Origin: Chitinophaga pinensis
GTDB lineage: Bacteria > Bacteroidota > Bacteroidia > B-17B0 > Aurantibacillaceae
Direction: 5' to 3'
Assembly: GCA_945860225.1 (NCBI GenBank)
Contig: CAMAPT010000013.1
Span: forward strand, 1 to 64,000
DNA: 64,000 bases
The translations under genes and the position numbers were made by a program. The notes beneath the pieces are model-generated. The model searched no databases. It was given only the letters and a program-made list of their open reading frames with translations, and was not told where the DNA came from. Shown in pieces: positions 1-64,000 of this stretch (the stretch's first letter is position 1; each line of letters opens with the position of its first letter).

Positions 1-180
1 CTCATCAGTTTCTTCATCGCTATCATCAGGACTTTCTTCTTCAGAAAAAGGATTGGATGAATCCTGATTTTTAATCATTTTATTTTCCTTACAAAAATGT
101 GTAATAGAAGCCTGCAACGAAAAAGAAAATACACTACATACAAGTGTAAGTACTAATAAATATTTCAATCGCAGATTCAC
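1..180 (-). CDS. N-terminal fragment of an exported protein of unknown function
   Basis: An open frame runs off the left edge of the window. The likely start is GTG at 180; an internal ATG at 78 is possible but would remove the hydrophobic leader. The 60 visible residues begin with a short basic stretch and a hydrophobic segment (LLVLTLVCSVFSFSLQA) that looks like a signal peptide, followed by a very acidic Ser/Asp/Glu-rich stretch (SEEESPDDSDEETDE). It lies 98 bases downstream of the amidohydrolase on the same strand and could be cotranscribed with it. I do not recognise the family, and the start is uncertain. Confidence 0.45.
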   Translation of the reverse strand, partial: MNLRLKYLLVLTLVCSVFSFSLQASITHFCKENKMIKNQDSSNPFSEEESPDDSDEETDE

Positions 181-278
181 GTTTTTTATCAAATGGCTAA
201 ATTAAGAGTTTTTTTCATTCAAACTTTAAAACATATAAGTTCTAAAAAAAAAGGGTTATCATCTATAGCTCAAATAGC

Positions 279-3200
279 TCAGAAACCACTATCCTGACTA
301 TCGCAATGAAAATGATTTTGTTTTTGAGATTGATACTTAACAACCTTAGTCCCTTTATTTTTCTCAGACATCAACTTAGCAATGATACGCGCTCGTTCTT
401 TCTTAATATCTTCACGTAATTTCAAATCATCTTCTGCATCAAAATAAATTTGCCCATCAATCATCGTTTTATTAACTTTTGCATATATACTCAACGGATT
501 GTCAGTCCAAAGAACCAAATCAGCAACCTTACCTACCTTAATGCTACCCACCTTATCTTCGATATGAAGCATTTTAGCCGGATTGAGCGTAATGAGTTTC
601 AATGCTTGAATTTCTGTTAAGCCACCATATTTAATAGTCTTAGCAGCTTCCTGATTTAAACGACGTCCCATTTCTGCATCGTCAGAATTAATGGCAGTAT
701 TCACACCCGCCTTTGTTAACATAGAGGCATTATAAGGAATTGCATCCATGACCTCCAACTTATATGCCCACCAATCGGCAAATGTAGATGCATTGGCTCC
801 ATGAGCCTTTAATTTATCAGCCAACTTATAACCTTCTAAGATATGAGTAAATGTATTGACCTTAAATTTCATACTATCAGCTACATGCATAAGCATATTC
901 ACTTCGCTTTGAACATAACTATGGCAGGTGATGAAACGTTTATTATCCAAAATCTCAGCAAGAGCATCCAAATCTAAATCTTTTCTAGGTGCACCTACAT
1001 TACCTTTTTCAATATCCTTTGGAGATAACTTTAAAAAAGCTTCTTGTTCTTTTTTATACTTAGTGGCTCTAGTAAAATAATCATAATACACTTGTTCTAC
1101 CCCCATGCGTGTTTGAGGAAATCGTGAATATTCTCCAGAATTAGAATGTTTTACATTTTCTCCTAAAGCAAACTTTATGAATGGTGGAGCCTTATCATAT
1201 TTCATTTCCTCTGGATTTTTACCCCAACGTAACTTTATCAAACAACTTTGTCCGCCAATAGGATTAGCCGAACCATGCAATAATTGGGCTGTTGTAACGC
1301 CGCCTGCTAGTTGGCGATAAATATTGATATCATCCGGATTAATCACATCCCCTACTCTTACTTCCGCACTACTCACATCCGCACTTTCGTTCACACTAAA
1401 TAAAGCTATATGCGAATGTTCGTCTATAATTCCCGGGGTTAAATGCATTCCTTTTGCATCAATCACTTTTGCAAAAACAGTTTTAGGAGCTTCAATATTT
1501 GGGGCAATCCGAACTATTTTTCCTTCTATAATATAAACATCATAATCTTTTAAAAGTGTATCAGATTCGTTGGTCCAAATGGTCGCATTTTTAATCAAAA
1601 TGGCGCCATATCGATTTTTAAATTTACCCCAAGTATCTTTGATCAATCCATCTGAATCAACTTCTGGTTCACCATAAGCTCCAAAGGGATAATATACTTT
1701 TCCGTAATCTATTTTTTTACCTAAAACAGGCAATATGGATTTTGAACTTATGGAATCGCTTATTAATTTCATTTTAAAATCTGACCAATTTCCATTTGCA
1801 AACTGAGCCGTTCCAGAAAAAGACTTTGTATTTTCATCATAATGACCCGACATACGAATCATAGAAACTGAATCGTAAGGGAAACTTAAAGTGATTAAAT
1901 TATTTTGAAAAGTTAAATTCGCTTTTGTCTTTGAACTATCTTTCCAAGTAACCGACGCTAAATAGCTATCCAGTTCTTTTGTAATTTTTATTTGGCAACT
2001 GTTAGTACCGTATTGCAATTCATATTTACCGGTTATACTTGGAATAGACACATCATTATACACATACTTAATTCCATTACTCCAGGTTTCGTGAATCACG
2101 GCATCTTCAGAAAATACAGATTGAGTGGTTATGAAAAAATTAGCCAACATACCAGCTTTTAAACTTCCTAATTGATTTTGAACACCAATAAAATAAGCCG
2201 GATTATATGTCAAGGCTTTTAAAGCTGTTTTTTCTGATAATCCAAATGAGATGGCTTTTCGAATATGTTTCAAAAAAAGAGACTTATCTTTTAAATCAGC
2301 CGTCGTCAAGCAAAAAGGAATGTAATTTTTTTCGAGCATCGCTAAATTGGCTGGCGCCATTTCCCAATGCTTCAAATCTGTTAACGAAACCTGCTCAGCA
2401 TCTAAAGGATCTTCCACATCAATAGCCTCCGGAAAATTTACCGGCATAATGTATTTGGCATTTGTATTTTGGATGTCGTACAATCTCTGATATTCATTTC
2501 CGTTGCCTTTGATAATGTATTTCACCTTAAACTCATCACCTACTTTCTTAGCCCTTAAATCATTGTACTTGTCGTTTCCCTCAAAAATAGATGGCAATTC
2601 TTGAAGTTTATTAAAAGCATCTAGTGTAATATTGTATTCAGCTTTAGTTTGGTTGGTTTTATACCATGCCGCATCATAATAAGTTTGACGTAATAATGCA
2701 ATGGCTCCCATTAATGAAGAAGGATATGCCTGCGAAGAACTTCCTTTGTTAAATGAATAAAAACCAGCAGCTCTGTCTTTTATAATACTTTCATTTTCCT
2801 TGGCTGATGTTAAATGAACCAAAGATCCACTCCCTCTCACAATACCATCTTTTACGCTGGTTAATACAGCACCAAACCCCAACTTTCTCAATTCATCTGC
2901 TTTTTGGGGCTGATTTACAAATAACTTGTACGCTTCTATTTCACTTTTGATAGCCTGATTACAGCCATAAGCACCTTTTTTAGGATTATCGCTGTTTTCA
3001 TGGTTTTTTGTATCTGCTAACCCATAGTCGCTATACAAATCAATAAAAGCGGGATAAATATGTTTGCCTTTTAAATCTCTGCTGATAGCTTCTTTCGGGA
3101 TAGTAATTTCCGTTCCGCTTTTCAATATTTTACCATTCTGAATCAGTAAAGTTGCGTTTAATATGGTAAGGTCTGCATCTACGTGCAACGTGCAATTTGT

Positions 3201-3317
3201 AAAAGCATATATGGTGTGAATAGGATTGGGGGCACCATTACTAGGAAAAGTAGTTTGACCAACTGACCCAATTTTAAATAAAAAAAGAAGAGAAAAAATA
3301 TAAAGTTGTTTACGCAT
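279..3317 (-). CDS. Exported tandem-domain amidohydrolase
   Basis: A 1012-residue protein with a signal peptide (MRKQLYIFSLLFLF..., cleavage near residue 21), so it probably acts in the periplasm. It holds two amidohydrolase-superfamily units. The C-terminal unit (about residues 570-985) has the metal motif H634-S-H636 in GIIDEHSHI, later histidines in TCHSY and FTHILEGYK, the catalytic-type Asp in INSDDAEM, and the family ending GSIKVGKVADLVLW. The N-terminal unit (about 30-420) keeps the fold signatures, including GSLKAGMLANFF, but its metal site reads IDLYSDYG without histidines, so it is probably non-catalytic. The substrate is unknown; imidazolonepropionase-like or prolidase-like activity is only a superfamily guess. 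Confidence 0.88.
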   Translation of the reverse strand: MRKQLYIFSLLFLFKIGSVGQTTFPSNGAPNPIHTIYAFTNCTLHVDADLTILNATLLIQNGKILKSGTEITIPKEAISRDLKGKHIYPAFIDLYSDYGLADTKNHENSDNPKKGAYGCNQAIKSEIEAYKLFVNQPQKADELRKLGFGAVLTSVKDGIVRGSGSLVHLTSAKENESIIKDRAAGFYSFNKGSSSQAYPSSLMGAIALLRQTYYDAAWYKTNQTKAEYNITLDAFNKLQELPSIFEGNDKYNDLRAKKVGDEFKVKYIIKGNGNEYQRLYDIQNTNAKYIMPVNFPEAIDVEDPLDAEQVSLTDLKHWEMAPANLAMLEKNYIPFCLTTADLKDKSLFLKHIRKAISFGLSEKTALKALTYNPAYFIGVQNQLGSLKAGMLANFFITTQSVFSEDAVIHETWSNGIKYVYNDVSIPSITGKYELQYGTNSCQIKITKELDSYLASVTWKDSSKTKANLTFQNNLITLSFPYDSVSMIRMSGHYDENTKSFSGTAQFANGNWSDFKMKLISDSISSKSILPVLGKKIDYGKVYYPFGAYGEPEVDSDGLIKDTWGKFKNRYGAILIKNATIWTNESDTLLKDYDVYIIEGKIVRIAPNIEAPKTVFAKVIDAKGMHLTPGIIDEHSHIALFSVNESADVSSAEVRVGDVINPDDINIYRQLAGGVTTAQLLHGSANPIGGQSCLIKLRWGKNPEEMKYDKAPPFIKFALGENVKHSNSGEYSRFPQTRMGVEQVYYDYFTRATKYKKEQEAFLKLSPKDIEKGNVGAPRKDLDLDALAEILDNKRFITCHSYVQSEVNMLMHVADSMKFKVNTFTHILEGYKLADKLKAHGANASTFADWWAYKLEVMDAIPYNASMLTKAGVNTAINSDDAEMGRRLNQEAAKTIKYGGLTEIQALKLITLNPAKMLHIEDKVGSIKVGKVADLVLWTDNPLSIYAKVNKTMIDGQIYFDAEDDLKLREDIKKERARIIAKLMSEKNKGTKVVKYQSQKQNHFHCDSQDSGF

Positions 3318-3400
3318 CGCAAATAGTTAATAATAACAAATGTAACATTATGAAGCATCCATAAAAATTAGTTAAGGGCTTTTATTTAAAGATAAATTGT

Positions 3401-3408
3401 TAATTTTG
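3401..3408 (+). promoter_or_regulatory. Candidate -7 box (TAATTTTG) for the cytochrome c gene
   Basis: TAATTTTG matches the Bacteroidota -7 consensus TAnnTTTG exactly and lies 22 bases before the ATG at 3431. The position 19 bases further upstream is CTT, a poor -33 element, so this is a moderate call. Confidence 0.35.
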
Positions 3409-3430
3409 AAATTCATAATTAAAACACGCT

Positions 3431-4036
3431 ATGGCAACCGGAATGTTACACTCTCACTACTTATTTGTAGTTCTCTTTACATTAATTTACTTAATCAAAA
3501 CCATCTTATTGTTGAGCGATAAGGATGAACTTTTGGAAGCATTTAAGAAAAAAACAAAAGTAGCTGAAATGGTGGTTAGTTTCGGATTCTTAGCTACCGG
3601 TATTTTCTTATTAACTCAAATGCCTCATATCCCAACCATGATGTATGTGAAAATAGTTTTGGTTTTAGCATCGATTCCATTAGCTGTGATTGGTTATAAA
3701 AAGAAACACAAACTTTTAGCTACTTTATCTTTTGTTTTTATTATCGCAGCATTTGGCTTAGCCGAAAAAGTTAAAAAAAATAAAGCCGGCGACAAAATTA
3801 CAGCGATGAGTGGTAAAGAAATTTACGAAGAAAAATGTACACTTTGCCATGGTAACGATGGAAAATTAGGCATGAGTGGTGCTAAAGATTTATCAGCTAC
3901 ACAGTTAGAGCATACGGCTATTATCGACATCATCACCAATGGTAAAAATGCGATGGCCGCTTACAAAAGCTCTCTATCACAAGAACAAATTGAAGCAGTA
4001 GCTTCTTATATTGAAACAGATTTAAAAGGTAAATAA
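3431..4036 (+). CDS. Membrane-anchored c-type cytochrome with SirB-like N-terminus
   Basis: A 201-residue electron-transfer protein. Residues 1-112 form about four transmembrane helices that resemble the SirB family (MLHSHYLFVVLFTLIYLIKT at the start). The C-terminal part is a single cytochrome c domain with heme motif C136-TLC-H140 and a candidate distal Met in KNAMAAYKSS, followed by the usual C-terminal helix (QEQIEAVASYI). The heme domain should face the periplasm. The stop is 6 bases before the hflX start, so the two are probably cotranscribed. Its redox partner cannot be deduced here. Confidence 0.85.
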   Translation: MATGMLHSHYLFVVLFTLIYLIKTILLLSDKDELLEAFKKKTKVAEMVVSFGFLATGIFLLTQMPHIPTMMYVKIVLVLASIPLAVIGYKKKHKLLATLSFVFIIAAFGLAEKVKKNKAGDKITAMSGKEIYEEKCTLCHGNDGKLGMSGAKDLSATQLEHTAIIDIITNGKNAMAAYKSSLSQEQIEAVASYIETDLKGK

Positions 4037-4042
4037 TTTTCA

Positions 4043-5242
4043 TTGAAACCAAACGCGCATTCCACAGAAAACCAATTACAAACAGCTGTTTTAATTGGGG
4101 TTATCAATAAACAACAAAATGAAGCCTTAGCCTACGAATACTTGGATGAACTGGCTTTTTTAGCCTTAACATACGGAGTTGAAACTAAAAAAATATACAC
4201 ACAAAAACTCGAAAGACCAGATAAAGCTACTTTTATAGGAAAAGGGAAACTTAATGAAGTGAAAACTTTTATCAAAGAGAACAATGTTAATGTTGTGATT
4301 TTTGACGACGAATTATCGCCTTCACAACAACGTAATCTGGAAAAAGAAATTGGAAAAAAAATACTAGACCGAACCACTTTAATTCTTGAAATTTTTTCGC
4401 AACGTGCCCAAACGGCCCATGCCAAAACGCAGGTTCAGCTAGCTCAATACCAATATTTATTACCTCGTCTTACCGGTATGTGGACTCACTTGGAACGTCA
4501 ACGAGGCGGAACAGGAACACGTGGGGGCGCCGGTGAAAAAGAAATTGAAACAGACAGGCGGATTACACGCGACAAAATAGCTCAACTAAAAGAAGAGTTA
4601 AAACTGATTGATAAACAAATGGCTACACAACGAAAAAACCGTGGAGAGTTTGTGCGTGTTGCCTTGGTTGGTTATACCAATGTTGGTAAATCAACCATAA
4701 TGAATATGCTTAGCAAAAGTGAAGTATTTGCCGAAAATAAATTATTTGCGACGCTAGACACTACAGTAAGAAAAGTAACCATCGATAATCTGTTTTTTCT
4801 GTTGTGCGACACCGTGGGTTTTATTCGAAAATTACCTACCCAATTGGTAGAAAGTTTTAAAAGCACCCTAGATGAGGTGCGCGAAGCAGATATTTTATTA
4901 CATGTGGTCGATATTTCTCATCCAAATTTTGAAGACCACATTCATGTAGTTCGTCAAACTTTAATTGATATAGGAGCAGGCGACAAAGAAACCATTTTGG
5001 TTTTTAATAAAATTGATGCCTTTAAATATGTGCAAAAAGACGAGGATGATTTAACACCAATGACCAAAGAAAATTTATCGCTTGAAGATTTGAAAAAAAC
5101 CTGGATGACGAATTTAGACCAAACCTGTGTTTACATTAGCGCCATGAATAAGGATAATATTGTAGATTTTAAACAATTAGTTTATGATACAGTTAAAAAA
5201 ATTCATGTCATTCGTTTCCCTTACAATAATTTATATTACTAA
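4043..5242 (+). CDS. hflX: Ribosome-associated GTPase HflX
   Basis: A 399-residue protein with the HflX architecture: an N-terminal domain carrying FIGKGKLNE and VIFDDELSPSQQRNLE, a conserved linker with the Gly-rich RGGTGTRGGAGEKEIETDRR, then a Ras-like G domain with G1 GYTNVGKST (210-218), G3 DTVGFI and G4 NKID. HflX binds the ribosome and is known in other bacteria to split stalled or hibernating 70S ribosomes. The start is a TTG codon; no in-frame ATG exists before the conserved N-terminal region. It follows the cytochrome gene by 6 bases. Confidence 0.96.
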   Translation: MKPNAHSTENQLQTAVLIGVINKQQNEALAYEYLDELAFLALTYGVETKKIYTQKLERPDKATFIGKGKLNEVKTFIKENNVNVVIFDDELSPSQQRNLEKEIGKKILDRTTLILEIFSQRAQTAHAKTQVQLAQYQYLLPRLTGMWTHLERQRGGTGTRGGAGEKEIETDRRITRDKIAQLKEELKLIDKQMATQRKNRGEFVRVALVGYTNVGKSTIMNMLSKSEVFAENKLFATLDTTVRKVTIDNLFFLLCDTVGFIRKLPTQLVESFKSTLDEVREADILLHVVDISHPNFEDHIHVVRQTLIDIGAGDKETILVFNKIDAFKYVQKDEDDLTPMTKENLSLEDLKKTWMTNLDQTCVYISAMNKDNIVDFKQLVYDTVKKIHVIRFPYNNLYY

Positions 5243-5356
5243 CCGAATTATTTAAAAAGGTTGCCTCTTCTTAAATACATCCATTCATAAAATCATAAGA
5301 CGATTGGTCTTTAAACATGGCTATTTTCATAAATTATTGCCTATTTTTGTAGGTAG

Positions 5357-6112
5357 ATGTTGAGGCGTGTTTTATATTCCTTTTTGTGGCTTTTAGCCTT
5401 TGATAGTTGCTTTGCCCAAAGCACATCTCAAGCCATTGAAAGCGGTCAAGATCCAAATGTGTTATACCGAAATGAACTATCGTTTGGTATGTTTGCTCAT
5501 AGCCGAGGTTTAGGTATTAATGTCATTAGAGGTAAACACGTTACGGGTACCCGAAAACGCCTCATGGAAATAGAAGCATTGAATCTTAAACATCCAAAAG
5601 AACTAAAATTCACTAATAAAACCGATAACTCTAAACGATTTGTTTATGGTAAACTTAATAGTTTATTAGCTTTTAGAGTTGGTGTAGGCTATCAAACAAC
5701 TATTTTTAAACGCATGGATCGTAAATCGGTCGAAATTCGTACCGCCTATTTTGTGGGTGGCAACATTACTTTTGCTAAACCTAATTATATTTTGGTGTAC
5801 AGAGAAACAATCACCGGCAATAAATTTCAGGAATCCATTAAGTACAATCCGGAAATACATACCATTGATAGTGTTTTTGGGAAAGGCCCTATGCTAGATG
5901 GTTTAGCCGAGATGAAAGTATACCCCGGCTTTTATGCCAAAGCAAACTTAAGTTTTGAGTATGCACCTTTTTCAAACAAAGTAAAAGCCATTGAAACAGG
6001 AGTTATACTCGATTATTACCCCAAAGCCATTCCCATTATGGCTCATAACCCGGCAGAAAATTTCATCGTAACTTTATATGTAGGGTTTGTATTTGGAAAA
6101 AAATGGTTTTAA
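5357..6112 (+). CDS. Exported protein of unknown function, possible outer-membrane barrel
   Basis: A 251-residue protein with an N-terminal signal peptide ([16 protein letters not shown], cleavage near 21). The mature part has alternating hydrophobic and polar stretches, many aromatic residues and a terminal aromatic pair (FGKKWF), consistent with a small outer-membrane beta-barrel, but I do not recognise the family. A -7-like TATTTTTG lies at 5342-5349. It ends 10 bases before lipA, so the two are likely cotranscribed; that says little about function. Confidence 0.75.
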
Positions 6113-6122
6113 AGAAAAAAAC

Positions 6123-6986
6123 ATGAGCGAAAACATTAAACTTGATAAACCTCGTAAACCAGATTGGTTGAGAGTGAAATTACCTATAGGCGAAGAATAT
6201 TTAAAAGTTCGTAACATCGTGTCTACTCATAAGTTACACACCATTTGCGAAAGCGGCAATTGTCCAAATATGGGAGAATGTTGGGGGGCAGGAACAGCAA
6301 CCTTTATGATTTTAGGAAATATTTGCACACGTTCGTGCGGTTTTTGTGCAGTAGCTACCGGAAAACCAAAACCCGCCGATTGGGATGAACCTAAGAGAGT
6401 GGCTAATTCAGTCAAATTAATGGGTGTAAAACATTGTGTCATAACATCCGTTGACCGCGATGACTTAAAAGATGGAGGCTCTATTATATGGGCTGAAACC
6501 ATTAAAGCTATCAGAGAAATAAGCCCTGATACGAAATTTGAATGTTTGATACCTGATTTTGCCGGTAAATGGGAAAATCTGCAACGTATCATTGATGTGA
6601 AACCGGACATTGTGTCGCATAATATTGAAACCGTTCGACGACTGACTGCCCAAGTGCGTATTCAAGCCAAATACGATCGTAGTATGGAAGTACTCAAACG
6701 CTTACATGAAGCGGGCGTAAAAACAAAATGCGGTTTAATGGTTGGGTTAGGAGAAACAGAAGAAGAGGTATTAGAAACGATTGATGATTTAGCGGCCGTA
6801 AATTGCGATGTTATGACGATTGGTCAATATCTTCAACCAACTCCAAAACATCTACCGGTAGCTAGATATGTGCATCCTGACGAATTTAAAAAATGGAAAG
6901 AAATTGCCTTATCAAAAGGATTTAAATATGTAGAAAGTGGGGCTTTGGTTCGATCATCTTACCATGCCGAAAAACACGTATTTTAA
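6123..6986 (+). CDS. lipA: Lipoyl synthase
   Basis: A radical-SAM enzyme that inserts two sulfurs into protein-bound octanoyl groups of the pyruvate and 2-oxoglutarate dehydrogenase complexes and the glycine cleavage H protein. Both cluster sites are visible: the auxiliary cluster C42-x4-C47-x5-C53 ([12 protein letters not shown]) and the radical-SAM cluster C68-x3-C72-x2-C75 (CTRSCGFC). The C-terminus [12 protein letters not shown] contains the conserved RSSYHA serine motif. The start chosen is ATG 6123 ([10 protein letters not shown], 287 residues); a frame from 6087 would overlap the upstream gene and add residues foreign to the family. Confidence 0.97.
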
Positions 6987-7018
6987 ACTTTAGTGATGTC
7001 ATCTCTTAAAAAAAATCC

Positions 7019-7633
7019 ATGAATTCTTTATTTTCTATCCTTCTCAAAAATTTTCTTTTATTTGGAATTATGACGATCACGTTGGTGTTTATGTTCACCC
7101 AACACATTGGGTTTAAACAAATTCCTTTTATTTTTGGAAGCATTGGGGTATTATATGTATTAGCTGCATGCCTCGAGGCATATGCTCTTTCTCGCACTAA
7201 AACCGATACCAAAAAATTCATCTATTTTACGGATGGATTTGTGGCCAAACGCATTATAAAAGTCATTGCATTTACTTCTATAGGTGTCATATTATATTAC
7301 TCACAAAGCATCATTAAGTACATGGCTTTTTTATGTTTTTTGATCGGCTTTACCGAACTGATTGTTACTTTATGGAGGTATGCTAAAAATTTGTGTTTTA
7401 TTGCCATCGAAGATGATACTATTATTTTATCTACAAATAAGATGTACACCATTACGGATAAAGAATTACAAAAAATAGAATATAGACACGGGTTGATGTA
7501 CTTAGTGAAATACAATAAAAAAACGGTGACCCTCAGAACAGATTTAATGAAAGAAAAAGATGAATTTCAATTCGCATTGGAATCATGGATTACTCGTCAT
7601 CATCTTTCTGATAAAGTAATTCGGAATTCTTAG
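7019..7633 (+). CDS. Membrane protein of unknown function
   Basis: A 204-residue protein with about four predicted membrane helices in residues 1-120 (pairs around 7-27, 35-55, 78-95 and 100-118), then a soluble C-terminal domain of about 80 residues with beta-rich character (IAIEDDTIILSTNKMYTITD). The layout recalls bacterial PH-like membrane proteins, but no motif confirms that. It starts 32 bases after lipA. I do not recognise it. Confidence 0.7.
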   Translation: MNSLFSILLKNFLLFGIMTITLVFMFTQHIGFKQIPFIFGSIGVLYVLAACLEAYALSRTKTDTKKFIYFTDGFVAKRIIKVIAFTSIGVILYYSQSIIKYMAFLCFLIGFTELIVTLWRYAKNLCFIAIEDDTIILSTNKMYTITDKELQKIEYRHGLMYLVKYNKKTVTLRTDLMKEKDEFQFALESWITRHHLSDKVIRNS

Positions 7634-7651
7634 TGAATTTTATTATCGAGA

Positions 7652-7695
7652 ACCAGCCTCACCCCTAGCCCCTCTCCAAAGGGAGAGGGGAGTAA
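7652..7695. repeat. REP-like GC-rich hairpin element
   Basis: The intergenic sequence CCTCACCCCTAGCCCC leads into a perfect hairpin, CCCCTCTCC (7669-7677) pairing with GGAGAGGGG (7682-7690) around a 4-base loop, in otherwise AT-rich DNA. From general knowledge, near-identical hairpins are dispersed in the intergenic regions of many Bacteroidota genomes. It follows the end of the 7019-7633 gene by about 20 bases and could also stabilise or terminate transcripts. Confidence 0.6.
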
Positions 7696-7791
7696 TCAGA
7701 TGCCATTTTACAAGAACCAATTCAAAGAATTACTCAAGGAAACAACGGTCTGTTCGAGTGAAAATTCTGCCTCCATATGACATCAAACAAA

Positions 7792-7818
7792 AGAGACTGC
7801 CTTTTTTGGACAGTCTCT
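7792..7818 (-). terminator. Rho-independent terminator of the Bax-inhibitor-like gene
   Basis: AGAGACTG (7792-7799) pairs with CAGTCTCT (7811-7818). On the minus strand the stem is followed by TTTTGTTTG. It lies 28 bases after the stop of the minus-strand gene. The same stem occurs at 48986-49015. Confidence 0.75.
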
Positions 7819-7846
7819 CTATATTTAATCTTATTATTTTTATTTA

Positions 7847-8581
7847 TTAATCTCTCTTGCCAAACAAGCGTAAAAGAGCCAAAAATAAATTGATAAAATC
7901 AAGGTACAATGTTAAAGCTCCCATCACACCCATTTTCTTGAAATCAGAAGATCCATCACTATATTGAGCCATTTCCTTAATTTTCTGAACATCATAAGCC
8001 GTTAACCCGGTAAATACAATAACACTGATAATGCTAATGATATAACCCATTGTATCGCTATGCATAAAAAAGTTAATGAGTGATGCTATCACTATTCCTA
8101 TCAAACCTATCATCAATAACGAACCCATCTTTGTTAGGTCTGTTTTGGTAGTATAACCGGCAACGGCCATAATGCCAAACAATGCACAAGTACTAGCAAA
8201 TACAACTCCTATTGAATCTAAACTGTAAATGTGAAAAATGGCACTAAAGCTAATCCCATTTAAAGCAGCATAACCAAAAAATATAGCCATCAAAGCAGTA
8301 AATGACAATTTATTGAAAGCGAAATTCATTACTAATACTAAACCTAATGGAGCTAACATACAAATCCAACCAATAATAGAAATACCCATACGCCCCATTT
8401 GATCTTCTTTGTATAGCATGCTTCCTAAATCAGGGTTATACGCAAACAATAAAGAGAATAACGTTGTAACTCCCAATGCCAAGAACATCCAAGTAAATAC
8501 CGAAGCAAAAAGTGATCTCTCGTTTACGATAACAGCACTTTCAATGTTGTTTAAATCTGTTTTTCTGAAATTATGATCCAT
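7847..8581 (-). CDS. Bax inhibitor-1/YccA family membrane protein
   Basis: A 244-residue protein with seven hydrophobic helices and the BI-1/YccA family signature FTGLTAYDVQKIKEM near residue 190. The bacterial homologue YetJ is a pH-sensitive calcium leak channel, and E. coli YccA modulates FtsH; the role here is unknown. It is a single-gene unit with its own terminator, divergent from tatC. Confidence 0.92.
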   Translation of the reverse strand: MDHNFRKTDLNNIESAVIVNERSLFASVFTWMFLALGVTTLFSLLFAYNPDLGSMLYKEDQMGRMGISIIGWICMLAPLGLVLVMNFAFNKLSFTALMAIFFGYAALNGISFSAIFHIYSLDSIGVVFASTCALFGIMAVAGYTTKTDLTKMGSLLMIGLIGIVIASLINFFMHSDTMGYIISIISVIVFTGLTAYDVQKIKEMAQYSDGSSDFKKMGVMGALTLYLDFINLFLALLRLFGKRD

Positions 8582-8725
8582 GGTTTATTTTTTGGCACAA
8601 AGATACAACATAATCGATAAAGAGAAACACATTTGCATTTTTTAACCCTTGAGTTGTTTATATGCCAGAATTGATAAAGCCACCAGACTATTCATTCATA
8701 AAAATGTTTAAATTTACCACCGATT

Positions 8726-9544
8726 ATGGCAAATAATGCACAGAGTGAAATGTCTTTTATGCAACATTTGGATGCACTCCGATGGCATTTGGTAAGAAGT
8801 GCTATCGCCATTTTTGTATTTGCCATTGGGTTGTTCTTATTTAACAATTTCTTATTCGATACGGTTATTTTCGGACCCTTAAAACAAGATTTCATTTCTT
8901 ACAGAGTTTTATGCTCTCTAGGTCATAAAATTGGGGCCGGCGATGTGATGTGCATGACGGTTCGGGATCCTCACCTTCAAACACTTTCTGCCTCTGAACA
9001 ATTTTTCACCCACATGTGGATTGCCTTATTAGGGGGTATTATTATAGCCGTTCCTTATGTGTTGTATGAACTTTGGAAATTCATCAAACCTGCCCTGAAA
9101 GACAGCGAATCTAGCCCTGCAAAATGGTTTGTTGTGGTAGCATCCGCACTTTTTTTAGTTGGTATTCTTTTTGGCTATTTTCTTTTATTTCCAATGTCAT
9201 ACAATTTCTTAATTAACTACCAGTTATCTGATAGTGGCATTGTTCAAACCAACAATACCCTTGATGACTACATTTCACTCATTTCAACCATGACGCTGGT
9301 ATCAGGTATTGTATTTGAACTTCCTATCTTAGTGTATTTCTTAACAAAGCTCGGCATGTTGTCTCCAGAATTTATGCGTAAATACCGTAAATACGCGGTT
9401 GTGGTGATATTAGTTGTGGCGGCAATCATAACACCTTCTCCGGATGTCACCTCTCAAATGGTTGTAGCTATACCAATGTACTTACTTTACGAAATCAGTA
9501 TTTTTGTAAGTGCTTATGTGGTTAATAAAAAACGAGCTGCTTAA
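8726..9544 (+). CDS. tatC: Sec-independent translocase subunit TatC
   Basis: A 272-residue, six-helix inner-membrane protein that recognises twin-arginine signal peptides. It has the N-terminal family motif (SFMQHLDALRWHLVRSA, equivalent to F-x-HL-x-ELR), the conserved periplasmic-loop and F-E-LP region (GIVFELPILVYFL), and AAIITPSPDVTSQ before the last helices. A loop insertion of about 40 residues (SLGHKIGAGDVMCM...) follows helix 1, which is common in Bacteroidota. No tatA lies beside it in this window. Confidence 0.96.
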   Translation: MANNAQSEMSFMQHLDALRWHLVRSAIAIFVFAIGLFLFNNFLFDTVIFGPLKQDFISYRVLCSLGHKIGAGDVMCMTVRDPHLQTLSASEQFFTHMWIALLGGIIIAVPYVLYELWKFIKPALKDSESSPAKWFVVVASALFLVGILFGYFLLFPMSYNFLINYQLSDSGIVQTNNTLDDYISLISTMTLVSGIVFELPILVYFLTKLGMLSPEFMRKYRKYAVVVILVVAAIITPSPDVTSQMVVAIPMYLLYEISIFVSAYVVNKKRAA

Positions 9545-9563
9545 TTTAACTCTCTAAATTTGT

Positions 9564-9632
9564 GGTAATGTGCTGAAAAATGGTTGGTGACAATTTCAAT
9601 TATTTCATGTAAAATGGTGCGTCAATCTGGAG
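9564..9632. mobile_element. Solo end of the insertion sequence seen at 53404
   Basis: These 69 bases align without gaps to 53404-53472, the left end of the IS remnant. The terminal 25 bases differ at only three positions, and the block AAAATGGTGC.TCAATCTG.AG is shared. No matching right end or recognisable transposase was found in the 220 bases that follow, which otherwise look like unconstrained AT-rich DNA up to the gene ending at 9857. It is probably the relic of an old insertion or deletion downstream of tatC. Confidence 0.65.
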
Positions 9633-9856
9633 ATTAACTTGGCTTCTTTTTATTATTCTAACTTGAGGTGATTGGTTTAGAAAATAATAAAATATAGTTT
9701 GAAAAGTATCTTTCGATAAACCACTATCTCTTGACAAAGTAGTAAAAGTTTTGTCTCTCTAGCACCCACATTTTAAACCATTTAAATCGATTTTATAGCG
9801 CTTTTTTTTGACTTTTAAATATAAAAAAACTCAGTTGAATAATCTTATTTATTAAT

Positions 9857-10273
9857 CTATTTATGAGATTTTGAAATAAAATCGACTGTTTTTAAAACCG
9901 CATTTTTCACAATGTCGTGATTTGAAAAAAGCTCACCAGTTACTTTATTCTTCCAATTAATAGAGAAGGTAATTTTTGTTTCATACTCCGTAATTTTCTC
10001 AGCCAAATTGGACACATATCCGCTATAAATAGGATGTTCAACAATTAAAAACTTTACCCAAGTAGGAGAAAATGTTATTTTTTCAACGATGTGATGCCCC
10101 AATCCGTCAGGTGAAACGATATCCATTTGCCTTAACGTAAATTCAGCATTTTTTTCTTTGATTATCACGTTATTAACTCCAGGAACAAAATTTTCGGGAT
10201 GATCTATTTTATAAATAAAATTTTCCCAAACAATGCCTAATGGAAGCTTTATAGTTTCTGAGTAGCTTATCAT
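9857..10273 (-). CDS. SRPBCC-fold protein, AtaL-like (DUF1857-type)
   Basis: A 138-residue single-domain protein. The pattern of an early W-ENF-YKI-DHPENFVPGV followed by alternating strands and a long C-terminal helix (HDIVKNAVLKTVDFISK) resembles the START/SRPBCC ligand-binding fold, and the spacing around PENFVPGVNN recalls AtaL-like DUF1857 proteins. The ligand and role are unknown. It lies 40 bases downstream of the T9SS cargo gene on the same strand. Confidence 0.65.
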   Translation of the reverse strand: MISYSETIKLPLGIVWENFIYKIDHPENFVPGVNNVIIKEKNAEFTLRQMDIVSPDGLGHHIVEKITFSPTWVKFLIVEHPIYSGYVSNLAEKITEYETKITFSINWKNKVTGELFSNHDIVKNAVLKTVDFISKSHK

Positions 10274-10312
10274 ATTCTTTTGAAATAATTAAATGATACT
10301 CCAACAAAACGA

Positions 10313-11635
10313 TTATTCAACAATCATTTTTTTTGTGATAACATACCCATCCACGTTTAATGAATAATAATATAATCCAGATGCATAAGCGCCTAAACTA
10401 ATTGAATGAGTGCCAACAGAATTATCTACTTTATCTGAATAAATAACCCTACCGGTCACATCGGTTACTGTGAAAAATGCAGATTTTGCTTGATTAATCA
10501 AGTTATAGTGGATCAAAGAATGCTTAGAAAATGGATTTGGTGAATTTTGAGTTAAAGAAAAATTGTAATGATTTAGTTCACGAATAGAGGTAGGAGAATT
10601 AAACGTATGAAAATAAATAATCGGATTATCTTTCACATCTTGTCGTATTAATCCAGAAACACCATTTGGAGATTTGGCATGACGATCTTCTTTATAATAC
10701 ACTAACCCATGATTAACGGCATCAGGACAACTAAACATATCTGAAAAATCTTTAGAAGAATTGATTGTTTTGGTTTGTTTATAAGACAATCCGGCAAATC
10801 CATTTTGAGTTGGAGTAACAGTTGATGTTGAACTCGCATAAAATACTTCACCTAACGTATGAGTAGTACCAGGTACAAAGGTATAATAAGCAGCAACAAT
10901 ATGATTAGCAGGAACCGTTAAAGTTTCTGGGAAAGGAACATCAATACCAAAAGTTGGACTAGAGGCAGTTAATAAGGTTTTTATTCTCAACATATTAGTA
11001 GATGGTGCCGCTGCACGCATACGATTACCCGTTAATGTTGGCGCATTAACAACTCTAAAAGCCATTAATGCACCAGACCAAGAGTTCATAGCATCAGCAG
11101 GATTTGTATAAATCGTTGAATATGACTTAGTAATAGAAATAGGAGTGTTTGTTGGCGTTGGTGTTGTCCAAGTGATGTAGGTATATAAAGTATCCGTTAC
11201 AGCAGAATTTGATACTCGTTTGTAATATCCTGGTATGTTCAATGAATCAATATAGTAAACTTCATCTGCAGCAATAAGGGGTGTGGCATCAGGAGTCAAA
11301 AGAGAAGATTTTGGGTCAAATACTGTACCCATAGCGCACACTGGCACATAAGATAATATTCCCGGAAAAGACATTCTTACAGTAGAATCCATAAATACAG
11401 GTACTGCATATTTGGCATAATCTGCAGCAGCAATTCCTTTAGTTTCCAAAATGGAACCTGTAGGATCTATCCACCCATTAAATGAATTAGAACTTAATTT
11501 TTGATTTTGATTTTTTTTAATCTTCGAAAAAATTCCATCGTATTTTTCATATGGTATTTGTGTTTCTAAATTTTGAGAATTTACTCCAGCTACTAATAAA
11601 ATAAATAACAAAACGAATGTGTAATTTTTTTTCAT
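10313..11635 (-). CDS. T9SS type A sorting-domain secreted protein
   Basis: A 440-residue exported protein: signal peptide (MKKNYTFVLLFILLVAGVNS), a central region of about 330 residues of unknown function with many Thr/Ser/Pro, and a C-terminal domain (about 360-440) with the type A T9SS signatures LTQNSPNPFSKHSLIHYNL, FFTVTDVTGRVIYS and GLYYYSLNVDGYVITKKMIV. Such proteins cross the outer membrane by the type IX system, lose the C-terminal domain and are released or attached to the surface. The cargo function is not recognisable. Confidence 0.9.
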   Translation of the reverse strand: MKKNYTFVLLFILLVAGVNSQNLETQIPYEKYDGIFSKIKKNQNQKLSSNSFNGWIDPTGSILETKGIAAADYAKYAVPVFMDSTVRMSFPGILSYVPVCAMGTVFDPKSSLLTPDATPLIAADEVYYIDSLNIPGYYKRVSNSAVTDTLYTYITWTTPTPTNTPISITKSYSTIYTNPADAMNSWSGALMAFRVVNAPTLTGNRMRAAAPSTNMLRIKTLLTASSPTFGIDVPFPETLTVPANHIVAAYYTFVPGTTHTLGEVFYASSTSTVTPTQNGFAGLSYKQTKTINSSKDFSDMFSCPDAVNHGLVYYKEDRHAKSPNGVSGLIRQDVKDNPIIYFHTFNSPTSIRELNHYNFSLTQNSPNPFSKHSLIHYNLINQAKSAFFTVTDVTGRVIYSDKVDNSVGTHSISLGAYASGLYYYSLNVDGYVITKKMIVE

Positions 11636-11976
11636 GTATAGAAATTGTTTTTTAGTTAACTTATCTCAATAAATCAAACTTACAAAGTTATTGAGACATG
11701 CAACAAAACTATATAAAACAAAAGTTTAAAACAAAAAAAACAATACAAAACGATTCTTCTTTGTATGTTAAAAAAGACAAAAAATGTTGCTATAACAAAC
11801 ACAACAAGCTTTCATCTTTAGATACTATAAATATTAATTATCTCAAAACAATTTTACCCCAAAAATGTTTTCGATTAACAATTCAAATTAAAGCGCATTA
11901 GCTGTCATAATATGTTTCCAATTATGAGTTAATGTGAGTATTTTTGAAAATCTTATATTTACGAAAAATAAACAAC
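11636..11976. other. Intergenic AT-rich region between divergent genes
   Basis: These 341 bases are about 80% A+T, with poly-A tracts and no repeat, RNA or credible gene. They should hold the promoters of the T9SS cargo gene (minus) and the DUF420 gene (plus); TATATTTA at about 11954-11961 is a candidate -7 box for the latter. Confidence 0.5.
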
Positions 11977-12576
11977 ATGAATTCACAAGATATACTAAGA
12001 AAACAAAACGATAAAACAGTATTTAAAATAGTTTTAGCCGTAACTATCTTAATTTGTGTTGTGGTCATTTTGTTGAATCAACGATTAATACCTGTTCCTG
12101 AAACCTTTCCTTCTTTTGTTTACAAACTCCCTATGCTAAATGCTTTTTTAAACGGCTCGTGTAGTATATTATTAATCGCTTCTCTTTGGGCCATAAAAAA
12201 AAGAAATATTGAACTACATAAAAAATTAAACTTAACAGCCTTTTTACTTTCTTCTATTTTTTTAATTTCTTATGTAACTGCCCATTATTTTATACCAGAC
12301 ACAAAATTTGGAGATATCGACCATAATGGCTTCTTAGATCAAATAGAATTAAATCAAGTTTCTTCAATTAGACCAATTTATCTAACCATTTTACTAAGTC
12401 ATATTTTATTAGCTGTAGTAGTATTGCCTATGATTTTATTATCATTTTACTATGCATTAAAAGATGATCGCATCAAACATAAAAAAATAACACGTTTTAG
12501 TTATCCGATTTGGTTATATGTTACTGTATCAGGTGTTATAGTATATGCTTTAATATCTCCTTATTATAATTACTAA
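11977..12576 (+). CDS. DUF420 (YozB-type) membrane protein with EF-hand-like loop
   Basis: A 199-residue protein with five hydrophobic helices and the DUF420 layout (HKKLNLTAFLLSSIFLISYV, then ILLSHILLAVVVLPMILLSF, then SYPIWLYVTVSGVIVYALI). YozB/DUF420 proteins often accompany cytochrome c oxidase assembly genes, but none is adjacent here. Between helices it carries DIDHNGFLDQIE, which fits the 12-residue EF-hand calcium loop (acidic or amide at 1, 3, 5, 9 and 12, Gly at 6). ATG 11977 is preferred over 11944 because the upstream frame runs through the promoter region. Confidence 0.8.
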   Translation: MNSQDILRKQNDKTVFKIVLAVTILICVVVILLNQRLIPVPETFPSFVYKLPMLNAFLNGSCSILLIASLWAIKKRNIELHKKLNLTAFLLSSIFLISYVTAHYFIPDTKFGDIDHNGFLDQIELNQVSSIRPIYLTILLSHILLAVVVLPMILLSFYYALKDDRIKHKKITRFSYPIWLYVTVSGVIVYALISPYYNY

Positions 12577-12611
12577 AGTTCATTCTGATGTAATTTCTTT
12601 TCCAGCCGAAA

Positions 12612-12641
12612 CTGATTTTAGGGGCTCTTTTTGTATATTTG
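12612..12641 (+). promoter_or_regulatory. Candidate promoter of rpoN
   Basis: The exact -7 box TATATTTG is at 12634-12641, with CTG (near-consensus for TTG) 19 bases upstream at 12612-12614. The ATG is at 12652, so the transcript would have a leader of only a few bases. Confidence 0.5.
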
Positions 12642-12651
12642 CTATAAAATT

Positions 12652-14139
12652 ATGGCACTTAGGCAAACACAGCAATTAAAACTGTTGCAAAAACTTTCTC
12701 CGCAACAAATTCAATTAATGAAATTGTTGCAATTGCCTACTGTTGCTTTAGAGCAACGCATTAAAGAAGAATTAGAAATTAATCCTGCTTTAGAAGAAGA
12801 TACCGACGACTTAAATTCTGACGAATTTGATAATGAATTTGAAAATGTCGACACCAATGAAGGAGAAGATACATCGGATTTTGAAGAAAAAGAATTAGAA
12901 AAAATTGACGATGGCTATGAATTAGAAGATTATATGGATGCGGGAGATTTAGACGCGTACAAATATGAAATTTCTAATAGAAGTGCTGATGATGAACCTT
13001 TTCAAACAGTCATTGTAGAGGGGCCTGATTTCCATTCTCAACTAGAAGAACAATTGGGACTAAGAGAATTAACAGAAAAACAATTTGCCGTTGGTCTTTA
13101 CTTGATAGGTTGCATAGATGAAGATGGTTATATCCGAAGAGATTTAGAATTAATCGTTGATGATTTAGCATTTTCTCAAAATACCATCGTAACCATTAAA
13201 GAATTAGAGGATGTATTAAAAACTATTCAAGAATTTGATCCTCCAGGTGTTGGTGCGAGAACGTTACAAGAATGCCTTCTTATTCAATTAGAACGAAAAA
13301 GCATAAAAGCCAAAGAAACACATCTCGCTATTGATATAGTAAAAAATATGATGGATGAGTTTTCAAAAAAGCACTATGATAAGATTATCAAAAAATTGAA
13401 TATTGAAGATGAAGATTTAAAAGATATAATTGCTGAAATCACACATTTAAATCCAAGACCTGGTAATTCAGAAAATGACCACAAAAATCAGTTATCTGAA
13501 GTTGTTCCTGACTTTAACATTTCAGTAAACGATGGTATTACAGAATTAAGCATCAATCAACGGAATTTACCTGAATTAAAAATTAGTCACGATTATCTTG
13601 AAATGCTAAAAGAATACTCTAAAGCAAAAGAAAAATCAATCAAGGAAGCTAGTTCGTTCATAAAAGGTAAAATTGAATCAGCTCAATGGTTTATTGATGC
13701 TTTACAGCAACGACATCAAACCATGCTGATAACCATGCATGCCATTATGGAATATCAACAAGAATATTTTGCAAGTGGTGATGAGTCTAAACTAAAACCC
13801 ATGATATTGAAAGATATTGCAGATAAAGTAGGCATGGACATTTCTACCATTTCACGGGTTGCCAACAGTAAATATGTGCAAACACCTTACGGAACATTTT
13901 TACTGAAAACATTTTTTTCAGAATCTCTAAGCACCGAAAGTGGCGAAGAGGTAAGTACGAGAGAGGTAAAAAAAATACTTCAAGAATGCATTTCAAATGA
14001 AGATAAAAAAAAGCCATTGACTGATGATGCTCTTTGCGAAATATTAAAACAAAAAAAATATAATATTGCCCGCAGAACTGTTGCTAAATATCGCGAACAA
14101 CTCGATATACCTGTAGCTAGAATGAGAAAGGAAATTTAA
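12652..14139 (+). CDS. rpoN: RNA polymerase sigma-54 factor
   Basis: A 495-residue sigma-54. The Gln-rich N-terminal activator-interaction region (LRQTQQLKLLQKLSPQQIQLMKLLQLP) is clear, followed by an acidic linker (about 45-105), the core-binding domain (about 120-320), the helix-turn-helix (DIADKVGMDISTISRVANSKYV) and the C-terminal RpoN box region (ARRTVAKYREQLDIP). It directs transcription from -24/-12 promoters with AAA+ activators. The ATG at 12652 is chosen because 12631 would start inside the promoter. Confidence 0.97.
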   Translation: MALRQTQQLKLLQKLSPQQIQLMKLLQLPTVALEQRIKEELEINPALEEDTDDLNSDEFDNEFENVDTNEGEDTSDFEEKELEKIDDGYELEDYMDAGDLDAYKYEISNRSADDEPFQTVIVEGPDFHSQLEEQLGLRELTEKQFAVGLYLIGCIDEDGYIRRDLELIVDDLAFSQNTIVTIKELEDVLKTIQEFDPPGVGARTLQECLLIQLERKSIKAKETHLAIDIVKNMMDEFSKKHYDKIIKKLNIEDEDLKDIIAEITHLNPRPGNSENDHKNQLSEVVPDFNISVNDGITELSINQRNLPELKISHDYLEMLKEYSKAKEKSIKEASSFIKGKIESAQWFIDALQQRHQTMLITMHAIMEYQQEYFASGDESKLKPMILKDIADKVGMDISTISRVANSKYVQTPYGTFLLKTFFSESLSTESGEEVSTREVKKILQECISNEDKKKPLTDDALCEILKQKKYNIARRTVAKYREQLDIPVARMRKEI

Positions 14140-14192
14140 TATTTGGCTATTCTCATATACCAATACCTTTACTGTTTCAGTATTATCCCTAA

Positions 14193-14233
14193 ATTGTTTT
14201 TTTTAATTGCCATATGGTATAACCGTGTTTAGC
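14193..14233. repeat. Dispersed copy of the CATATG repeat found at 48671
   Basis: ATTGTTTTTTTTAATTGCC and the adjoining CATATGGTATAACC match 48687-48725 with a few changes and a two-base T-tract difference. It sits in the spacer between the converging rpoN and rnpA genes, so it may be a small mobile or terminator-like element. Confidence 0.5.
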
Positions 14234-14246
14234 AATTAATACTTGG

Positions 14247-14657
14247 TTATTTCATAGCCATACTCCCAATTTTATTTACTACAGCATTCATCAATAAACT
14301 AATGCATGTATCAATTTCCGCATAATTCACAGCTTGATTACTTAAATAAACAAACATTATATCAATTTTTTGAAATTCTAATGCCTTATACAATACATGC
14401 TTTTTGAGCCTGTAAGCTTCGCGCATTCTTCTCTTCAAAACATTGCGTTTATTAGCTCTTTTATGTTTTTTTTTAGGAACTACAAATAAGACTCTAACAG
14501 GAAATGTACTTTCAAATTCAGATAGCTTATATATTACTTTAATAGGAAATTGAGTGTTCGATTTTCCTGCACTGAACAAATCATCAATTGCTTTCTTACT
14601 ACATAAGCGTTCTGACTTAGTAAAAGTATAATCTATATCATGTTGTTCTAAGGGCAA
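14247..14657 (-). CDS. rnpA: Ribonuclease P protein component
   Basis: A 136-residue basic protein that supports RNase P RNA in tRNA 5' maturation. The family signature RNR motif is present (KRANKRNVLKRRMREAYR, residues about 65-83), as is the N-terminal FTKSERLCSKKAIDDLFSAG. It is on the same strand as hemD and DUF4271, about 96 bases downstream of hemD. Confidence 0.95.
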   Translation of the reverse strand: MPLEQHDIDYTFTKSERLCSKKAIDDLFSAGKSNTQFPIKVIYKLSEFESTFPVRVLFVVPKKKHKRANKRNVLKRRMREAYRLKKHVLYKALEFQKIDIMFVYLSNQAVNYAEIDTCISLLMNAVVNKIGSMAMK

Positions 14658-14753
14658 ATTGGTCAGTTTTATTTGAATAATAAAATATGCTAAAATGACT
14701 GATTAAGACATAAAAAAACTAACGTCATTCAATAAACAAAAAAATAAAAAAAA

Positions 14754-15917
14754 CTATCGTTTATTAGCTTCTTTGATATATTCATCCAATGCTCCTGTCA
14801 TACTAGGATTTTTAGGATTGGGCGCATATATATCGAGACGATAGCCAAGCTGAAGTAACGAATTAGCCGTAGCCACACCAAAACATGCAATACGAGTGTT
14901 TCCTTGCTTAAAGTTTGGGAAATTTTGTTTTAATGAATTAATACCGGCAGATGTAAAAAATACCAAAATATCATATTCATTTAAATTTTTAATATCAGAT
15001 AAATCAGCACTTACCGTTTTATATAAAACTGCTTTCGTATACTTAATGTCTATAGCATCTAAAAAATCACAAATTTGTTCTTTATGAACGTCAGCAGCAG
15101 GCAATAAAAATTTTTCTTCTCTATTTTTTTTGATAACATCAACTAAGTCCTGAATGGTTTGATGACCAAAAAATATCTTCCGTTTACGATACTGAATATA
15201 TTTTTGTAGATAATAAGCCGTGGCCTCGTTAATACAAAAATATTTCATCGTTTCAGGAACTGTTACACGCATTTCGTTACACATCCTAAAATAATGATCA
15301 ACTGCCATCTTACTAGTGAGGATAACAGCTTTATGCTCTAAAATATCTATTTTTTGAGTTCTAAAATCTTTGGCTGACAATCCTTCAATTTTAATAAACT
15401 GCCTAAATGACTCAATCAAATTATATTTTTTAGCCAAATCATAATACGGATTCTTATCATTCTCTGGTTTTGGTTGAGAAATTAATAAAGTTTTTACTTT
15501 ATGCTTTGGATAATCAGAAACTTTAATAACAGGCTGTGCGGCAACAGAAACCAATTGTTTCTTGGTTTTTACACCAACTTTTACCAATTTTTCTGTACTA
15601 ATCAGTTCCTCTTTTTTCTCAACAGTAATTTGTGCGTTTTCTTTTTTAAGATTTTCTTTTTCAGAATCTTTTATTTTAGTAATCTTTTTTACAGATTCCT
15701 TTTTTACATTTTCATTATTTTTGACTGCTAATGACTTTTTCACTTTCACCGGAGTGATTGTCTTTTTTTGAATACCTTTATCAGACCCTTCCTTCTTTAC
15801 AGATTTTGATCCAGCTTTTGACACGGAAATTTGAGCTGCATTTTTTGTTTTTGTTGCAGCATTTACTGAAGAGGCCTTTTTTGCCGGTGCCTTAATAGAT
15901 TTTTTTACAGTAGCCAT
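14754..15917 (-). CDS. hemD: Uroporphyrinogen-III synthase with long lysine-rich N-terminal extension
   Basis: The last 250 residues form a HemD domain (from KHKVKTLLISQPKPEND to the end), with the family patterns ILTSKMAVDHYF, VLYKTVSADL and VFFTSAGINSLKQNFP. HemD closes hydroxymethylbilane to uroporphyrinogen III in heme synthesis. The first 137 residues are an unusual Lys/Ala/Ser/Thr-rich, disordered, histone-H1-like tail. The start is ATG 15917 (MATVKKSIKAP, 387 residues); a start at 15932 would add five residues. It begins 15 bases after the DUF4271 stop, so the genes are probably cotranscribed. Confidence 0.9.
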   Translation of the reverse strand: MATVKKSIKAPAKKASSVNAATKTKNAAQISVSKAGSKSVKKEGSDKGIQKKTITPVKVKKSLAVKNNENVKKESVKKITKIKDSEKENLKKENAQITVEKKEELISTEKLVKVGVKTKKQLVSVAAQPVIKVSDYPKHKVKTLLISQPKPENDKNPYYDLAKKYNLIESFRQFIKIEGLSAKDFRTQKIDILEHKAVILTSKMAVDHYFRMCNEMRVTVPETMKYFCINEATAYYLQKYIQYRKRKIFFGHQTIQDLVDVIKKNREEKFLLPAADVHKEQICDFLDAIDIKYTKAVLYKTVSADLSDIKNLNEYDILVFFTSAGINSLKQNFPNFKQGNTRIACFGVATANSLLQLGYRLDIYAPNPKNPSMTGALDEYIKEANKR

Positions 15918-15932
15918 ATCAAAAATCAACAC

Positions 15933-16715
15933 TTAAAAATTAACAATCAAGAATTTTACCAAAACTAACAGTGGTAAAATTTCCAAGGCACAAAGATATA
16001 AAAAAATATAGAGAATCCCTATGTTTTGTTCGGTTACAGATATAATAAAACCTCTAAATATTCTTACTATATAAAACCCCACAGCTACCATCATTGCAGG
16101 ATACAAAAACCACTCCTTGGGATATCTTGTAAATTGAAGACAAGTAATCAAAGGAAATAAAACAATTCCAGCCGTATACGCAAAAAGGATAACATTAAAA
16201 AAATACTCTCTCCCAAGAGCCTTGCTAGATGAAACGGCCGTTAATATATAATTCGTTAAAAATTTAATTAAATACATCAAACTTAATACTGATAAAAAGA
16301 ACCAATATTGCTTTAAAGAGGAATACCCATGCAAAATCATTCCAAAATATTGATTCACGAAAAAAGCTAGAAAAGACATAATTAATACAAAGCTAATACC
16401 TAAAAAAACAGAAGCATTTTTAGTAAGCTTAATTTCTTCTCTAAATAATTTTCTGCCATCCTGAATACTGAAAGCAGATTGAATGATTCGAATTAATTTT
16501 TTAGGTTCAGAAATTTTCACAAATACATAAATAGAAAATATACTAAACAATAAAATACCTTGCCAATACGCTCCATCTCCAGCGTTGAAGATTGGCTTGT
16601 GATGTATAGATGGTAACGAATGTCTAGAAAATAAAGAGAAATGATCCATAAAAGGAGAATTTTCCTTCAAGATGGTATCTGTATCCGAATTTATGATTGA
16701 ATCTTTTTTTGTCAC
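15933..16715 (-). CDS. DUF4271 membrane protein
   Basis: A 260-residue protein with about seven transmembrane helices (from residue 53 to the end) after a polar N-terminus. Size, helix layout and position directly upstream of hemD match the DUF4271 family of Bacteroidota. Its function is unknown; the constant neighbourhood with hemD suggests a link to heme or envelope biology, but that is only context. Confidence 0.8.
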   Translation of the reverse strand: MTKKDSIINSDTDTILKENSPFMDHFSLFSRHSLPSIHHKPIFNAGDGAYWQGILLFSIFSIYVFVKISEPKKLIRIIQSAFSIQDGRKLFREEIKLTKNASVFLGISFVLIMSFLAFFVNQYFGMILHGYSSLKQYWFFLSVLSLMYLIKFLTNYILTAVSSSKALGREYFFNVILFAYTAGIVLFPLITCLQFTRYPKEWFLYPAMMVAVGFYIVRIFRGFIISVTEQNIGILYIFLYLCALEILPLLVLVKFLIVNF

Positions 16716-16926
16716 AAGTTATATTCAATAAAACCACTTTTACTGTGGCTTTAAAGTTTGACATTTTACTATACTTTGGAGAGCAAATATAATTAATTAA
16801 GCTGAAAATGACTATTATAACACTCAAAACAACTGGCGCTGAAGTATAAAGTTTTAATTATAAAAATGAATTTTTATCTATTTTCTTTAATATAATTGCA
16901 GTTTATTCATAAATCTTGATTACAGA

Positions 16927-18153
16927 ATGAATTTTTTTCGTTATATATTTAGTTTAATCTCTCTCACTTGCATAGCACAGCCAAAAGAAGGGATATGGCG
17001 AGGTAATTTACATTTAAACACGGACAAACACATTGAATTACCTTTTAATTTTGAAATTAAATCAAATCACCTTCAATATAACCTCATCATCTACAATGGT
17101 CAAGAACGCATCCTAGTGGATGAAGTTACTTTTCATCATGATTCGTTAAATTTTAAAATGCCTGTCTTTGACTCCGAATTTAAAACTCAACTTATAGGAG
17201 ATACATTATTGTCAGGTATATGGGTTAATCATTCTAAAACCTCAAATAATCAAATAGCTTTTACCGCCTCATTCGGATATAAAGACAGATTCAATGTTTT
17301 CATGCAACATCAAGACTCATCTTATGTCGGAAAATGGGAAACGACTTTTAGTCCCGGACAAAAAGATAGTAGCAAAGCTATTGGCCAATTTAATTTTGTA
17401 AAACACAAAAACATCATTGAAGGAACATTTCTGACTGAAACAGGTGATTATCGTTACCTAGAGGGTGCTTTAATCAATCGCAAAATGCATCTCTCCTCTT
17501 TTGATGGAGCACACGCATTTTTATTTATTGCCGAACATTTTGGGGCGGATAGCATAAAAGGCGACTTTTATTCAGGTTCTAGCTGGCATGAAAATTGGGT
17601 AGCAAAACGAAATGAAATATTTGAATTACGCGACCCTGAAACCTTAACATTTGTAAAACATCCGGATGAAAAAATCAATTTTTCTTTTTACAATTCAGCT
17701 CATGAAAAAATAAGCTTAGACGATGAACAGTATAAAAACAAACCAGTCATTATTCAAATAATGGGAAGCTGGTGCCCTAATTGCATGGATGAGAGTGCAT
17801 ACTTAGCCCACATATATAGCCAGTATCACAAACATGGTTTGGAAATAATTGCGTTAGCGTACGAAAGAACTAATGATACTGAAAAAGCAAAAGCAAATAT
17901 CAATCGATTCGTTAAACGATTAAATATTGAATATCAAGTTTTGATTACTGGTTTATCAGGGAAAGAAAAAGCAACTGACAGTTTACCATTTCTAAATAAA
18001 ATTATGGCCTTTCCTACTACACTATTTTTAGACAAAACCCATCAGGTTAAATCTATATATACTGGCTTCAATGGACCTGCTACTGGAAAAGCCCATGAGA
18101 AGTATAAACTAAAAACAGAGTTATTAATCAAAAATTTATTGGAGTTCAAATAG
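16927..18153 (+). CDS. TlpA-like thiol-disulfide oxidoreductase
   Basis: A 408-residue exported protein with a short signal peptide (FFRYIFSLISLTCIAQ). Residues 20-240 are a beta-rich domain of unknown role; the C-terminal 160 residues are a TlpA/ResA-type thioredoxin fold with active site W282-C283-P-N-C286 and the cis-Pro region MAFPTTLFLD. It probably reduces or oxidises protein thiols in the periplasm. A long N-terminal extension before the thioredoxin domain is common in Bacteroidota TlpA proteins. Confidence 0.88.
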   Translation: MNFFRYIFSLISLTCIAQPKEGIWRGNLHLNTDKHIELPFNFEIKSNHLQYNLIIYNGQERILVDEVTFHHDSLNFKMPVFDSEFKTQLIGDTLLSGIWVNHSKTSNNQIAFTASFGYKDRFNVFMQHQDSSYVGKWETTFSPGQKDSSKAIGQFNFVKHKNIIEGTFLTETGDYRYLEGALINRKMHLSSFDGAHAFLFIAEHFGADSIKGDFYSGSSWHENWVAKRNEIFELRDPETLTFVKHPDEKINFSFYNSAHEKISLDDEQYKNKPVIIQIMGSWCPNCMDESAYLAHIYSQYHKHGLEIIALAYERTNDTEKAKANINRFVKRLNIEYQVLITGLSGKEKATDSLPFLNKIMAFPTTLFLDKTHQVKSIYTGFNGPATGKAHEKYKLKTELLIKNLLEFK

Positions 18154-18230
18154 TTTATTTCTAATCATGCTGAAAATAACCTCTAAACAAAAAACTATCA
18201 ATATGGGATTTTATCCGCTATATTTACGTA

Positions 18231-19475
18231 ATGGTAATCGTCTTATTGAAAGAAAGCATCCTTTTTGCCTGGAACGCATTAATCGCGAATAAGCTCCGTA
18301 CTTTTTTAAGTTTATTGGGTATCACTATTGGCATCTTTGCAATCATCACGGTTTTTACAATTGTAGATAGTTTAGAACGAAATGTCAGGGGGAGCGTTCA
18401 AAGTTTAGGCGACAATGTTGTATATATTATGAAATGGCCCTGGACTTTCGGTCCTGATTATCCTTGGTGGAAATATATGAATCGACCTGTTCCTTCATAT
18501 CATGAAATGACTGATTTGCAACGAAAAACCAAAAGTATTGACGCTATTGGTTTTCAAATTGGGGCACGTAAAACCTTAAAACATCTAAACAATACGATTG
18601 AAAATGCCATTGTTTCAGGTTGGTCATATGGTTATGGACAAGTAAAATCGTTTGAATTAACAGATGGTCGATACTTCAGAGAAGATGAAGCAGAGGGAGG
18701 TTATAATGTTGTCATTTTAGGGAACACATTAGCAGAAGGCTTATTTCCAAACCACGAATATCCAATTGGTAAAACCATTAAAGTGGCAGGGAGAAACTGT
18801 AAAGTCATTGGTATATTAAAAAAAGAGGGCGAAAGCATGCTAGGAAATACAATGGATAATCAAGCTATAATTCCTTATCATTTTGCAAAATTGTTTATCG
18901 ATGTGAAATCAGAAAATGGCGATCCGTTCATTGCTGCTAAGGCCAAATCGGGAGTAACAAATGAACAACTCAAAGATGAATTAACAGGAATTATGAGAGG
19001 CATAAGAGGATTAAAACCCTTGGCTGATGATAATTTTGCATTAAATGAAACCAACTTATTAAGCAAAAATTTTGACGGTCTGTTTGATAATATAGGAATT
19101 GCTGGAGCAATTATTGGCGGATTTTCAATTTTGGTTGGGGGTTTTGGTATAGCAAATATCATGTTTGTATCTGTAAGAGAGCGCACGAATTTAATTGGGA
19201 TTCAAAAATCCTTAGGTGCTAAAAATTATTTTATTTTGTCTCAATTTTTGTTTGAAGCCGTTTTTTTATCCTTGCTTGGAGGAATTATAGGACTTTTATT
19301 AATTTATCTCCTCACCTTAGTAACCGATGGCGTAATTGATATGGACATTATATTAACACGTTCAAACGTTATTTTAGGACTAACAATTTCTGTTTTAATA
19401 GGAGTCATCAGTGGATTTATTCCTGCTTATAGCGCATCCCAACTTGACCCTGTAGAAGCCATACGAACTAATTAA
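18231..19475 (+). CDS. MacB-like ABC transporter permease
   Basis: A 414-residue protein with the MacB/FtsX architecture: N-terminal helix (KLRTFLSLLGITIGIFAIITV), a periplasmic MacB core domain (about 45-275), then three C-terminal helices with GGFGIANIMFVSVRERTNLIGI and the ending IPAYSASQLDPVEAIRTN. It would need a separate LolD/MacB-type ATPase, and none is adjacent. TATATTTA at 18219-18226 is a possible -7 box only four bases before the ATG. The next gene begins one base after its stop. Confidence 0.92.
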   Translation: MVIVLLKESILFAWNALIANKLRTFLSLLGITIGIFAIITVFTIVDSLERNVRGSVQSLGDNVVYIMKWPWTFGPDYPWWKYMNRPVPSYHEMTDLQRKTKSIDAIGFQIGARKTLKHLNNTIENAIVSGWSYGYGQVKSFELTDGRYFREDEAEGGYNVVILGNTLAEGLFPNHEYPIGKTIKVAGRNCKVIGILKKEGESMLGNTMDNQAIIPYHFAKLFIDVKSENGDPFIAAKAKSGVTNEQLKDELTGIMRGIRGLKPLADDNFALNETNLLSKNFDGLFDNIGIAGAIIGGFSILVGGFGIANIMFVSVRERTNLIGIQKSLGAKNYFILSQFLFEAVFLSLLGGIIGLLLIYLLTLVTDGVIDMDIILTRSNVILGLTISVLIGVISGFIPAYSASQLDPVEAIRTN

Positions 19476-19476
19476 T

Positions 19477-19824
19477 ATGACTAAAATTCAGCGGCCTAAA
19501 TCCATTAGCATCATTACCATTATTGCCATTGTATTAGTTTTACTGGCTTTTCCAATGCTATTTATGCCTTCGATTAAAAAAATGGGTGATTTTGTGCCGT
19601 TGATATTAGGTGTCATTATAACACTTCAATTTATTTCTTTGATTGGAATTTGGCACATGAAAAAATGGGGAGTACTCTTATTTATAATCATATTTTGTGC
19701 AAGAGTTGTAACATTCATTTTTTTAGACATATACACTTTTAGATTTTACTTCAATATTTTTTATTCGCTTTTATTTTTATTTTTCTTTATCGCCCATTAT
19801 CGAAAAATGGATTCCAATTTATAA
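19477..19824 (+). CDS. Small four-helix membrane protein
   Basis: A 115-residue, very hydrophobic protein with four predicted helices and a conserved-looking IGIWHMKKWGVLLF between helices 2 and 3, a pattern seen in small DoxX-like or DUF-type membrane proteins. One base separates it from the permease stop, so it is cotranscribed and may act with the transporter. I do not recognise a defined family. Confidence 0.65.
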   Translation: MTKIQRPKSISIITIIAIVLVLLAFPMLFMPSIKKMGDFVPLILGVIITLQFISLIGIWHMKKWGVLLFIIIFCARVVTFIFLDIYTFRFYFNIFYSLLFLFFFIAHYRKMDSNL

Positions 19825-19848
19825 CCAAAAAACTCCCAAAATAAAAAA

Positions 19849-19870
19849 GGTGCTATTTAAAAATAGCACC
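19849..19870 (-). terminator. Terminator of the DUF5606 gene
   Basis: A perfect hairpin, GGTGCTATTT with AAATAGCACC (loop AA). On the minus strand it is followed by TTTTTTATTTT. It also lies between converging genes and may block read-through from the plus-strand operon. Confidence 0.85.
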
Positions 19871-19899
19871 TCAATCAAAAAATTCAAAAATGTAAAATA

Positions 19900-20445
19900 T
19901 TAAGCTACGCCGGTTTTTCTAACTCCGGTTGTTTTCTTTACTCCTGTGGTCGTTTTTGTTTTAGACGTATCTTTAGCTACGGTTTTCTTAACAGCCGCTT
20001 TTTTTTCAGCAACTGGTTTTGCAGTTTTCTCACCAGACGCCTCTTTTTGAGCAACTTCTTTCAATTTCAAATTACCTGAAGAATGTAATCCATTATACCA
20101 ATTAAAAAGCTTGCGCATATTACTGGTATAAACACGTTCTTTATCGTAATCAGGTAAAATTTCCGAAAAATAAGAAGTAACAGATTTATCGTCAGATTTT
20201 GCATCTATGCAAGCACCACCGTTCTCTTTATCATAAATCGCTTTCATAATTAATGAAACCGGCTTATCTTCACTAGTAGTAAACATACTAATGTCTTCCA
20301 AAGAACTTACTTTGGTTGTTGAATTAATAGAAGTACGTTTTTTATCTGCTAATGCTTCTACAATAATTCCGTTTTTAGATTGAGCAACCACCCTAAATAA
20401 TCCTGGTTGTCCACTAATGGCAATAATTCCTGTTAAATCAATCAT
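19900..20445 (-). CDS. DUF5606 protein with Lys/Thr-rich tail
   Basis: A 181-residue soluble protein. Residues 1-125 match the DUF5606 layout (LTGIIAISGQPGLFRVVAQ, then VEALADKKRTSI, then VSSLEDISMFT), an uncharacterised Bacteroidota family. The last 50 residues are a basic low-complexity tail rich in K, A, T and V. No partner is suggested by the neighbours. Confidence 0.85.
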   Translation of the reverse strand: MIDLTGIIAISGQPGLFRVVAQSKNGIIVEALADKKRTSINSTTKVSSLEDISMFTTSEDKPVSLIMKAIYDKENGGACIDAKSDDKSVTSYFSEILPDYDKERVYTSNMRKLFNWYNGLHSSGNLKLKEVAQKEASGEKTAKPVAEKKAAVKKTVAKDTSKTKTTTGVKKTTGVRKTGVA

Positions 20446-20535
20446 CGTTCTATTTTGAAAAAAATTTTAGATAACAAAAATAGCATTTTTTTAATATCAT
20501 TACTATAAATGTAAAAAAACTCTGCTTTAAAGTTT

Positions 20536-21927
20536 TTAAGCTTTAGTAGAAAAATGATGGTAAAATAATGGAATCGTTTCTATGCCTTTGTAATAATTAA
20601 ACAATCCAAAATGCTCGTTTGGAGAATGTAACGCATCGCTATCTAATCCAAACCCAAACAAAATACTATCCATACCTAATTCTTTTTTAAATAATGCCAC
20701 AATTGGGATACTTCCTCCACTTCGGGTTGGTACTGGTTTTTTACCATAAGTTTCCTCCATCGCATTACTGGCAGCTATAAATCCTTCAGACGTAATAGGA
20801 ACAACCACAGGTTCGCCTCCATGATGAGCGTTAACCTTCACTTTTACTGATTTTGGGGCAATACTTTCGAAATGCTGTTTGAATAATTCACTGATTTCTT
20901 TTGACGATTGATTAGGTACTAAACGCATCGATATTTTTGCAAATGCCTTTGATGGCAATACCGTTTTAGCGCCATCGCCGGTATATCCGCCCCAAATTCC
21001 GTTAACATCTAAAGTTGGGCGAATTCCTGTTCTTTCATTTGTACTAAACCCCTTTTCTCCAAGCTCCTCCTCTACTTTTAAATCTTTTTTAAACGCTACT
21101 AAATCAAAAGGAGCTTTAGCCATTTCTGCTCGTTCTTCTTGACTCAACTCCTGAACGTTGTCGTAAAAACCCGGAATGGTAATATGATTATTTTCATCAT
21201 GACAAGAAGCAATCATTTTACATAAAATATTAATTGGGTTAGCAACAGCTCCACCATAAACACCACTATGTAAATCTCTGTTAGGCCCCGTTACTTCCAC
21301 TTCCATATAAGCCAGACCTCTTAATCCTGTATCAATGCTTGGGATATCATTCGCTATCATGGATGTATCTGAAATTAAAATAATGTCTCCTTTTAATTTT
21401 TCTTTATTTTCAACAATCCATGGCCCCAAACTAGGAGATCCTACTTCTTCTTCTCCTTCAATCATAAATTTAACATTACAAGGTAATGTATTGGTTTTCA
21501 TCATAATCTCAAATGCTTTCACGTGCATGTACATTTGTCCTTTATCGTCACAAGCACCACGTGCGAAAACCGCTCCTTCAGGATGAATGTCTGTTTTTTT
21601 AATGACGGGCTCAAATGGAGGAGAGTTCCATAAATCAATGGGATCAGCAGGCTGTACATCATAATGACCATAAACAACTACGGTGGGTTTTAACGGATCA
21701 ATTATTTTTTCACCATAAACAACCGGGTAACCTTTCGTATGACAAATTTCAACATGGTCAGCTCCTGCTTCTATTAATCGATTTTTAACAGCTTCCGCTG
21801 TTTTTTCCATATCTGATTTATGTTCCGGTTTTGCGCTTATAGATGGAATTTTCAATAAATCCAATAATTCGTGTAAAAACCTGTCTTTATGTGCATTTAA
21901 ATAAGTTCGAATTTCTGTATGTGCCAT
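20536..21927 (-). CDS. M20 family metallopeptidase (dipeptidase)
   Basis: A 463-residue cytosolic enzyme of the ArgE/DapE/CPG2/CNDP-like M20 family with a two-metal centre. Visible motifs are VVYGHYDVQPAD (His ligand and catalytic Asp), GACDDKGQMYMH (bridging Asp), EGEEEVGSP (catalytic Glu pair) and a late SPNEHFGL with the last His ligand. The central lid/dimerisation domain contains DLHSGVYGG. It likely hydrolyses dipeptides. The start is ATG 21927 (MAHTEIRTYL); 21945 is possible but less likely. Confidence 0.93.
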   Translation of the reverse strand: MAHTEIRTYLNAHKDRFLHELLDLLKIPSISAKPEHKSDMEKTAEAVKNRLIEAGADHVEICHTKGYPVVYGEKIIDPLKPTVVVYGHYDVQPADPIDLWNSPPFEPVIKKTDIHPEGAVFARGACDDKGQMYMHVKAFEIMMKTNTLPCNVKFMIEGEEEVGSPSLGPWIVENKEKLKGDIILISDTSMIANDIPSIDTGLRGLAYMEVEVTGPNRDLHSGVYGGAVANPINILCKMIASCHDENNHITIPGFYDNVQELSQEERAEMAKAPFDLVAFKKDLKVEEELGEKGFSTNERTGIRPTLDVNGIWGGYTGDGAKTVLPSKAFAKISMRLVPNQSSKEISELFKQHFESIAPKSVKVKVNAHHGGEPVVVPITSEGFIAASNAMEETYGKKPVPTRSGGSIPIVALFKKELGMDSILFGFGLDSDALHSPNEHFGLFNYYKGIETIPLFYHHFSTKA

Positions 21928-22178
21928 CGTTTTAAAATTTTGCACACGAATTTAGGTGTTTTATTTATATCCTATTTTAAGAATTTAAAATAAGTAGAAG
22001 TAAACTCAAATCTTAGTAATTAAACTAAATTGATGCTAGTTTGTTTAAATAGTGTTTTGCAGATATTATATAACCATCAATTTATCATTAAACGAATGTT
22101 ATTAATTATTCGGAACAATAAAAAGTTCAACTCACTCATTATTGCTAATTTAGCTTTAGTTTAATTTTTAAAACGATT

Positions 22179-22793
22179 ATGAAGAAAGGATTTGTATTTA
22201 TTATATTATTAATAGCTTGTGGTTTTTTGTTATCCTTTATTAATTCTAATATTGGCAGTGAACTAGGAATAAATGCTCCTTTACCTATGCCTGAAGAAAA
22301 AATGAAAGCTGTAAGTGGGAAAGATATCACCTTAAATTCTGCAAAAAGAAACAAAGGCTTATTAGTTATTTTTTCTTGTAATACTTGTCCTTATGTTAAA
22401 TTGAGCGAAAGCCGTATTAAAGACTTAACAGATTATTCATTGCAACAAGGTATTGGCTGTATTATTATAAATAGTAACGAAGCACAACGACAAGAAGAAG
22501 ACAGTTTTAATGAAATGGTAAAATATGCTGCTTCTCAAAATTACACTTGTTACTATGCCCAAGATAGTAACTCTAAATTAGCGGATGCATTTGGCGCAAC
22601 AAGAACTCCTCAATGCTTTTTATTTAATAATAAAGGCTTAATATATAAAGGAGCAATTGATGATAACGTTAAAGACCCGGAAATGGCAAAATCACATTAT
22701 TTAAAAGATGCGATTGATGCCCTAATTAAAAATGAAACACCTGCCTTGCAAGAAACAAAATCTATCGGTTGTACCATTAAACGTTTAGAATAA
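22179..22793 (+). CDS. Thioredoxin-fold redoxin, exported
   Basis: A 204-residue protein with an N-terminal hydrophobic anchor or signal (FVFIILLIACGFLLSFI) and an AhpC/TSA-Redoxin type thioredoxin fold. The active-site pair is C67-NT-C70 (FSCNTCPYVK), and the cis-Pro loop is TRTPQCFLF. The CPYVK form is typical of the thioredoxin family PRX-like group. It probably acts on periplasmic thiols; the substrate is unknown. It stands alone. Confidence 0.85.
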   Translation: MKKGFVFIILLIACGFLLSFINSNIGSELGINAPLPMPEEKMKAVSGKDITLNSAKRNKGLLVIFSCNTCPYVKLSESRIKDLTDYSLQQGIGCIIINSNEAQRQEEDSFNEMVKYAASQNYTCYYAQDSNSKLADAFGATRTPQCFLFNNKGLIYKGAIDDNVKDPEMAKSHYLKDAIDALIKNETPALQETKSIGCTIKRLE

Positions 22794-22824
22794 GTCACAC
22801 GTTTTTAATAGAAAACTAATCGGA

Positions 22825-23538
22825 TTACTGATAAATACCAAACACAGTAGGTTGTTTAATAAAATCTGGGGGATTTATTTTTTTCCAAACAGAAATTGGT
22901 TTCACCAAAATAGATTCTTGTTCAAGAGTTATATTAGTTGCTACCAATAATAAGGTATTTGGTTGTAGAATTTTCAATAAATCTTCAAAAAGAGTAACAT
23001 TACGATAAGGTGTTTCAATAAAAAATTGCGCTTGCTTATTTTTTATGCAACATTGTTCTAATTCTTTTATTTTTTTATGTTTTTCAAGTTTTTCAATCGG
23101 TAGATAACCATTGAATGCGAAATTTTGACCATTGAACCCACTGGCCATAATAGATAAAACAATAGAACTAGGGCCTACTAACGGCACAACTTTAATCCCT
23201 TTTTTATGTGCTATTTTAATAATTTCTGCTCCGGGATCAGCGATGCCCGGACATCCGGCATCGCTCATTAAGCCCATATCGTTACCTTGCAGGAGAGGTG
23301 CTAAAAAAGAAGTCAACTCATCTGTTTTTGTGTGCTGATTGATTAATGATAACTGAGCTTTACTCATCTCAGAGTACTGACATTGTTTAAGAAACGCCCT
23401 AGCCTCTTTAGCATTCTCTGCAATAAAAAAGGTTAATTTTTTTACTAATTCGATATTTCGTTTTGGAAGTACATGTTCAATATTGCATTCTCCTAACCCT
23501 ACCGGTAAAAGATATAATACTCCGAATGTTTGCATCAT
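22825..23538 (-). CDS. RsmI-like SAM-dependent methyltransferase
   Basis: A 237-residue tetrapyrrole-methylase-fold enzyme of the RsmI group, with GLMSDAGCPGIADPGAEI, VVPLVGPSSIVLSIMASGFNG and FAFNGYLP. RsmI methylates the 2'-OH of C1402 in 16S rRNA; Bacteroidota often carry a shorter paralogue like this one, and which activity it has cannot be told. It starts with ATGATG overlapping the recQ stop by four bases (ATGA), so translation is probably coupled. Confidence 0.88.
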   Translation of the reverse strand: MMQTFGVLYLLPVGLGECNIEHVLPKRNIELVKKLTFFIAENAKEARAFLKQCQYSEMSKAQLSLINQHTKTDELTSFLAPLLQGNDMGLMSDAGCPGIADPGAEIIKIAHKKGIKVVPLVGPSSIVLSIMASGFNGQNFAFNGYLPIEKLEKHKKIKELEQCCIKNKQAQFFIETPYRNVTLFEDLLKILQPNTLLLVATNITLEQESILVKPISVWKKINPPDFIKQPTVFGIYQ

Positions 23539-25445
23539 TTTTTTAATTGAATAGTTTTAGTTGAATCTATGGTCAATATACCATTATCAATCAATTGATT
23601 AATTAATTCATTTAACCTACTCGTGTTAATAGTTTGAAATTTACTGATAAGCTCTTGCAAAGTTAATGCTTGATAGGTCAATTCTATCTTTATATTTTCG
23701 ATCAGACCTTCGTCAGTATTTAAATTACGTTTATATTTTTCAACACAAACATCACAGAAGTGACAATCTTCAAAATCAGTTTCGTTAAAATAAGATAACA
23801 ATAACCGACTTCTACAAATATGTTTTTCGGTAATGTATTTTTTAACACTTTTTATTCTATTTAGTGCTTTTTCCTTTAAAACAGGATAATTAACTAATTT
23901 AATTTGCTCAAACTTTAGATTAATGCGATTTTGTAAAAAAACTAATTTTGGCAGACTAGATTGAGGTATAAATGCAATGACGCCTTGCTTGTTCAAATTA
24001 TCTAACTGAATTCTACACTCATGTTCTGATATTTTAGCTCTAAAAGCTAAATCTTTTTCCTTTACATAAACATATTGCTCATAAAGCCCTCCATAACTTC
24101 GCAATAATGCTTTTATTAAAGGTTCATATTTCGAGAATTTAATTTGAAAATTATACAAATCATCCTTCCTCATTATAACCATTACTTTAGATAGTTCGTA
24201 ACCACTATCTAAAAATGAAAAGTACCCTTCTTTTTCTAAACATTTAATGGCATTAAATAAAGTAATAGGTTTCAAATTATAATTACGCGTCACTTCATCG
24301 ATATCGAAATTAACAGACAATCCTTCCCCACTTTCAACAGGTATTTGGTAATAATTAAAAATTGCTTGATACGATTGTTTGATTTCCTCTATACTTGGTG
24401 TATTCTTTTCAAAAATTTCTTGTAATAAATTCAAATCATTTTGATGACATAATATAACCGAATAAGCCGGTTTTCCATCTCTTCCTGCCCTTCCTGCTTC
24501 CTGAAAGTAGGCCTCCAAACTTTCAGGTAAATCTAAATGAACAACAAATCGCACATCCGGTTTATCAATACCCATACCAAATGCATTGGTAGCCACCATA
24601 ACTTGCGATGTATTTTTAATCCAAAGCTGTTGTTTTTGAGCTCTATCCGCAGAATTTATGCCTGCATGATAAAAGGAAGATGTTATTTGATTTTGCACCA
24701 ACCAATGACTAATTTCTTCTGTTTTTTTTCGATTACGAACATAAACAATTCCGGAACCTCCAACATTATGTATTATTTTCAACAAACGATCATATTTGTT
24801 TTCTTCAAACTGAACGACATACCGAATATTTTTACGTTCAAAAGACTGCCTAAAAACTTGTTGATTTTTGAATTTTAATTTTAATTGAATATCCTCAACT
24901 ACTTCTTTAATAGCACTTGCTGTAACGGCAATCATATTGATAGAAGGAAAATATTCTCTAAGTTCTGCTATGTTTAAATAGCTTGGTCTGAAATCATAAC
25001 CCCACTGAGAAATACAGTGCGCTTCGTCAACAGCAATAAGACCAATAGGTAAATAAGACAATTTTTCACGAAAAGTTTCTTGTTCAATACGTTCGGGAGA
25101 AACATATAAAAACTGAACATGCCCATAAGCCGCATTATTCAGAGCAATGTCAATTTCTTTATGATTCATCGCCGATGTAATAGCAATAGCACTAATTCCT
25201 TTGCTTTTCAAATTTTGCACTTGATCATTCATGAGTGCTATCAAAGGTGAAATGACAAGACATGTCCCTCCTATGACCAATCCAGGGATTTGAAAGCATA
25301 GTGATTTACCCCCTCCAGTTGGCAATAAAGCCAATGTGTCCTGATTATTCAGAACTGATTCGATGATAGTTTGCTGTAAAGGGCGATAAGAATCATACCC
25401 CCAATATTTTTTTAGATAAAAATGAATATCTTGAGTATGCTCCAA
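23535..25445 (-). CDS. recQ: RecQ-family DNA helicase, short form
   Basis: A 636-residue superfamily 2 helicase. The helicase motifs are intact (TLALLPTGGGKSLCFQIP, AVDEAHCISQWGYDFRPSY, VATNAFGMGIDKPDVRFVVH, QEAGRAGRDGKPAYS), as is the zinc-binding RQC site (CRSRLLLSYF...CHFCDVC). No HRDC domain is seen at the C-terminus. RecQ unwinds recombination and replication intermediates 3'-5'. It is the second of two recQ paralogues on this strand, 141 bases downstream of the longer one, and overlaps the methyltransferase by four bases. Confidence 0.95.
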   Translation of the reverse strand: MEHTQDIHFYLKKYWGYDSYRPLQQTIIESVLNNQDTLALLPTGGGKSLCFQIPGLVIGGTCLVISPLIALMNDQVQNLKSKGISAIAITSAMNHKEIDIALNNAAYGHVQFLYVSPERIEQETFREKLSYLPIGLIAVDEAHCISQWGYDFRPSYLNIAELREYFPSINMIAVTASAIKEVVEDIQLKLKFKNQQVFRQSFERKNIRYVVQFEENKYDRLLKIIHNVGGSGIVYVRNRKKTEEISHWLVQNQITSSFYHAGINSADRAQKQQLWIKNTSQVMVATNAFGMGIDKPDVRFVVHLDLPESLEAYFQEAGRAGRDGKPAYSVILCHQNDLNLLQEIFEKNTPSIEEIKQSYQAIFNYYQIPVESGEGLSVNFDIDEVTRNYNLKPITLFNAIKCLEKEGYFSFLDSGYELSKVMVIMRKDDLYNFQIKFSKYEPLIKALLRSYGGLYEQYVYVKEKDLAFRAKISEHECRIQLDNLNKQGVIAFIPQSSLPKLVFLQNRINLKFEQIKLVNYPVLKEKALNRIKSVKKYITEKHICRSRLLLSYFNETDFEDCHFCDVCVEKYKRNLNTDEGLIENIKIELTYQALTLQELISKFQTINTSRLNELINQLIDNGILTIDSTKTIQLKK

Positions 25446-25543
25446 TTTTAAATATTTATAGTTCCTAAAATACTAAAAATTATTACAATTGAAGTTATCA
25501 TAAACTTAGTTTAAGTATCATTGATCTATGATTAAAAAAAGAA

Positions 25544-25566
25544 AAGGCCACTCTTAGAATGGCCTT
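25544..25566 (-). terminator. Terminator of the long recQ
   Basis: AAGGCCA pairs with TGGCCTT across a 9-base loop. On the minus strand it is followed by TTCTTTTTTTAATC. It lies between the two recQ genes, so the short recQ probably has its own promoter. Confidence 0.8.
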
Positions 25567-25586
25567 ATATTAAAAATTATTATTTA

Positions 25587-27797
25587 TTAATTTCCAAAAT
25601 CACTAATAAACTTTATACGCATTAACCTAACTTCTTCCTCAGAAAATTCATCCTCTCCTAATTCTCTCAAAATAGATTGAACATCGTCATTTTCTGACTC
25701 TCGCAAGCACTCATAAATATCTTCTTTTTTATCCTCATCTACAGCCTGATCAATATAATAATCGATATTTACCTTAGTACCGGAAGTTACAATAGTCTCT
25801 ATTTCCGTTAACAAATCTTCCATTTTAATATTTTTATTCTTCGCCATATCTTCCAAACTTACTCTTCTATCAATATTTTGAATAATAAAAACCTTTAATC
25901 CTGATTTATTAACGACTGACTTAATAACCATGTCAATAGGACGTTCAATTTCATTGTCTTCGACATGTTTTTTAATGAGTTCTAAATAAGGTTTACCATA
26001 TTTGACCGCTTTACCAGACCCTACTCCCGTTATTTTAGTTAATTCCTCCATCGTAATTGGATAGTTGATTGACATTTCTTCCAACGATGTTTCTTGAAAA
26101 ATAACATAGGGCGGTAAATTGTTTTGTTTCGCAATTTTTTTAGTTAAATCTTTAAGAATAGCATATAATACATCATCTGTACTATTAGCGCCTTTTCCCT
26201 CAACAACTATTTCATCGCTATCACTTTCAGCATTACTAAAGTCATTATCTCTAGTAAATTTAATACTGAAAGGATTTTTTAAATAGTTTTTACCTTTATC
26301 TGTAATTTTTACCAATCCATAATTTTCAATGTCTTTTGAGAAAAAACCATTTACAATAGCCTGACGCATCACCGCATTCCAAAACTTATCGTCCTTATCG
26401 GAATCTAATCCTTTGCCCCAACTATCTAATTCATTATGCTTATATGATTTACCGGTAGCGGTTAAATTTCCAACTAACAAATTAATGATATCTTTTACTT
26501 TATGTTTTTCCTTGCTTTCTTTAACTGCAGTAATAGCAAGAAATAAGTCGTCCTGAGCTTCAAACTTTTGTTTGGGATGACGGCAATTATCACACATTTC
26601 ATTGCACTTGGTTTCATCGAACTCTTCGCCAAAATAATGCAAAATAAATTTTCGGCGACAAGAAGAGGTTTCTGCAAATGAAGCCGTTTCAGAAAGCATT
26701 TGCTTTCCTATTTCTTGTTCATTTACAGGCTTATCTTTCATGAATTTTTCTAGTTTGACAATGTCATCATAACTGTAAAAAGTCAAACAATTGCCCTCCC
26801 CTCCATCTCTTCCGGCGCGACCTGTTTCCTGATAATATCCCTCTAAAGATTTTGGAATATCGTGGTGAATAACATATCTAACATCCGGTTTATCAATACC
26901 CATTCCAAATGCAATTGTAGCAACAATCACATCAATGTCTTCCATCAAAAACCCATCTTGTGTTTTAGCTCGTTCTTTAGCATCCAATCCTGCATGATAA
27001 GGGGCTGCCTTTATTCCATTAACAATAAGAGCCTGAGCTACTTCTTCTACTTTTTTACGACTCAAACAATATATGATACCTGATTTTCCGATATTTTGTT
27101 TGGCATATTTAATGATTTCCTTTAACACATTTTGTTTAGCTCTTACTTCATAATATAGATTTTCACGATTAAAAGATGATTTAAACAATCCGGCCACTAG
27201 CATCCCTAAATTTTTCTGAATATCGAACTGTACTTTTGGTGTAGCAGTGGCAGTAAGCGCCATAACAGGAACAGATCCTAATTTATCTATGATGGGGCGT
27301 AACCGACGGTATTCAGGTCGGAAATCGTGCCCCCACTCTGAAATACAATGTGCTTCATCAATAGCGAAAAAAGAAATCTTAAACTCAGAGAAAAAATCAA
27401 CATTATCTTCCTTGTTTAATGTTTCAGGGGCTACATATAAAAGTTTAGTTTTACCAGACAATACGTCTTTTTTTACAGTAGCTATTTCAGACTTATTAAG
27501 AGAAGAATTTAAAAAATGTGCTATACCCGACTCATTACTAAATCCTCGTATAGCATCTACCTGATTTTTCATCAAAGCTATTAGAGGAGATACAACAATG
27601 GCTGTTCCTTCACTCATAATAGCAGGTAATTGGTAACATAATGATTTACCTCCACCTGTGGGCATAATGACAAAAGTATCCTTCTTGTTTAAAATATTAT
27701 TGATGATGGCTTCCTGGTTTCCTTTGAAACCGCTGAATCCAAAAAAAGCTTTAAGTGGATCAATTAAATTATGAGATACAACTTCTTCTGCTATCAT
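25587..27797 (-). CDS. recQ: RecQ DNA helicase with HRDC domain
   Basis: A 736-residue helicase with the full RecQ set: Walker A TFVIMPTGGGKSLCYQLP, AIDEAHCISEWGHDFRPEY, VATIAFGMGIDKPDVRYVIH, QETGRAGRDGGEGNC, zinc site CRRKFILHYF...CNEMCDNCRHP, an RQC winged helix (about 410-515) and an HRDC domain (about 545-620, LPPYVIFQETSLEEM ... ITGVGSGKAVKYG). An acidic C-terminal extension of about 110 residues follows. It is the canonical housekeeping RecQ of the pair. Confidence 0.97.
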   Translation of the reverse strand: MIAEEVVSHNLIDPLKAFFGFSGFKGNQEAIINNILNKKDTFVIMPTGGGKSLCYQLPAIMSEGTAIVVSPLIALMKNQVDAIRGFSNESGIAHFLNSSLNKSEIATVKKDVLSGKTKLLYVAPETLNKEDNVDFFSEFKISFFAIDEAHCISEWGHDFRPEYRRLRPIIDKLGSVPVMALTATATPKVQFDIQKNLGMLVAGLFKSSFNRENLYYEVRAKQNVLKEIIKYAKQNIGKSGIIYCLSRKKVEEVAQALIVNGIKAAPYHAGLDAKERAKTQDGFLMEDIDVIVATIAFGMGIDKPDVRYVIHHDIPKSLEGYYQETGRAGRDGGEGNCLTFYSYDDIVKLEKFMKDKPVNEQEIGKQMLSETASFAETSSCRRKFILHYFGEEFDETKCNEMCDNCRHPKQKFEAQDDLFLAITAVKESKEKHKVKDIINLLVGNLTATGKSYKHNELDSWGKGLDSDKDDKFWNAVMRQAIVNGFFSKDIENYGLVKITDKGKNYLKNPFSIKFTRDNDFSNAESDSDEIVVEGKGANSTDDVLYAILKDLTKKIAKQNNLPPYVIFQETSLEEMSINYPITMEELTKITGVGSGKAVKYGKPYLELIKKHVEDNEIERPIDMVIKSVVNKSGLKVFIIQNIDRRVSLEDMAKNKNIKMEDLLTEIETIVTSGTKVNIDYYIDQAVDEDKKEDIYECLRESENDDVQSILRELGEDEFSEEEVRLMRIKFISDFGN

Positions 27798-27987
27798 GAT
27801 ATTTTAGTTTAAGGGTATATTCTTAATTAAACATTTACGTTAATTCTATATAAAGATATAATTAAATTTTTGAATTAAACAAACTAATTTGACTGCCAAA
27901 TAGGATTTTCAGACCAATGACTTTTTTATCTCGATGAATCCATTTTTAACGATTCGTTGATTTAGCCACAGTGTTTATATTCAGCCA

Positions 27988-28031
27988 ATAAAAAAACGGC
28001 ATATCAAGTTTAAATCCTGATGATGCCGTCT
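27988..28031 (-). terminator. Terminator of tRNA-Arg
   Basis: On the minus strand, ACGGCAT pairs with ATGCCGT and runs into TTTTTTATTGG, just after the tRNA 3' end. Confidence 0.8.
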
Positions 28032-28034
28032 TAG

Positions 28035-28106
28035 TAGCTCCGGTAGGAATCGAACCTACATCAAACGTTTAGGAAACGCTTATTCTATCCATTGAACTAC
28101 GGTGCC
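28035..28106 (-). tRNA. tRNA-Arg (anticodon CCU)
   Basis: The minus-strand sequence folds as a tRNA: U8-A9, D stem GTTC/GAAT, anticodon stem AGCGT/ACGTT with loop TTCCTAA (anticodon CCT, reading AGG), and a T arm GTAGG-TTCGATT-CCTAC. CCA is not encoded. The acceptor stem GGCACCG/CGGAGCT has one A-A mismatch (4-69) and a G-U at 1-72, weaker than expected. It is flanked by a strong promoter and a terminator, which argues for a transcribed gene. Confidence 0.88.
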
Positions 28107-28123
28107 TGCTTTTTTAAGGGAAT

Positions 28124-28153
28124 CAAAAATACAATATAAATGACAAATTACAA
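28124..28153 (-). promoter_or_regulatory. Promoter of tRNA-Arg
   Basis: On the minus strand TTG (28153-28151) and TATTTTTG (28131-28124) are separated by exactly 19 bases, an exact match to the Bacteroidota TTG-N19-TAnnTTTG promoter, 17 bases before the tRNA 5' end. Confidence 0.7.
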
Positions 28154-28432
28154 TTGATTTTTTGACATTCTTATAGCGAGTGTGTTCTTTAATAGGTGAT
28201 GTATTTGGTATGTCTAAATTGTTTGATTTTAATTGTCACATTAATAAAACAATGTTTAGTTAGTTGTTTTTAACTCAATTTTTACATTGTTTTGGGGTTC
28301 GTTTAGTGCCCAGCAGTTGTGCAGATTGCAACAAAGTTATTTCATAATGTTCATTTATAGGAACCTTAATATTTTTCAAAAATAAATCAATCTCTTTTTT
28401 GTAAATTCAGCCCATCAAAAAAAAACCAAACT
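28154..28432. other. Non-coding spacer upstream of fumC
   Basis: No gene, repeat or RNA fold is recognised here. A short GC-richer patch (GGGGTTCGTTTAGTGCCCAG, about 28294-28313) stands out from the AT-rich background but has no assignable role. The fumC promoter should lie at the right end. Confidence 0.4.
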
Positions 28433-29845
28433 ATGGAATTTAGAATAGAAACTGACACAATGGGTGAGGTAAAAGTACCTGCACACGTTTATTGGGGAGC
28501 TCAAACAGAACGTTCTCGTAACAATTTCAAAATTGGACCGGAAGCTAGCATGCCAAAAGAAGTTATTTATGCATTTGCTTACTTAAAAAAAGCAGCAGCA
28601 TTGGCCAATTACGAACTAGGTGTTTTATCAAAAGATAAAAGTGATTTAATCGGAAAAGTATGCGATGAAATTCTAGACAAAAAATTAGATGAACAATTTC
28701 CATTAGTCATTTGGCAAACAGGTTCAGGCACACAAAGTAATATGAATGTGAACGAAGTAGTAGCGTATCGTGCACATGTATTGAACGGAGGAAAATTAAC
28801 AGATGAGCCTAAAGTGCTTCATCCAAATGACGACGTCAATAAATCTCAAAGCAGTAATGATACTTACCCAACTGCTATGCACATTGCTGCATATAAACAA
28901 GTTGTTGAAATTACGATTCCAGGTATGGAAAAATTACGCAACTCTTTAGACAAAAAAGCCAAAGAATTTGAGAATATCATTAAAACAGGCCGTACACATT
29001 TTATGGACGCTACTCCATTATCTCTTGGTCAAGAATTTAGTGGTTACGTTCAACAAATTGACATGAGTATTCGTGCTTTAAAAAATGCCTTAGAAGCCGT
29101 TAAAGAATTAGCTTTAGGCGGAACAGCTGTTGGAACCGGATTAAATACACCAAAAGGCTATGATGTATTAGTAGCTAAAAAAATTGCTGAACTAACAGGC
29201 TTACCTTTTGTAACTGCTCCAAATAAATTTGAAGCTTTAGCCGCTCACGATGCTATGGTAGAACTAAGTGGGGCTCTAAAACGTAGTGCCGTAGCCTTGT
29301 TTAAAATAGCCAATGATGTTAGAATGCTTTCTTCAGGCCCAAGATGCGGGATAGGTGAAATTGTGATTCCGGATAACGAACCAGGTTCATCTATTATGCC
29401 GGGTAAAGTAAATCCAACACAACCAGAAGCGTTAACCATGGTATGTGCTCAAGTTATTGGAAATGATACTGCCGTTTCATTTGGTGGCGCTATGGGACAT
29501 TTTGAATTAAATGTATTTAAACCATTAATTGCTAGTAACGTATTACAGTCTGCTCGATTAATTGGAGATGCGTGCGTTTCATTTACTGAAAAATGCAGTG
29601 ATGGTATTACAGCTAACTTGCCTGAAATTAAAAAACATTTAGAAAATTCGTTAATGTTAGTCACTGCGCTTAATACGCATATTGGATACGAAAAATCAGC
29701 CAAAATTGCTAAAACAGCTCATAAAGGAAATAAAACACTTAGAGAAGCGGCTATTGAATTAGGTTATTTAACCAACGAACAATTTGATGCTTGGGTAAGA
29801 CCTGAGGATATGATTGGAAGTTTAAAAGTAGCGGAGTTAAAATAA
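28433..29845 (+). CDS. fumC: Fumarate hydratase, class II
   Basis: A 470-residue enzyme of the aspartase/fumarase superfamily that interconverts fumarate and malate in the TCA cycle. It has the superfamily signature [16 protein letters not shown] (catalytic Ser loop), the substrate-binding [28 protein letters not shown], and [12 protein letters not shown]. The fumarase-type N-terminus [19 protein letters not shown] supports class II fumarase over aspartase. It is a single-gene unit with a bidirectional terminator. Confidence 0.97.
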
Positions 29846-29875
29846 CTTTCTAATTATTGATATAAATCAAAAAAA

Positions 29876-29901
29876 GGAGTGATAGTTTAAACTATCACTC
29901 C
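29876..29901. terminator. Bidirectional terminator between fumC and the NicO gene
   Basis: A 26-base perfect palindrome (GGAGTGATAG... with its complement) flanked by A6 on the left and T7 on the right, so it terminates both strands. Confidence 0.92.
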
Positions 29902-29968
29902 TTTTTTTATTTTATCAGTTAAATCTACCCAAATATCATTTTTAAAACATAATCAAATAACATTCATG

Positions 29969-30706
29969 TTAATGATGATGATAAAAAAAATTATTAAACA
30001 AATAACATAAGCCTATTATAACTATTAAATACGAGCTGATTAAATCCATTTTATTAAAAATTGGAAATTTTTCCTGTTTTTGTGTTAGCTTTTTTCCAAT
30101 AATAGAAAAGAGAATTGCTAACAAAAACATCACCACCACAAAACCCAATACATAAATAAGCACATAACCAAATGAATTAGCAAAGCTTCCTGATTGGCCG
30201 GCCATAAAAAATGCGGCTATAGCTGATGGACAAGGTATGAGACCACTTAAAATTCCAATTAATGCAGTTGTTTTATGCGTGTGTGTAACTTTATTATCGT
30301 TTACAGTGCTTAATTTTAAACTATTTAAATTGATTGTTTTTTTTTCGGTAGCGCTTGAATGATGATGATGATGCGTGCAACTAGAGGAACAAACATGTTT
30401 ATTGTTTTTTATTTTATAAAGCATATATCCGCCAATAGACATCAAAATTAAAGGTGAGATAATACCTAAAATGTATTCCGCTTTTTCAGAATCAAAAAAA
30501 GGAAACAAATATGAAACCACAAATCCTATGGCTAACAACATAAAAGTATGAGAAAATGCCATACTAAATACTAATATAAACAGGTGATTTTTAGCATTTT
30601 TATTGCCTAAGGTATAAGATGCCATAGCCGTTTTACCGTGGCCTGGCTCAAGCGCATGCATGGCACCTAAAATAAAAACAGCACCTAAATTCAAAACATT
30701 AGTCAT
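29969..30706 (-). CDS. NicO/RcnA-type metal efflux membrane protein
   Basis: A 245-residue protein with six membrane helices. The N-terminal motif HALEPGHGKTAMASY is the hallmark of the NicO (nickel/cobalt transporter, COG2215/RcnA) family, and LIPCPSAIAAFFMAG marks the second half. The central cytosolic loop is rich in His and Cys (CSSSCTHHHHH, THTHKTT), and the C-terminus ends in HHH, typical metal-sensing or binding segments. It is divergent from the Fur-family regulator, with a candidate operator between them. The metal (Ni, Co or Zn) and the direction of transport are not proven by sequence. Confidence 0.88.
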   Translation of the reverse strand: MTNVLNLGAVFILGAMHALEPGHGKTAMASYTLGNKNAKNHLFILVFSMAFSHTFMLLAIGFVVSYLFPFFDSEKAEYILGIISPLILMSIGGYMLYKIKNNKHVCSSSCTHHHHHSSATEKKTINLNSLKLSTVNDNKVTHTHKTTALIGILSGLIPCPSAIAAFFMAGQSGSFANSFGYVLIYVLGFVVVMFLLAILFSIIGKKLTQKQEKFPIFNKMDLISSYLIVIIGLCYLFNNFFYHHH

Positions 30707-30734
30707 AACTTTAATTATTTAAAAATAAATAAAA

Positions 30735-30749
30735 AGCAACATTGTTGCA
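30735..30749. promoter_or_regulatory. Candidate Zur operator 1
   Basis: The palindrome AGCAAC-ATT-GTTGCA lies in the 67-base spacer between the divergent NicO and Fur-family genes, placed to control both. It matches the 15-base pattern shared with the sites at 31246, 33147 and 35146. Confidence 0.65.
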
Positions 30750-30773
30750 ATTTAATAATTATTTTGTAATTTT

Positions 30774-31199
30774 ATGAAAATGAAGAAAGCTACTCAAATA
30801 TTAAATGAATTAGGTTTTCGAAAGACTGAGATACGGATAAAAGTATTGGAGTATATTCAAAAAATTGGCAAAGCTGTTTCGCAACCTGAATTAGAAAAAA
30901 AATTTAATACTCTAGCTGATAGAGTTACATTATATAGAATACTAGCCGCTTTTGAAGAAAAAGGCCTTATTCATAAAATAATGGATGTGCATGGTGTAGC
31001 AAGGTATGCCATGTGTAACGAAAAACATTGTACTGAGCACGAACACCATGATGAGCACGTGCATTTTAATTGTACTGAATGTGGCGACGTTGTTTGTTTA
31101 GATTCAATTAAGGTACCTGATATTAAACTACCTAAATCATTTTCATTATCACGTTTAAATTTAAACATTGAAGGTACCTGCGACAATTGTCAAAAATAA
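30774..31199 (+). CDS. zur: Fur-family transcriptional regulator, probably Zur
   Basis: A 141-residue regulator: an N-terminal winged helix (RKTEIRIKVLEYIQ ... DRVTLYRILAAFEEKGLIHKI) and a C-terminal dimerisation/metal domain with EHEHHDEHVHFNCTECGDVVCLD and a final C-DNC pair, giving two CxxC pairs for a structural zinc. Fur-family type (Fur, Zur, PerR) is hard to call from sequence; linkage to COG0523 GTPases and metal permeases under shared palindromes favours Zur. It is probably autoregulated through the site at 30735. Starts at 30774 or 30780 are both possible. Confidence 0.85.
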   Translation: MKMKKATQILNELGFRKTEIRIKVLEYIQKIGKAVSQPELEKKFNTLADRVTLYRILAAFEEKGLIHKIMDVHGVARYAMCNEKHCTEHEHHDEHVHFNCTECGDVVCLDSIKVPDIKLPKSFSLSRLNLNIEGTCDNCQK

Positions 31200-31245
31200 T
31201 TTTAAAAGTAATCAAGTTGCACATCTAAACATTTATTCATATTAT

Positions 31246-31260
31246 TGCAATATAGTTGCG
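31246..31260 (+). promoter_or_regulatory. Candidate Zur operator 2
   Basis: TGCAAT-ATA-GTTGCG, the same 6-3-6 palindrome pattern, ends five bases before the ATG of the COG0523 GTPase. A regulator bound here would cover the transcription start. Confidence 0.6.
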
Positions 31261-31265
31261 TTAAT

Positions 31266-32486
31266 ATGAATATGAAAAAATTACCAGTCACCGTATTAAG
31301 CGGTTTTTTAGGAGCAGGTAAAACTACTTTGCTAAATCATGTATTAAATAATAAACAGGGCTTAAAAGTGGCTGTTATTGTAAACGACATGAGTGAAATT
31401 AATGTGGATGCTAAATCTGTAGAGCGCGAAGGAAATCTATCACGGACCGAAGAAAAGCTCGTAGAAATGAGTAATGGCTGTATTTGTTGCACGCTCAGAG
31501 AAGATTTAATGGTTGAAGTTGAGAAACTAGCTAAACAAAATAAATTTGATTATTTACTCATTGAGAGTACAGGAATTTCTGAACCTGTGCCAGTTGCACA
31601 AACTTTTTCTTTTGTAGATGATGAAAAAGAAATTGATCTTTCTAAGTTCAGTTATATAGATTGCATGGTGACAGTTGTTGATGTATTTAATTTTCCTGCT
31701 GATTTTGGAACTAATGAAACGTTAATGGATAGGGAGTTGACGAATATGGAAAACGATTATCGTACTATTGTCAATCTTTTAACCGATCAAATAGAATTTG
31801 CTAATATCATTATCCTTAATAAAATTGATTTAGTTTCTGCTGATCAAGCTGCTATTATTGAGGCAATCATTAAAAAATTAAACCCATCCGCTAAAGTGAT
31901 AAAAAGTACTTTTGGTAAAGTTGACCCGTCCCTTATTTTAAATACAGGCTTATTTAATTTAGAAGAAGCAGAAGGCTCTGCTGGATGGATTAAGGAATTA
32001 AATGGAGAACATACACCCGAAACCGAAGCCTACGGAATTTCATCTTTTGTATTTAGAGATAAAAGACCTTTTCATCACGATCGTTTTTGGAATTATGTTA
32101 ATGAAAAATTTTCTTCAAACATTGTAAGAAGCAAAGGGCTGTTTTGGATAGCTTCTCGCCCTGATCAAGCATTAAGTTGGAGTCAAGCTGGCGGTTCATT
32201 AAGAGCTGATAGCGCAGGAGTTTGGTGGGCTAGTTTGCCATTTAGCGAACGAATAAAAAGAGCCTCATTTTTAGATAACCAAAAATTAATTGAAGAAAAA
32301 TGGGATAAAGAATTTGGAGATAGACTTAATGAATTAGTGATTATAGGCCAAGATATGAATGAAAAAGAAATCAGAGAAGACTTAGAGGCTTGTTTATGCA
32401 CACCCGAAGAAGTTAAATGGATGCATGAGAAGAAATATACAGAAGATGCTTGGCCTCTTGGCCCAATAACCTGCGAAGTAAATTAA
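31266..32486 (+). CDS. COG0523 (CobW/ZigA-type) metal-chaperone GTPase
   Basis: A 406-residue G3E GTPase with Walker [10 protein letters not shown] (13-21), the metal-binding C72-I-C74-C75 motif of the family ([12 protein letters not shown]), [16 protein letters not shown], the G4 motif NKIDL, and a C-terminal CobW_C domain with [20 protein letters not shown]. Size and C-terminus resemble ZigA/YciC-type zinc-limitation GTPases. These deliver metal to target enzymes in the cytosol when zinc is scarce. ATG 31266 is chosen because a start at 31245 would lie inside the candidate operator. Confidence 0.92.
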
Positions 32487-32490
32487 ATAA

Positions 32491-32518
32491 AAAAGCCAGT
32501 ATGTTATTACTGGCTTTT
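32491..32518. terminator. Bidirectional terminator
   Basis: AAAAGCCAGTA pairs with TACTGGCTTTT. It lies between the converging GTPase and lipoprotein genes and has A/T tracts on both sides. Confidence 0.88.
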
Positions 32519-32537
32519 AATTTTATATAGTGTATGA

Positions 32538-33029
32538 TTATTTGGTAGTCGTTTCTTTATGCTTTGCCATCATTTCTTCATGGTCTTTCTTCATTTGCTC
32601 ATGGTCAGCTAATATTTTTTCATGTTCCGCTTTCATCGCATTATGTTCTTCTACCATTTTTGAATGATCTGCTTCAACTGTTTTAGCATCAGCCTCACCA
32701 TTCATGTGTTTTTTCTCAAGTTCAGTATGAGAAGCTACTAAAGCTTTATGCTTTTCTAAAATAGCATCATGTTCTGCAATTAATTTATCATGATTAGCTT
32801 CCATAGCGATGCAGGCGCTATCTTGTCCGTTAGCAACCGTTCCATGCTCGTCTTTCATTGTGTTATGAGCAGTTTCTAATTCTGCATGGCTGATTTCCAT
32901 CAATGAATCTTCTACTTCCATGTTACGATGCTCAACGGCTAATTTGTTTTCTAATTCTTTATTAGCTCCACCACATGAAACTAACGCAAATGTGATTGCT
33001 ACAGCTGAAATTGATTTTAAGATGGTCAT
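32538..33029 (-). CDS. Lipoprotein with histidine-stamped heptad repeats
   Basis: A 163-residue protein with a lipoprotein signal (FALVSCGG, lipidated C19). The rest is one long predicted coiled coil in which a 7-residue unit of the form x-H-x-x-(hydrophobic)-x-x repeats, for example EHDAILE, KHKALVA, SHTELEK, then DHSKMVE, EHNAMKA, EHEKILA, DHEQMKK, DHEEMMA. One histidine per heptad is highly regular. It should be a periplasmic, lipid-anchored rod; metal binding is an inference supported by its place in the metal island. I do not recognise a named family. Confidence 0.82.
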   Translation of the reverse strand: MTILKSISAVAITFALVSCGGANKELENKLAVEHRNMEVEDSLMEISHAELETAHNTMKDEHGTVANGQDSACIAMEANHDKLIAEHDAILEKHKALVASHTELEKKHMNGEADAKTVEADHSKMVEEHNAMKAEHEKILADHEQMKKDHEEMMAKHKETTTK

Positions 33030-33146
33030 TTTTATTATAGTTTAAGATTATGGCACAAATGTAATAAAAGTATGTTAATGTTATGATAAAGTTTAACAAA
33101 CATGATTTATAAAAACTCAGTGTTTATTAAAACTATAATATTTTTA

Positions 33147-33161
33147 TGCAACACAGTTGCA
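33147..33161 (+). promoter_or_regulatory. Candidate Zur operator 3
   Basis: TGCAAC-ACA-GTTGCA is a perfect 6-3-6 palindrome 15 bases before the -7 box at 33177, covering the expected -33 region of the first lipoprotein-DUF6702-HupE cassette. Confidence 0.7.
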
Positions 33162-33176
33162 TTTAATATTTTTTTA

Positions 33177-33184
33177 TAATTTTG
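33177..33184 (+). promoter_or_regulatory. -7 box of the first lipoprotein-DUF6702-HupE cassette
   Basis: TAATTTTG matches TAnnTTTG exactly, 22 bases before the ATG at 33207, with the operator directly upstream. Confidence 0.55.
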
Positions 33185-33206
33185 TTACCATTTATAAATA
33201 ACGTGT

Positions 33207-33524
33207 ATGGACAAAATTTATAAATATATTGCCTTCTTTTTTGTAATAATATGCAGCAACGCTTGCCAACCTTCAAGCTATGAAAAGGAAACTATAAATT
33301 ATTCGAAAAATGAAATTGAACTAATAATCGAAATACCCAAAGCGTCTTGCAATAATTGCAAAAAAACAATTGAGAAAGGATTAGTAAAAAAGGAAGGAAT
33401 AAAATTTTGCGAATACTCAATAAGTTCAAAAAAATTAACCTTGATATATGATTCTTCCTTGATTTCAGTAGATCATATAAAACATCTCATAACACTTCTA
33501 ACTTACCAAATACCATGCAGATAA
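33207..33524 (+). CDS. HMA-like metal-binding lipoprotein (cassette copy A)
   Basis: A 105-residue exported protein with a hydrophobic leader and a likely lipidated C20 (weak lipobox CSNAC). The mature part looks like a heavy-metal-associated (HMA) ferredoxin-like fold: IEIPKASC48NNC51KKTIEKGL, equivalent to the MxCxxC metal loop and helix 1, followed by ISSKKLTLIYD. The C-terminus is QIPCR, so a third cysteine (C104) may join the CxxC site. It is the first gene of a three-gene cassette repeated at 38969-40407. It probably carries a metal ion in the periplasm. Confidence 0.8.
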   Translation: MDKIYKYIAFFFVIICSNACQPSSYEKETINYSKNEIELIIEIPKASCNNCKKTIEKGLVKKEGIKFCEYSISSKKLTLIYDSSLISVDHIKHLITLLTYQIPCR

Positions 33525-33576
33525 ATTTGAAAAAACATAAACTCATTATGTTTAAAATATTTAAACTCTTCATTAT

Positions 33577-34131
33577 ATGAATAAAATTAAACGATTCGAT
33601 TTTTCAAAAGCGAAGTATTCAGCAATCAAAATTATTGTGTTATTGAATATTATAATTGTATTATCGGCATTCCAAAAACACCCGATTAAACTCACTGCTA
33701 TGTTAATAGAATATGATCCAAAAACCAATGGGTTGTATTTGGAGTGTAAAGTTTTTATTGATGACTTTGAAAAAAGTATAAACAAAACTTTAACAAAAAA
33801 CATTAACACATCAAATCCCTCTGCATCAGACATAGAGGGGATAAATGACTATTTCAACAACTACGTTAAACTGTGTGTAAATAAAAAGAAATTAGAACTA
33901 AAATACAAAAGCTCTGAAGTAGTTAATACATATAACGTTTTCTTAATAAAATTTGAAAATATAAAAGTGAATTTAAAAAAAGGTGACAAATTTGAAATTT
34001 CAAACACATTATTTTTTGAAGAATACAACTACTTGCAATCTAATAGAATGACTGTTAGACTTCCTCCATTTATTACTGAAGATCATCTCGAATCGAGAAT
34101 TGATGATTATTACATCCCTTATAGTTTATAA
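33577..34131 (+). CDS. DUF6702-like envelope protein (cassette copy A)
   Basis: A 184-residue protein with an N-terminal membrane anchor or signal (IKIIVLLNIIIVLSAFQ) and a beta-rich domain of about 145 residues. KHPIKLTAMLIEYD, LECKVFIDDFEKSINKTL and SNTLFFEEYNYLQSNRMTVRLP match the layout of DUF6702, a Bacteroidota family without known function. Its paralogue is at 39293. It sits between an HMA-like lipoprotein and a HupE/UreJ permease, and in other phyla HupE-type permeases often carry a comparable external domain, so it may be the periplasmic part of the permease (inference). Confidence 0.75.
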   Translation: MNKIKRFDFSKAKYSAIKIIVLLNIIIVLSAFQKHPIKLTAMLIEYDPKTNGLYLECKVFIDDFEKSINKTLTKNINTSNPSASDIEGINDYFNNYVKLCVNKKKLELKYKSSEVVNTYNVFLIKFENIKVNLKKGDKFEISNTLFFEEYNYLQSNRMTVRLPPFITEDHLESRIDDYYIPYSL

Positions 34132-34147
34132 TTAAATATTTTACAAA

Positions 34148-34738
34148 ATGAATTATTTACACACTTTTTTCATTAATGGTTGGAACCATATTGTAGATAT
34201 AAATGCCTACGACCATTTATTATTCGTAATGACATTATGTGCAGCCTTTAAATTATCGCAGTGGAAACACATCTTAGTCATTATTACAGCATTTACTATT
34301 GGACATAGCGGTACACTTATACTAAGTGCACTTGACATAATTCCTACAAATTCTAAAATTATAGACACGCTCATTCCAATAACAATTATGATTACTGCTA
34401 TGGCAAACATTGTTAATTATAACAAGGAAACCAATTTTTCTGATGCTAAAATAAAATATGGCATTGCACTAGTGTTTGGTCTAATCCATGGTTTAGCATT
34501 TGCTAGTAACTTTAAATTTATGATGTTTGGAGGTAGTATTATAATGCCATTATTTGCCTTTAATATTGGAATAGAAGTAGGACAATTATTTATAGTAGTA
34601 TTATTTATGGTTGCCTTGTGGTTATACACTAAAGCCATTAAGGGTGAACATTTGAAATGGAATTTATTTGTTTCAGGCGCAGGTTTTGGAATTGCGGCAA
34701 CTATACTATTGAAAGCTATCGGTAATTCATCTTATTAA
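34148..34738 (+). CDS. HupE/UreJ-family metal permease (cassette copy A)
   Basis: A 196-residue inner-membrane protein with six helices. The N-terminal GWNHIVDINAYDHLLFVM (H14, D22, H23) and later AFTIGHSGTLIL and GLIHGLAFA are the His/Asp-rich helix motifs of HupE/UreJ proteins, which import nickel (and in some cases cobalt) for hydrogenase and urease. Neither enzyme is encoded here, so the metal may differ. It is about 85% identical by eye to the copy at 39823. Confidence 0.88.
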   Translation: MNYLHTFFINGWNHIVDINAYDHLLFVMTLCAAFKLSQWKHILVIITAFTIGHSGTLILSALDIIPTNSKIIDTLIPITIMITAMANIVNYNKETNFSDAKIKYGIALVFGLIHGLAFASNFKFMMFGGSIIMPLFAFNIGIEVGQLFIVVLFMVALWLYTKAIKGEHLKWNLFVSGAGFGIAATILLKAIGNSSY

Positions 34739-34791
34739 ATTTAAAATAAATATAAAATCATTGCATTTCCTTATAACATTCATTTAAAATA

Positions 34792-35127
34792 ATGAATAGG
34801 TATAAAATGACATTTAAATATGCACTTTATTGGTCATGTATAATATACTGTTTGTTAACCTTTATATATTATATATTCGCAAAAGAATTTCCAAAATGGT
34901 TTAACTATTTTACGACGATATGCCCATTAGCAATAATCACAACCTTATTATCAAATAAATCGAATGAAATTTATAAATATTTACTGATTTATTTCTGGGG
35001 TCAGTGGAGTATTTGCGTGCATTTTATAGGGCTAAAATATATATTATTAATACTATTTTACTTCTCCACGATAGGCATCTTCTTGGTGAGCACATGCCAA
35101 TTATATAATTTAAATCGCAATAAATAA
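34792..35127 (+). CDS. Small membrane protein of unknown function
   Basis: A 111-residue protein with three or four hydrophobic helices, rich in aromatic residues, with scattered Cys (WSCIIYCLL, TICPLAI, WSICVHFIG, STCQLYNL). No family is recognised. It lies 53 bases after the HupE gene and before the NiCoT operator, so it is probably the last gene of cassette A's operon; the second cassette lacks it. Confidence 0.6.
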   Translation: MNRYKMTFKYALYWSCIIYCLLTFIYYIFAKEFPKWFNYFTTICPLAIITTLLSNKSNEIYKYLLIYFWGQWSICVHFIGLKYILLILFYFSTIGIFLVSTCQLYNLNRNK

Positions 35128-35145
35128 ATATGTATTTCTCAAAAA

Positions 35146-35176
35146 TATTTAAACGCAACAGTGTTGCGTTTAAATA
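35146..35176 (+). promoter_or_regulatory. Candidate Zur operator 4, extended perfect palindrome
   Basis: The arms TATTTAAACGCAAC (35146-35159) and GTTGCGTTTAAATA (35163-35176) are perfectly complementary around AGT, with the 6-3-6 core shared by the other three sites at the centre. It ends 31 bases before the NiCoT start. There is no T-tract after it, and it precedes rather than follows a gene, so an operator fits better than a terminator. Confidence 0.72.
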
Positions 35177-35207
35177 AAATTAATTACCTTGCGCTAAAGT
35201 ATAATCT

Positions 35208-36020
35208 ATGGAGGGTTTAGGTTTTATATCATTTAGTATTTCAGAATATTTATTAATTCTTTCACTTGGACTAAAACATGGGCTTGATCCTGATCACATT
35301 GCCATTATTGATGGAATGACAATGAAACACAGTGAACTTAATACTCCTTACGCAAAGTGGGTTGGTACTTTTTTTGCAATTGGCCACGGAGCTGTAGTTA
35401 CACTCATAGCAATAAGTGTGAGCCTAATAAATCACACTCTATCGATACCCATATGGTTAAACAAGATAGCTGAATGGATTCCTATTTTTCTATTAATATT
35501 TATTGGATTAATAAATTTGAAAGATTTAATTAAAAAAAATAATTATGTCGTTAATGGTTGGCGGAATCATTTAATCCCAAAAAAAATAAAAAACAGTTCG
35601 AACCCCATAGCTATAATTTTAATAGGAATTTTATTCGCAACTGTGTTTGATACAGCAACGCAAGCAGCCGCTTGGGGTTACGCGGCATCTAGAGAAGGAG
35701 GTGCCCTTGCAGCAGCACTAACTGGTATAATATTTTCAATTGGAATGATTACAACCGACACAATTGATGGTCACATATTATTTAAAATTTTAACTAAATC
35801 ATCCAAAAAAACGATAATGTATAATTACCGAAAAAATATCGGATGGGCTATTGTTATTATGTCATTTACCATTGCCTTTTATAAAACAATTTGTGCTTTC
35901 AATCCATTGTATCAATTACCCCCGTTTATGAGTTTGATGATTGGATTACTTTTTGTAGGAATAATTGCACTATTTTATGGATTTGCATTGAGTGAAAATT
36001 CAATTAAAAATAAATATTAA
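35208..36020 (+). CDS. NiCoT-family nickel/cobalt permease
   Basis: A 270-residue membrane protein with the NiCoT signature H24-x4-D29-H30 in helix II (LKHGLDPDHIAIIDG), a second motif AIGHGAVVTLIA, and third/fourth motifs TVFDTATQAA and GMITTDTIDGHIL. NiCoT proteins (NixA, HoxN, NhlF) take up Ni and/or Co with high affinity. Control by a candidate Zur site suggests that zinc or a replacement metal could be the cargo (inference). The ferredoxin-like gene follows by seven bases. Confidence 0.9.
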   Translation: MEGLGFISFSISEYLLILSLGLKHGLDPDHIAIIDGMTMKHSELNTPYAKWVGTFFAIGHGAVVTLIAISVSLINHTLSIPIWLNKIAEWIPIFLLIFIGLINLKDLIKKNNYVVNGWRNHLIPKKIKNSSNPIAIILIGILFATVFDTATQAAAWGYAASREGGALAAALTGIIFSIGMITTDTIDGHILFKILTKSSKKTIMYNYRKNIGWAIVIMSFTIAFYKTICAFNPLYQLPPFMSLMIGLLFVGIIALFYGFALSENSIKNKY

Positions 36021-36027
36021 TGTATTT

Positions 36028-36348
36028 ATGAGAAATTTAGCAACAATAAAAAAACACCTAATACTATGTAATGGCGAACAGTGTACCATAAAAGGCGCAA
36101 ATAAAATAATTGAATCAATCAGACGAACTATAAAGCGCTGTGGACTTCATGACCATATACATACTACCCGTTCATTATGCAACGGTAGATGTGAAGATGG
36201 TTCAATAGTAATTATATACCCAGATGCAGTATGGTATAAAAATGTAGATGAAACAGCAGCCGATAAAATAGTAAAAAAACATTTAATGAACGGCCAAATA
36301 GTAAAGGAGAATTTACTATTTAAACAAGAAACTAAAAACCACGGTTAA
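36028..36348 (+). CDS. Thioredoxin-like [2Fe-2S] ferredoxin
   Basis: A 106-residue protein of the thioredoxin-fold ferredoxin family: HLILCNGEQCTIKGA near the N-terminus and SLCNGRCEDGSIVIIYPDAVWY further on supply four cysteines for a [2Fe-2S] cluster, followed by the family ending ADKIVKKHLMNGQIV. Relatives occur beside CobW or cobalamin genes and as NuoE-like domains. ATG 36028 (MRNLATIKKH) is chosen because 35992 would overlap the permease. It is probably cotranscribed with the permease; its redox partner is unknown. Confidence 0.85.
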   Translation: MRNLATIKKHLILCNGEQCTIKGANKIIESIRRTIKRCGLHDHIHTTRSLCNGRCEDGSIVIIYPDAVWYKNVDETAADKIVKKHLMNGQIVKENLLFKQETKNHG

Positions 36349-36450
36349 ATCCTTTGAGTGAATAAACAACATTCCGGATTTACAATCACAAAAATTGCAA
36401 TATCTAAATCTAATGTTTACAAATATTAAATAATCATAAAAATTATTAAA

Positions 36451-37905
36451 ATGGAAAATAAAAAAACAATCCCTGTAACCGTTTTAACCGGTTTCCTTGG
36501 CTCAGGAAAAACAACCTTATTAAATAAAATACTAAGTGAAAATCACGGTAAAAAAATAGCTGTAATCGAAAACGAATTTGGCGAAGTTGGTGTGGATAAC
36601 GAATTGGTTATTGGAGCCGATGAAGAAATTTTTGAAATGAATAATGGTTGCATTTGTTGCACGGTTCGTGGAGATTTAATTCGAATACTTGACCAATTAA
36701 TGAAACGAAAAGATAAACTCGATTATATTATAGTAGAAACTACAGGCATGGCAAATCCTGCACCTGTAGCGCAAACATTTTGGGTAGATGATGATATAAA
36801 AGAAACATACAGGCTTGATGCCATTGTTACAATTGTAGATGCCAAACACGTTTGGTTGCATATTGATGATAGTGAGGAATGTAAGGAGCAAATTGCTTTT
36901 GCCGATGTTATTCTTTTAAATAAAACAGATTTAGTAACTGCTGAGGAGTTAGTAATACTTGAGAAACGGATACGCTCAATGAATGTCAACGCTAAAATAC
37001 ATAAAACAAAAGATGCTGAAATTAATCTTGAAAACATACTTGACATTAAAGCCTTTGATTTAGATGCGAAAATTGAAATAAATCCTGCTTTTTCAACAGA
37101 AGAGTATCCATACGAATGGATGGGCTTATATAACTTAGTAGATAACGAGTATCAAATTGAAATGACTGAAGGCCCCGATCCTTCTTTTGACATAGGTTTT
37201 ATAAAATTAAATGATGCAAGTGTTACTGAAATAGCTATGGCTAAAAAGCAAGCTATTAAGTTATTTTCGGATCAACCAAAAGAGGTTAAGGCAGATAAGT
37301 TTTTAAATGCTAACCAAACCCTAAACAGATTGTTAATTGATAATGATTTACAAAACTTTTACTTTAGACCAAATAAACCAGGCATTTATGCTCTATTTAC
37401 GCAACATGGCCCTGATGAGTTTAATCTTAAAATTAAATCGGAGTATAAAGGAAATAATAAAGAACTATCAAATGCAAATACACATAAAGTTGTTTCAAAA
37501 GAAGATTTGCAAAACTTGAAATACGAAAGACTATCTCTAATTTCTCCCATATTATTTGAGGAGTTTGAACACAGCCATGAGCATGATGATTTGGTATCTT
37601 CTGTTGGTATTGAAGATGAAAACGAATTGAGTATTCAAAAAGTAAACGAATGGCTTTCTTATTTACTTCAGTTTAAAGGAACTGATATTTACCGTATGAA
37701 AGGGATTTTGAACATTGCTGGCAATGATGAACGATTTGTATTTCAAGGAGTACACATGTTGTTTGATGCCAAAGCCGACAGATTATGGAAAGCAGGGGAA
37801 AAAAGAAGAAATCAACTTATTTTTATAGGCAAAAATTTGAACCGAGAAGAATTATTGAGTGGATATAAAAGTTGTATCTCAAAAAAACAATTAAATACTG
37901 CTTAA
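36451..37905 (+). CDS. COG0523 GTPase with inserted domain and His-rich segment
   Basis: A 484-residue G3E GTPase: Walker A GFLGSGKTT (14-22), metal motif C67-I-C69-C70, VETTGMANPAPVAQTF, NKTDL, and a C-terminal CobW_C domain (about 395-475, IYRMKGILNIAGNDERFVFQGVH). Between them is an extra region of about 130 residues (about 225-360, including YALFTQHGPDEFNLKI) not present in the GTPase at 31266, and a His/Glu cluster EEFEHSHEHDD just before CobW_C. It is probably a metal chaperone. The stop abuts the ATG of the WD40 gene with no spacer. Confidence 0.92.
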   Translation: MENKKTIPVTVLTGFLGSGKTTLLNKILSENHGKKIAVIENEFGEVGVDNELVIGADEEIFEMNNGCICCTVRGDLIRILDQLMKRKDKLDYIIVETTGMANPAPVAQTFWVDDDIKETYRLDAIVTIVDAKHVWLHIDDSEECKEQIAFADVILLNKTDLVTAEELVILEKRIRSMNVNAKIHKTKDAEINLENILDIKAFDLDAKIEINPAFSTEEYPYEWMGLYNLVDNEYQIEMTEGPDPSFDIGFIKLNDASVTEIAMAKKQAIKLFSDQPKEVKADKFLNANQTLNRLLIDNDLQNFYFRPNKPGIYALFTQHGPDEFNLKIKSEYKGNNKELSNANTHKVVSKEDLQNLKYERLSLISPILFEEFEHSHEHDDLVSSVGIEDENELSIQKVNEWLSYLLQFKGTDIYRMKGILNIAGNDERFVFQGVHMLFDAKADRLWKAGEKRRNQLIFIGKNLNREELLSGYKSCISKKQLNTA

Positions 37906-38958
37906 ATGGTAAATCATTTACAAATAAATAAAATAGCAGAGTCAAAAAACGAATATGAATTATGGCGAACCCAACTTAATGATTATGTAATTGGTATTGG
38001 GTGGAGTTATACAAATGAGTATATTCTTGTGGCATCTTCGTGTGGTATATTAACGTGTTATAACTCATCATATCATTTAAAAATATTTGAAGCAAAAGCG
38101 CATCAAAATGGTTTAATGTGTTTAGCTGTATCACCTACCGAAAATAAAGCAGTAACAACAGGGCAAGATGGGCTTATCAAGCTTTGGGACATAAAATCAG
38201 CGTCTCTTATTAAAGAAATTAAATCAGATAGCCTATGGGTAGAGCAAGTGGTTTGGTCGCCTGATGGAAATTATTTTGCTGTAAGTTCTGGAAACACATT
38301 AACTGTTTTTAATAATGATGGAAAGAATATTCAAGAATTTGATGGGCATGAAAGTACTGTTTCGGGCATTGAGTGGAACAGTAGTAGCAAGGCATTTGCC
38401 ACAGCCTGCTATGGTGGTGTGCGTTTATTTGAAATTGAGCTAGATGAACCAATAGAGTTTTTGGAGTGGAAAAATTCTATGCACTCTTTATCGTGGAGTC
38501 CCGATGGTAAATTTATAGGTTGCGGTACTCAGGATTCGAGAGTGCATTTTTTTCCGTTACCTTATAATATTGGTTCTGATTTTGAAATGAATGGTTATAA
38601 AGGAAAAGTTAAACTATTAGATTGGACATTTGACTCTATCTTTTTCTTAACAAACTGTTGGGATGAATTAATCGTGTGGAAATTTGCAGGTGTTGCGCCG
38701 CAAGGTCAGATGCCACAAACGCTCGGTGGGCATTTAGGAAAAATAACACAAGCTAAATTTCAAAATAAAAGTAGCTTTCTAGCATCGGGCGACGACATGG
38801 GCTTTGTACATTTTTATGATGTTGCAATTAGCGAAAATTTAATAACAGGTGTTAAATTGAAAAACACAATAAGTAAACTATGTTGGTCAAACGATGATAA
38901 ACAATTAGCGATAGGCACATCGCACGGAGAGTTTGTTATTATGGAATCGCCAGCATAA
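37906..38958 (+). CDS. WD40-repeat beta-propeller protein
   Basis: A 350-residue cytosolic protein (no signal) made of WD40 repeats. Recognisable units include AVTTGQDGLIKLWDIKSA, SPDGNYFAVSSGN, STVSGIEWNSSSKAFATACY, SLSWSPDGKFIGCGTQDS and SFLASGDDMGFVHFYDV, enough for a seven-bladed propeller. WD40 proteins are scaffolds. Starting on the base after the GTPase stop, it is very likely translated together with it and may be its partner or target-selection platform (inference). Confidence 0.9.
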   Translation: MVNHLQINKIAESKNEYELWRTQLNDYVIGIGWSYTNEYILVASSCGILTCYNSSYHLKIFEAKAHQNGLMCLAVSPTENKAVTTGQDGLIKLWDIKSASLIKEIKSDSLWVEQVVWSPDGNYFAVSSGNTLTVFNNDGKNIQEFDGHESTVSGIEWNSSSKAFATACYGGVRLFEIELDEPIEFLEWKNSMHSLSWSPDGKFIGCGTQDSRVHFFPLPYNIGSDFEMNGYKGKVKLLDWTFDSIFFLTNCWDELIVWKFAGVAPQGQMPQTLGGHLGKITQAKFQNKSSFLASGDDMGFVHFYDVAISENLITGVKLKNTISKLCWSNDDKQLAIGTSHGEFVIMESPA

Positions 38959-38968
38959 TAATAAAAAA

Positions 38969-39277
38969 ATGAAAAAAATAGTAATAATAGGCGCTATAAT
39001 TTTTGCAGTTAGCTCTTGTAATCAAATAGCAAAAGAAGAAAGAGTTTTAGTAAAAGGTAGTAATGATTCTTTGCTTGTAATAAATATCCCTGCGGCATCT
39101 TGTGAAAATTGTCAAAAAGTTATTGAAGATGGTTTGTATAAAGAAAAAGGTGTAAAACAAAGTATACTTAATTTGAATACAAAACAAGTATCTATAGTTT
39201 ATGCTCCAAGTATTACCAATCCCTTTATAATCGAAGCTACTGTAAATAAACTAGCGACCCAAATGCCTTGTAAATAA
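38969..39277 (+). CDS. HMA-like metal-binding lipoprotein (cassette copy B)
   Basis: A 102-residue paralogue of the protein at 33207. It has a clean lipoprotein signal (IIFAVSSCNQ, C17), the metal loop IPAASC45ENC48QKVIEDGL, NLNTKQVSIVYAP, and the C-terminal MPCK with C101. Outside the metal loop and the terminal cysteine it has diverged strongly from copy A. ATG 38969 is chosen because 38933 lies inside the WD40 gene. It begins 10 bases after that gene. Confidence 0.82.
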   Translation: MKKIVIIGAIIFAVSSCNQIAKEERVLVKGSNDSLLVINIPAASCENCQKVIEDGLYKEKGVKQSILNLNTKQVSIVYAPSITNPFIIEATVNKLATQMPCK

Positions 39278-39292
39278 TTAAACCCAATAAAA

Positions 39293-39811
39293 ATGAAAAC
39301 TAAATTTTATAAAACTCTTTTACTGTTAGGTGTTGTAATATTTGCTACCTCTTTTAAGCATCCTATTAAACTTACTGCCTCGCTAATAGAGTACGATCTT
39401 AATTCTACAAGTTTAAAAACAGAATGTAAAATTTTTATAGATGACTTTGAAAAAAGCATTAATAAAACCTTGACTAAAAATATCAACCTATCTGATTTAA
39501 CAAAAGAAAATAAAACAGGTATTGAAAATTACTTTGAAAAACATTTTAACATTACTGTTAACGGAAAAATTTTACCCTTAAAATTTAAAGCATCTGAGGT
39601 TTTAAAAGAGTACAATGTTATTACTATAAAGTTTGTAGACAATAAGTTAAAGATTAAAAAAGGGGATAAATTACTTATTGAGAACACGCTTTTTTTTGAA
39701 GAGTTTGGATACTTGCAATCAAACAGAATAACTGTGCGCATACCTCCTTTTATTGCAGAAGATAATCATGAAGCCGTTGTAAATAATTATGCTATTCCTT
39801 ACAATTTTTAA
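39293..39811 (+). CDS. DUF6702-like exported protein (cassette copy B)
   Basis: A 172-residue paralogue of the protein at 33577, with a typical signal peptide (TLLLLGVVIFATSFKHP). The mature region has the same landmarks: HPIKLTASLIEYD, ECKIFIDDFEKSINKTLTKN, NTLFFEEFGYLQSNRITVRIPPF and the ending AIPYNF. It is spaced 15 bases from the lipoprotein and 11 from the HupE permease, a tight operon. Confidence 0.78.
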   Translation: MKTKFYKTLLLLGVVIFATSFKHPIKLTASLIEYDLNSTSLKTECKIFIDDFEKSINKTLTKNINLSDLTKENKTGIENYFEKHFNITVNGKILPLKFKASEVLKEYNVITIKFVDNKLKIKKGDKLLIENTLFFEEFGYLQSNRITVRIPPFIAEDNHEAVVNNYAIPYNF

Positions 39812-39822
39812 CATAAAACATT

Positions 39823-40407
39823 ATGAATAATTTAAGTTCTTTTTTTGTTAATGGTTGGAATCATATAGTTGATATTAATGCTTATGACCATTTATTGTTT
39901 GTAATGACACTATGTGCTGCGTTTAAGCTAAATCAATGGAAACAAATATTAGTAATTATTACAGCCTTTACCATTGGGCATAGCGGAACGCTTATTTTAA
40001 GTGCATTAGATATTATTCCTGCAAATTCTAAATTAATAGATATGCTAATTCCTATCACTATTATGATAACAGCTATAGCAAATATTATTAATTATGATAA
40101 GCAAAGTAAATTTTCTGATGCTAAAATAAAATACGGCATTGCCCTTGTTTTTGGGTTGATACATGGATTAGCGTTTGCCAGTAATTTTAAATTTATGATG
40201 TTTGGCGGGAGTATTATTATGCCATTATTTACATTTAACATTGGCATTGAAGTTGGGCAATTATTTATTGTACTAATTTTTACACTTGCTTTATGGCTTT
40301 ATACAAATATAATTAAAGGCGAACATTTTAAATGGAATTTATTTGTTTCGGGCGCAGGATTTGGCATTGCGGCAACTATACTTTTAAAAGCACTTAAAGC
40401 AGAGTAA
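39823..40407 (+). CDS. HupE/UreJ-family metal permease (cassette copy B)
   Basis: A 194-residue six-helix permease, nearly the same as the one at 34148: GWNHIVDINAYDHLLFVM, AFTIGHSGTLILSALDIIP and GLIHGLAFASNFKFMMFGG are shared. Differences cluster in the cytosolic loop around 90-95 and in the C-terminal helix. Probable metal import; the metal is not fixed by sequence. Confidence 0.88.
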   Translation: MNNLSSFFVNGWNHIVDINAYDHLLFVMTLCAAFKLNQWKQILVIITAFTIGHSGTLILSALDIIPANSKLIDMLIPITIMITAIANIINYDKQSKFSDAKIKYGIALVFGLIHGLAFASNFKFMMFGGSIIMPLFTFNIGIEVGQLFIVLIFTLALWLYTNIIKGEHFKWNLFVSGAGFGIAATILLKALKAE

Positions 40408-40449
40408 ATTAAAACTCTAACAATAGATAGATTTAAGACTTAACAAACA

Positions 40450-40788
40450 TTGACTAAAAAAACAACATACTTTTCTTTATTTTTAATAGCCACCCTGCTA
40501 TTTCAATTAGTTGTAATACCTCTCCACAAAGTATTTGCACATAAAAATGATGTAATTGAAAATTATACAAAAAACTCTTTAACCGTTAAAGTATCTCACG
40601 AACATTCAGATTGTTTTATTTGTGATCATGACCACTATTTACCCGCTTTAGTTAACGAAGTTTTTAGATTAAATAATACTTTACTTCAATATATTGATTT
40701 TAATTTTTTATGGTTTGATAATCTAATTAAATTATCTAGTCATTTTAATTATAAACTAAGAGGGCCACCTTTCTTATTTCTAAATTAA
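40450..40788 (+). CDS. Small exported His/Cys-rich protein
   Basis: A 112-residue protein with a TTG start, a signal peptide (LFLIATLLFQLVVIPLHKVFA) and a compact metal-binding-looking cluster HEHSDCFICDHDHY (about residues 54-67). The C-terminus LRGPPFLFLN resembles the end of small exported proteins that often precede metal-related TonB receptors in Bacteroidota. It lies about 100 bases before such a receptor. Metal binding is inferred from the cluster; the family is not named. Confidence 0.7.
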   Translation: MTKKTTYFSLFLIATLLFQLVVIPLHKVFAHKNDVIENYTKNSLTVKVSHEHSDCFICDHDHYLPALVNEVFRLNNTLLQYIDFNFLWFDNLIKLSSHFNYKLRGPPFLFLN

Positions 40789-40886
40789 CTCATAGAAATT
40801 AATTTTTTCTTTTTTCTAAAATTCACTTATTAAAAAAAACATTGCTGTATCATTCATTTGATATGGCTACTATAATATTATTTAAA

Positions 40887-43004
40887 ATGAAACAACATAA
40901 TACATTAAAAAAAATATCACTTCTTATTTTAATTGGTGGACTTTCTTCCAATAGCTTTAGTCAAACAAAAGATTCAATAAATTTAGATGAGGTTACAATT
41001 TCTACAAATAAAAAAGTTGAAGAAATGAAATCATTAAATAAAATTGATGTTGATTTAAAAGACTTACCCGTTACAATTCACAGTATTGATAAAAAATTAA
41101 TAGATCAAAGAGGAGGTATTGCTTTAGAAGATGCCATGAAAAATGTAACTGGAGTTAGATCTCGCAACACTTACGGTGGGTTTCAACACTTCCATATTAG
41201 AGGGATGGAGCAATTTGTACTCTTAGTAGATGGTGTAAGAGATGAACGCCATAATATTTCGCAAAGTGCTCCTTCAACTAACCTAGCCGCAGTAGAAGGT
41301 ATAGATGTTTTAAAAGGGCCATCTTCCGTTTTATTTGGACACTCGGCACTAGGAGGCATCATCAACATTAGAAGGAAACAACCTACAAGTATTTTTAAGG
41401 CAGATTTTATGGCATCATATAGCTCGTATAATACACGAAATATATCAGCCGGTGCTGGCGGTGCAATTAATAGCAAGCTTTCGTTTAGAACAGATTTTGG
41501 TGTAGGGCAATCTCAAGGATTTAGAAATTTTGGAAATTCCTATACAAATGGATATTTCGCTTTAAAATATGTTCCAAATAAAAAACATACAATCCAAATA
41601 TCCGTTCAAGCAAATGATGATTTTTACGCTACCGATACTGGATTGCCAGTAGAACAAGATGGTTCGCTTGTTAAAGGAATGAACCCATTAACACGCTACA
41701 ATGACCCTCAAGATTATTTAAAAAATAAGCGTGTTGATATGCAATTAAAATATCAATATCGCATTTCTGAAAACTGGGGCATAAGTAATACGGCTTCGTA
41801 TTTTGTTGATGATATAAATTATTTTTCTACTGAAGAGTTAACTCTTAATGCCACAAAAGATTCATTAACTCGCTCATTCCCTTTTTACTTTAATCATCAA
41901 ACAAAACCATTTCAAAATCAACTTGATTTAAATGGAACTTATAAAATCGGAAAAATTGAAAATAAATTTGTGTTAGGCTACTCTTTTAATATGTTAGATA
42001 GAAAAACATACAGAGGCATAATATCTGGCGCAGGTAAAAATGCTAAAATTTCTGTTGCAAATCCTGTATTAAATCAAGGAGCAATGAGTATTGAGGATAA
42101 TCGTTACCAAGCAAGAATGGAAACTTCGCATGGAATATTTGCTCAAAATTGGATTAATATTTCTGAAAAATTAAAAGCCTTGGTTGCAGTTAGAGTAGAT
42201 ATTTTTAATGGAGATTATTATACAAATACTGTAGATAAAGATAGAAATGTTACCGTAAAAGGTACAGTAAGTAAATTAAATATAACTAACCCTACTTACA
42301 GAGCAGGTTTAGTTTACGAGCCTATTAAAAATTTATCTATTTACTCATCGTACAATACCTATTTTAAACCTACCCGAACCGTAGCCGCAGATGGCACTAT
42401 GTTTGACCCTGAAACTGGCTATCAAGGTGAGCTAGGAGTAAGATATGCTTACAAAGAATTTATATCTATAAACGTATCTGCCTTTACACTAGCAAGAACC
42501 AATATATTACAAAGTTTTGCAGGTGGAGTATTTAAAAATATTGGAACAGGAACATCTAAAGGATTTGAAGTTGACTTACAAGCTAATATTACAAGCCAAT
42601 TTTGCATAACAGCAGGTTATTCAAACGCTAATACACGTGTTGAAAAAAATAAAGATGATAATTTTGAAAATCCGAACGTAGGAAAAAAACTAGCATTTGC
42701 ACCCGAACATTTAGTTCATTCATGGTTAACCTATGAACTAGATAAAAGTATTGTAAAAGGATTGGGTATAGGCGCTGGTGCAAGTTATACTTCCGAAAAT
42801 TACACGGATGCTAGCAATACGTATAAATTACAGGCATATCCGTTGATTGATGCTGCTATTTGGTATAAGTTTAGTACGTATGAATTACGTTTTAATGTAA
42901 ATAACATTACTGATCAGTTTTATTACAGAGATGCGATTTTTGCCAATCAATTTTTTGTTGGTATGAACAGAAACTTTATGTTAACGTTTAAAGCCGCATT
43001 TTAA
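40887..43004 (+). CDS. TonB-dependent outer-membrane receptor
   Basis: A 705-residue receptor: signal peptide (ISLLILIGGLSSNSFSQ), a plug domain (about 50-165, with VTGVRSRNTYGGFQHFHIRG and GIDVLKGPSSVLFGHSALGGIINI), and a 22-strand barrel ending in a terminal Phe (FMLTFKAAF). It lacks the N-terminal carboxypeptidase-regulatory domain of SusC types and resembles siderophore/metallophore receptors. Linkage to the metal genes suggests import of a metal or metal chelate. ATG 40887 is chosen for the signal peptide. Confidence 0.9.
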   Translation: MKQHNTLKKISLLILIGGLSSNSFSQTKDSINLDEVTISTNKKVEEMKSLNKIDVDLKDLPVTIHSIDKKLIDQRGGIALEDAMKNVTGVRSRNTYGGFQHFHIRGMEQFVLLVDGVRDERHNISQSAPSTNLAAVEGIDVLKGPSSVLFGHSALGGIINIRRKQPTSIFKADFMASYSSYNTRNISAGAGGAINSKLSFRTDFGVGQSQGFRNFGNSYTNGYFALKYVPNKKHTIQISVQANDDFYATDTGLPVEQDGSLVKGMNPLTRYNDPQDYLKNKRVDMQLKYQYRISENWGISNTASYFVDDINYFSTEELTLNATKDSLTRSFPFYFNHQTKPFQNQLDLNGTYKIGKIENKFVLGYSFNMLDRKTYRGIISGAGKNAKISVANPVLNQGAMSIEDNRYQARMETSHGIFAQNWINISEKLKALVAVRVDIFNGDYYTNTVDKDRNVTVKGTVSKLNITNPTYRAGLVYEPIKNLSIYSSYNTYFKPTRTVAADGTMFDPETGYQGELGVRYAYKEFISINVSAFTLARTNILQSFAGGVFKNIGTGTSKGFEVDLQANITSQFCITAGYSNANTRVEKNKDDNFENPNVGKKLAFAPEHLVHSWLTYELDKSIVKGLGIGAGASYTSENYTDASNTYKLQAYPLIDAAIWYKFSTYELRFNVNNITDQFYYRDAIFANQFFVGMNRNFMLTFKAAF

Positions 43005-43006
43005 TA

Positions 43007-44521
43007 GTGGAATTTGTTAAAATAAAAAAACAAAAATTAATTCAAGCGGTGCGTAATATGCACCGCTTGTTCGGATTTTTTCTATCTCTACTTTTTTTTG
43101 TATGGTGTACAACTGGATTTGTTATGATGTACAAGGAGTTTCCCTCGGTTTCAAAAACAGAGTATTTAAAAATGCGCACAAACATTAGTTATGATAGCAC
43201 AATAAAATTATCAGCTATAAACGAATGGGAATATACAAATTTAGATTCGTGCTCCGAAATTCGCATGTATCAGTTACTTAAAAAAAAAATTATCAATATT
43301 GTAAACACAGAAGGGAAAATTATTTGTTTAGATGCTTACACAGGAAAGTACGTTAATCCAATAAAAGAACATGAATTAAAAGACCTTGTAAATAGTTATT
43401 TTGGCAATACAAAAAAAGTAAAAACAATTGATGTAATAACAGAATTAGATCAATGGATACCACGTACCAAGTTTTTGCCACACATGCCTATTTATAAAGT
43501 TTTGTTAGATGATAAAGAAAATACAACGTGCTATATTTCTTCTCAATCAGGAGAAATAATTCAAAAACTAAATTTTGAAGATAAGATTTGGGCTTGGCTT
43601 GGACCTATACCACATTGGATATATTTTAAAAATTTACGAATAAATACTGATGCATGGAGGTATGTTGTAATAACACTTTCATCTTTAGGAGTGGTGTTAG
43701 CTTTGCTTGGTATTATACTTGGCGTTAGCCGAACAGTAAATTCAAAAAATAAATCTCAAAAATTCTCACCATATAAAAAAAAGTGGTTTCGTTGGCATCA
43801 CTATGTTGGATTTATATTTGGTCTATTTATTTTTACTTGGATATTAAGCGGCTTATTATCTATGAACCCATTAAAATGGGCGTCAGAAGATAGTTTAAGC
43901 GAAAAGGAAACTAAAATTTGGCAAGGAACAAATTATTCAATATTAACAACAGTAAATAATTTTCAATCAGCATTTGATAATATAACTAAGCACAAATCCA
44001 TTAAGGAGATTAAATTTTCATTGTTTAACTCGGACAATTATCTAATAGCAACTAATCAAAATAATGAAGTACAACATGTAAAAATACAAGATAAAAACGT
44101 TTTTAATAATGCAATAGATATTTTAAGTATAAAGTCTCAAGTATTAAAATTATTACCAAACAATAAAATTATTGCGTCTGAGATATTAACTGATTATGAT
44201 AACTATTATTACAATAAACACAGAACATTACCATTGCCAATTTACCGATTTAAGTTTGATGACAAAAATAGTACATGGTACTATGTAAACCCAAAAACCT
44301 TAACTGTTGTAAAAAAAATGCAAACAGATAATAAAATAGAAAGGTGGTTGTATAATGGGTTGCATAGTTTAGATTTCCCTCAATTATTTTATAAACGTCC
44401 CCTATGGGATATTATTGTTATAGTTTTATTATTAGGCTGTACACTACTTAGTTTTACTGGTTTAAAACTTACAGCTGGTTGGTTTTTTAGATGGTATAAT
44501 AAAAGATTGATAAGAAAGTGA
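43007..44521 (+). CDS. PepSY-TM inner-membrane protein, putative reductase partner of the receptor
   Basis: A 504-residue protein with a GTG start two bases after the receptor stop. It has the PepSY-associated membrane-helix layout: helix 1 (LFGFFLSLLFFVWCTTGFVMM), a large periplasmic PepSY region, a helix pair near 215-285 (RWHHYVGFIFGLFIFTWILSG), a second PepSY region, and a final helix. Conserved His/Arg at helix ends (NMHRLFG, RWHHY, LHSLDFPQ) may bind heme. Such proteins beside siderophore receptors are thought to reduce the metal-chelate complex in the periplasm. Confidence 0.85.
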   Translation: MEFVKIKKQKLIQAVRNMHRLFGFFLSLLFFVWCTTGFVMMYKEFPSVSKTEYLKMRTNISYDSTIKLSAINEWEYTNLDSCSEIRMYQLLKKKIINIVNTEGKIICLDAYTGKYVNPIKEHELKDLVNSYFGNTKKVKTIDVITELDQWIPRTKFLPHMPIYKVLLDDKENTTCYISSQSGEIIQKLNFEDKIWAWLGPIPHWIYFKNLRINTDAWRYVVITLSSLGVVLALLGIILGVSRTVNSKNKSQKFSPYKKKWFRWHHYVGFIFGLFIFTWILSGLLSMNPLKWASEDSLSEKETKIWQGTNYSILTTVNNFQSAFDNITKHKSIKEIKFSLFNSDNYLIATNQNNEVQHVKIQDKNVFNNAIDILSIKSQVLKLLPNNKIIASEILTDYDNYYYNKHRTLPLPIYRFKFDDKNSTWYYVNPKTLTVVKKMQTDNKIERWLYNGLHSLDFPQLFYKRPLWDIIVIVLLLGCTLLSFTGLKLTAGWFFRWYNKRLIRK

Positions 44522-44583
44522 TTATAGTTCGTAGTAAGATTAATTACTAAACATATATTAAATGATTTATTAAAACAGATTAT

Positions 44584-45018
44584 ATGAAATATACTATTAA
44601 AATAATAATAATATTCAATTTACTTGACATACTTGGATTTGTAGTATCTGCTGTATGCGCTATTTATTGTATGATACTTCCGTTTATTTTGAGTTCGTTG
44701 CCATTATTAGGACTAAAATTCTTGGGTAGTCCAACTTTAGAACTTACAATACTTTTTTTTAGTATCACACTCGCTTTCATATCTTTTTTAATTGGCTATT
44801 GTAAACATCATAAGGATGACGAAGCGCTTAGCATCATGTTAATTGCCTTTATTTTCATTTTAATAAGTCATACCAATACTATACATGGAAATATATCAAC
44901 CCTATTTGAACAAATTTTTATGCCTATTGGAGGAATTATAATGGCTTATGCTCATTATCGAAATTGGCAACTTTGTAAAGAAAATAATTGTAAAAAAAAA
45001 TTGAATAATTTGAATTGA
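44584..45018 (+). CDS. MerC-like membrane protein
   Basis: A 144-residue four-helix protein. LLDILGFVVSAVCAIYCMILPFILSSLPLLG matches the MerC pattern (Asp, Ser, paired Cys in helix 1, then a PLLG turn). MerC transports mercuric ion in mer operons, but MerC-like proteins also appear in zinc-responsive operons of Bacteroidota. It sits between the PepSY protein and a COG0523 GTPase, and no mercuric reductase is present, so a zinc role is more likely than mercury resistance. Confidence 0.75.
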   Translation: MKYTIKIIIIFNLLDILGFVVSAVCAIYCMILPFILSSLPLLGLKFLGSPTLELTILFFSITLAFISFLIGYCKHHKDDEALSIMLIAFIFILISHTNTIHGNISTLFEQIFMPIGGIIMAYAHYRNWQLCKENNCKKKLNNLN

Positions 45019-45049
45019 TTCTCAAAAAATAGTCATTATAAATACTAAT

Positions 45050-45994
45050 ATGATAAATATATATATAATTACAGGCTTTTTAGGGGCCGGCAAAACAACT
45101 TTTTTAAATCACTTTTTAAAACATCATGCGGCTTCTAAAAATTTAGTTATAGAAAATGAATTTGGCAAAGCTAATATTGATACTAGACTCATAACAGAAA
45201 AAATCGATGAAATTGTAGAATTAACTAATGGATGTATTTGTTGCTCTCTTGATAATGAGCTAATTGACGTTTTAGCTAAAGTTATCAAAAAAGACAATAA
45301 ACCAAATCATATTTTTATTGAAACAACTGGAATTGCAGATACGGGAAATATAATTAGCTTATTAAAATCAGAAGATTTAAAGCCATATTTTGACTATAAA
45401 GGAAGTATTTGTTTAATAGATGCTGAAAATATAATTGAACGTTTAAAGGAAACATTTGAAACAGGTCGACAAATAGCCGTGTCAGATGTTATTATTATAA
45501 ACAAACTAAACAGTATTACTATCACCAACCTCGAAAAAATTAAAGAACAGATAAAAGATATAAATCCTTTTGCTAATCAATTTGATTCGTTTGATGGTTC
45601 AATAAAATTTACCTTAATGGAAAATTATTTAAATGATAATGAATTTAAAATTCCTTCACATTTAAAAACCACACGACAACAAAATGCTCATAAAATAAAT
45701 TCGGTTTATTTTGAAACACACAATTCATTTGATTTTGGTGAATTAACCTACGCCTTACATGTAAACTTTCTGCTCTATCCCCATCAACTATTTCGATTAA
45801 AAGGATTCGTCAATACCAATATAAATAAGCAAAGGTATCTAATTCAATCAACAGGGAAACATATAAGCATAACACCAGTAGAAAACAAAGAAAGAAACAT
45901 GAAATCTGAATTAATTTTTATTGGACTTCAATTGAAAACCGAAACCATTCAGCGAATATTAAGACCGGCAATAGTTGAAAAAGAAAATACTTAA
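45050..45994 (+). CDS. COG0523 GTPase, short form
   Basis: A 314-residue G3E GTPase with Walker [10 protein letters not shown] (9-17), C62-I-C64-C65, IETTGIADTGNI, a G4 region INKLN (NKxD with Asn in place of Asp), and a short CobW_C domain (about 220-305) including LLYPHQLFRLKGFV. It is close in size to YjiA/YeiR-type proteins. It is the third COG0523 GTPase of the island and its last gene, 31 bases after the MerC-like gene. Confidence 0.9.
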   Translation: MINIYIITGFLGAGKTTFLNHFLKHHAASKNLVIENEFGKANIDTRLITEKIDEIVELTNGCICCSLDNELIDVLAKVIKKDNKPNHIFIETTGIADTGNIISLLKSEDLKPYFDYKGSICLIDAENIIERLKETFETGRQIAVSDVIIINKLNSITITNLEKIKEQIKDINPFANQFDSFDGSIKFTLMENYLNDNEFKIPSHLKTTRQQNAHKINSVYFETHNSFDFGELTYALHVNFLLYPHQLFRLKGFVNTNINKQRYLIQSTGKHISITPVENKERNMKSELIFIGLQLKTETIQRILRPAIVEKENT

Positions 45995-46064
45995 ATACAG
46001 AATTTTGACTATCTGTAGATGAAGATTTCACGATTCAACTTATAAACTTGGATAATTAAAGCGG

Positions 46065-46760
46065 CTAGAGCAAATCTCTATTGATCGTATAACCTATTCC
46101 TTTGGTAGTTTTAATAATATCATTTCCAAGGATACGGCGAATATTTCTGATATGAATATCAATGGTTCGCGTATTGGCCACTTCTGGAGAATTCCATATC
46201 AGTTTAGCAAAATCATGACGCGTAAATGTTTTGTGAACATTTTGATACATCAGATTAACCATTTCAAATTCTTTGCGAGGCAAACTTATTTTTTGATTAT
46301 TCGCTATAATCAAATACTGTTCTCTGTCTACAAAAAAATTTGTGTGTTCAACTTCTTGTGGCACTAAATGTGCCATTCTATTTTCAAAACGTTTTCTTAA
46401 TGTTGAAATACGCGCTTCTAATAAAATAGGCTTAATGGGCGTTGTAATGAAATCATCAACCCCTGAATTGAATGCTGTAATTTGTATATAATCGTCTTGC
46501 TTATGCGAAAACAAAATAATATACGGTTGTTCAATCTGTTTAAGATTTCTAATGTCGGAAGTGAGCGAAATACCATCTTTATACTTATAGTCTAATTCTA
46601 CAATTACCAAGTGTACATCGTCTTTCTTGATTAGCTCAATTAAATCATCTTCTGATTTGGCAAGTGTAACATTGTATTTTTTTTCTAACAAATACTCTAT
46701 CGTTTTCTTCATTAACGATTCGGTATTAGAACAAATAACAATATTAAAATATCTAGCCAT
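46065..46760 (-). CDS. OmpR-type response regulator with degenerate receiver
   Basis: A 231-residue protein with a receiver-like domain (1-125) and an OmpR/PhoB winged helix (about 135-231, with RKEFEMVNLMYQN, RTIDIHIRNIRRILG, IKTTKGIGYTINR). The receiver lacks the phosphorylation machinery: the acidic pair is S11-N12, the phosphoacceptor position is E55 and the conserved Lys is Thr (ITTPIKP). It probably works without phosphorylation. ATG 46760 is used because the frame to 46802 passes through a terminator. Confidence 0.88.
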   Translation of the reverse strand: MARYFNIVICSNTESLMKKTIEYLLEKKYNVTLAKSEDDLIELIKKDDVHLVIVELDYKYKDGISLTSDIRNLKQIEQPYIILFSHKQDDYIQITAFNSGVDDFITTPIKPILLEARISTLRKRFENRMAHLVPQEVEHTNFFVDREQYLIIANNQKISLPRKEFEMVNLMYQNVHKTFTRHDFAKLIWNSPEVANTRTIDIHIRNIRRILGNDIIKTTKGIGYTINRDLL

Positions 46761-46770
46761 GGTTATAAAA

Positions 46771-46795
46771 AAGGCACGAACAATGTTCGTGCCTT
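46771..46795 (-). terminator. Terminator of the T9SS beta-helix gene
   Basis: GGCACGAACA pairs with TGTTCGTGCC across one base. On the minus strand it runs into TTTTTTATAACC. It ends 10 bases before the response-regulator ATG, separating the two genes. Confidence 0.92.
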
Positions 46796-46809
46796 CATTC
46801 ATTTTAAAA

Positions 46810-48528
46810 TTATTTATTGATAACTAATTTTTTAGTCTCTTTAGCTCCGTTAATTTCTAAAGAAACGTAATAAATACCACTAGATAAATCAGATGTATTT
46901 AAATTCACGGTATGATTCCCTTTTTCAAACTCATTGTCATGACTTAAAGTTGAAACCAAGTTACCTAAGATATCATAAACCAAAACAGACACTTTATTTC
47001 TTTCAATTAAATTGAATGATAATTTAGTGTTTTGAGAAGCTGGATTTGGATATAATACCAATGAATTAAGTGTTGCTTTAGATTGTTCTTGAATTCCCGT
47101 AACTTGATTAGCAAATTGAGGTCCTGAGAAATCAGCTCCTGTAGCAGCGACTGAATTTACATTTAAACGAAAATCAACGTTATCTTCTAAGTTAGTTGGG
47201 AATGCGTTTTGTAATCCAATTTCAGCAACGGTTTTAGTAGTATCAATTGAATTTGTATTTGAGTAATTATTATACCAAGTTGCGTTTGCGCCACCTGCAT
47301 CATGTACAAATTTCGGGAACATGTTTTTTGCAATAATACAATTTTTCAAAACTCCCATCGAATCTAAACTAGAGGTTGCGTTATAGTTATCAAACGTAGT
47401 TGCACCCGACACATGCCATCCTTTTTCCCATCCAACAAAAATTGAATTATGAATTGAAATCGCTGTATTTCTTCTTGTAAAAATTGCTCTTTCAAATTTT
47501 TCACCCGTAGGCAAAGCTACCGAACCATCCCTTTTAGGACCAATTACGGTCATATTAGAGAATATTGCTCTAGTAATCGGTAAACGACCTATTCCAGGAT
47601 TAAAATTATCTGATTCAAATCCGTTTGAATCGCCAGCCGCATCAGAAATATCTTTATCTCTAACCACTAAACCAAATTGAACACGTCCATTATACCCAAA
47701 ATCTGTATCGAAATCATCATCTAATCCTCTGAAAGCAATTAAATATTTAGCATCTACAGAACCTCCAAACCATTCGAAAGCATCATCACCACCAAATGAA
47801 CATTGAATATGATCAATTTGTGTTCCTGAACCAACACCTGCCATAGTTAAACTGTTTAACTCTGAATTTGGTGTAGAAGACAAGGCAACACCTGCAAATT
47901 CTATTCGGCAATACGACATAGTTCCTGAGCTTTCAGTATTATTGTTCCCGCCAAATAAAATTTCGTTAAATGTAGTAGAGAACCCTTCTACATAATTTGT
48001 TTTAGGTCCGGTTGAAGGACATGTAGAACAAGCTGTATTAATAATTCCATTACCTAACAATACTACTCCACCCCAATCTGCAGGACCTCTTCCGTTTCCG
48101 GTTGGTTCTTCACTAGAGGTAAATACAATCGGATTACTAGCCGTACCTACAGCATTAATTTTAGAACCTCTTGAAATAATTAAACAAGCTTTAGATGCTT
48201 TGTCACCACGAATAACCGTTCCGGGCTGAATAGTTAAGTTTGCATTATTAGTTACAGCAACATTACCAACCAATAAGTAAGTTTTATCAGATGTCCAAGT
48301 TGTGTTAGCTGTAATATTACCAGATACAGTAACTGTAGCCACTGGATAAACTTTATTTTCAGGATCCCAGTTTGTCCAACCTTCAGCCCAATTATTAGAT
48401 GCAACACCGCTCACATTATCTGTAACAGGGAAAGCTCCTTTGTAAGCTGTAGGCGTCCAAAACGCATTTTGAGCAAAACTCGGCACGCTTAATAATGCTA
48501 ATGCCGCTAATTTGTAAATTTTTTTCAT
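46810..48528 (-). CDS. T9SS type A sorting-domain protein, beta-helix-like
   Basis: A 572-residue secreted protein with signal peptide (IYKLAALALLSVPSFAQ), a body of about 460 residues with a right-handed parallel beta-helix look (NLTIQPGTVIRGDKASKACL, SNPIVFTSSEEP, MSYCRIEFAGVALS, SGTQIDHIQCSFGGDDAFEW), and a C-terminal type A T9SS domain (about 490-572: LVLYPNPASQNTKLSFNL, VLVYDILGNLVSTL, GIYYVSLEINGAKETKKLVI). It lies downstream of a large TonB receptor on the same strand; the two are commonly paired in this phylum. The cargo role is unknown. Confidence 0.9.
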   Translation of the reverse strand: MKKIYKLAALALLSVPSFAQNAFWTPTAYKGAFPVTDNVSGVASNNWAEGWTNWDPENKVYPVATVTVSGNITANTTWTSDKTYLLVGNVAVTNNANLTIQPGTVIRGDKASKACLIISRGSKINAVGTASNPIVFTSSEEPTGNGRGPADWGGVVLLGNGIINTACSTCPSTGPKTNYVEGFSTTFNEILFGGNNNTESSGTMSYCRIEFAGVALSSTPNSELNSLTMAGVGSGTQIDHIQCSFGGDDAFEWFGGSVDAKYLIAFRGLDDDFDTDFGYNGRVQFGLVVRDKDISDAAGDSNGFESDNFNPGIGRLPITRAIFSNMTVIGPKRDGSVALPTGEKFERAIFTRRNTAISIHNSIFVGWEKGWHVSGATTFDNYNATSSLDSMGVLKNCIIAKNMFPKFVHDAGGANATWYNNYSNTNSIDTTKTVAEIGLQNAFPTNLEDNVDFRLNVNSVAATGADFSGPQFANQVTGIQEQSKATLNSLVLYPNPASQNTKLSFNLIERNKVSVLVYDILGNLVSTLSHDNEFEKGNHTVNLNTSDLSSGIYYVSLEINGAKETKKLVINK

Positions 48529-48670
48529 GTTAATTTTTTTGATTAAATGGTATTTAATTTTTTACAAGATTACACGACTAACTTTGTTTTTAGATTACGA
48601 ATAGTTTACCATTTGCTTATATGTATTTTAAATTAGCGTTAACACTTTTGGTTTTTTGGTAACATTTAAT

Positions 48671-48831
48671 TCATATGTGGGTTTTTATTGTTTTTTAATT
48701 GTCATATGGTTTAGCCAGTTTATCTTCATTTATGCTTGTGTTTCGGAAAACATGGCTATTTCATATGTGAATTTTTATTGTTTTTTTAATTGTCATATGT
48801 TATACGCCATGTATCTTTATTTGTGTTTGTG
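48671..48831. repeat. Two direct copies of a 90-base-period repeat with CATATG boxes
   Basis: Copies at 48671-48740 and 48761-48831 share TCATATGTG, TTTTTATTG, a T-tract, AATTGTCATATG and a GTTTGTG-like end. A related segment lies at 14193-14233. An open frame of 78 codons crosses the region but is made of the repeat itself and is not credible. The remainder of the 48529-49042 gap holds the T9SS gene promoter region and the terminator at 48986. Confidence 0.6.
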
Positions 48832-48985
48832 CGCGCTTTATAAAAACACCTCCTATCTAAAAAGCCGTCTAAAAATAATTTTTGAAGGTTAGTCAACGAC
48901 TTGGTTCAATATAACACCCAATTATCAAGCATCTCGATTCAACTGCCATTGACGAAGAATTATCTCTCAAACTGACATAAATAAG

Positions 48986-49015
48986 AAGAGACTGCCCCTT
49001 ATAAGACAGTCTCTT
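48986..49015 (-). terminator. Terminator of the large TonB receptor gene
   Basis: AAGAGACTG pairs with CAGTCTCTT around a 12-base loop, 28 bases after the receptor stop. The U-tract on the minus strand is weak (CTTATTTATG). The stem is the same as at 7792-7818. Confidence 0.7.
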
Positions 49016-49042
49016 GTTCTTGATTTAAATGCTATCTATTTA

Positions 49043-51940
49043 TTATTTGATTTTATAGCTTAACGATAAGCTGATGGTAGGTGCAAATTTTGTATTAAGC
49101 ATAATATTATCAGCATCCATAGTATGTTGAAATTTTTTGTTATCGTTTACAGATTGTTTGTCTAATTTTCCATTTTCATTAATATCTTGATAGTAAATTA
49201 GATTTTGTGCGATCGCATCACGCACATTAAATTTAACTTCCAAATTCTTTTTAAAAGTTTTAGTGAGCTGTAAGTCTAATACATGACGAGGATTTTCCCA
49301 AATACTTGGTTCGTCCACATTACCTACAATCACAATACGTTTACCTACATAGTTATATGATAAACTAATACCGAAATCATAATCTTTATCTAAATATTGA
49401 GCTCCGGCATTAATTATAACTGGGCTTTGTCCTTGCAATGGTCTTGGTTTTACGCTATTTAATTTTGACACATCTACACTTGATTGCACATAAGAAAAAT
49501 TAGTAAACAAAGTCGTTCCATTCAAAATTTTTGAAGAATCATTTTTGATAATAGTTGATAATAAAACTCTATATTCAAATTCCATACCTAGGTTTGTTGC
49601 TTTTGGTACGTTTGCAAAATTAATTGAACGTATTTGGCCATTACCGGCAATTTGTTCTATAGCATTGGTTAAATCTTTGTAAAATGCAGATACTGAAATA
49701 ATCTGTCCGGGTTTTTGAGGATAATACTCAAACCTTAAATCATAATTATTAATTTTAGCTCGTTGCAAAGTATCATTACCCGAAATTTGATAATCAGTCA
49801 CAAAGTCGTAAAAATTAAATGGCGCTAATTCTCGAAACTCAGGGCGATTCACTGTTCTGTAATAAGCAGCTCTTAAATTAATTCTTTCATTAATAGACCA
49901 TACCCCATTGATAGATGGCAGGAAATCAACAATGGTCGTATCTTTCGTTTTATCTGTAAAATCACTATTGAGTGTATTTAACGATTGCATATAAGATTCA
50001 AATCGTACACCATAAATAAAGCGCAATTTATCGGTGAAACGAGAGTCACTCATCACGTAAGCTGCATTTAAAACAGATGATGCTTTATATGAATCGATAA
50101 AAGTGGTAGACTCGGTAAGTTTAAATCCTCCATCATATTTTCCTGGACCATCTGTTACTCCAATATTTGCTTGATTAAAAATTTCGCCTTCCGGCAAAAA
50201 CGCTAAATCAGCATTAGGCTTTATGGCACTTCCTTTTGAATACCAAGTATATCCTAATAAACGAGCCGCAAATGAACGATTTCTATACTGATTAAATGCT
50301 CCTATTTTTAATTCATGTTTTGAAGCATAAATTTCAAATGGTCTAGAAATATCTAATTTAAAACTATAAATACGCTCTTGTGTTTTAGCAAAAAACATAG
50401 ATCCAGCGCTGGTAGGTCCAACGGCATCTCCAAGAATTTGAGCTGCATAATTTACAGAATCTGATTCGGAACCACTTGCTTTTTGATACACCATCCTTCT
50501 TAAATTAGGGATATCACGCTGAATATCACTTAATCCTCCTATCCATTTTATTTTAACTTTTTCTTTTGGCAAAAAATGATCTCCATTTACCTGACCGGTA
50601 TAGATATTATTTTGTGTGAAAAATCTCACATTTGATTTTTGCCAAAGCGGATTATTAACATCAGAAGCATCAAAAACACCTTTTCTAGTGATTGTTCTAT
50701 CATCCGTGTTAACCGAATATAGATTTTTCACCCCAATTTGATGATTATCATTTATCTTGTAAGAAAGATTCCATAAAGCACTCGCTAATATATTATTGAC
50801 AAAATTGGTATCCGTAAATTCTCTAGTCTTTTGAACGGCATCTCCCTGCTCTTCAAATTCTCTTCTTTCTGAAATGGAAGTATTGTTGGTGTTATTATAT
50901 GTAAGCGCTACTACGCTTCCGAAATCTTTCTTAAATAACTTAAAAATATTGGCTTGCGTAAACTGCGTGTTTAAATTAGGAAGCGCCGTTTTATTCTGCA
51001 AAGTCCAATCGTAATTAAGCTTTTTTGCTTGATCTATTTTATCAGTGTTTGAAGTAATATTTGCATACTCTTCGGTTGTTGGAATTCCTGAAGGTAATTG
51101 ACGTGATCCATCATCTATACCTAGCCAATCTGTTTTACCTCCTTTGTATGTTTTAAAGTTTTGAAATGTAGTAAGTGAATTGTATCCACTTGATACTGAT
51201 AAACTCGTGCTGTTTTTATCTGGAATGTTTTTCGTGTTGATTAAAATAACTCCACCTGCAAAATCTCCCGGCAAATCAGGAGTGGCTGTTTTTAAAATCA
51301 CCAAATTATCTAAAATACCAGACGGAAAAATATCAAAAGCAAAGGCTCTTTTATCACTTTCTGAACTAGGTAACGGAGAGCCATTTAAATAGGCGGTATT
51401 ATATCGATCGCTCATACCACGTATAATGGCAAATTTATTGTCTTGTATACTAGCGCCACTTACCCTTTTCAAAACATCACTTGTGCTTCTATCGGGTGTT
51501 TTTTTGATACTTTCAGAAGAAATCCCGTCGCTTACACTCGCATTGTTTTTTTGCATCACCAATAAAGTGTTTGTGTTCTCTTTATTCATCTCGGCCTGCA
51601 CCACAACTTCTCCAAGGGTTTGAGAACTTGCTTGGTCCAATCCTATATTAAATTCGGTAACATCATTTGCCTTAACAATAACATCTACAAATTTTTTATT
51701 ATCATAAGTAATGTAACTGGCTATTACATTGTATTTACCGGGTTGCAACCCACCTAAAGAAAAATTTCCATCAAAATCAGACGATGCGCCTCTAGTTGTA
51801 CCTTCTATCAAAACGGTAGCACCTGGAAGTGTTTCACCGGTTTTGGCATCAATTATTTTTCCGGCTATCTTACCAGTTTGAGAAAAGGCTAAAAAAGACA
51901 ATAAGGAAAGTGTCGCTGTAATCGTAATTTTTTTGAACAT
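49043..51940 (-). CDS. TonB-dependent receptor with CarboxypepD-regulatory domain
   Basis: A 965-residue outer-membrane protein: signal peptide (ITATLSLLSFLAFSQ), an N-terminal carboxypeptidase-D regulatory-like domain (about 20-105, GKIAGKIIDAKTGETLPGA), a plug (about 125-240, SDVLKRVSGASIQDNKFAIIRG and NLVILKTATPDLPGDFAGG) and a long barrel ending SLSLSYKIK. The substrate is unknown; it differs from SusC in lacking a SusD partner nearby. The neighbouring T9SS beta-helix protein and response regulators suggest a regulated nutrient-uptake locus, perhaps phosphate, which is a weak inference. Confidence 0.92.
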   Translation of the reverse strand: MFKKITITATLSLLSFLAFSQTGKIAGKIIDAKTGETLPGATVLIEGTTRGASSDFDGNFSLGGLQPGKYNVIASYITYDNKKFVDVIVKANDVTEFNIGLDQASSQTLGEVVVQAEMNKENTNTLLVMQKNNASVSDGISSESIKKTPDRSTSDVLKRVSGASIQDNKFAIIRGMSDRYNTAYLNGSPLPSSESDKRAFAFDIFPSGILDNLVILKTATPDLPGDFAGGVILINTKNIPDKNSTSLSVSSGYNSLTTFQNFKTYKGGKTDWLGIDDGSRQLPSGIPTTEEYANITSNTDKIDQAKKLNYDWTLQNKTALPNLNTQFTQANIFKLFKKDFGSVVALTYNNTNNTSISERREFEEQGDAVQKTREFTDTNFVNNILASALWNLSYKINDNHQIGVKNLYSVNTDDRTITRKGVFDASDVNNPLWQKSNVRFFTQNNIYTGQVNGDHFLPKEKVKIKWIGGLSDIQRDIPNLRRMVYQKASGSESDSVNYAAQILGDAVGPTSAGSMFFAKTQERIYSFKLDISRPFEIYASKHELKIGAFNQYRNRSFAARLLGYTWYSKGSAIKPNADLAFLPEGEIFNQANIGVTDGPGKYDGGFKLTESTTFIDSYKASSVLNAAYVMSDSRFTDKLRFIYGVRFESYMQSLNTLNSDFTDKTKDTTIVDFLPSINGVWSINERINLRAAYYRTVNRPEFRELAPFNFYDFVTDYQISGNDTLQRAKINNYDLRFEYYPQKPGQIISVSAFYKDLTNAIEQIAGNGQIRSINFANVPKATNLGMEFEYRVLLSTIIKNDSSKILNGTTLFTNFSYVQSSVDVSKLNSVKPRPLQGQSPVIINAGAQYLDKDYDFGISLSYNYVGKRIVIVGNVDEPSIWENPRHVLDLQLTKTFKKNLEVKFNVRDAIAQNLIYYQDINENGKLDKQSVNDNKKFQHTMDADNIMLNTKFAPTISLSLSYKIK

Positions 51941-52092
51941 AACTTTGTGATAAATATCACCACAAAAAAACAATAAGGACTTAATGTAAACGTCAAGGCT
52001 ATATTACCTTAATATTAAATCAAATGGAAAATGACTTAAAAAAATTAATATTTAATTAACACGAAATTTTTAAAAACAATTCAAAATAGACC

Positions 52093-52497
52093 TTAATCCA
52101 TTTTATTATTCTTTATTTTTAACAAGCTCGTATTAAGCATCACAATGCAATTAACGCCTAATTGAGCCGTATCTGAAATTTTCTTTTCAGGATATTGATA
52201 TTTTAATTCTTTAGCTATTGTTTTGTACAATTCGACAAATAATATAATATCTTTTAAGGCTTTTTTGGATAGTTTGTTTTTCAATCCCGGATTAATATCA
52301 AAGACTTTTTTAATATGAGAAATTAAATTAGACGTTTTTATTTTTTGTTCAATAACTTCTTGATTAAACTCGTCTTTTATAATTTGTTTCAGTGCTTTAT
52401 TAATAAGAATATAAGATAGGTTAATTGATTCAATATAAAAAAGCTGATCAAATGCTTGTTTGTTTTTATCAATTAATTGCTTTATAGTAACAGCCAT
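52093..52497 (-). CDS. Small alpha-helical protein of unknown function
   Basis: A 134-residue, Lys- and Ile-rich, all-helical protein without signal peptide or membrane segment. Helices of about 20 residues separated by short loops (LIDKNKQAFDQLFYIESINL, KKALKDIILFVELYKTIAKE) vaguely resemble HEPN-type bundles, but the RxxxxH motif is missing. It is placed between the TonB receptor and the PhoB-like regulator, on the minus strand. I do not recognise it. Confidence 0.6.
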   Translation of the reverse strand: MAVTIKQLIDKNKQAFDQLFYIESINLSYILINKALKQIIKDEFNQEVIEQKIKTSNLISHIKKVFDINPGLKNKLSKKALKDIILFVELYKTIAKELKYQYPEKKISDTAQLGVNCIVMLNTSLLKIKNNKMD

Positions 52498-52659
52498 AAT
52501 TCATTTTTTGCTAATTTATGCAACTACCTGTAAACTAATTATTAATTTAATGATGCATTTCGTTTATACTATTGTTTATTTTATAATTACGTCAAACTAT
52601 CTTATTCTAATTTCAAAATCGTGCGAAAATAAAAATAACCTTATTTCTTAATATTTATT

Positions 52660-52686
52660 TAACCTTAAACTCAAGCTTTAAGGTTA
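52660..52686. promoter_or_regulatory. Perfect inverted repeat upstream of the response regulator
   Basis: TAACCTTAAA (52660-52669) and TTTAAGGTTA (52677-52686) form perfect 10-base arms around 7 bases, and the right arm runs into the -7 box. A further direct TAACCTTA lies 24 bases upstream at 52636. It is a likely regulator binding site, possibly for autoregulation. Confidence 0.55.
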
Positions 52687-52692
52687 TCTTTG
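52685..52692 (+). promoter_or_regulatory. -7 box of the response regulator gene
   Basis: TATCTTTG fits TAnnTTTG, 16 bases before the ATG. No TTG is found at -33; the inverted repeat occupies that place, which suggests activator-dependent transcription. Confidence 0.5.
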
Positions 52693-52708
52693 TGATTGAA
52701 AGACAGAT

Positions 52709-53398
52709 ATGAGTACAGAAAATAGTTTATACAAAATATTACTTGTTGATGATGAACAAGATATATTAGATTTTTTAAGTTACAATTTAAAAAAAGAAGG
52801 ATTCCAAGTATATGCCGCACTCAACGGAAAAGATGCCATCAGTATTGCAAAAAAAGAAAATCCGCATTTGATTGTATTAGATGTCATGATGCCTGAAATG
52901 GATGGTATTGATACTTGCCGAGAGATTCGAGAAATTGCAAACTTAAAAGACGTTATGATTGCTTTTTTGAGTGCACGTAACGAAGACTATTCTCAAATAG
53001 CAGGTTTTGAAGTTGGAGCAGATGATTATATTACAAAACCGATTAAGCCGAGAGTATTTATTAGCCGTATTAAAGCCCTATTAAGAAGATACGCACCAGA
53101 GCAACAAAAACTTTCTCAAATTGATTTAGGAAATATTAAAATCGATAATGAGAAATACTGTGTTTATAAGGATGACCAGGAAATTGCTTTTCCTAAAAAA
53201 GAATTTAAGTTATTGTCATTATTAGCTAGTAAACCCGGCAAAGTTTTTACTCGTGAGTTTATTTTAGAACAAGTTTGGGGCGATGAGGTGATTGTAGGCG
53301 ATCGTACAATTGATGTTCATATTCGTAAATTAAGAGAAAAACTCGGAGAAGATTATATCAAAACTATTAAAGGAATAGGATATAAATTTGAATTTTAA
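52709..53398 (+). CDS. PhoB/OmpR-type response regulator
   Basis: A 229-residue two-component regulator with an intact receiver: acidic pair D14-D15 (LLVDDEQD), phosphoacceptor D58 (IVLDVMMPEMDG), and the conserved Lys in DDYITKPI. The DNA-binding winged helix follows (about 130-229, FPKKEFKLLSLLASKPGKVF, DRTIDVHIRKLREKLG, IKTIKGIGYKFEF). No histidine kinase gene is next to it in the window, since an IS remnant follows; the kinase may have been separated. PhoB-like by overall similarity, but the stimulus is unknown. Confidence 0.93.
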   Translation: MSTENSLYKILLVDDEQDILDFLSYNLKKEGFQVYAALNGKDAISIAKKENPHLIVLDVMMPEMDGIDTCREIREIANLKDVMIAFLSARNEDYSQIAGFEVGADDYITKPIKPRVFISRIKALLRRYAPEQQKLSQIDLGNIKIDNEKYCVYKDDQEIAFPKKEFKLLSLLASKPGKVFTREFILEQVWGDEVIVGDRTIDVHIRKLREKLGEDYIKTIKGIGYKFEF

Positions 53399-53403
53399 AA
53401 AAC

Positions 53404-53961
53404 GGTAATATACTGAAAAATCGTTGGTGATAATTTCAAATTTTTTATACAAAATGGTGCATCAATCTGAAGAGGAATTAAGCACTGTTGGAGAACAAGC
53501 TAATAGTAATAAGAATGGCGTCGATAAAGCAATAAAAGCTAGTTTATAACTACCTTTTATTATTCTTGCTGTTTTATACATTATGACTAAAAAAGTCACC
53601 TTTCATTCGAGAAAAAATATACCATTTTATAAAATCAATGCGATGTTTTAAAGTCAATCCTCTATCTATATCAAGATGATTTTTCAAATGACTAAAAAAA
53701 CCTTCTATTCCATTTGTAGTTGAAGGTATTTTAGGGCTTGATAAATAATTAAACATATTAAGTAAAGCTCTTTTCATCGTATAATAAGATCGTCTTACTA
53801 GTTTATGAGTATACCAATAACGTCCGGTAGCCCAACAGCGGTTTTTTTACTTTTTCACTTACAAAAAAAATTTAGTAAAACAACTTTCACTAAACTTTCT
53901 TCAATCCTTTTATATATAAGGATTACAAAGGTTTTTACCAACCATTTTTCAGTATTATGCC
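53404..53961. mobile_element. Internally deleted insertion sequence with terminal inverted repeats
   Basis: The 25-base left end (53404-53428, GGTAATATACTGAAAAATCG...) and the reverse complement of the right end (53937-53961, GGCATAATACTGAAAAATGG...) match at 21 of 25 positions. The element is 558 bases and carries only the C-terminal part of a minus-strand transposase. The left end is also present alone at 9564. The transposase C-terminus resembles the IS1249-like branch of the IS256 family, but the assignment is tentative. Confidence 0.8.
53574..53843 (-). pseudogene. Transposase C-terminal remnant
   Basis: The last 89 codons of a transposase in one frame: RYWYTHKLVRRSYYTMKRAL, then PSTTNGIEGFFSHLKNHLDI, then RGLTLKHRIDFIKWYIF. 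The T-N-x-IEG-x(n)-HRGL-like block (here DRGL) with a conserved Glu and a final W-Y is typical of DDE transposase ends. An in-frame stop lies just upstream of 53843, and the remaining 90 bases to the right end are in other frames, so the gene is truncated and frameshifted. Confidence 0.8.
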
Positions 53962-53980
53962 AAATTTGTGACAAAATTAA

Positions 53981-54005
53981 AAAGCTGCCCTGATGAGACA
54001 GCTTT
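53981..54005 (-). terminator. Terminator of the 3-hydroxyanthranilate dioxygenase gene
   Basis: AAAGCTG pairs with CAGCTTT across an 11-base loop. On the minus strand it is followed by TTTAATTTTG. It lies 21 bases after the gene's stop. Confidence 0.75.
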
Positions 54006-54025
54006 AATATATTAGTGTTTTTTGG

Positions 54026-54550
54026 TTAAGAAATAATTGGTGGCGGTTCCATAACAGTACCGCACGATTTACAGGTTTTTAATTCTATAGAATTATAAAA
54101 TTTTTCAAAAATACCCTGAAATTGAGAGGCAATATCGTTCAACACAAATTTTTCTTCGAATAATTTATGGTTACATTTTTCACAAAACCACATTAATCCA
54201 TCCATTTCACCTGATCTGCGACGACGCTCCATCACCAATCCAATCGTATTTTTAAATCGAATGGGATTATGAGGTACTTTAGGCGGCAATAAAAAAATCT
54301 CTCCTTCTTTGATAGGGACTTGAACAGCTTTTCCGTCTTCCTGAATAGTTACAATAATATCACCTTCCAATTGATAAAAAAACTCTTCGCTTTCATTATA
54401 ATGAAAATCTTTTCTTGAATTTGGGCCACCCACTACCATCACAATAAACTCAGCATCCTTGTAAATTACCTTGTTATTTACGGGAGGTTTTAACAGATGA
54501 CGGTTATCATCAATCCATTTTTTGAAATTAAAGGGCCTTGTTATACTCAT
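54026..54550 (-). CDS. nbaC: 3-hydroxyanthranilate 3,4-dioxygenase
   Basis: A 174-residue cupin enzyme of tryptophan degradation (kynurenine pathway) that opens 3-hydroxyanthranilate toward quinolinate or 2-aminomuconate. The iron ligands H50, E56 and H94 are in DFHYNESEEFF and VPHNP. A second, rubredoxin-like metal site C123-x2-C126 and C160-x2-C163 is present as in bacterial enzymes. The length is normal. It lies downstream of an enoyl-CoA hydratase on the same strand; no other kynurenine gene is in the window. Confidence 0.95.
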   Translation of the reverse strand: MSITRPFNFKKWIDDNRHLLKPPVNNKVIYKDAEFIVMVVGGPNSRKDFHYNESEEFFYQLEGDIIVTIQEDGKAVQVPIKEGEIFLLPPKVPHNPIRFKNTIGLVMERRRRSGEMDGLMWFCEKCNHKLFEEKFVLNDIASQFQGIFEKFYNSIELKTCKSCGTVMEPPPIIS

Positions 54551-54583
54551 AATATAGGAATCAGTTAATTAGACAAACAGTAT

Positions 54584-55390
54584 TTAGTTACCCGGGAAAT
54601 TGGCTTTACGTTTTTCTAAAAATGCGGCCACTCCTTCTTTAAAGTCTTTACTTGCAAAACTTTTTCCAAATTCCTCTATCTCAACTTCGTAACCATTTTG
54701 CTTAGTATTATATCCGGAGTTTATTACTTTGATAGCTGCTCTTATAGCAACAGGTGATTTTGTGCTAATTTTTGTCGTAATTTCAAGACATTTATTCAAT
54801 AATTCTTCTTGAGTAGTAATATAATTTACTAATCCCCATTTATAGGCGTCATCTGCCGTTATCATATCTGCAGTAACAATCATTTCAAACGCTTTACCTT
54901 TTCCTACCAATTGCGCTAGTCTTTGTGTACCACCATAACCCGGAATAACACCTAAACTTACCTCTGGTAATCCCATTTTGGCATTATTACTAGCTACTCT
55001 AATGTGACAAGCCATCGCTAATTCTAAACCTCCTCCTAATGCAAAACCATTAACGGCAGCAATAACCGGCTTTGAATAATTTTCAATAAAATTAAAAATC
55101 TTAAAATGACCTATTGAACTTAGTTGCTTTCCTTCTTCAACCGAAAAATTAGCAAATTCAGAGATATCAGCACCAGCAACAAATGCTTTATTACCTGAAC
55201 CAGTAATAATTAAAGCATGTATCGCTTTATTATTTTCTGCGTCAACCAAAATCTCATGTAATTCTTCAATTGTTTGACGATTAAGGGCGTTTAATTTATC
55301 AGGACGATTAATAGTGACTATTAAAACGTCATTTTGAAGTTCTGTTTTGATATTTTCTACGGTCATTTCGATAGTCATTTCAGCGGTCAT
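54584..55390 (-). CDS. Enoyl-CoA hydratase/isomerase family protein
   Basis: A 268-residue crotonase-fold enzyme. The CoA/oxyanion-hole regions are clear: AFVAGADISEF and AVNGFALGGGLELAMACH, with both catalytic-type Glu present in PEVSLGVIPGYGGTQRL, which supports true 2-enoyl-CoA hydratase activity. The N-terminus MTAEMTIEMTVE comes from three 12-base direct repeats, each starting with ATG (55390, 55378, 55366), so the real start is uncertain. It may be cotranscribed with the dioxygenase, 33 bases downstream. Confidence 0.92.
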   Translation of the reverse strand: MTAEMTIEMTVENIKTELQNDVLIVTINRPDKLNALNRQTIEELHEILVDAENNKAIHALIITGSGNKAFVAGADISEFANFSVEEGKQLSSIGHFKIFNFIENYSKPVIAAVNGFALGGGLELAMACHIRVASNNAKMGLPEVSLGVIPGYGGTQRLAQLVGKGKAFEMIVTADMITADDAYKWGLVNYITTQEELLNKCLEITTKISTKSPVAIRAAIKVINSGYNTKQNGYEVEIEEFGKSFASKDFKEGVAAFLEKRKANFPGN

Positions 55391-55475
55391 TTCTAGTTAT
55401 TTACAATGAAACAAATATAATGTGATAAGTATTATTTCAACAAAAAGTTATTAACCCAATGGGTTATGATTCAAA

Positions 55476-56864
55476 TCAACTAAATATTTCAATCACATAA
55501 CCTGGGACAATTCCCAAAGCTAAAGTAAAGAGTGTAGTTAAAGCTAATAAAAACACATGAGATGTTTCCATCGTTACCTCTTGTTCTGATTCTTCTTGTT
55601 TAAAGTACATGGCTATAATAACCTTAAAATAATAGTATACTCCAATCGCTGAAGTTAAAATCGCTATGACAATCAACCATTTAAAAGAGGTGCCTATCAA
55701 AACTGAAAAAACAAAATATTTAGCAAAAAAGCCTGCAGTCACAGGAATTCCCGCTAAAGACAACATTGCAATCACCATACAAGCTGCCATCAACGGATGA
55801 CGCTTTGCTAATCCATTAAACGCATCTATATTCAAACTATGTTTGGATTTAGACACATTATACAAAACAGTGAAAGCTGAAATTGAACCTACAGAGTATG
55901 CCAAGGAATAGTATAAAATAGCGCTCACGCTCGTCATTCCTCTTTGATTAGCTAAAATTGCCATTAACATAAAGCCTGCATGACTAATGCTTGAATATGC
56001 TAACATCCGTTTTACACTTTGTTGTGTAGCTGCTGTAATATTTGAAACTACTAACGATAAAGCAATCACTACAGCTAATATCATACTCCAAGTTTCGTTA
56101 ACACCACCAAATACCACTAAAAATAATCGCATAAAGGCAGCAAATGCGGCAGTTTTGACTATCGTACTCATTAAAGCTGTAATTACAGTTGGGGCTCCTT
56201 CATAAACATCTGGTGCCCAAAAATGGAAAGGAGCTGCGCCTACTTTAAATAACATGGCAATTAAAATCATTAACACACCTGCATAAAAGAATGCGGGTAA
56301 ATCTCCTTGAGCATGAGAAATAAATGAACGAATCGCCATTAAATCAAAACTTCCAGTTGCTCCATAAATTAAGGCAATACCAAATAATAAGAAACCGGAA
56401 GCAAATGATCCCATAATTAAATATTTGAATCCTGCCTCATTGGATGCTAAGTCTCTTTTACGACTAGCGGCCAATACATACATTGGGATAGAAAGAATCT
56501 CAATTCCTAAGAATAATGTAGTCATGTTACTGAAACCAGTTAACATCACTGCTCCAACTAATGCAAACAAAACCAATGCAAAGTGGTCAGTTACGTGATC
56601 TTGTTCAAAATAATCATTGGCTAAAATAAACCAAAAGAAAGCCGTTACTAAAATGACGCCGCTAAATGCTAATGCTACGTTATCAAAACGCATCATATTA
56701 CTAAACATTTCGATGTTGTAGTTATTATTCCATTCCATGAAATTAGTAACATACGCTGCTAAAATTCCAATTAGTACTAATGGATACAATAGTTTTTTGA
56801 ATTTAAAAATTTCGGCCAACATGGCTAAAACCCCTAATCCGCTAATTATAAAAAGACCTTTCAT
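55476..56864 (-). CDS. nuoN: NADH-quinone oxidoreductase subunit N
   Basis: A 462-residue antiporter-like subunit of complex I with about 14 helices, including the discontinuous-helix region and conserved Lys/Glu of proton channels (FHFWAPDVYEGAPTVITALM, SSISHAGFMLMAILAN, LSLAGIPVTAGFFAKYFVF). It is the last gene of the nuo row, 82 bases after nuoM. Confidence 0.95.
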   Translation of the reverse strand: MKGLFIISGLGVLAMLAEIFKFKKLLYPLVLIGILAAYVTNFMEWNNNYNIEMFSNMMRFDNVALAFSGVILVTAFFWFILANDYFEQDHVTDHFALVLFALVGAVMLTGFSNMTTLFLGIEILSIPMYVLAASRKRDLASNEAGFKYLIMGSFASGFLLFGIALIYGATGSFDLMAIRSFISHAQGDLPAFFYAGVLMILIAMLFKVGAAPFHFWAPDVYEGAPTVITALMSTIVKTAAFAAFMRLFLVVFGGVNETWSMILAVVIALSLVVSNITAATQQSVKRMLAYSSISHAGFMLMAILANQRGMTSVSAILYYSLAYSVGSISAFTVLYNVSKSKHSLNIDAFNGLAKRHPLMAACMVIAMLSLAGIPVTAGFFAKYFVFSVLIGTSFKWLIVIAILTSAIGVYYYFKVIIAMYFKQEESEQEVTMETSHVFLLALTTLFTLALGIVPGYVIEIFS

Positions 56865-56946
56865 ATTATTATTTAAGATTTTATTATTTAAGATTTACGA
56901 TTGAAAAATTGTCAATTATAAATCAATTAAATTGTCAATTATGTTT

Positions 56947-58410
56947 TTATTTAATATAAGTTAAAATTGCTTTTGTTCCTTCTTCTGCTAGGTCGTTTAA
57001 TGGTTTAGGATATACACCAAATGCAACTATAACAAAGCAAATGATATATAATACCCATTTATCTGAACCTTCTAATGAACCAAACGTAATGGCCGAATCT
57101 TTTTTCTCGCCTAACATTATTGCTTGATAGCTGCGTAACATATATACTGCACCTAAAATAACAGTTAAACCAGCAAAGGCAGCAACCCACTCCCCGTATT
57201 GATAAACACCATTAATTAACAAAAATTCGCCCACAAAACCATTGGTTAATGGCAATGCTACAGAACCTAACATCACAATTAAAAATAAAACGGCGAAATT
57301 TCCATTCATATTTCTTATGCCACCTAATTTTTCCAACTCACGAGTTCCTGTGTGACGCATTAATATATCAGCAATTAAAAATAACCCAACAACATTAACA
57401 CCATGAGCTAACATTTGCATCACTGCTCCCTGAATACCTTGTTGATTAGCAGATAAAATACCTGCTGCAATTAATCCAACGTGCGCAATTGATGAATAGG
57501 CAATTAAACGTTTGTAATCTTTTTGAACAATAGCGATACATGATGCGTAGAAAATACCAAAAACTGATAAACCAATTGCTAACCAAGCCCACTCAGCTAA
57601 TGCTAAAGGAGTAACTGGCATTAACCATTTAATTAATCCAAATGTTCCCATTTTTAACATGATGCCTGATAACAACATGGTGCCTTGCGTAGGGGCGTTT
57701 ACGTATGTGTCTGGCTGCCATGTATGAAGAGGAAAAATTGGCATTTTGATACCAAAAGCTAAAAATATAAACCAAAACACAAAAGTTTGTTGATGTAAGT
57801 TTAATGATTTACCCGCTTGGTATAAATCTGTTACAGCCCAAGATTTAATGCCTGTTTCAATTCCGGTATGACTATATAAATAGATTAATCCTACCAACAT
57901 AAATAATGAACCGAATAACGTGTAAACGAAAAATTTGAAAGTGATCCGTCCACGATTTTCTCCACCCCATAATAAACAGATAAAATAAATTGGAATTAAT
58001 GCTAATTCCCAAAATACATAAAACAAGAAACCATCGTTAGCTGTAAATACACCTACTAATGCCATTTGCATTAATAAGATTAGTCCATAGAAAGAATTTG
58101 GTTTTTCGTAAGTAGAATTGAATGATGATAAGATAATTAATGGCACTAAGAATGTTGTTAGTAATACCATTAACATAGATAAAGCATCAATACTTATCGC
58201 AAAGTGAATTCCTAAAGATTCTATCCAAGTGCAGTTTAAAACTAAATCAGCGCTTGTAGGGTTGTGTTTGTATTGAAACAAAACTACTAACGATAAAATA
58301 AATTCTATAACTGACAAGCCTAAAGCAACGGTTCTACTTGTGTTTCCTTTTGTAAAAAAAACCAATAAACTTGCTAAAAGAGGTACAATGATTAATAATC
58401 CAACTAACAT
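56947..58410 (-). CDS. nuoM: NADH-quinone oxidoreductase subunit M
   Basis: A 487-residue antiporter-like complex I subunit with FWELALIPIYFICLLWG (conserved Glu), FPLHTWQPDTYVNAPTQGTM and YSSIAHVGLIAAGI. It pumps protons in the distal membrane arm. It is 43 bases downstream of nuoL. Confidence 0.96.
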   Translation of the reverse strand: MLVGLLIIVPLLASLLVFFTKGNTSRTVALGLSVIEFILSLVVLFQYKHNPTSADLVLNCTWIESLGIHFAISIDALSMLMVLLTTFLVPLIILSSFNSTYEKPNSFYGLILLMQMALVGVFTANDGFLFYVFWELALIPIYFICLLWGGENRGRITFKFFVYTLFGSLFMLVGLIYLYSHTGIETGIKSWAVTDLYQAGKSLNLHQQTFVFWFIFLAFGIKMPIFPLHTWQPDTYVNAPTQGTMLLSGIMLKMGTFGLIKWLMPVTPLALAEWAWLAIGLSVFGIFYASCIAIVQKDYKRLIAYSSIAHVGLIAAGILSANQQGIQGAVMQMLAHGVNVVGLFLIADILMRHTGTRELEKLGGIRNMNGNFAVLFLIVMLGSVALPLTNGFVGEFLLINGVYQYGEWVAAFAGLTVILGAVYMLRSYQAIMLGEKKDSAITFGSLEGSDKWVLYIICFVIVAFGVYPKPLNDLAEEGTKAILTYIK

Positions 58411-58453
58411 ATCTTTATTTACAATTTAATTATTTACAATTTTAAAAATTAGC

Positions 58454-60340
58454 CTATTTTATAAATGTGAAAAATAAAATGGCGATAATTCCTAATACCA
58501 TTCCGAAAATATAAAAACCGATGTGTCCTGTTTGCACTTTACGAACCAAAGAACTCACACCTGTAACTGCACTACCAACACCATTTACAATTCCATCCAC
58601 TACTTGCAAATCCAAAAACTTATAGAATACTTCCGAAAGTAAATCTAACGGTTTACGAATAATAGCATCATAAATTTCATCTACATAGTATTTGTTATAG
58701 ATTAATTTTTTTATACCTGATAATTTTTCATCCTTTGCTTCAGGCAAAATATTGTTTTTAATATAAACCATGTAAGCAAAAAAGATTGTTGCTAAAGCAG
58801 CTAATGTTGCCAAGCCCATTAATATCCATTCTTTTGTATGATTTAAAATACTTGGATTTTTATGCGCAATGATTGGATCTAAGTGATGGTGGAACCAATT
58901 GGTTGTTCCCCAAAATTCTGGCAAACCTAGTACACCACCAAATACAGATAATACTGCTAAAACAATTAAAGGAATTGTCATAGTCTTTGGAGACTCGTGT
59001 AAATGATGCTCTTGTTCGTGAGTTCCTCTGAAGCTTCCAAAGAAAGTTAAGAAGAATAAACGGAACATATAAAACGCTGTTAGGATGGATGTTACCATTC
59101 CAAAGAACCATAACATTGGACTATGCTCATAAGTATGAGCTAATATTTCATCTTTTGAGAAGAAACCAGATAGTAAAGGGAAACCACTAATTGCTAAAGT
59201 CCCAATTGCCATTACTTTTCCTGTTATAGGTAAATGTTTCCATAAACCACCCATTTTTCGCATGTCTTGTTCTCCACCCATTGCGTGAATAACAGAACCA
59301 GCACCTAAGAATAATAAAGCTTTAAAAAAAGCGTGAGTGGTTACGTGAAATACAGATGAACTGTAAGCGCCAACTCCTAAACCTAAAAACATTAATCCTA
59401 ATTGAGATACCGTTGAGTAGGCTAATACTTTTTTAATATCATTTTGAAATAACCCGATAGTGGCTGCAAATAATGCTGTTGTTACACCTACTACGGCAAC
59501 TATATGAGATGCTTCAACAGACATCGAATAAAAAATGTTTGAACGAACAATCATATAAATACCTGCTGTAACCATTGTAGCAGCATGGATTAAAGCCGAT
59601 ACAGGAGTTGGTCCAGCCATTGCATCCGGTAGCCAAGTATATAAAGGTAACTGTGCAGATTTACCCATAGCACCAATAAATAATAATAATGCAATTGCTG
59701 TTACAGTTGATGCGTTACCGGTTGATGCAATTGAAAATACTTGATCGTAAGAGATACTTCCAAATGTGATGAAAATCAAAATAATTCCCATTAAAAAGCC
59801 TAAATCTCCAACACGGTTCATAATGAATGCTTTTTTAGCAGCATTGTTATAAGCTGTGTTTTTGAACCAGAAACCAATTAATAAGTAAGAACATAAACCT
59901 ACACCTTCCCAACCAACAAACATAATTAGGTAGTTATTACCCAATACTAATAACAGCATGAAGAATACGAATAGATTTAAATACGTGAAGAAACGTGCAA
60001 ATCCTTCGTCATCGTGCATATAACCCATCGAGTAAATATGGATTAAAAAGCCTATACCTGTAATGATTAATAAAAACCAAGATGATAATGGATCTACTAA
60101 AAACTCAAACGGAATTTTTAATGTATCAGAATTAATCCAAGAGAATAAAGGCAAAATGTGAGATTTAACCGCAGAATGCTCTAACTCTAAAAAGATTAAT
60201 AACGACACAATGAAAGATGCTAATACAGCTAAACTAGCTATCCAGCCAGATAAGCTCTTGCTAATTTTTTTACCAAAGAAACCATTTATTATAAAACCTA
60301 ATAAAGGGAATAATGGGATAAGGGCTACTAATTTAATCAT
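58454..60340 (-). CDS. nuoL: NADH-quinone oxidoreductase subunit L
   Basis: A 628-residue distal complex I subunit with the antiporter core (FVGWEGVGLCSYLLIGFWF, LYTWLPDAMAGPTPVSALIHAATMV, STVSQLGLMFLGLGVGAY), followed by the long amphipathic lateral helix region with a short HEQEHHLHES loop at about residues 440-450. It is spaced four bases from nuoK. Confidence 0.97.
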   Translation of the reverse strand: MIKLVALIPLFPLLGFIINGFFGKKISKSLSGWIASLAVLASFIVSLLIFLELEHSAVKSHILPLFSWINSDTLKIPFEFLVDPLSSWFLLIITGIGFLIHIYSMGYMHDDEGFARFFTYLNLFVFFMLLLVLGNNYLIMFVGWEGVGLCSYLLIGFWFKNTAYNNAAKKAFIMNRVGDLGFLMGIILIFITFGSISYDQVFSIASTGNASTVTAIALLLFIGAMGKSAQLPLYTWLPDAMAGPTPVSALIHAATMVTAGIYMIVRSNIFYSMSVEASHIVAVVGVTTALFAATIGLFQNDIKKVLAYSTVSQLGLMFLGLGVGAYSSSVFHVTTHAFFKALLFLGAGSVIHAMGGEQDMRKMGGLWKHLPITGKVMAIGTLAISGFPLLSGFFSKDEILAHTYEHSPMLWFFGMVTSILTAFYMFRLFFLTFFGSFRGTHEQEHHLHESPKTMTIPLIVLAVLSVFGGVLGLPEFWGTTNWFHHHLDPIIAHKNPSILNHTKEWILMGLATLAALATIFFAYMVYIKNNILPEAKDEKLSGIKKLIYNKYYVDEIYDAIIRKPLDLLSEVFYKFLDLQVVDGIVNGVGSAVTGVSSLVRKVQTGHIGFYIFGMVLGIIAILFFTFIK

Positions 60341-60344
60341 ATAC

Positions 60345-60656
60345 TTAGTTCTTTAATCTGCTTAATAAATCAATATCAATTGTTTTGAAGTTACGATACA
60401 CCATCGATAAAATAGCTAAACCAACTGCAACCTCAGCCGCAGCAACCGCCATAATAAAAAACACAAATACTTGTCCCGATGCATCATTATGTAAGGTTGA
60501 AAAAGCAACCAACAATAAATTTACCGCATTAAGCATTAGCTCAATACACATAAAAATAATAATGGCATTTCTGCGAGCCATTACACCAACTACGCCAATG
60601 ATAAAAAGCACGGCGCTAAGCATGATATAAAAATTAATAGGAATTCCGTTTAACAT
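60345..60656 (-). CDS. nuoK: NADH-quinone oxidoreductase subunit K
   Basis: A 103-residue, three-helix subunit with the conserved Glu of helix 2 ([19 protein letters not shown]) and a second Glu in [13 protein letters not shown]. The length is normal. It is separated from nuoJ by a foreign-looking four-helix-bundle gene. Confidence 0.96.
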
Positions 60657-60702
60657 AGTGTTTAAGATTTATGAATGTAGATTTAAGATGTTTTGATTTA
60701 AT

Positions 60703-61074
60703 TTAAGAGTTAGTGTTTTTTATATTGTTTCGTGCAGTTTTTAATGATGATGCGAAAATAGCGGTTAGTTCATTACTTTCATTTAAAAGTTGTTTAAGAA
60801 TTTTTGGATTTTTAGTTTCAATTGTTTCTTCTATAACTTCAAACCAGAATTGTGTTTCATCCGATTCTTCTAATACGATATTTAATTTAGAGATGAATTC
60901 TGCACTTGAACGACCTCGCAATGCAGCACGATAGTTAGCCGCAACAGAGGTAGAAGATTTAATTATTTGATACGAAATCACATCATTGGCTTTTGATTTC
61001 GGTAATTCGTTTATAAATCGAATTGTATCAACTGCAAATTGTTTCGTTCTTATTTTTAAATCTACTTTATCCAC
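60703..61074 (-). CDS. Four-helix-bundle protein (IVP/S23 family) inserted in the nuo operon
   Basis: A 123-residue all-helical protein of the four-helix-bundle family first found in 23S rRNA intervening sequences: FAVDTIRFINELPKSK, YQIIKSSTSVAANYRAALRG and FISKLNIVLEESDETQFWFE are the typical conserved segments. Members are usually stand-alone small genes of unknown function. Here it lies between nuoJ and nuoK on the same strand, with short spacers of 26 and 46 bases, so it should be cotranscribed with complex I. Confidence 0.9.
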   Translation of the reverse strand: MDKVDLKIRTKQFAVDTIRFINELPKSKANDVISYQIIKSSTSVAANYRAALRGRSSAEFISKLNIVLEESDETQFWFEVIEETIETKNPKILKQLLNESNELTAIFASSLKTARNNIKNTNS

Positions 61075-61100
61075 CTATGCTATTTCTTAAATCGAAAATC

Positions 61101-61625
61101 TTATTTCAAATTTATATTTGTGTCGCGTTTACCAATCATAATGGCACCAACTAATGCGGCTAATAACAAGATAGAAGCAATTTCGAATGGGAACAAGAAT
61201 TCGCTAAATAATACTTTACCCAAATTCTTAACTAATCCTATTTGTGAAGCACCTCCCTGAACTATTTGTAATTGTTCCGCTCCTTTTAAAGCACCAACTA
61301 CTACAAATAACAAAACACCACCAACAACACCTGCTATAACTCTTGTAACAATGTGTTTACGAGGTTCAGTATCGGCATTCAAATTCATTAACATAATGAT
61401 GAATAAGAATAATACCATGATAGCTCCAGCATACACAACAATATGAACCACTGCTAAAAATTGAGCATTTAATAATAAGTAGTGTCCTGCAATGCAGAAG
61501 AATGTTAATACTAAATATAAAACTGAATTAACCGGGTTGCGAGTAAAAACAACCATAAGCGCGAACATAATAGCAAGGAATGATAGAATCCCGAAAAGCC
61601 ATTGTGTAATTGTGTATCCTAACAT
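61101..61625 (-). CDS. nuoJ: NADH-quinone oxidoreductase subunit J
   Basis: A 174-residue, five-helix subunit next to the quinone channel, with the conserved AVVHIVVYAGAIMVLFLFIIMLMN block (pi-bulge helix with Tyr/Gly) at residues 58-81. The length is normal. An unusual 110-base spacer with heptamer repeats separates it from nuoI. Confidence 0.95.
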   Translation of the reverse strand: MLGYTITQWLFGILSFLAIMFALMVVFTRNPVNSVLYLVLTFFCIAGHYLLLNAQFLAVVHIVVYAGAIMVLFLFIIMLMNLNADTEPRKHIVTRVIAGVVGGVLLFVVVGALKGAEQLQIVQGGASQIGLVKNLGKVLFSEFLFPFEIASILLLAALVGAIMIGKRDTNINLK

Positions 61626-61735
61626 ATTTTTATTTAAGATTTAAGATTTTTTGATTTAAGATTTAACCTAAGTCAAAAATCTGATTTATTATTATTTTTA
61701 ATTAATTCAAAAATCTTGTTTCTAAGTTCTAACTT

Positions 61736-62338
61736 CTAGTGATGTCCTTTATTTAATTTTTTTGCATCAAATAATTCGTTGTGTTTTAATCCTTGAATTT
61801 TTTTGAATGCTAATACCTCAGCAGTTTGACGTTTAGTCACATCAATACGTTGATCTATTTTTTCTACTAGTTTATCCTTCCCAAAAACAAAATCTTTGCG
61901 TTCAAATCCTGCATCTACGATTCTATCAGTCAAAAAGATGGCTTCCTTAGGACATGCTTCCTCGCACAACCCACAAAAAATACAGCGTAACATATCTATT
62001 TCATAGGTTGCTGCATATTTTTCTTCACGATATAAATGTTCTTCGCCTTTTTTACGCTCACCACTTGTCATAGTAATTGCCTCTGCAGGACAAGCCACTG
62101 CACACATACCACATGACGTGCATCTTTCTGCGCCATTTTCATCACGTTTCAAAACATGTTGCCCTCTATAAACAGGAGCAATCGGACGTTTCTGTTCGGG
62201 GTAATTAATAGTTGGTGATTTTTTAAACAAATGACTCACTGTAATCATCATACCCTTTGCAATAGCAGGTAAATAGATTCTTTCAGCAAAGCTTTGCTCT
62301 TTATTTGATACGACTACTTTTCTATTTGTTAATTGCAT
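61736..62338 (-). CDS. nuoI: NADH-quinone oxidoreductase subunit I
   Basis: A 200-residue peripheral subunit carrying the N6a and N6b [4Fe-4S] clusters in two ferredoxin motifs, CTSCGMCAVACPAEA and CIFCGLCEEACPKEA. ATG 62338 (MQLTNRKVVV) is preferred; the frame extends two codons to a TTG. It is 11 bases after nuoH. Confidence 0.96.
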   Translation of the reverse strand: MQLTNRKVVVSNKEQSFAERIYLPAIAKGMMITVSHLFKKSPTINYPEQKRPIAPVYRGQHVLKRDENGAERCTSCGMCAVACPAEAITMTSGERKKGEEHLYREEKYAATYEIDMLRCIFCGLCEEACPKEAIFLTDRIVDAGFERKDFVFGKDKLVEKIDQRIDVTKRQTAEVLAFKKIQGLKHNELFDAKKLNKGHH

Positions 62339-62349
62339 TTTCAATATTT

Positions 62350-63405
62350 TTAAAAATGAATGTTTCCTCTAAAATATTCTACAACTACGGTTAACGCTAA
62401 ATTGAATAACGATAATGGTAATAATGTTTTCCAACCTAAATTCATTAATTGATCATAACGGAAACGAGGTAATGTCCAACGAACCCACATGAATAAACAA
62501 ATAAACAAAACAATTTTTGTAAAATAAGCTCCAAATCCAATTAATGAAATTAACCAGTCTCCTTCTTGTAAACCTAACGATGCATATAACTCACTAGAAA
62601 ACGGGAAATTGTACCCACCGAAATAGAAACCTGCCATAATAGCCGAAGAAATAAACATGTTGATATACTCCGCAAATAAGAATAATCCTAATTTCATGGA
62701 TGAATACTCCGTATGATACCCCCCAACTAATTCTGTTTCACATTCAGGTAAATCGAATGGCGCACGATTCGTTTCTGCTAATGCACATATAAAGAAAATT
62801 AAAAAACCTAAAGGTTGCCAAACAATGTTTGCAAAGCCTTTATCTTGTCCTTCAATAATATCTTTTAAACTTAATGAACCTCCAGAAGAAATGATTAAAG
62901 CTATTAAGGCAATACCCATGGCAATTTCATAACTAATCATTTGAGAAGAGGCACGAACTGCTCCTAGTAAGGCGAATTTATTATTTGATGCCCAACCACC
63001 AATCATAATTCCGTAAACACCAATTGATACAACGCCTAACAAATAAATAGTACCAATATTGATGTCAGTAATTTGTAAATCATACATGTGTCCGCCAACC
63101 ATCATTGGTTTAGCCCAAGGAATAACGACACTTGTCATAACAGCTGTAACCATAAATAAACATGGCCCTATGATGAATAATGAACGATTAGATACATTTG
63201 GAATAATCTCTTCTTTCATAAACATTTTAACACCATCTGCTAATGGCTGAAAAATACCTCCTGGTCCAGCTCTACTAGGGCCTTTCCTGTCTTGCAAAAA
63301 AGCTGCAAATTTTCTTTCCCATAACGTGGCGTAAGCTGCAACCCCTAAGGATAACAAGAAAACTGCCGCACACATTATTGCTTTGTATATTATAAATGCT
63401 GTCAT
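62350..63405 (-). CDS. nuoH: NADH-quinone oxidoreductase subunit H
   Basis: A 351-residue, eight-helix subunit that forms the quinone chamber, with the hallmark ERKFAAFLQDRKGPSRAGP, AETNRAPFDLPECETELVGG and HTEYSSMKLGLFLFAEYINM, and RWTLPRFRYDQLMNLGWK near the end. All the conserved charged residues of the E-channel region appear intact. Confidence 0.97.
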   Translation of the reverse strand: MTAFIIYKAIMCAAVFLLSLGVAAYATLWERKFAAFLQDRKGPSRAGPGGIFQPLADGVKMFMKEEIIPNVSNRSLFIIGPCLFMVTAVMTSVVIPWAKPMMVGGHMYDLQITDINIGTIYLLGVVSIGVYGIMIGGWASNNKFALLGAVRASSQMISYEIAMGIALIALIISSGGSLSLKDIIEGQDKGFANIVWQPLGFLIFFICALAETNRAPFDLPECETELVGGYHTEYSSMKLGLFLFAEYINMFISSAIMAGFYFGGYNFPFSSELYASLGLQEGDWLISLIGFGAYFTKIVLFICLFMWVRWTLPRFRYDQLMNLGWKTLLPLSLFNLALTVVVEYFRGNIHF

Positions 63406-63408
63406 ATT

Positions 63409-63443
63409 AGATTTAAGATTTAAGATTTAAGATTTAAGATTTT
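63409..63443. repeat. Tandem 7-base repeat in the nuoG-nuoH spacer
   Basis: AGATTTA is repeated four times, followed by AGATTTT. Related TTTAAGATT tracts lie in other spacers of the same operon (about 61631-61665, 60661-60690 and 56870-56895). Confidence 0.85.
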
Positions 63444-63526
63444 ATAAACTTAAACTTTAAATCGTATTTCATATTTTTTCTTATTGTTTTTGATTTTTTA
63501 ATTCTAACTTATAAAATCTTACTTAT

Positions 63527-64000
63527 CTAAGGTCTTTTATTAATATCCATAAATCCAAGTGCTTTTTGTTGTTTCAACACTTGTACTTTTAGTTCATTTA
63601 AATGATTGTAATGGTTTTGAGAAATAACTGAATGACGGTCTACTTTTGTAGGTCCTTCGATTTTCCAATCAGACGTTTTCTTTTTATCAAAACGGCATTC
63701 GTTGCAAATAAATTCCTCAGCTTCTCCCCATTGATCTTTACGAGCTGTAACACGCAAAACATCTTCTCCTTTCATCCATAGACGAACTTTTCCTGAACAT
63801 TTTTTACAATCACAACTTGCATCAACAGGCTTGGTAAACCAAACACGAGATTTGAAACGGAATGTTTTATCAGTCAAAGCGCCAACAGGACAAACATCAA
63901 TGACATTTCCTGAAAAATCGTTTTCAATCACGTTCTCAATATATGTGGATATCTCTGCCGCATCTCCACGGTGCATCACACCATGAACCCGTTTCTCGGT
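63527..64000 (-). CDS. nuoG: NADH-quinone oxidoreductase subunit G, C-terminal part
   Basis: The frame runs off the right edge (158 codons to the border). The visible part begins within the conserved ferredoxin-like/[4Fe-4S] region (GVMHRGDAAEIST, NVIDVCPVGALTDKTFRFKSRVWFTKP) and continues with SCDCKKCSGKVRLW and FICNECRF. It ends soon afterwards, consistent with the short NuoG of Bacteroidota that lacks the large molybdopterin-type domain. It is the first nuo gene seen on this strand, and the rest of the operon lies beyond the window. Confidence 0.9.
   Translation of the reverse strand, partial: TEKRVHGVMHRGDAAEISTYIENVIENDFSGNVIDVCPVGALTDKTFRFKSRVWFTKPVDASCDCKKCSGKVRLWMKGEDVLRVTARKDQWGEAEEFICNECRFDKKKTSDWKIEGPTKVDRHSVISQNHYNHLNELKVQVLKQQKALGFMDINKRP

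Follow-up and report, generated by a model that had tools for sequence, protein, structure and literature searches.

A predicted Zur regulon with DUF6702-HupE permease pairs in a Bacteroidota genome

Introduction

Which metal is handled by a dense cluster of metal-related genes beside a Fur-family regulator, and how a cell in whose genome the binding protein of ZnuABC cannot be found might acquire zinc, are the two questions raised by a locus in contig CAMAPT010000013.1 of assembly GCA_945860225.1 (Chitinophaga pinensis; Bacteroidota, Aurantibacillaceae), the first 64,000 nucleotides of which constitute the window analysed here. Zinc acquisition by Bacteroidota without ZnuABC looks like an open question. 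Among the matches listed from an incomplete open-access literature, we found no account of a Zur regulon or Zur box in Bacteroidota and no described case joining HupE to Zur (PMC12183173 names both), and the available parts of PMC11960050 and PMC9976891 contain no Bacteroidota Zur study. The HupE and NiCoT proteins studied so far transport nickel or cobalt, according to passages of PMC2667541.

Methods

The core GCAAY-N3-RTTGC was first spotted by eye in intergenic stretches of the island, and its placement in the assembly was judged against mechanically called open reading frames (ORFs) of at least 80 aa. For the palindrome survey, all 5-base half-sites with spacers of 0–8 that occurred at least once were ranked against an expectation from word frequencies. 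Relatives were the best 80 of 153 confirmed loci from a regulator search of named genomes, mostly Pedobacter with Mucilaginibacter, Hymenobacter, Pontibacter, Saprospiraceae and other MAGs also represented, so that counts over these loci are not independent.

Results and discussion

Gene content of the island

The island (29969–45994) comprises 20 genes, not the seventeen counted in a first-pass annotation of the window, and all are on the plus strand except nicO and HisLp (Table 1). Every type of metal-handling gene that had been named around the Fur-family regulator was recovered in its place; the 2Fe-2S ferredoxin-like protein, the WD40 protein and the two DUF6702 proteins had been left unnamed. 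The Pfam matches are NicO/DsbD_2, FUR, CobW (three), HMA (two), DUF6702 (two), HupE_UreJ_2 (two), NicO (the NiCoT permease), WD40, TonB receptor, PepSY_TM and MerC, with a 2Fe-2S thioredoxin-like domain just below cut-off. The first COG0523 GTPase comes close to the zinc chaperone ZigA but, scoring below the cut-off of NF038288, is named ZigA-like here. NicT scores 54.9 on the subfamily model TIGR00802, under its cut-off of 333.05 bits, and the likelier start of the TonB-dependent receptor is the ATG at 40887. The flanks look ordinary, with a tRNA-Arg nearby at 28034 and, named by eye, a fumarase gene before the island and a response regulator after it. A shared neighbourhood, suggested in the first pass as a check, was found in three relatives, which carry 12 (L027), 13 (L028, a contig of genome G070) and 8 (L174, from G011, within the stretch compared) of the 20 genes.

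Table 1 Genes and palindromic boxes of the island, in window coordinates
Feature	Position	Strand	Evidence or remark
nicO, NicO/DsbD_2-type membrane protein with His-rich loop	29969..30706	-	PRK10019 77.1 bits, below cut-off 195
box 1 GCAACATTGTTGC	30736..30748		between divergent nicO and zur
zur, Fur-family regulator (predicted zinc sensor)	30774..31199	+	PF01475 37.2 bits, cut-off 23.1
box 2 GCAATATAGTTGC	31247..31259		zigA leader
zigA-like COG0523 GTPase	31272..32486	+	NF038288 547.7 bits, cut-off 600; start picked by eye
HisLp, predicted lipoprotein, 15 His	32538..33029	-	lipobox assigned by eye
box 3 GCAACACAGTTGC	33148..33160		between divergent HisLp and hmaL1
hmaL1, HMA-domain lipoprotein	33207..33524	+	PF00403
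DUF6702 copy 1	33577..34131	+	PF20420
hupE1, HupE/UreJ_2 permease	34148..34738	+	PF13795 150.3 bits; 87% to hupE2
small protein without Pfam family	34792..35127	+	
box 4 GCAACAGTGTTGC	35155..35167		ahead of nicT
nicT, NiCoT-family permease	35208..36020	+	PF03824 55.5 bits, cut-off 27.7
2Fe-2S ferredoxin-like protein	36028..36348	+	NF041612 52.7 bits, below cut-off 150
cobW2, COG0523 GTPase	36451..37905	+	PF02492/PF07683
WD40 beta-propeller protein	37906..38958	+	PF00400
hmaL2, HMA-domain lipoprotein	38969..39277	+	PF00403; start picked by eye
DUF6702 copy 2, predicted N-terminal-His periplasmic metal-binding protein	39293..39811	+	
hupE2, HupE/UreJ_2 permease	39823..40407	+	PF13795 150 bits
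small His-rich protein without family	40450..40788	+	export judged by eye
TonB-dependent receptor	40842..43004	+	PF00593/PF07715; TIGR01783 220.2 bits, cut-off 223.5
PepSY_TM membrane protein	43007..44521	+	PF03929
MerC-like protein	44584..45018	+	PF03203 70.3 bits; box-linked in relatives
cobW3, COG0523 GTPase	45050..45994	+	PF02492/PF07683

Palindromic boxes in the island and the assembly

The palindrome TGCAAY-N3-RTTGCA precedes nicO/zur, zigA, HisLp/hmaL1 and nicT, and the four strict occurrences of its core in the 16.2-kb island compare with a simulated mean of 0.09 and a maximum of 2 (400 runs of a first-order model of the island). Strict core matches number 15 in the whole 2.9-Mb assembly (reversed control 4); of the 11 outside the island, 10 lie within ORFs and one in the gap where two ORFs converge. 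When up to one mismatch was allowed in the 15-mer, 28 assembly sites were obtained (reversed control 11), three of them in the island and five the strict ones again, with the remaining 20 all within ORFs. The four boxes of the island are the only promoter-placed copies found in the assembly, and since all of them lie in this one stretch with the predicted zur, the island is likely to be the whole zinc-starvation response.

It is the placement of the boxes, not their number, that discriminates. Box count per genome was tried as a test and rejected, the 13-mer GCAACNNNGTTGC barely separating the 8 zur-bearing from the 79 other genomes of the family (means of 3.1 and 2.3; reversed control 1.75 and 1.06), and a one-mismatch search of the window fared no better, with 7 matches (4 exact) against 8.58 expected from shuffles. 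A generic sigma-70-like promoter scan likewise gave no excess (93 sites versus 99.2 in shuffles), and three of the four boxes scored as hairpins because they are palindromes. TAATTTTG starts 23 nt past the centre of box 3, which would place an upstream promoter element under that box. The twelve genes from nicT to cobW3 may all be driven by box 4: they are never separated by more than 102 bp, and the plus strand from 35208 to 45994 contains a single terminator-like site, which is weak and falls within the PepSY gene.

The same box in relatives

Near the relatives of the regulator, TGCAA-N5-TTGCA was the most over-represented of 5512 palindromes (77 seen, 3.86 expected). The exact 15-mer is present in 59 of the 80 loci and absent from 21, and the strict box is absent at five of six Hymenobacter and all three Pontibacter loci; among 128 strict boxes in relatives, 118 (in 61 loci) lie no more than 60 nt inside any ORF of at least 100 aa. 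Of the zigA loci, 30 of 34 have a box in the 300 nt preceding the gene, as do 48 of 50 merC loci (reversed control 0); matches below 40% of query length were left out, and cobW2 and cobW3, which match the same zigA genes, were not added to the count. The zur gene itself has a box within 300 nt in only 7 of the 80 relatives, most having none of their own because zur in Pedobacter is the last gene of an operon headed by a box (merC-ABC-FtsX-DUF3299-like-zur in L034). The motif TAnnTTTG, which we take to be the Bacteroidota −7 element, peaks 10–14, 25–29 and 45–49 nt from box centres (49, 43 and 33 occurrences in 236 directions); these clusters come mostly from Pedobacter, where boxes stand in tandem at a distance of 38 bp, and are therefore taken as support only.

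Judged by the placement and conservation of the boxes, which are observed directly, the island very probably constitutes one regulon. A Zur regulon has strong sequence evidence in its favour: what had been guessed from gene content alone is now backed by a regulator-linked palindrome at the promoters of the island and at the zigA and merC promoters of relatives. The same observations bear on the idea of a metal-resistance island, in which NicO, MerC and the histidine-rich proteins would remove or bind surplus metal. NicO weakly resembles an RcnA-type efflux model and the family name of MerC suggests resistance, but merC stands behind the common box in nearly all of the relatives counted, and Pfam matched none of the 20 proteins to a P-type ATPase, CDF, RND or MerR domain, which leaves this explanation with hardly any credibility.

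The regulator and its metal

The structural CxxC pairs and Cys/His ligand residues of the regulator are conserved in an alignment of 81 sequences, C100, C103, C136, C139, H95 and H97 being present in all and C81, C86 and H91 each missing in one; we assume that this Cys and HxH pattern is the typical Zur regulatory site, and the roles of the residues are assigned on the same assumption. On the NCBIfam Zur equivalog NF008646 the regulator scores 27.9 of 167 bits, below the cut-off, and Zur is thus a functional prediction. It would bind in a zinc-dependent manner at the boxes of zigA/merC-type genes, with zinc as the presumed signal and repression as the presumed outcome. The genome holds one further Fur-family match, and the regulator gene is patchy, occurring in 8 of 87 genomes of its own family (E 1e-10).

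ZnuA (PF01297) was unmatched in the genome by a search whose control was positive in 11 of 14 known genomes, so that the island would take up zinc by way of permeases whose known substrates to date are nickel and cobalt; the inner-membrane candidates under the boxes are NicT, HupE1, HupE2, NicO and MerC. A ZIP zinc permease gene is present; no box was seen in the 2 kb inspected there, even with two mismatches allowed. The first-pass statement that urease, hydrogenase and cobalamin genes are lacking extends to the whole assembly for urease alpha, NiFe hydrogenase and CbiC, none of which was matched, but it has to be qualified for cobalamin, as five B12-binding domains score above cut-off and the cell therefore likely uses B12. 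The preference for zinc over nickel is strengthened by the link of the box to zigA, by the unmatched nickel enzymes and ZnuA, and by the fold of DUF6702 (below).

A nickel or cobalt sensor (Nur-like) governing an ordinary nickel/cobalt uptake regulon would accommodate NicT, the two HupE proteins, NicO and the B12-binding enzymes. It is, however, made highly improbable by the tie between the box and zigA-like GTPase genes in relatives, by the failure of every nickel enzyme searched for, and of the corrin-synthesis gene, to find a match, and by the retained Cys and HxH set, which we presume to be typical of Zur.

Cobalt in place of zinc is the main, serious rival, though a rather unlikely one in our estimation: Zur and the zinc-starvation response would stand, yet cobalt, as a substitute for zinc, would be what NicT and its ferredoxin partner, and perhaps DUF6702-HupE as well, bring in. 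This is in keeping with the nickel and cobalt transport known for NiCoT and HupE, and the unmatched urease, NiFe hydrogenase and CbiC would leave imported nickel or cobalt without an obvious dedicated sink, although the B12-binding enzymes offer a possible, salvage-type use of cobalt. Portions of PMC11481552 and PMC13083405 describe Zur-controlled cobalt uptake as zinc relief in Pseudomonas aeruginosa, and a portion of PMC11340326 describes control of cobalt content by zinc supply in C. metallidurans. Without ZnuA, however, and with no box at the ZIP gene, a regulon of this kind would contain no zinc importer, and DUF6702 also resembles zinc-bound ZrgA and PA4063, the latter said to bind zinc or cobalt in the relevant part of PMC11481552.

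DUF6702-HupE pairs

The island holds two DUF6702-HupE pairs, in each of which the two are separate genes, 11 and 16 bp apart. An H-P/Q-x-K motif occurs in all 76 aligned DUF6702 proteins and, with the cleavage point placed by eye, the mature protein would present a histidine at its N-terminus. The fold of DUF6702 can be aligned with those of two zinc proteins, ZrgA and PA4063, and of the Ang-1 domain that is fused to HupE; among the Foldseek matches listed, E was <0.001 only for PA4063 and an unrelated viral protein, and the likeness to Ang-1 and ZrgA, both outside the best 50, comes from a second alignment. DUF6702 thus shares the Ang-1-like fold of the anglerases, but not their single chain fused with HupE/UreJ-2, and DUF6702-HupE would work like an anglerase without being a member of that class.

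Of 395 genomes of the class, 143 contain a relative of HupE2. The 63 copies examined, a non-random sample mostly from the top of the match list, divide into 8 at ≥60% identity (the genome's own two, L027, L028 and L154–L157) and 55 below. DUF6702 lies directly upstream on the same strand at all 8 close, island-type genes; a co-directional DUF6702 within 2.5 kb was found at none of the other 55 (tblastn with the island protein at E 0.01, which a diverged one could escape), and 19 of these 55 have DUF6702 within 2.5 kb on the opposite strand. A box stands within 2 kb upstream of 4 of the 8 close genes against 1 of the 55 others, 53 of which have the full 2 kb (p 0.0006, kinship ignored), and the four close genes without one are either deep in the box-led nicT operon (three) or at a contig edge (one). 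The third HupE of the genome itself, on contig C2, belongs with the box-free copies. Within the class, close-kind HupE was found in three families (f1, f12 and f54), and in genome G350 it follows zigA, ABC and FtsX-like genes behind a box, the ABC and FtsX-like genes being named by eye.

What is new in the island is the import route through two DUF6702-HupE pairs, and zinc is the cargo that we infer for it. We suggest tentatively, at somewhat less than even confidence, that DUF6702-HupE represents a new class of zinc importer, under Zur control and working without ATP, which replaces ZnuABC in some Bacteroidota, the N-terminal-His protein passing zinc to the co-transcribed HupE and being fed by the His-ladder lipoprotein, whose coiled coil, with a histidine at every heptad, would serve as a zinc store.

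Proposed function and comparison with known systems

The reading that we favour, and hold to be probable, is that the island is a complete zinc-starvation regulon importing zinc via HupE/NiCoT-type permeases in place of ZnuABC; that zinc is what it brings in is a reasoned guess. The zinc-loaded Fur-family repressor (Zur) would occupy the four palindromes and release them at zinc shortage, with box 1 controlling nicO and zur, box 2 zigA, box 3 HisLp and hmaL1-DUF6702-hupE1, and box 4 the genes from nicT to cobW3. The TonB receptor and its PepSY partner would carry metal or a metal chelate over the outer membrane, which would then be held in the periplasm by the HMA lipoproteins, by HisLp and by DUF6702. 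DUF6702, by its predicted N-terminal histidine, would deliver zinc to HupE as a two-gene version of fused Ang-HupE, NicT would be a second importer, and the three GTPases would deliver metal to client proteins inside the cell, the whole set substituting for ZnuABC. Several observations weigh against this reading: the nickel and cobalt substrates of known HupE and NiCoT proteins and of the studied DUF6702, the poor separation of genomes by box counts, the small number of zur genes with a nearby box, the loci without the exact 15-mer, the patchy occurrence of the regulator, the narrow Foldseek support and the sub-cut-off NCBIfam scores of the zur and zigA proteins.

The zinc systems of P. aeruginosa and Vibrio (znuABC, zrg/PA4063-PA4066, PA2911-PA2914) share with the island a Fur-family repressor, COG0523 GTPases, a TonB receptor and a periplasmic protein (PMC9820375 and PMC11481552) to whose fold that of DUF6702 could be aligned here. 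In contrast, the island has no ABC genes, and HupE and NiCoT fill the inner-membrane place; ZrgA is the zinc-binding periplasmic partner of an ABC transporter, a description that the DUF6702 of the island does not fit. The anglerases (Ang-1/Ang-2 fused to HupE/UreJ-2) and the DUF6702 "metal sequesterase" of PMC12537917 have a beta-sandwich and a HupE/UreJ_2 partner in common with the island, together with an N-terminal histidine after the signal peptide, which is predicted for the island DUF6702; the island differs in its separate neighbouring genes under predicted Zur control. Conserved in the island DUF6702 are Cys45 and Asp50-Asp51; the studied protein has modelled His28/His32 and binds nickel at 5.6 pM and cobalt and copper at nM (PMC12537917).

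COG0523 genes adjoining WD40 genes under Zur sites have already been described, in sections of PMC2770081, for subfamily 5, and cobW2 followed by WD40 under a predicted Zur site is alike, the likeness being one of neighbour gene, not of tree; the island genes, however, neighbour HupE and NiCoT rather than znuABC. The Pedobacter operon of L034, for which the matches listed from the incomplete open-access literature gave no description, shares zigA, merC, zur and the box with the island, which lacks ABC/FtsX and has HupE, NicT and TonB-PepSY. The box and gene set are directly testable in cultivable Pedobacter. If DUF6702-HupE carries zinc, some "nickel permease" annotations in Bacteroidota are wrong, and this nickel-annotated permease family needs splitting by operator and partner gene.

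The histidine-ladder lipoprotein

In HisLp, 13 of the 14 spacings between histidines are multiples of seven, and Leu, Ile or Met mostly follows three residues later; with heptad places assigned by eye, His falls at a and hydrophobic residues at d of a coiled coil. A single-sequence structure model has three long helices (pLDDT 81.3, pTM 0.69), and a PDB search gave weak coiled-coil matches only. The protein-database search returned one fragment and missed the known copy in G070, and is hence non-exhaustive; nothing on point about His-heptad zinc lipoproteins was found among the matches listed from the open-access literature. For that second copy of HisLp (G070, L028), one box precedes the start by about 80 nt and another by about 230 nt.

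Comparison of the island with related loci

When positions 31272-36348 of the metal-handling island were compared with L028, a locus in a same-genus relative (G070), the NiCoT permease nicT and the 2Fe-2S ferredoxin-like fdx were 57% and 40% identical to their L028 copies, and most other genes common to the island and L028 were 90-100% identical, the exceptions being nicO (83%) and the small His-rich his112 (75%). Absent from L028 in this comparison were the COG0523 GTPase gene zigA and the first hmaL-DUF6702-hupE-orf111 set; together with the low nicT and fdx identities, these absences suggest either that genes were replaced locally or that a second module was acquired.

Within HisLp, 13 of the 14 spacings among the 15 histidines are multiples of 7, and almost no relatives were found in a non-exhaustive protein database search, which missed the known G070 copy.

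Features of the island and related loci
Feature	Coordinates	Strand	Description
HisLp	32538-33029	-	Predicted lipoprotein; His at nearly every heptad
L156 (G350) operons	10143-16929		zigA; ABC-, FtsX-, DUF3299-like genes (named by eye); phosphoesterase; then box (predicted Zur operator) and hmaL-DUF6702-hupE
L034 (Pedobacter kyungheensis) locus	4928-10411		zigA/merC divergent pair; operon ending in zur
L174 (G011), related island	10503-10838		Small His-rich exported protein; no clear family
L174 (G011), related island	14138-14422		94-aa protein; no clear family

B12 in the bacterium's own genome

Five B12-binding domains scored above the cut-off (contigs C3, C25, C12, and C15) and no CbiC match was found in the whole assembly; salvage is thus probably the cell's source of B12.

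Operon arrangements elsewhere

Two predicted Zur-linked operon types adjoin in L156, in a family other than that of the window. In L034, two boxes 38 bp apart separate zigA from the operon merC-ABC-FtsX-DUF3299-like-DUF1980_C-like-zur, and the zigA-box-box-merC segment recurs in many Pedobacter loci among those fetched.
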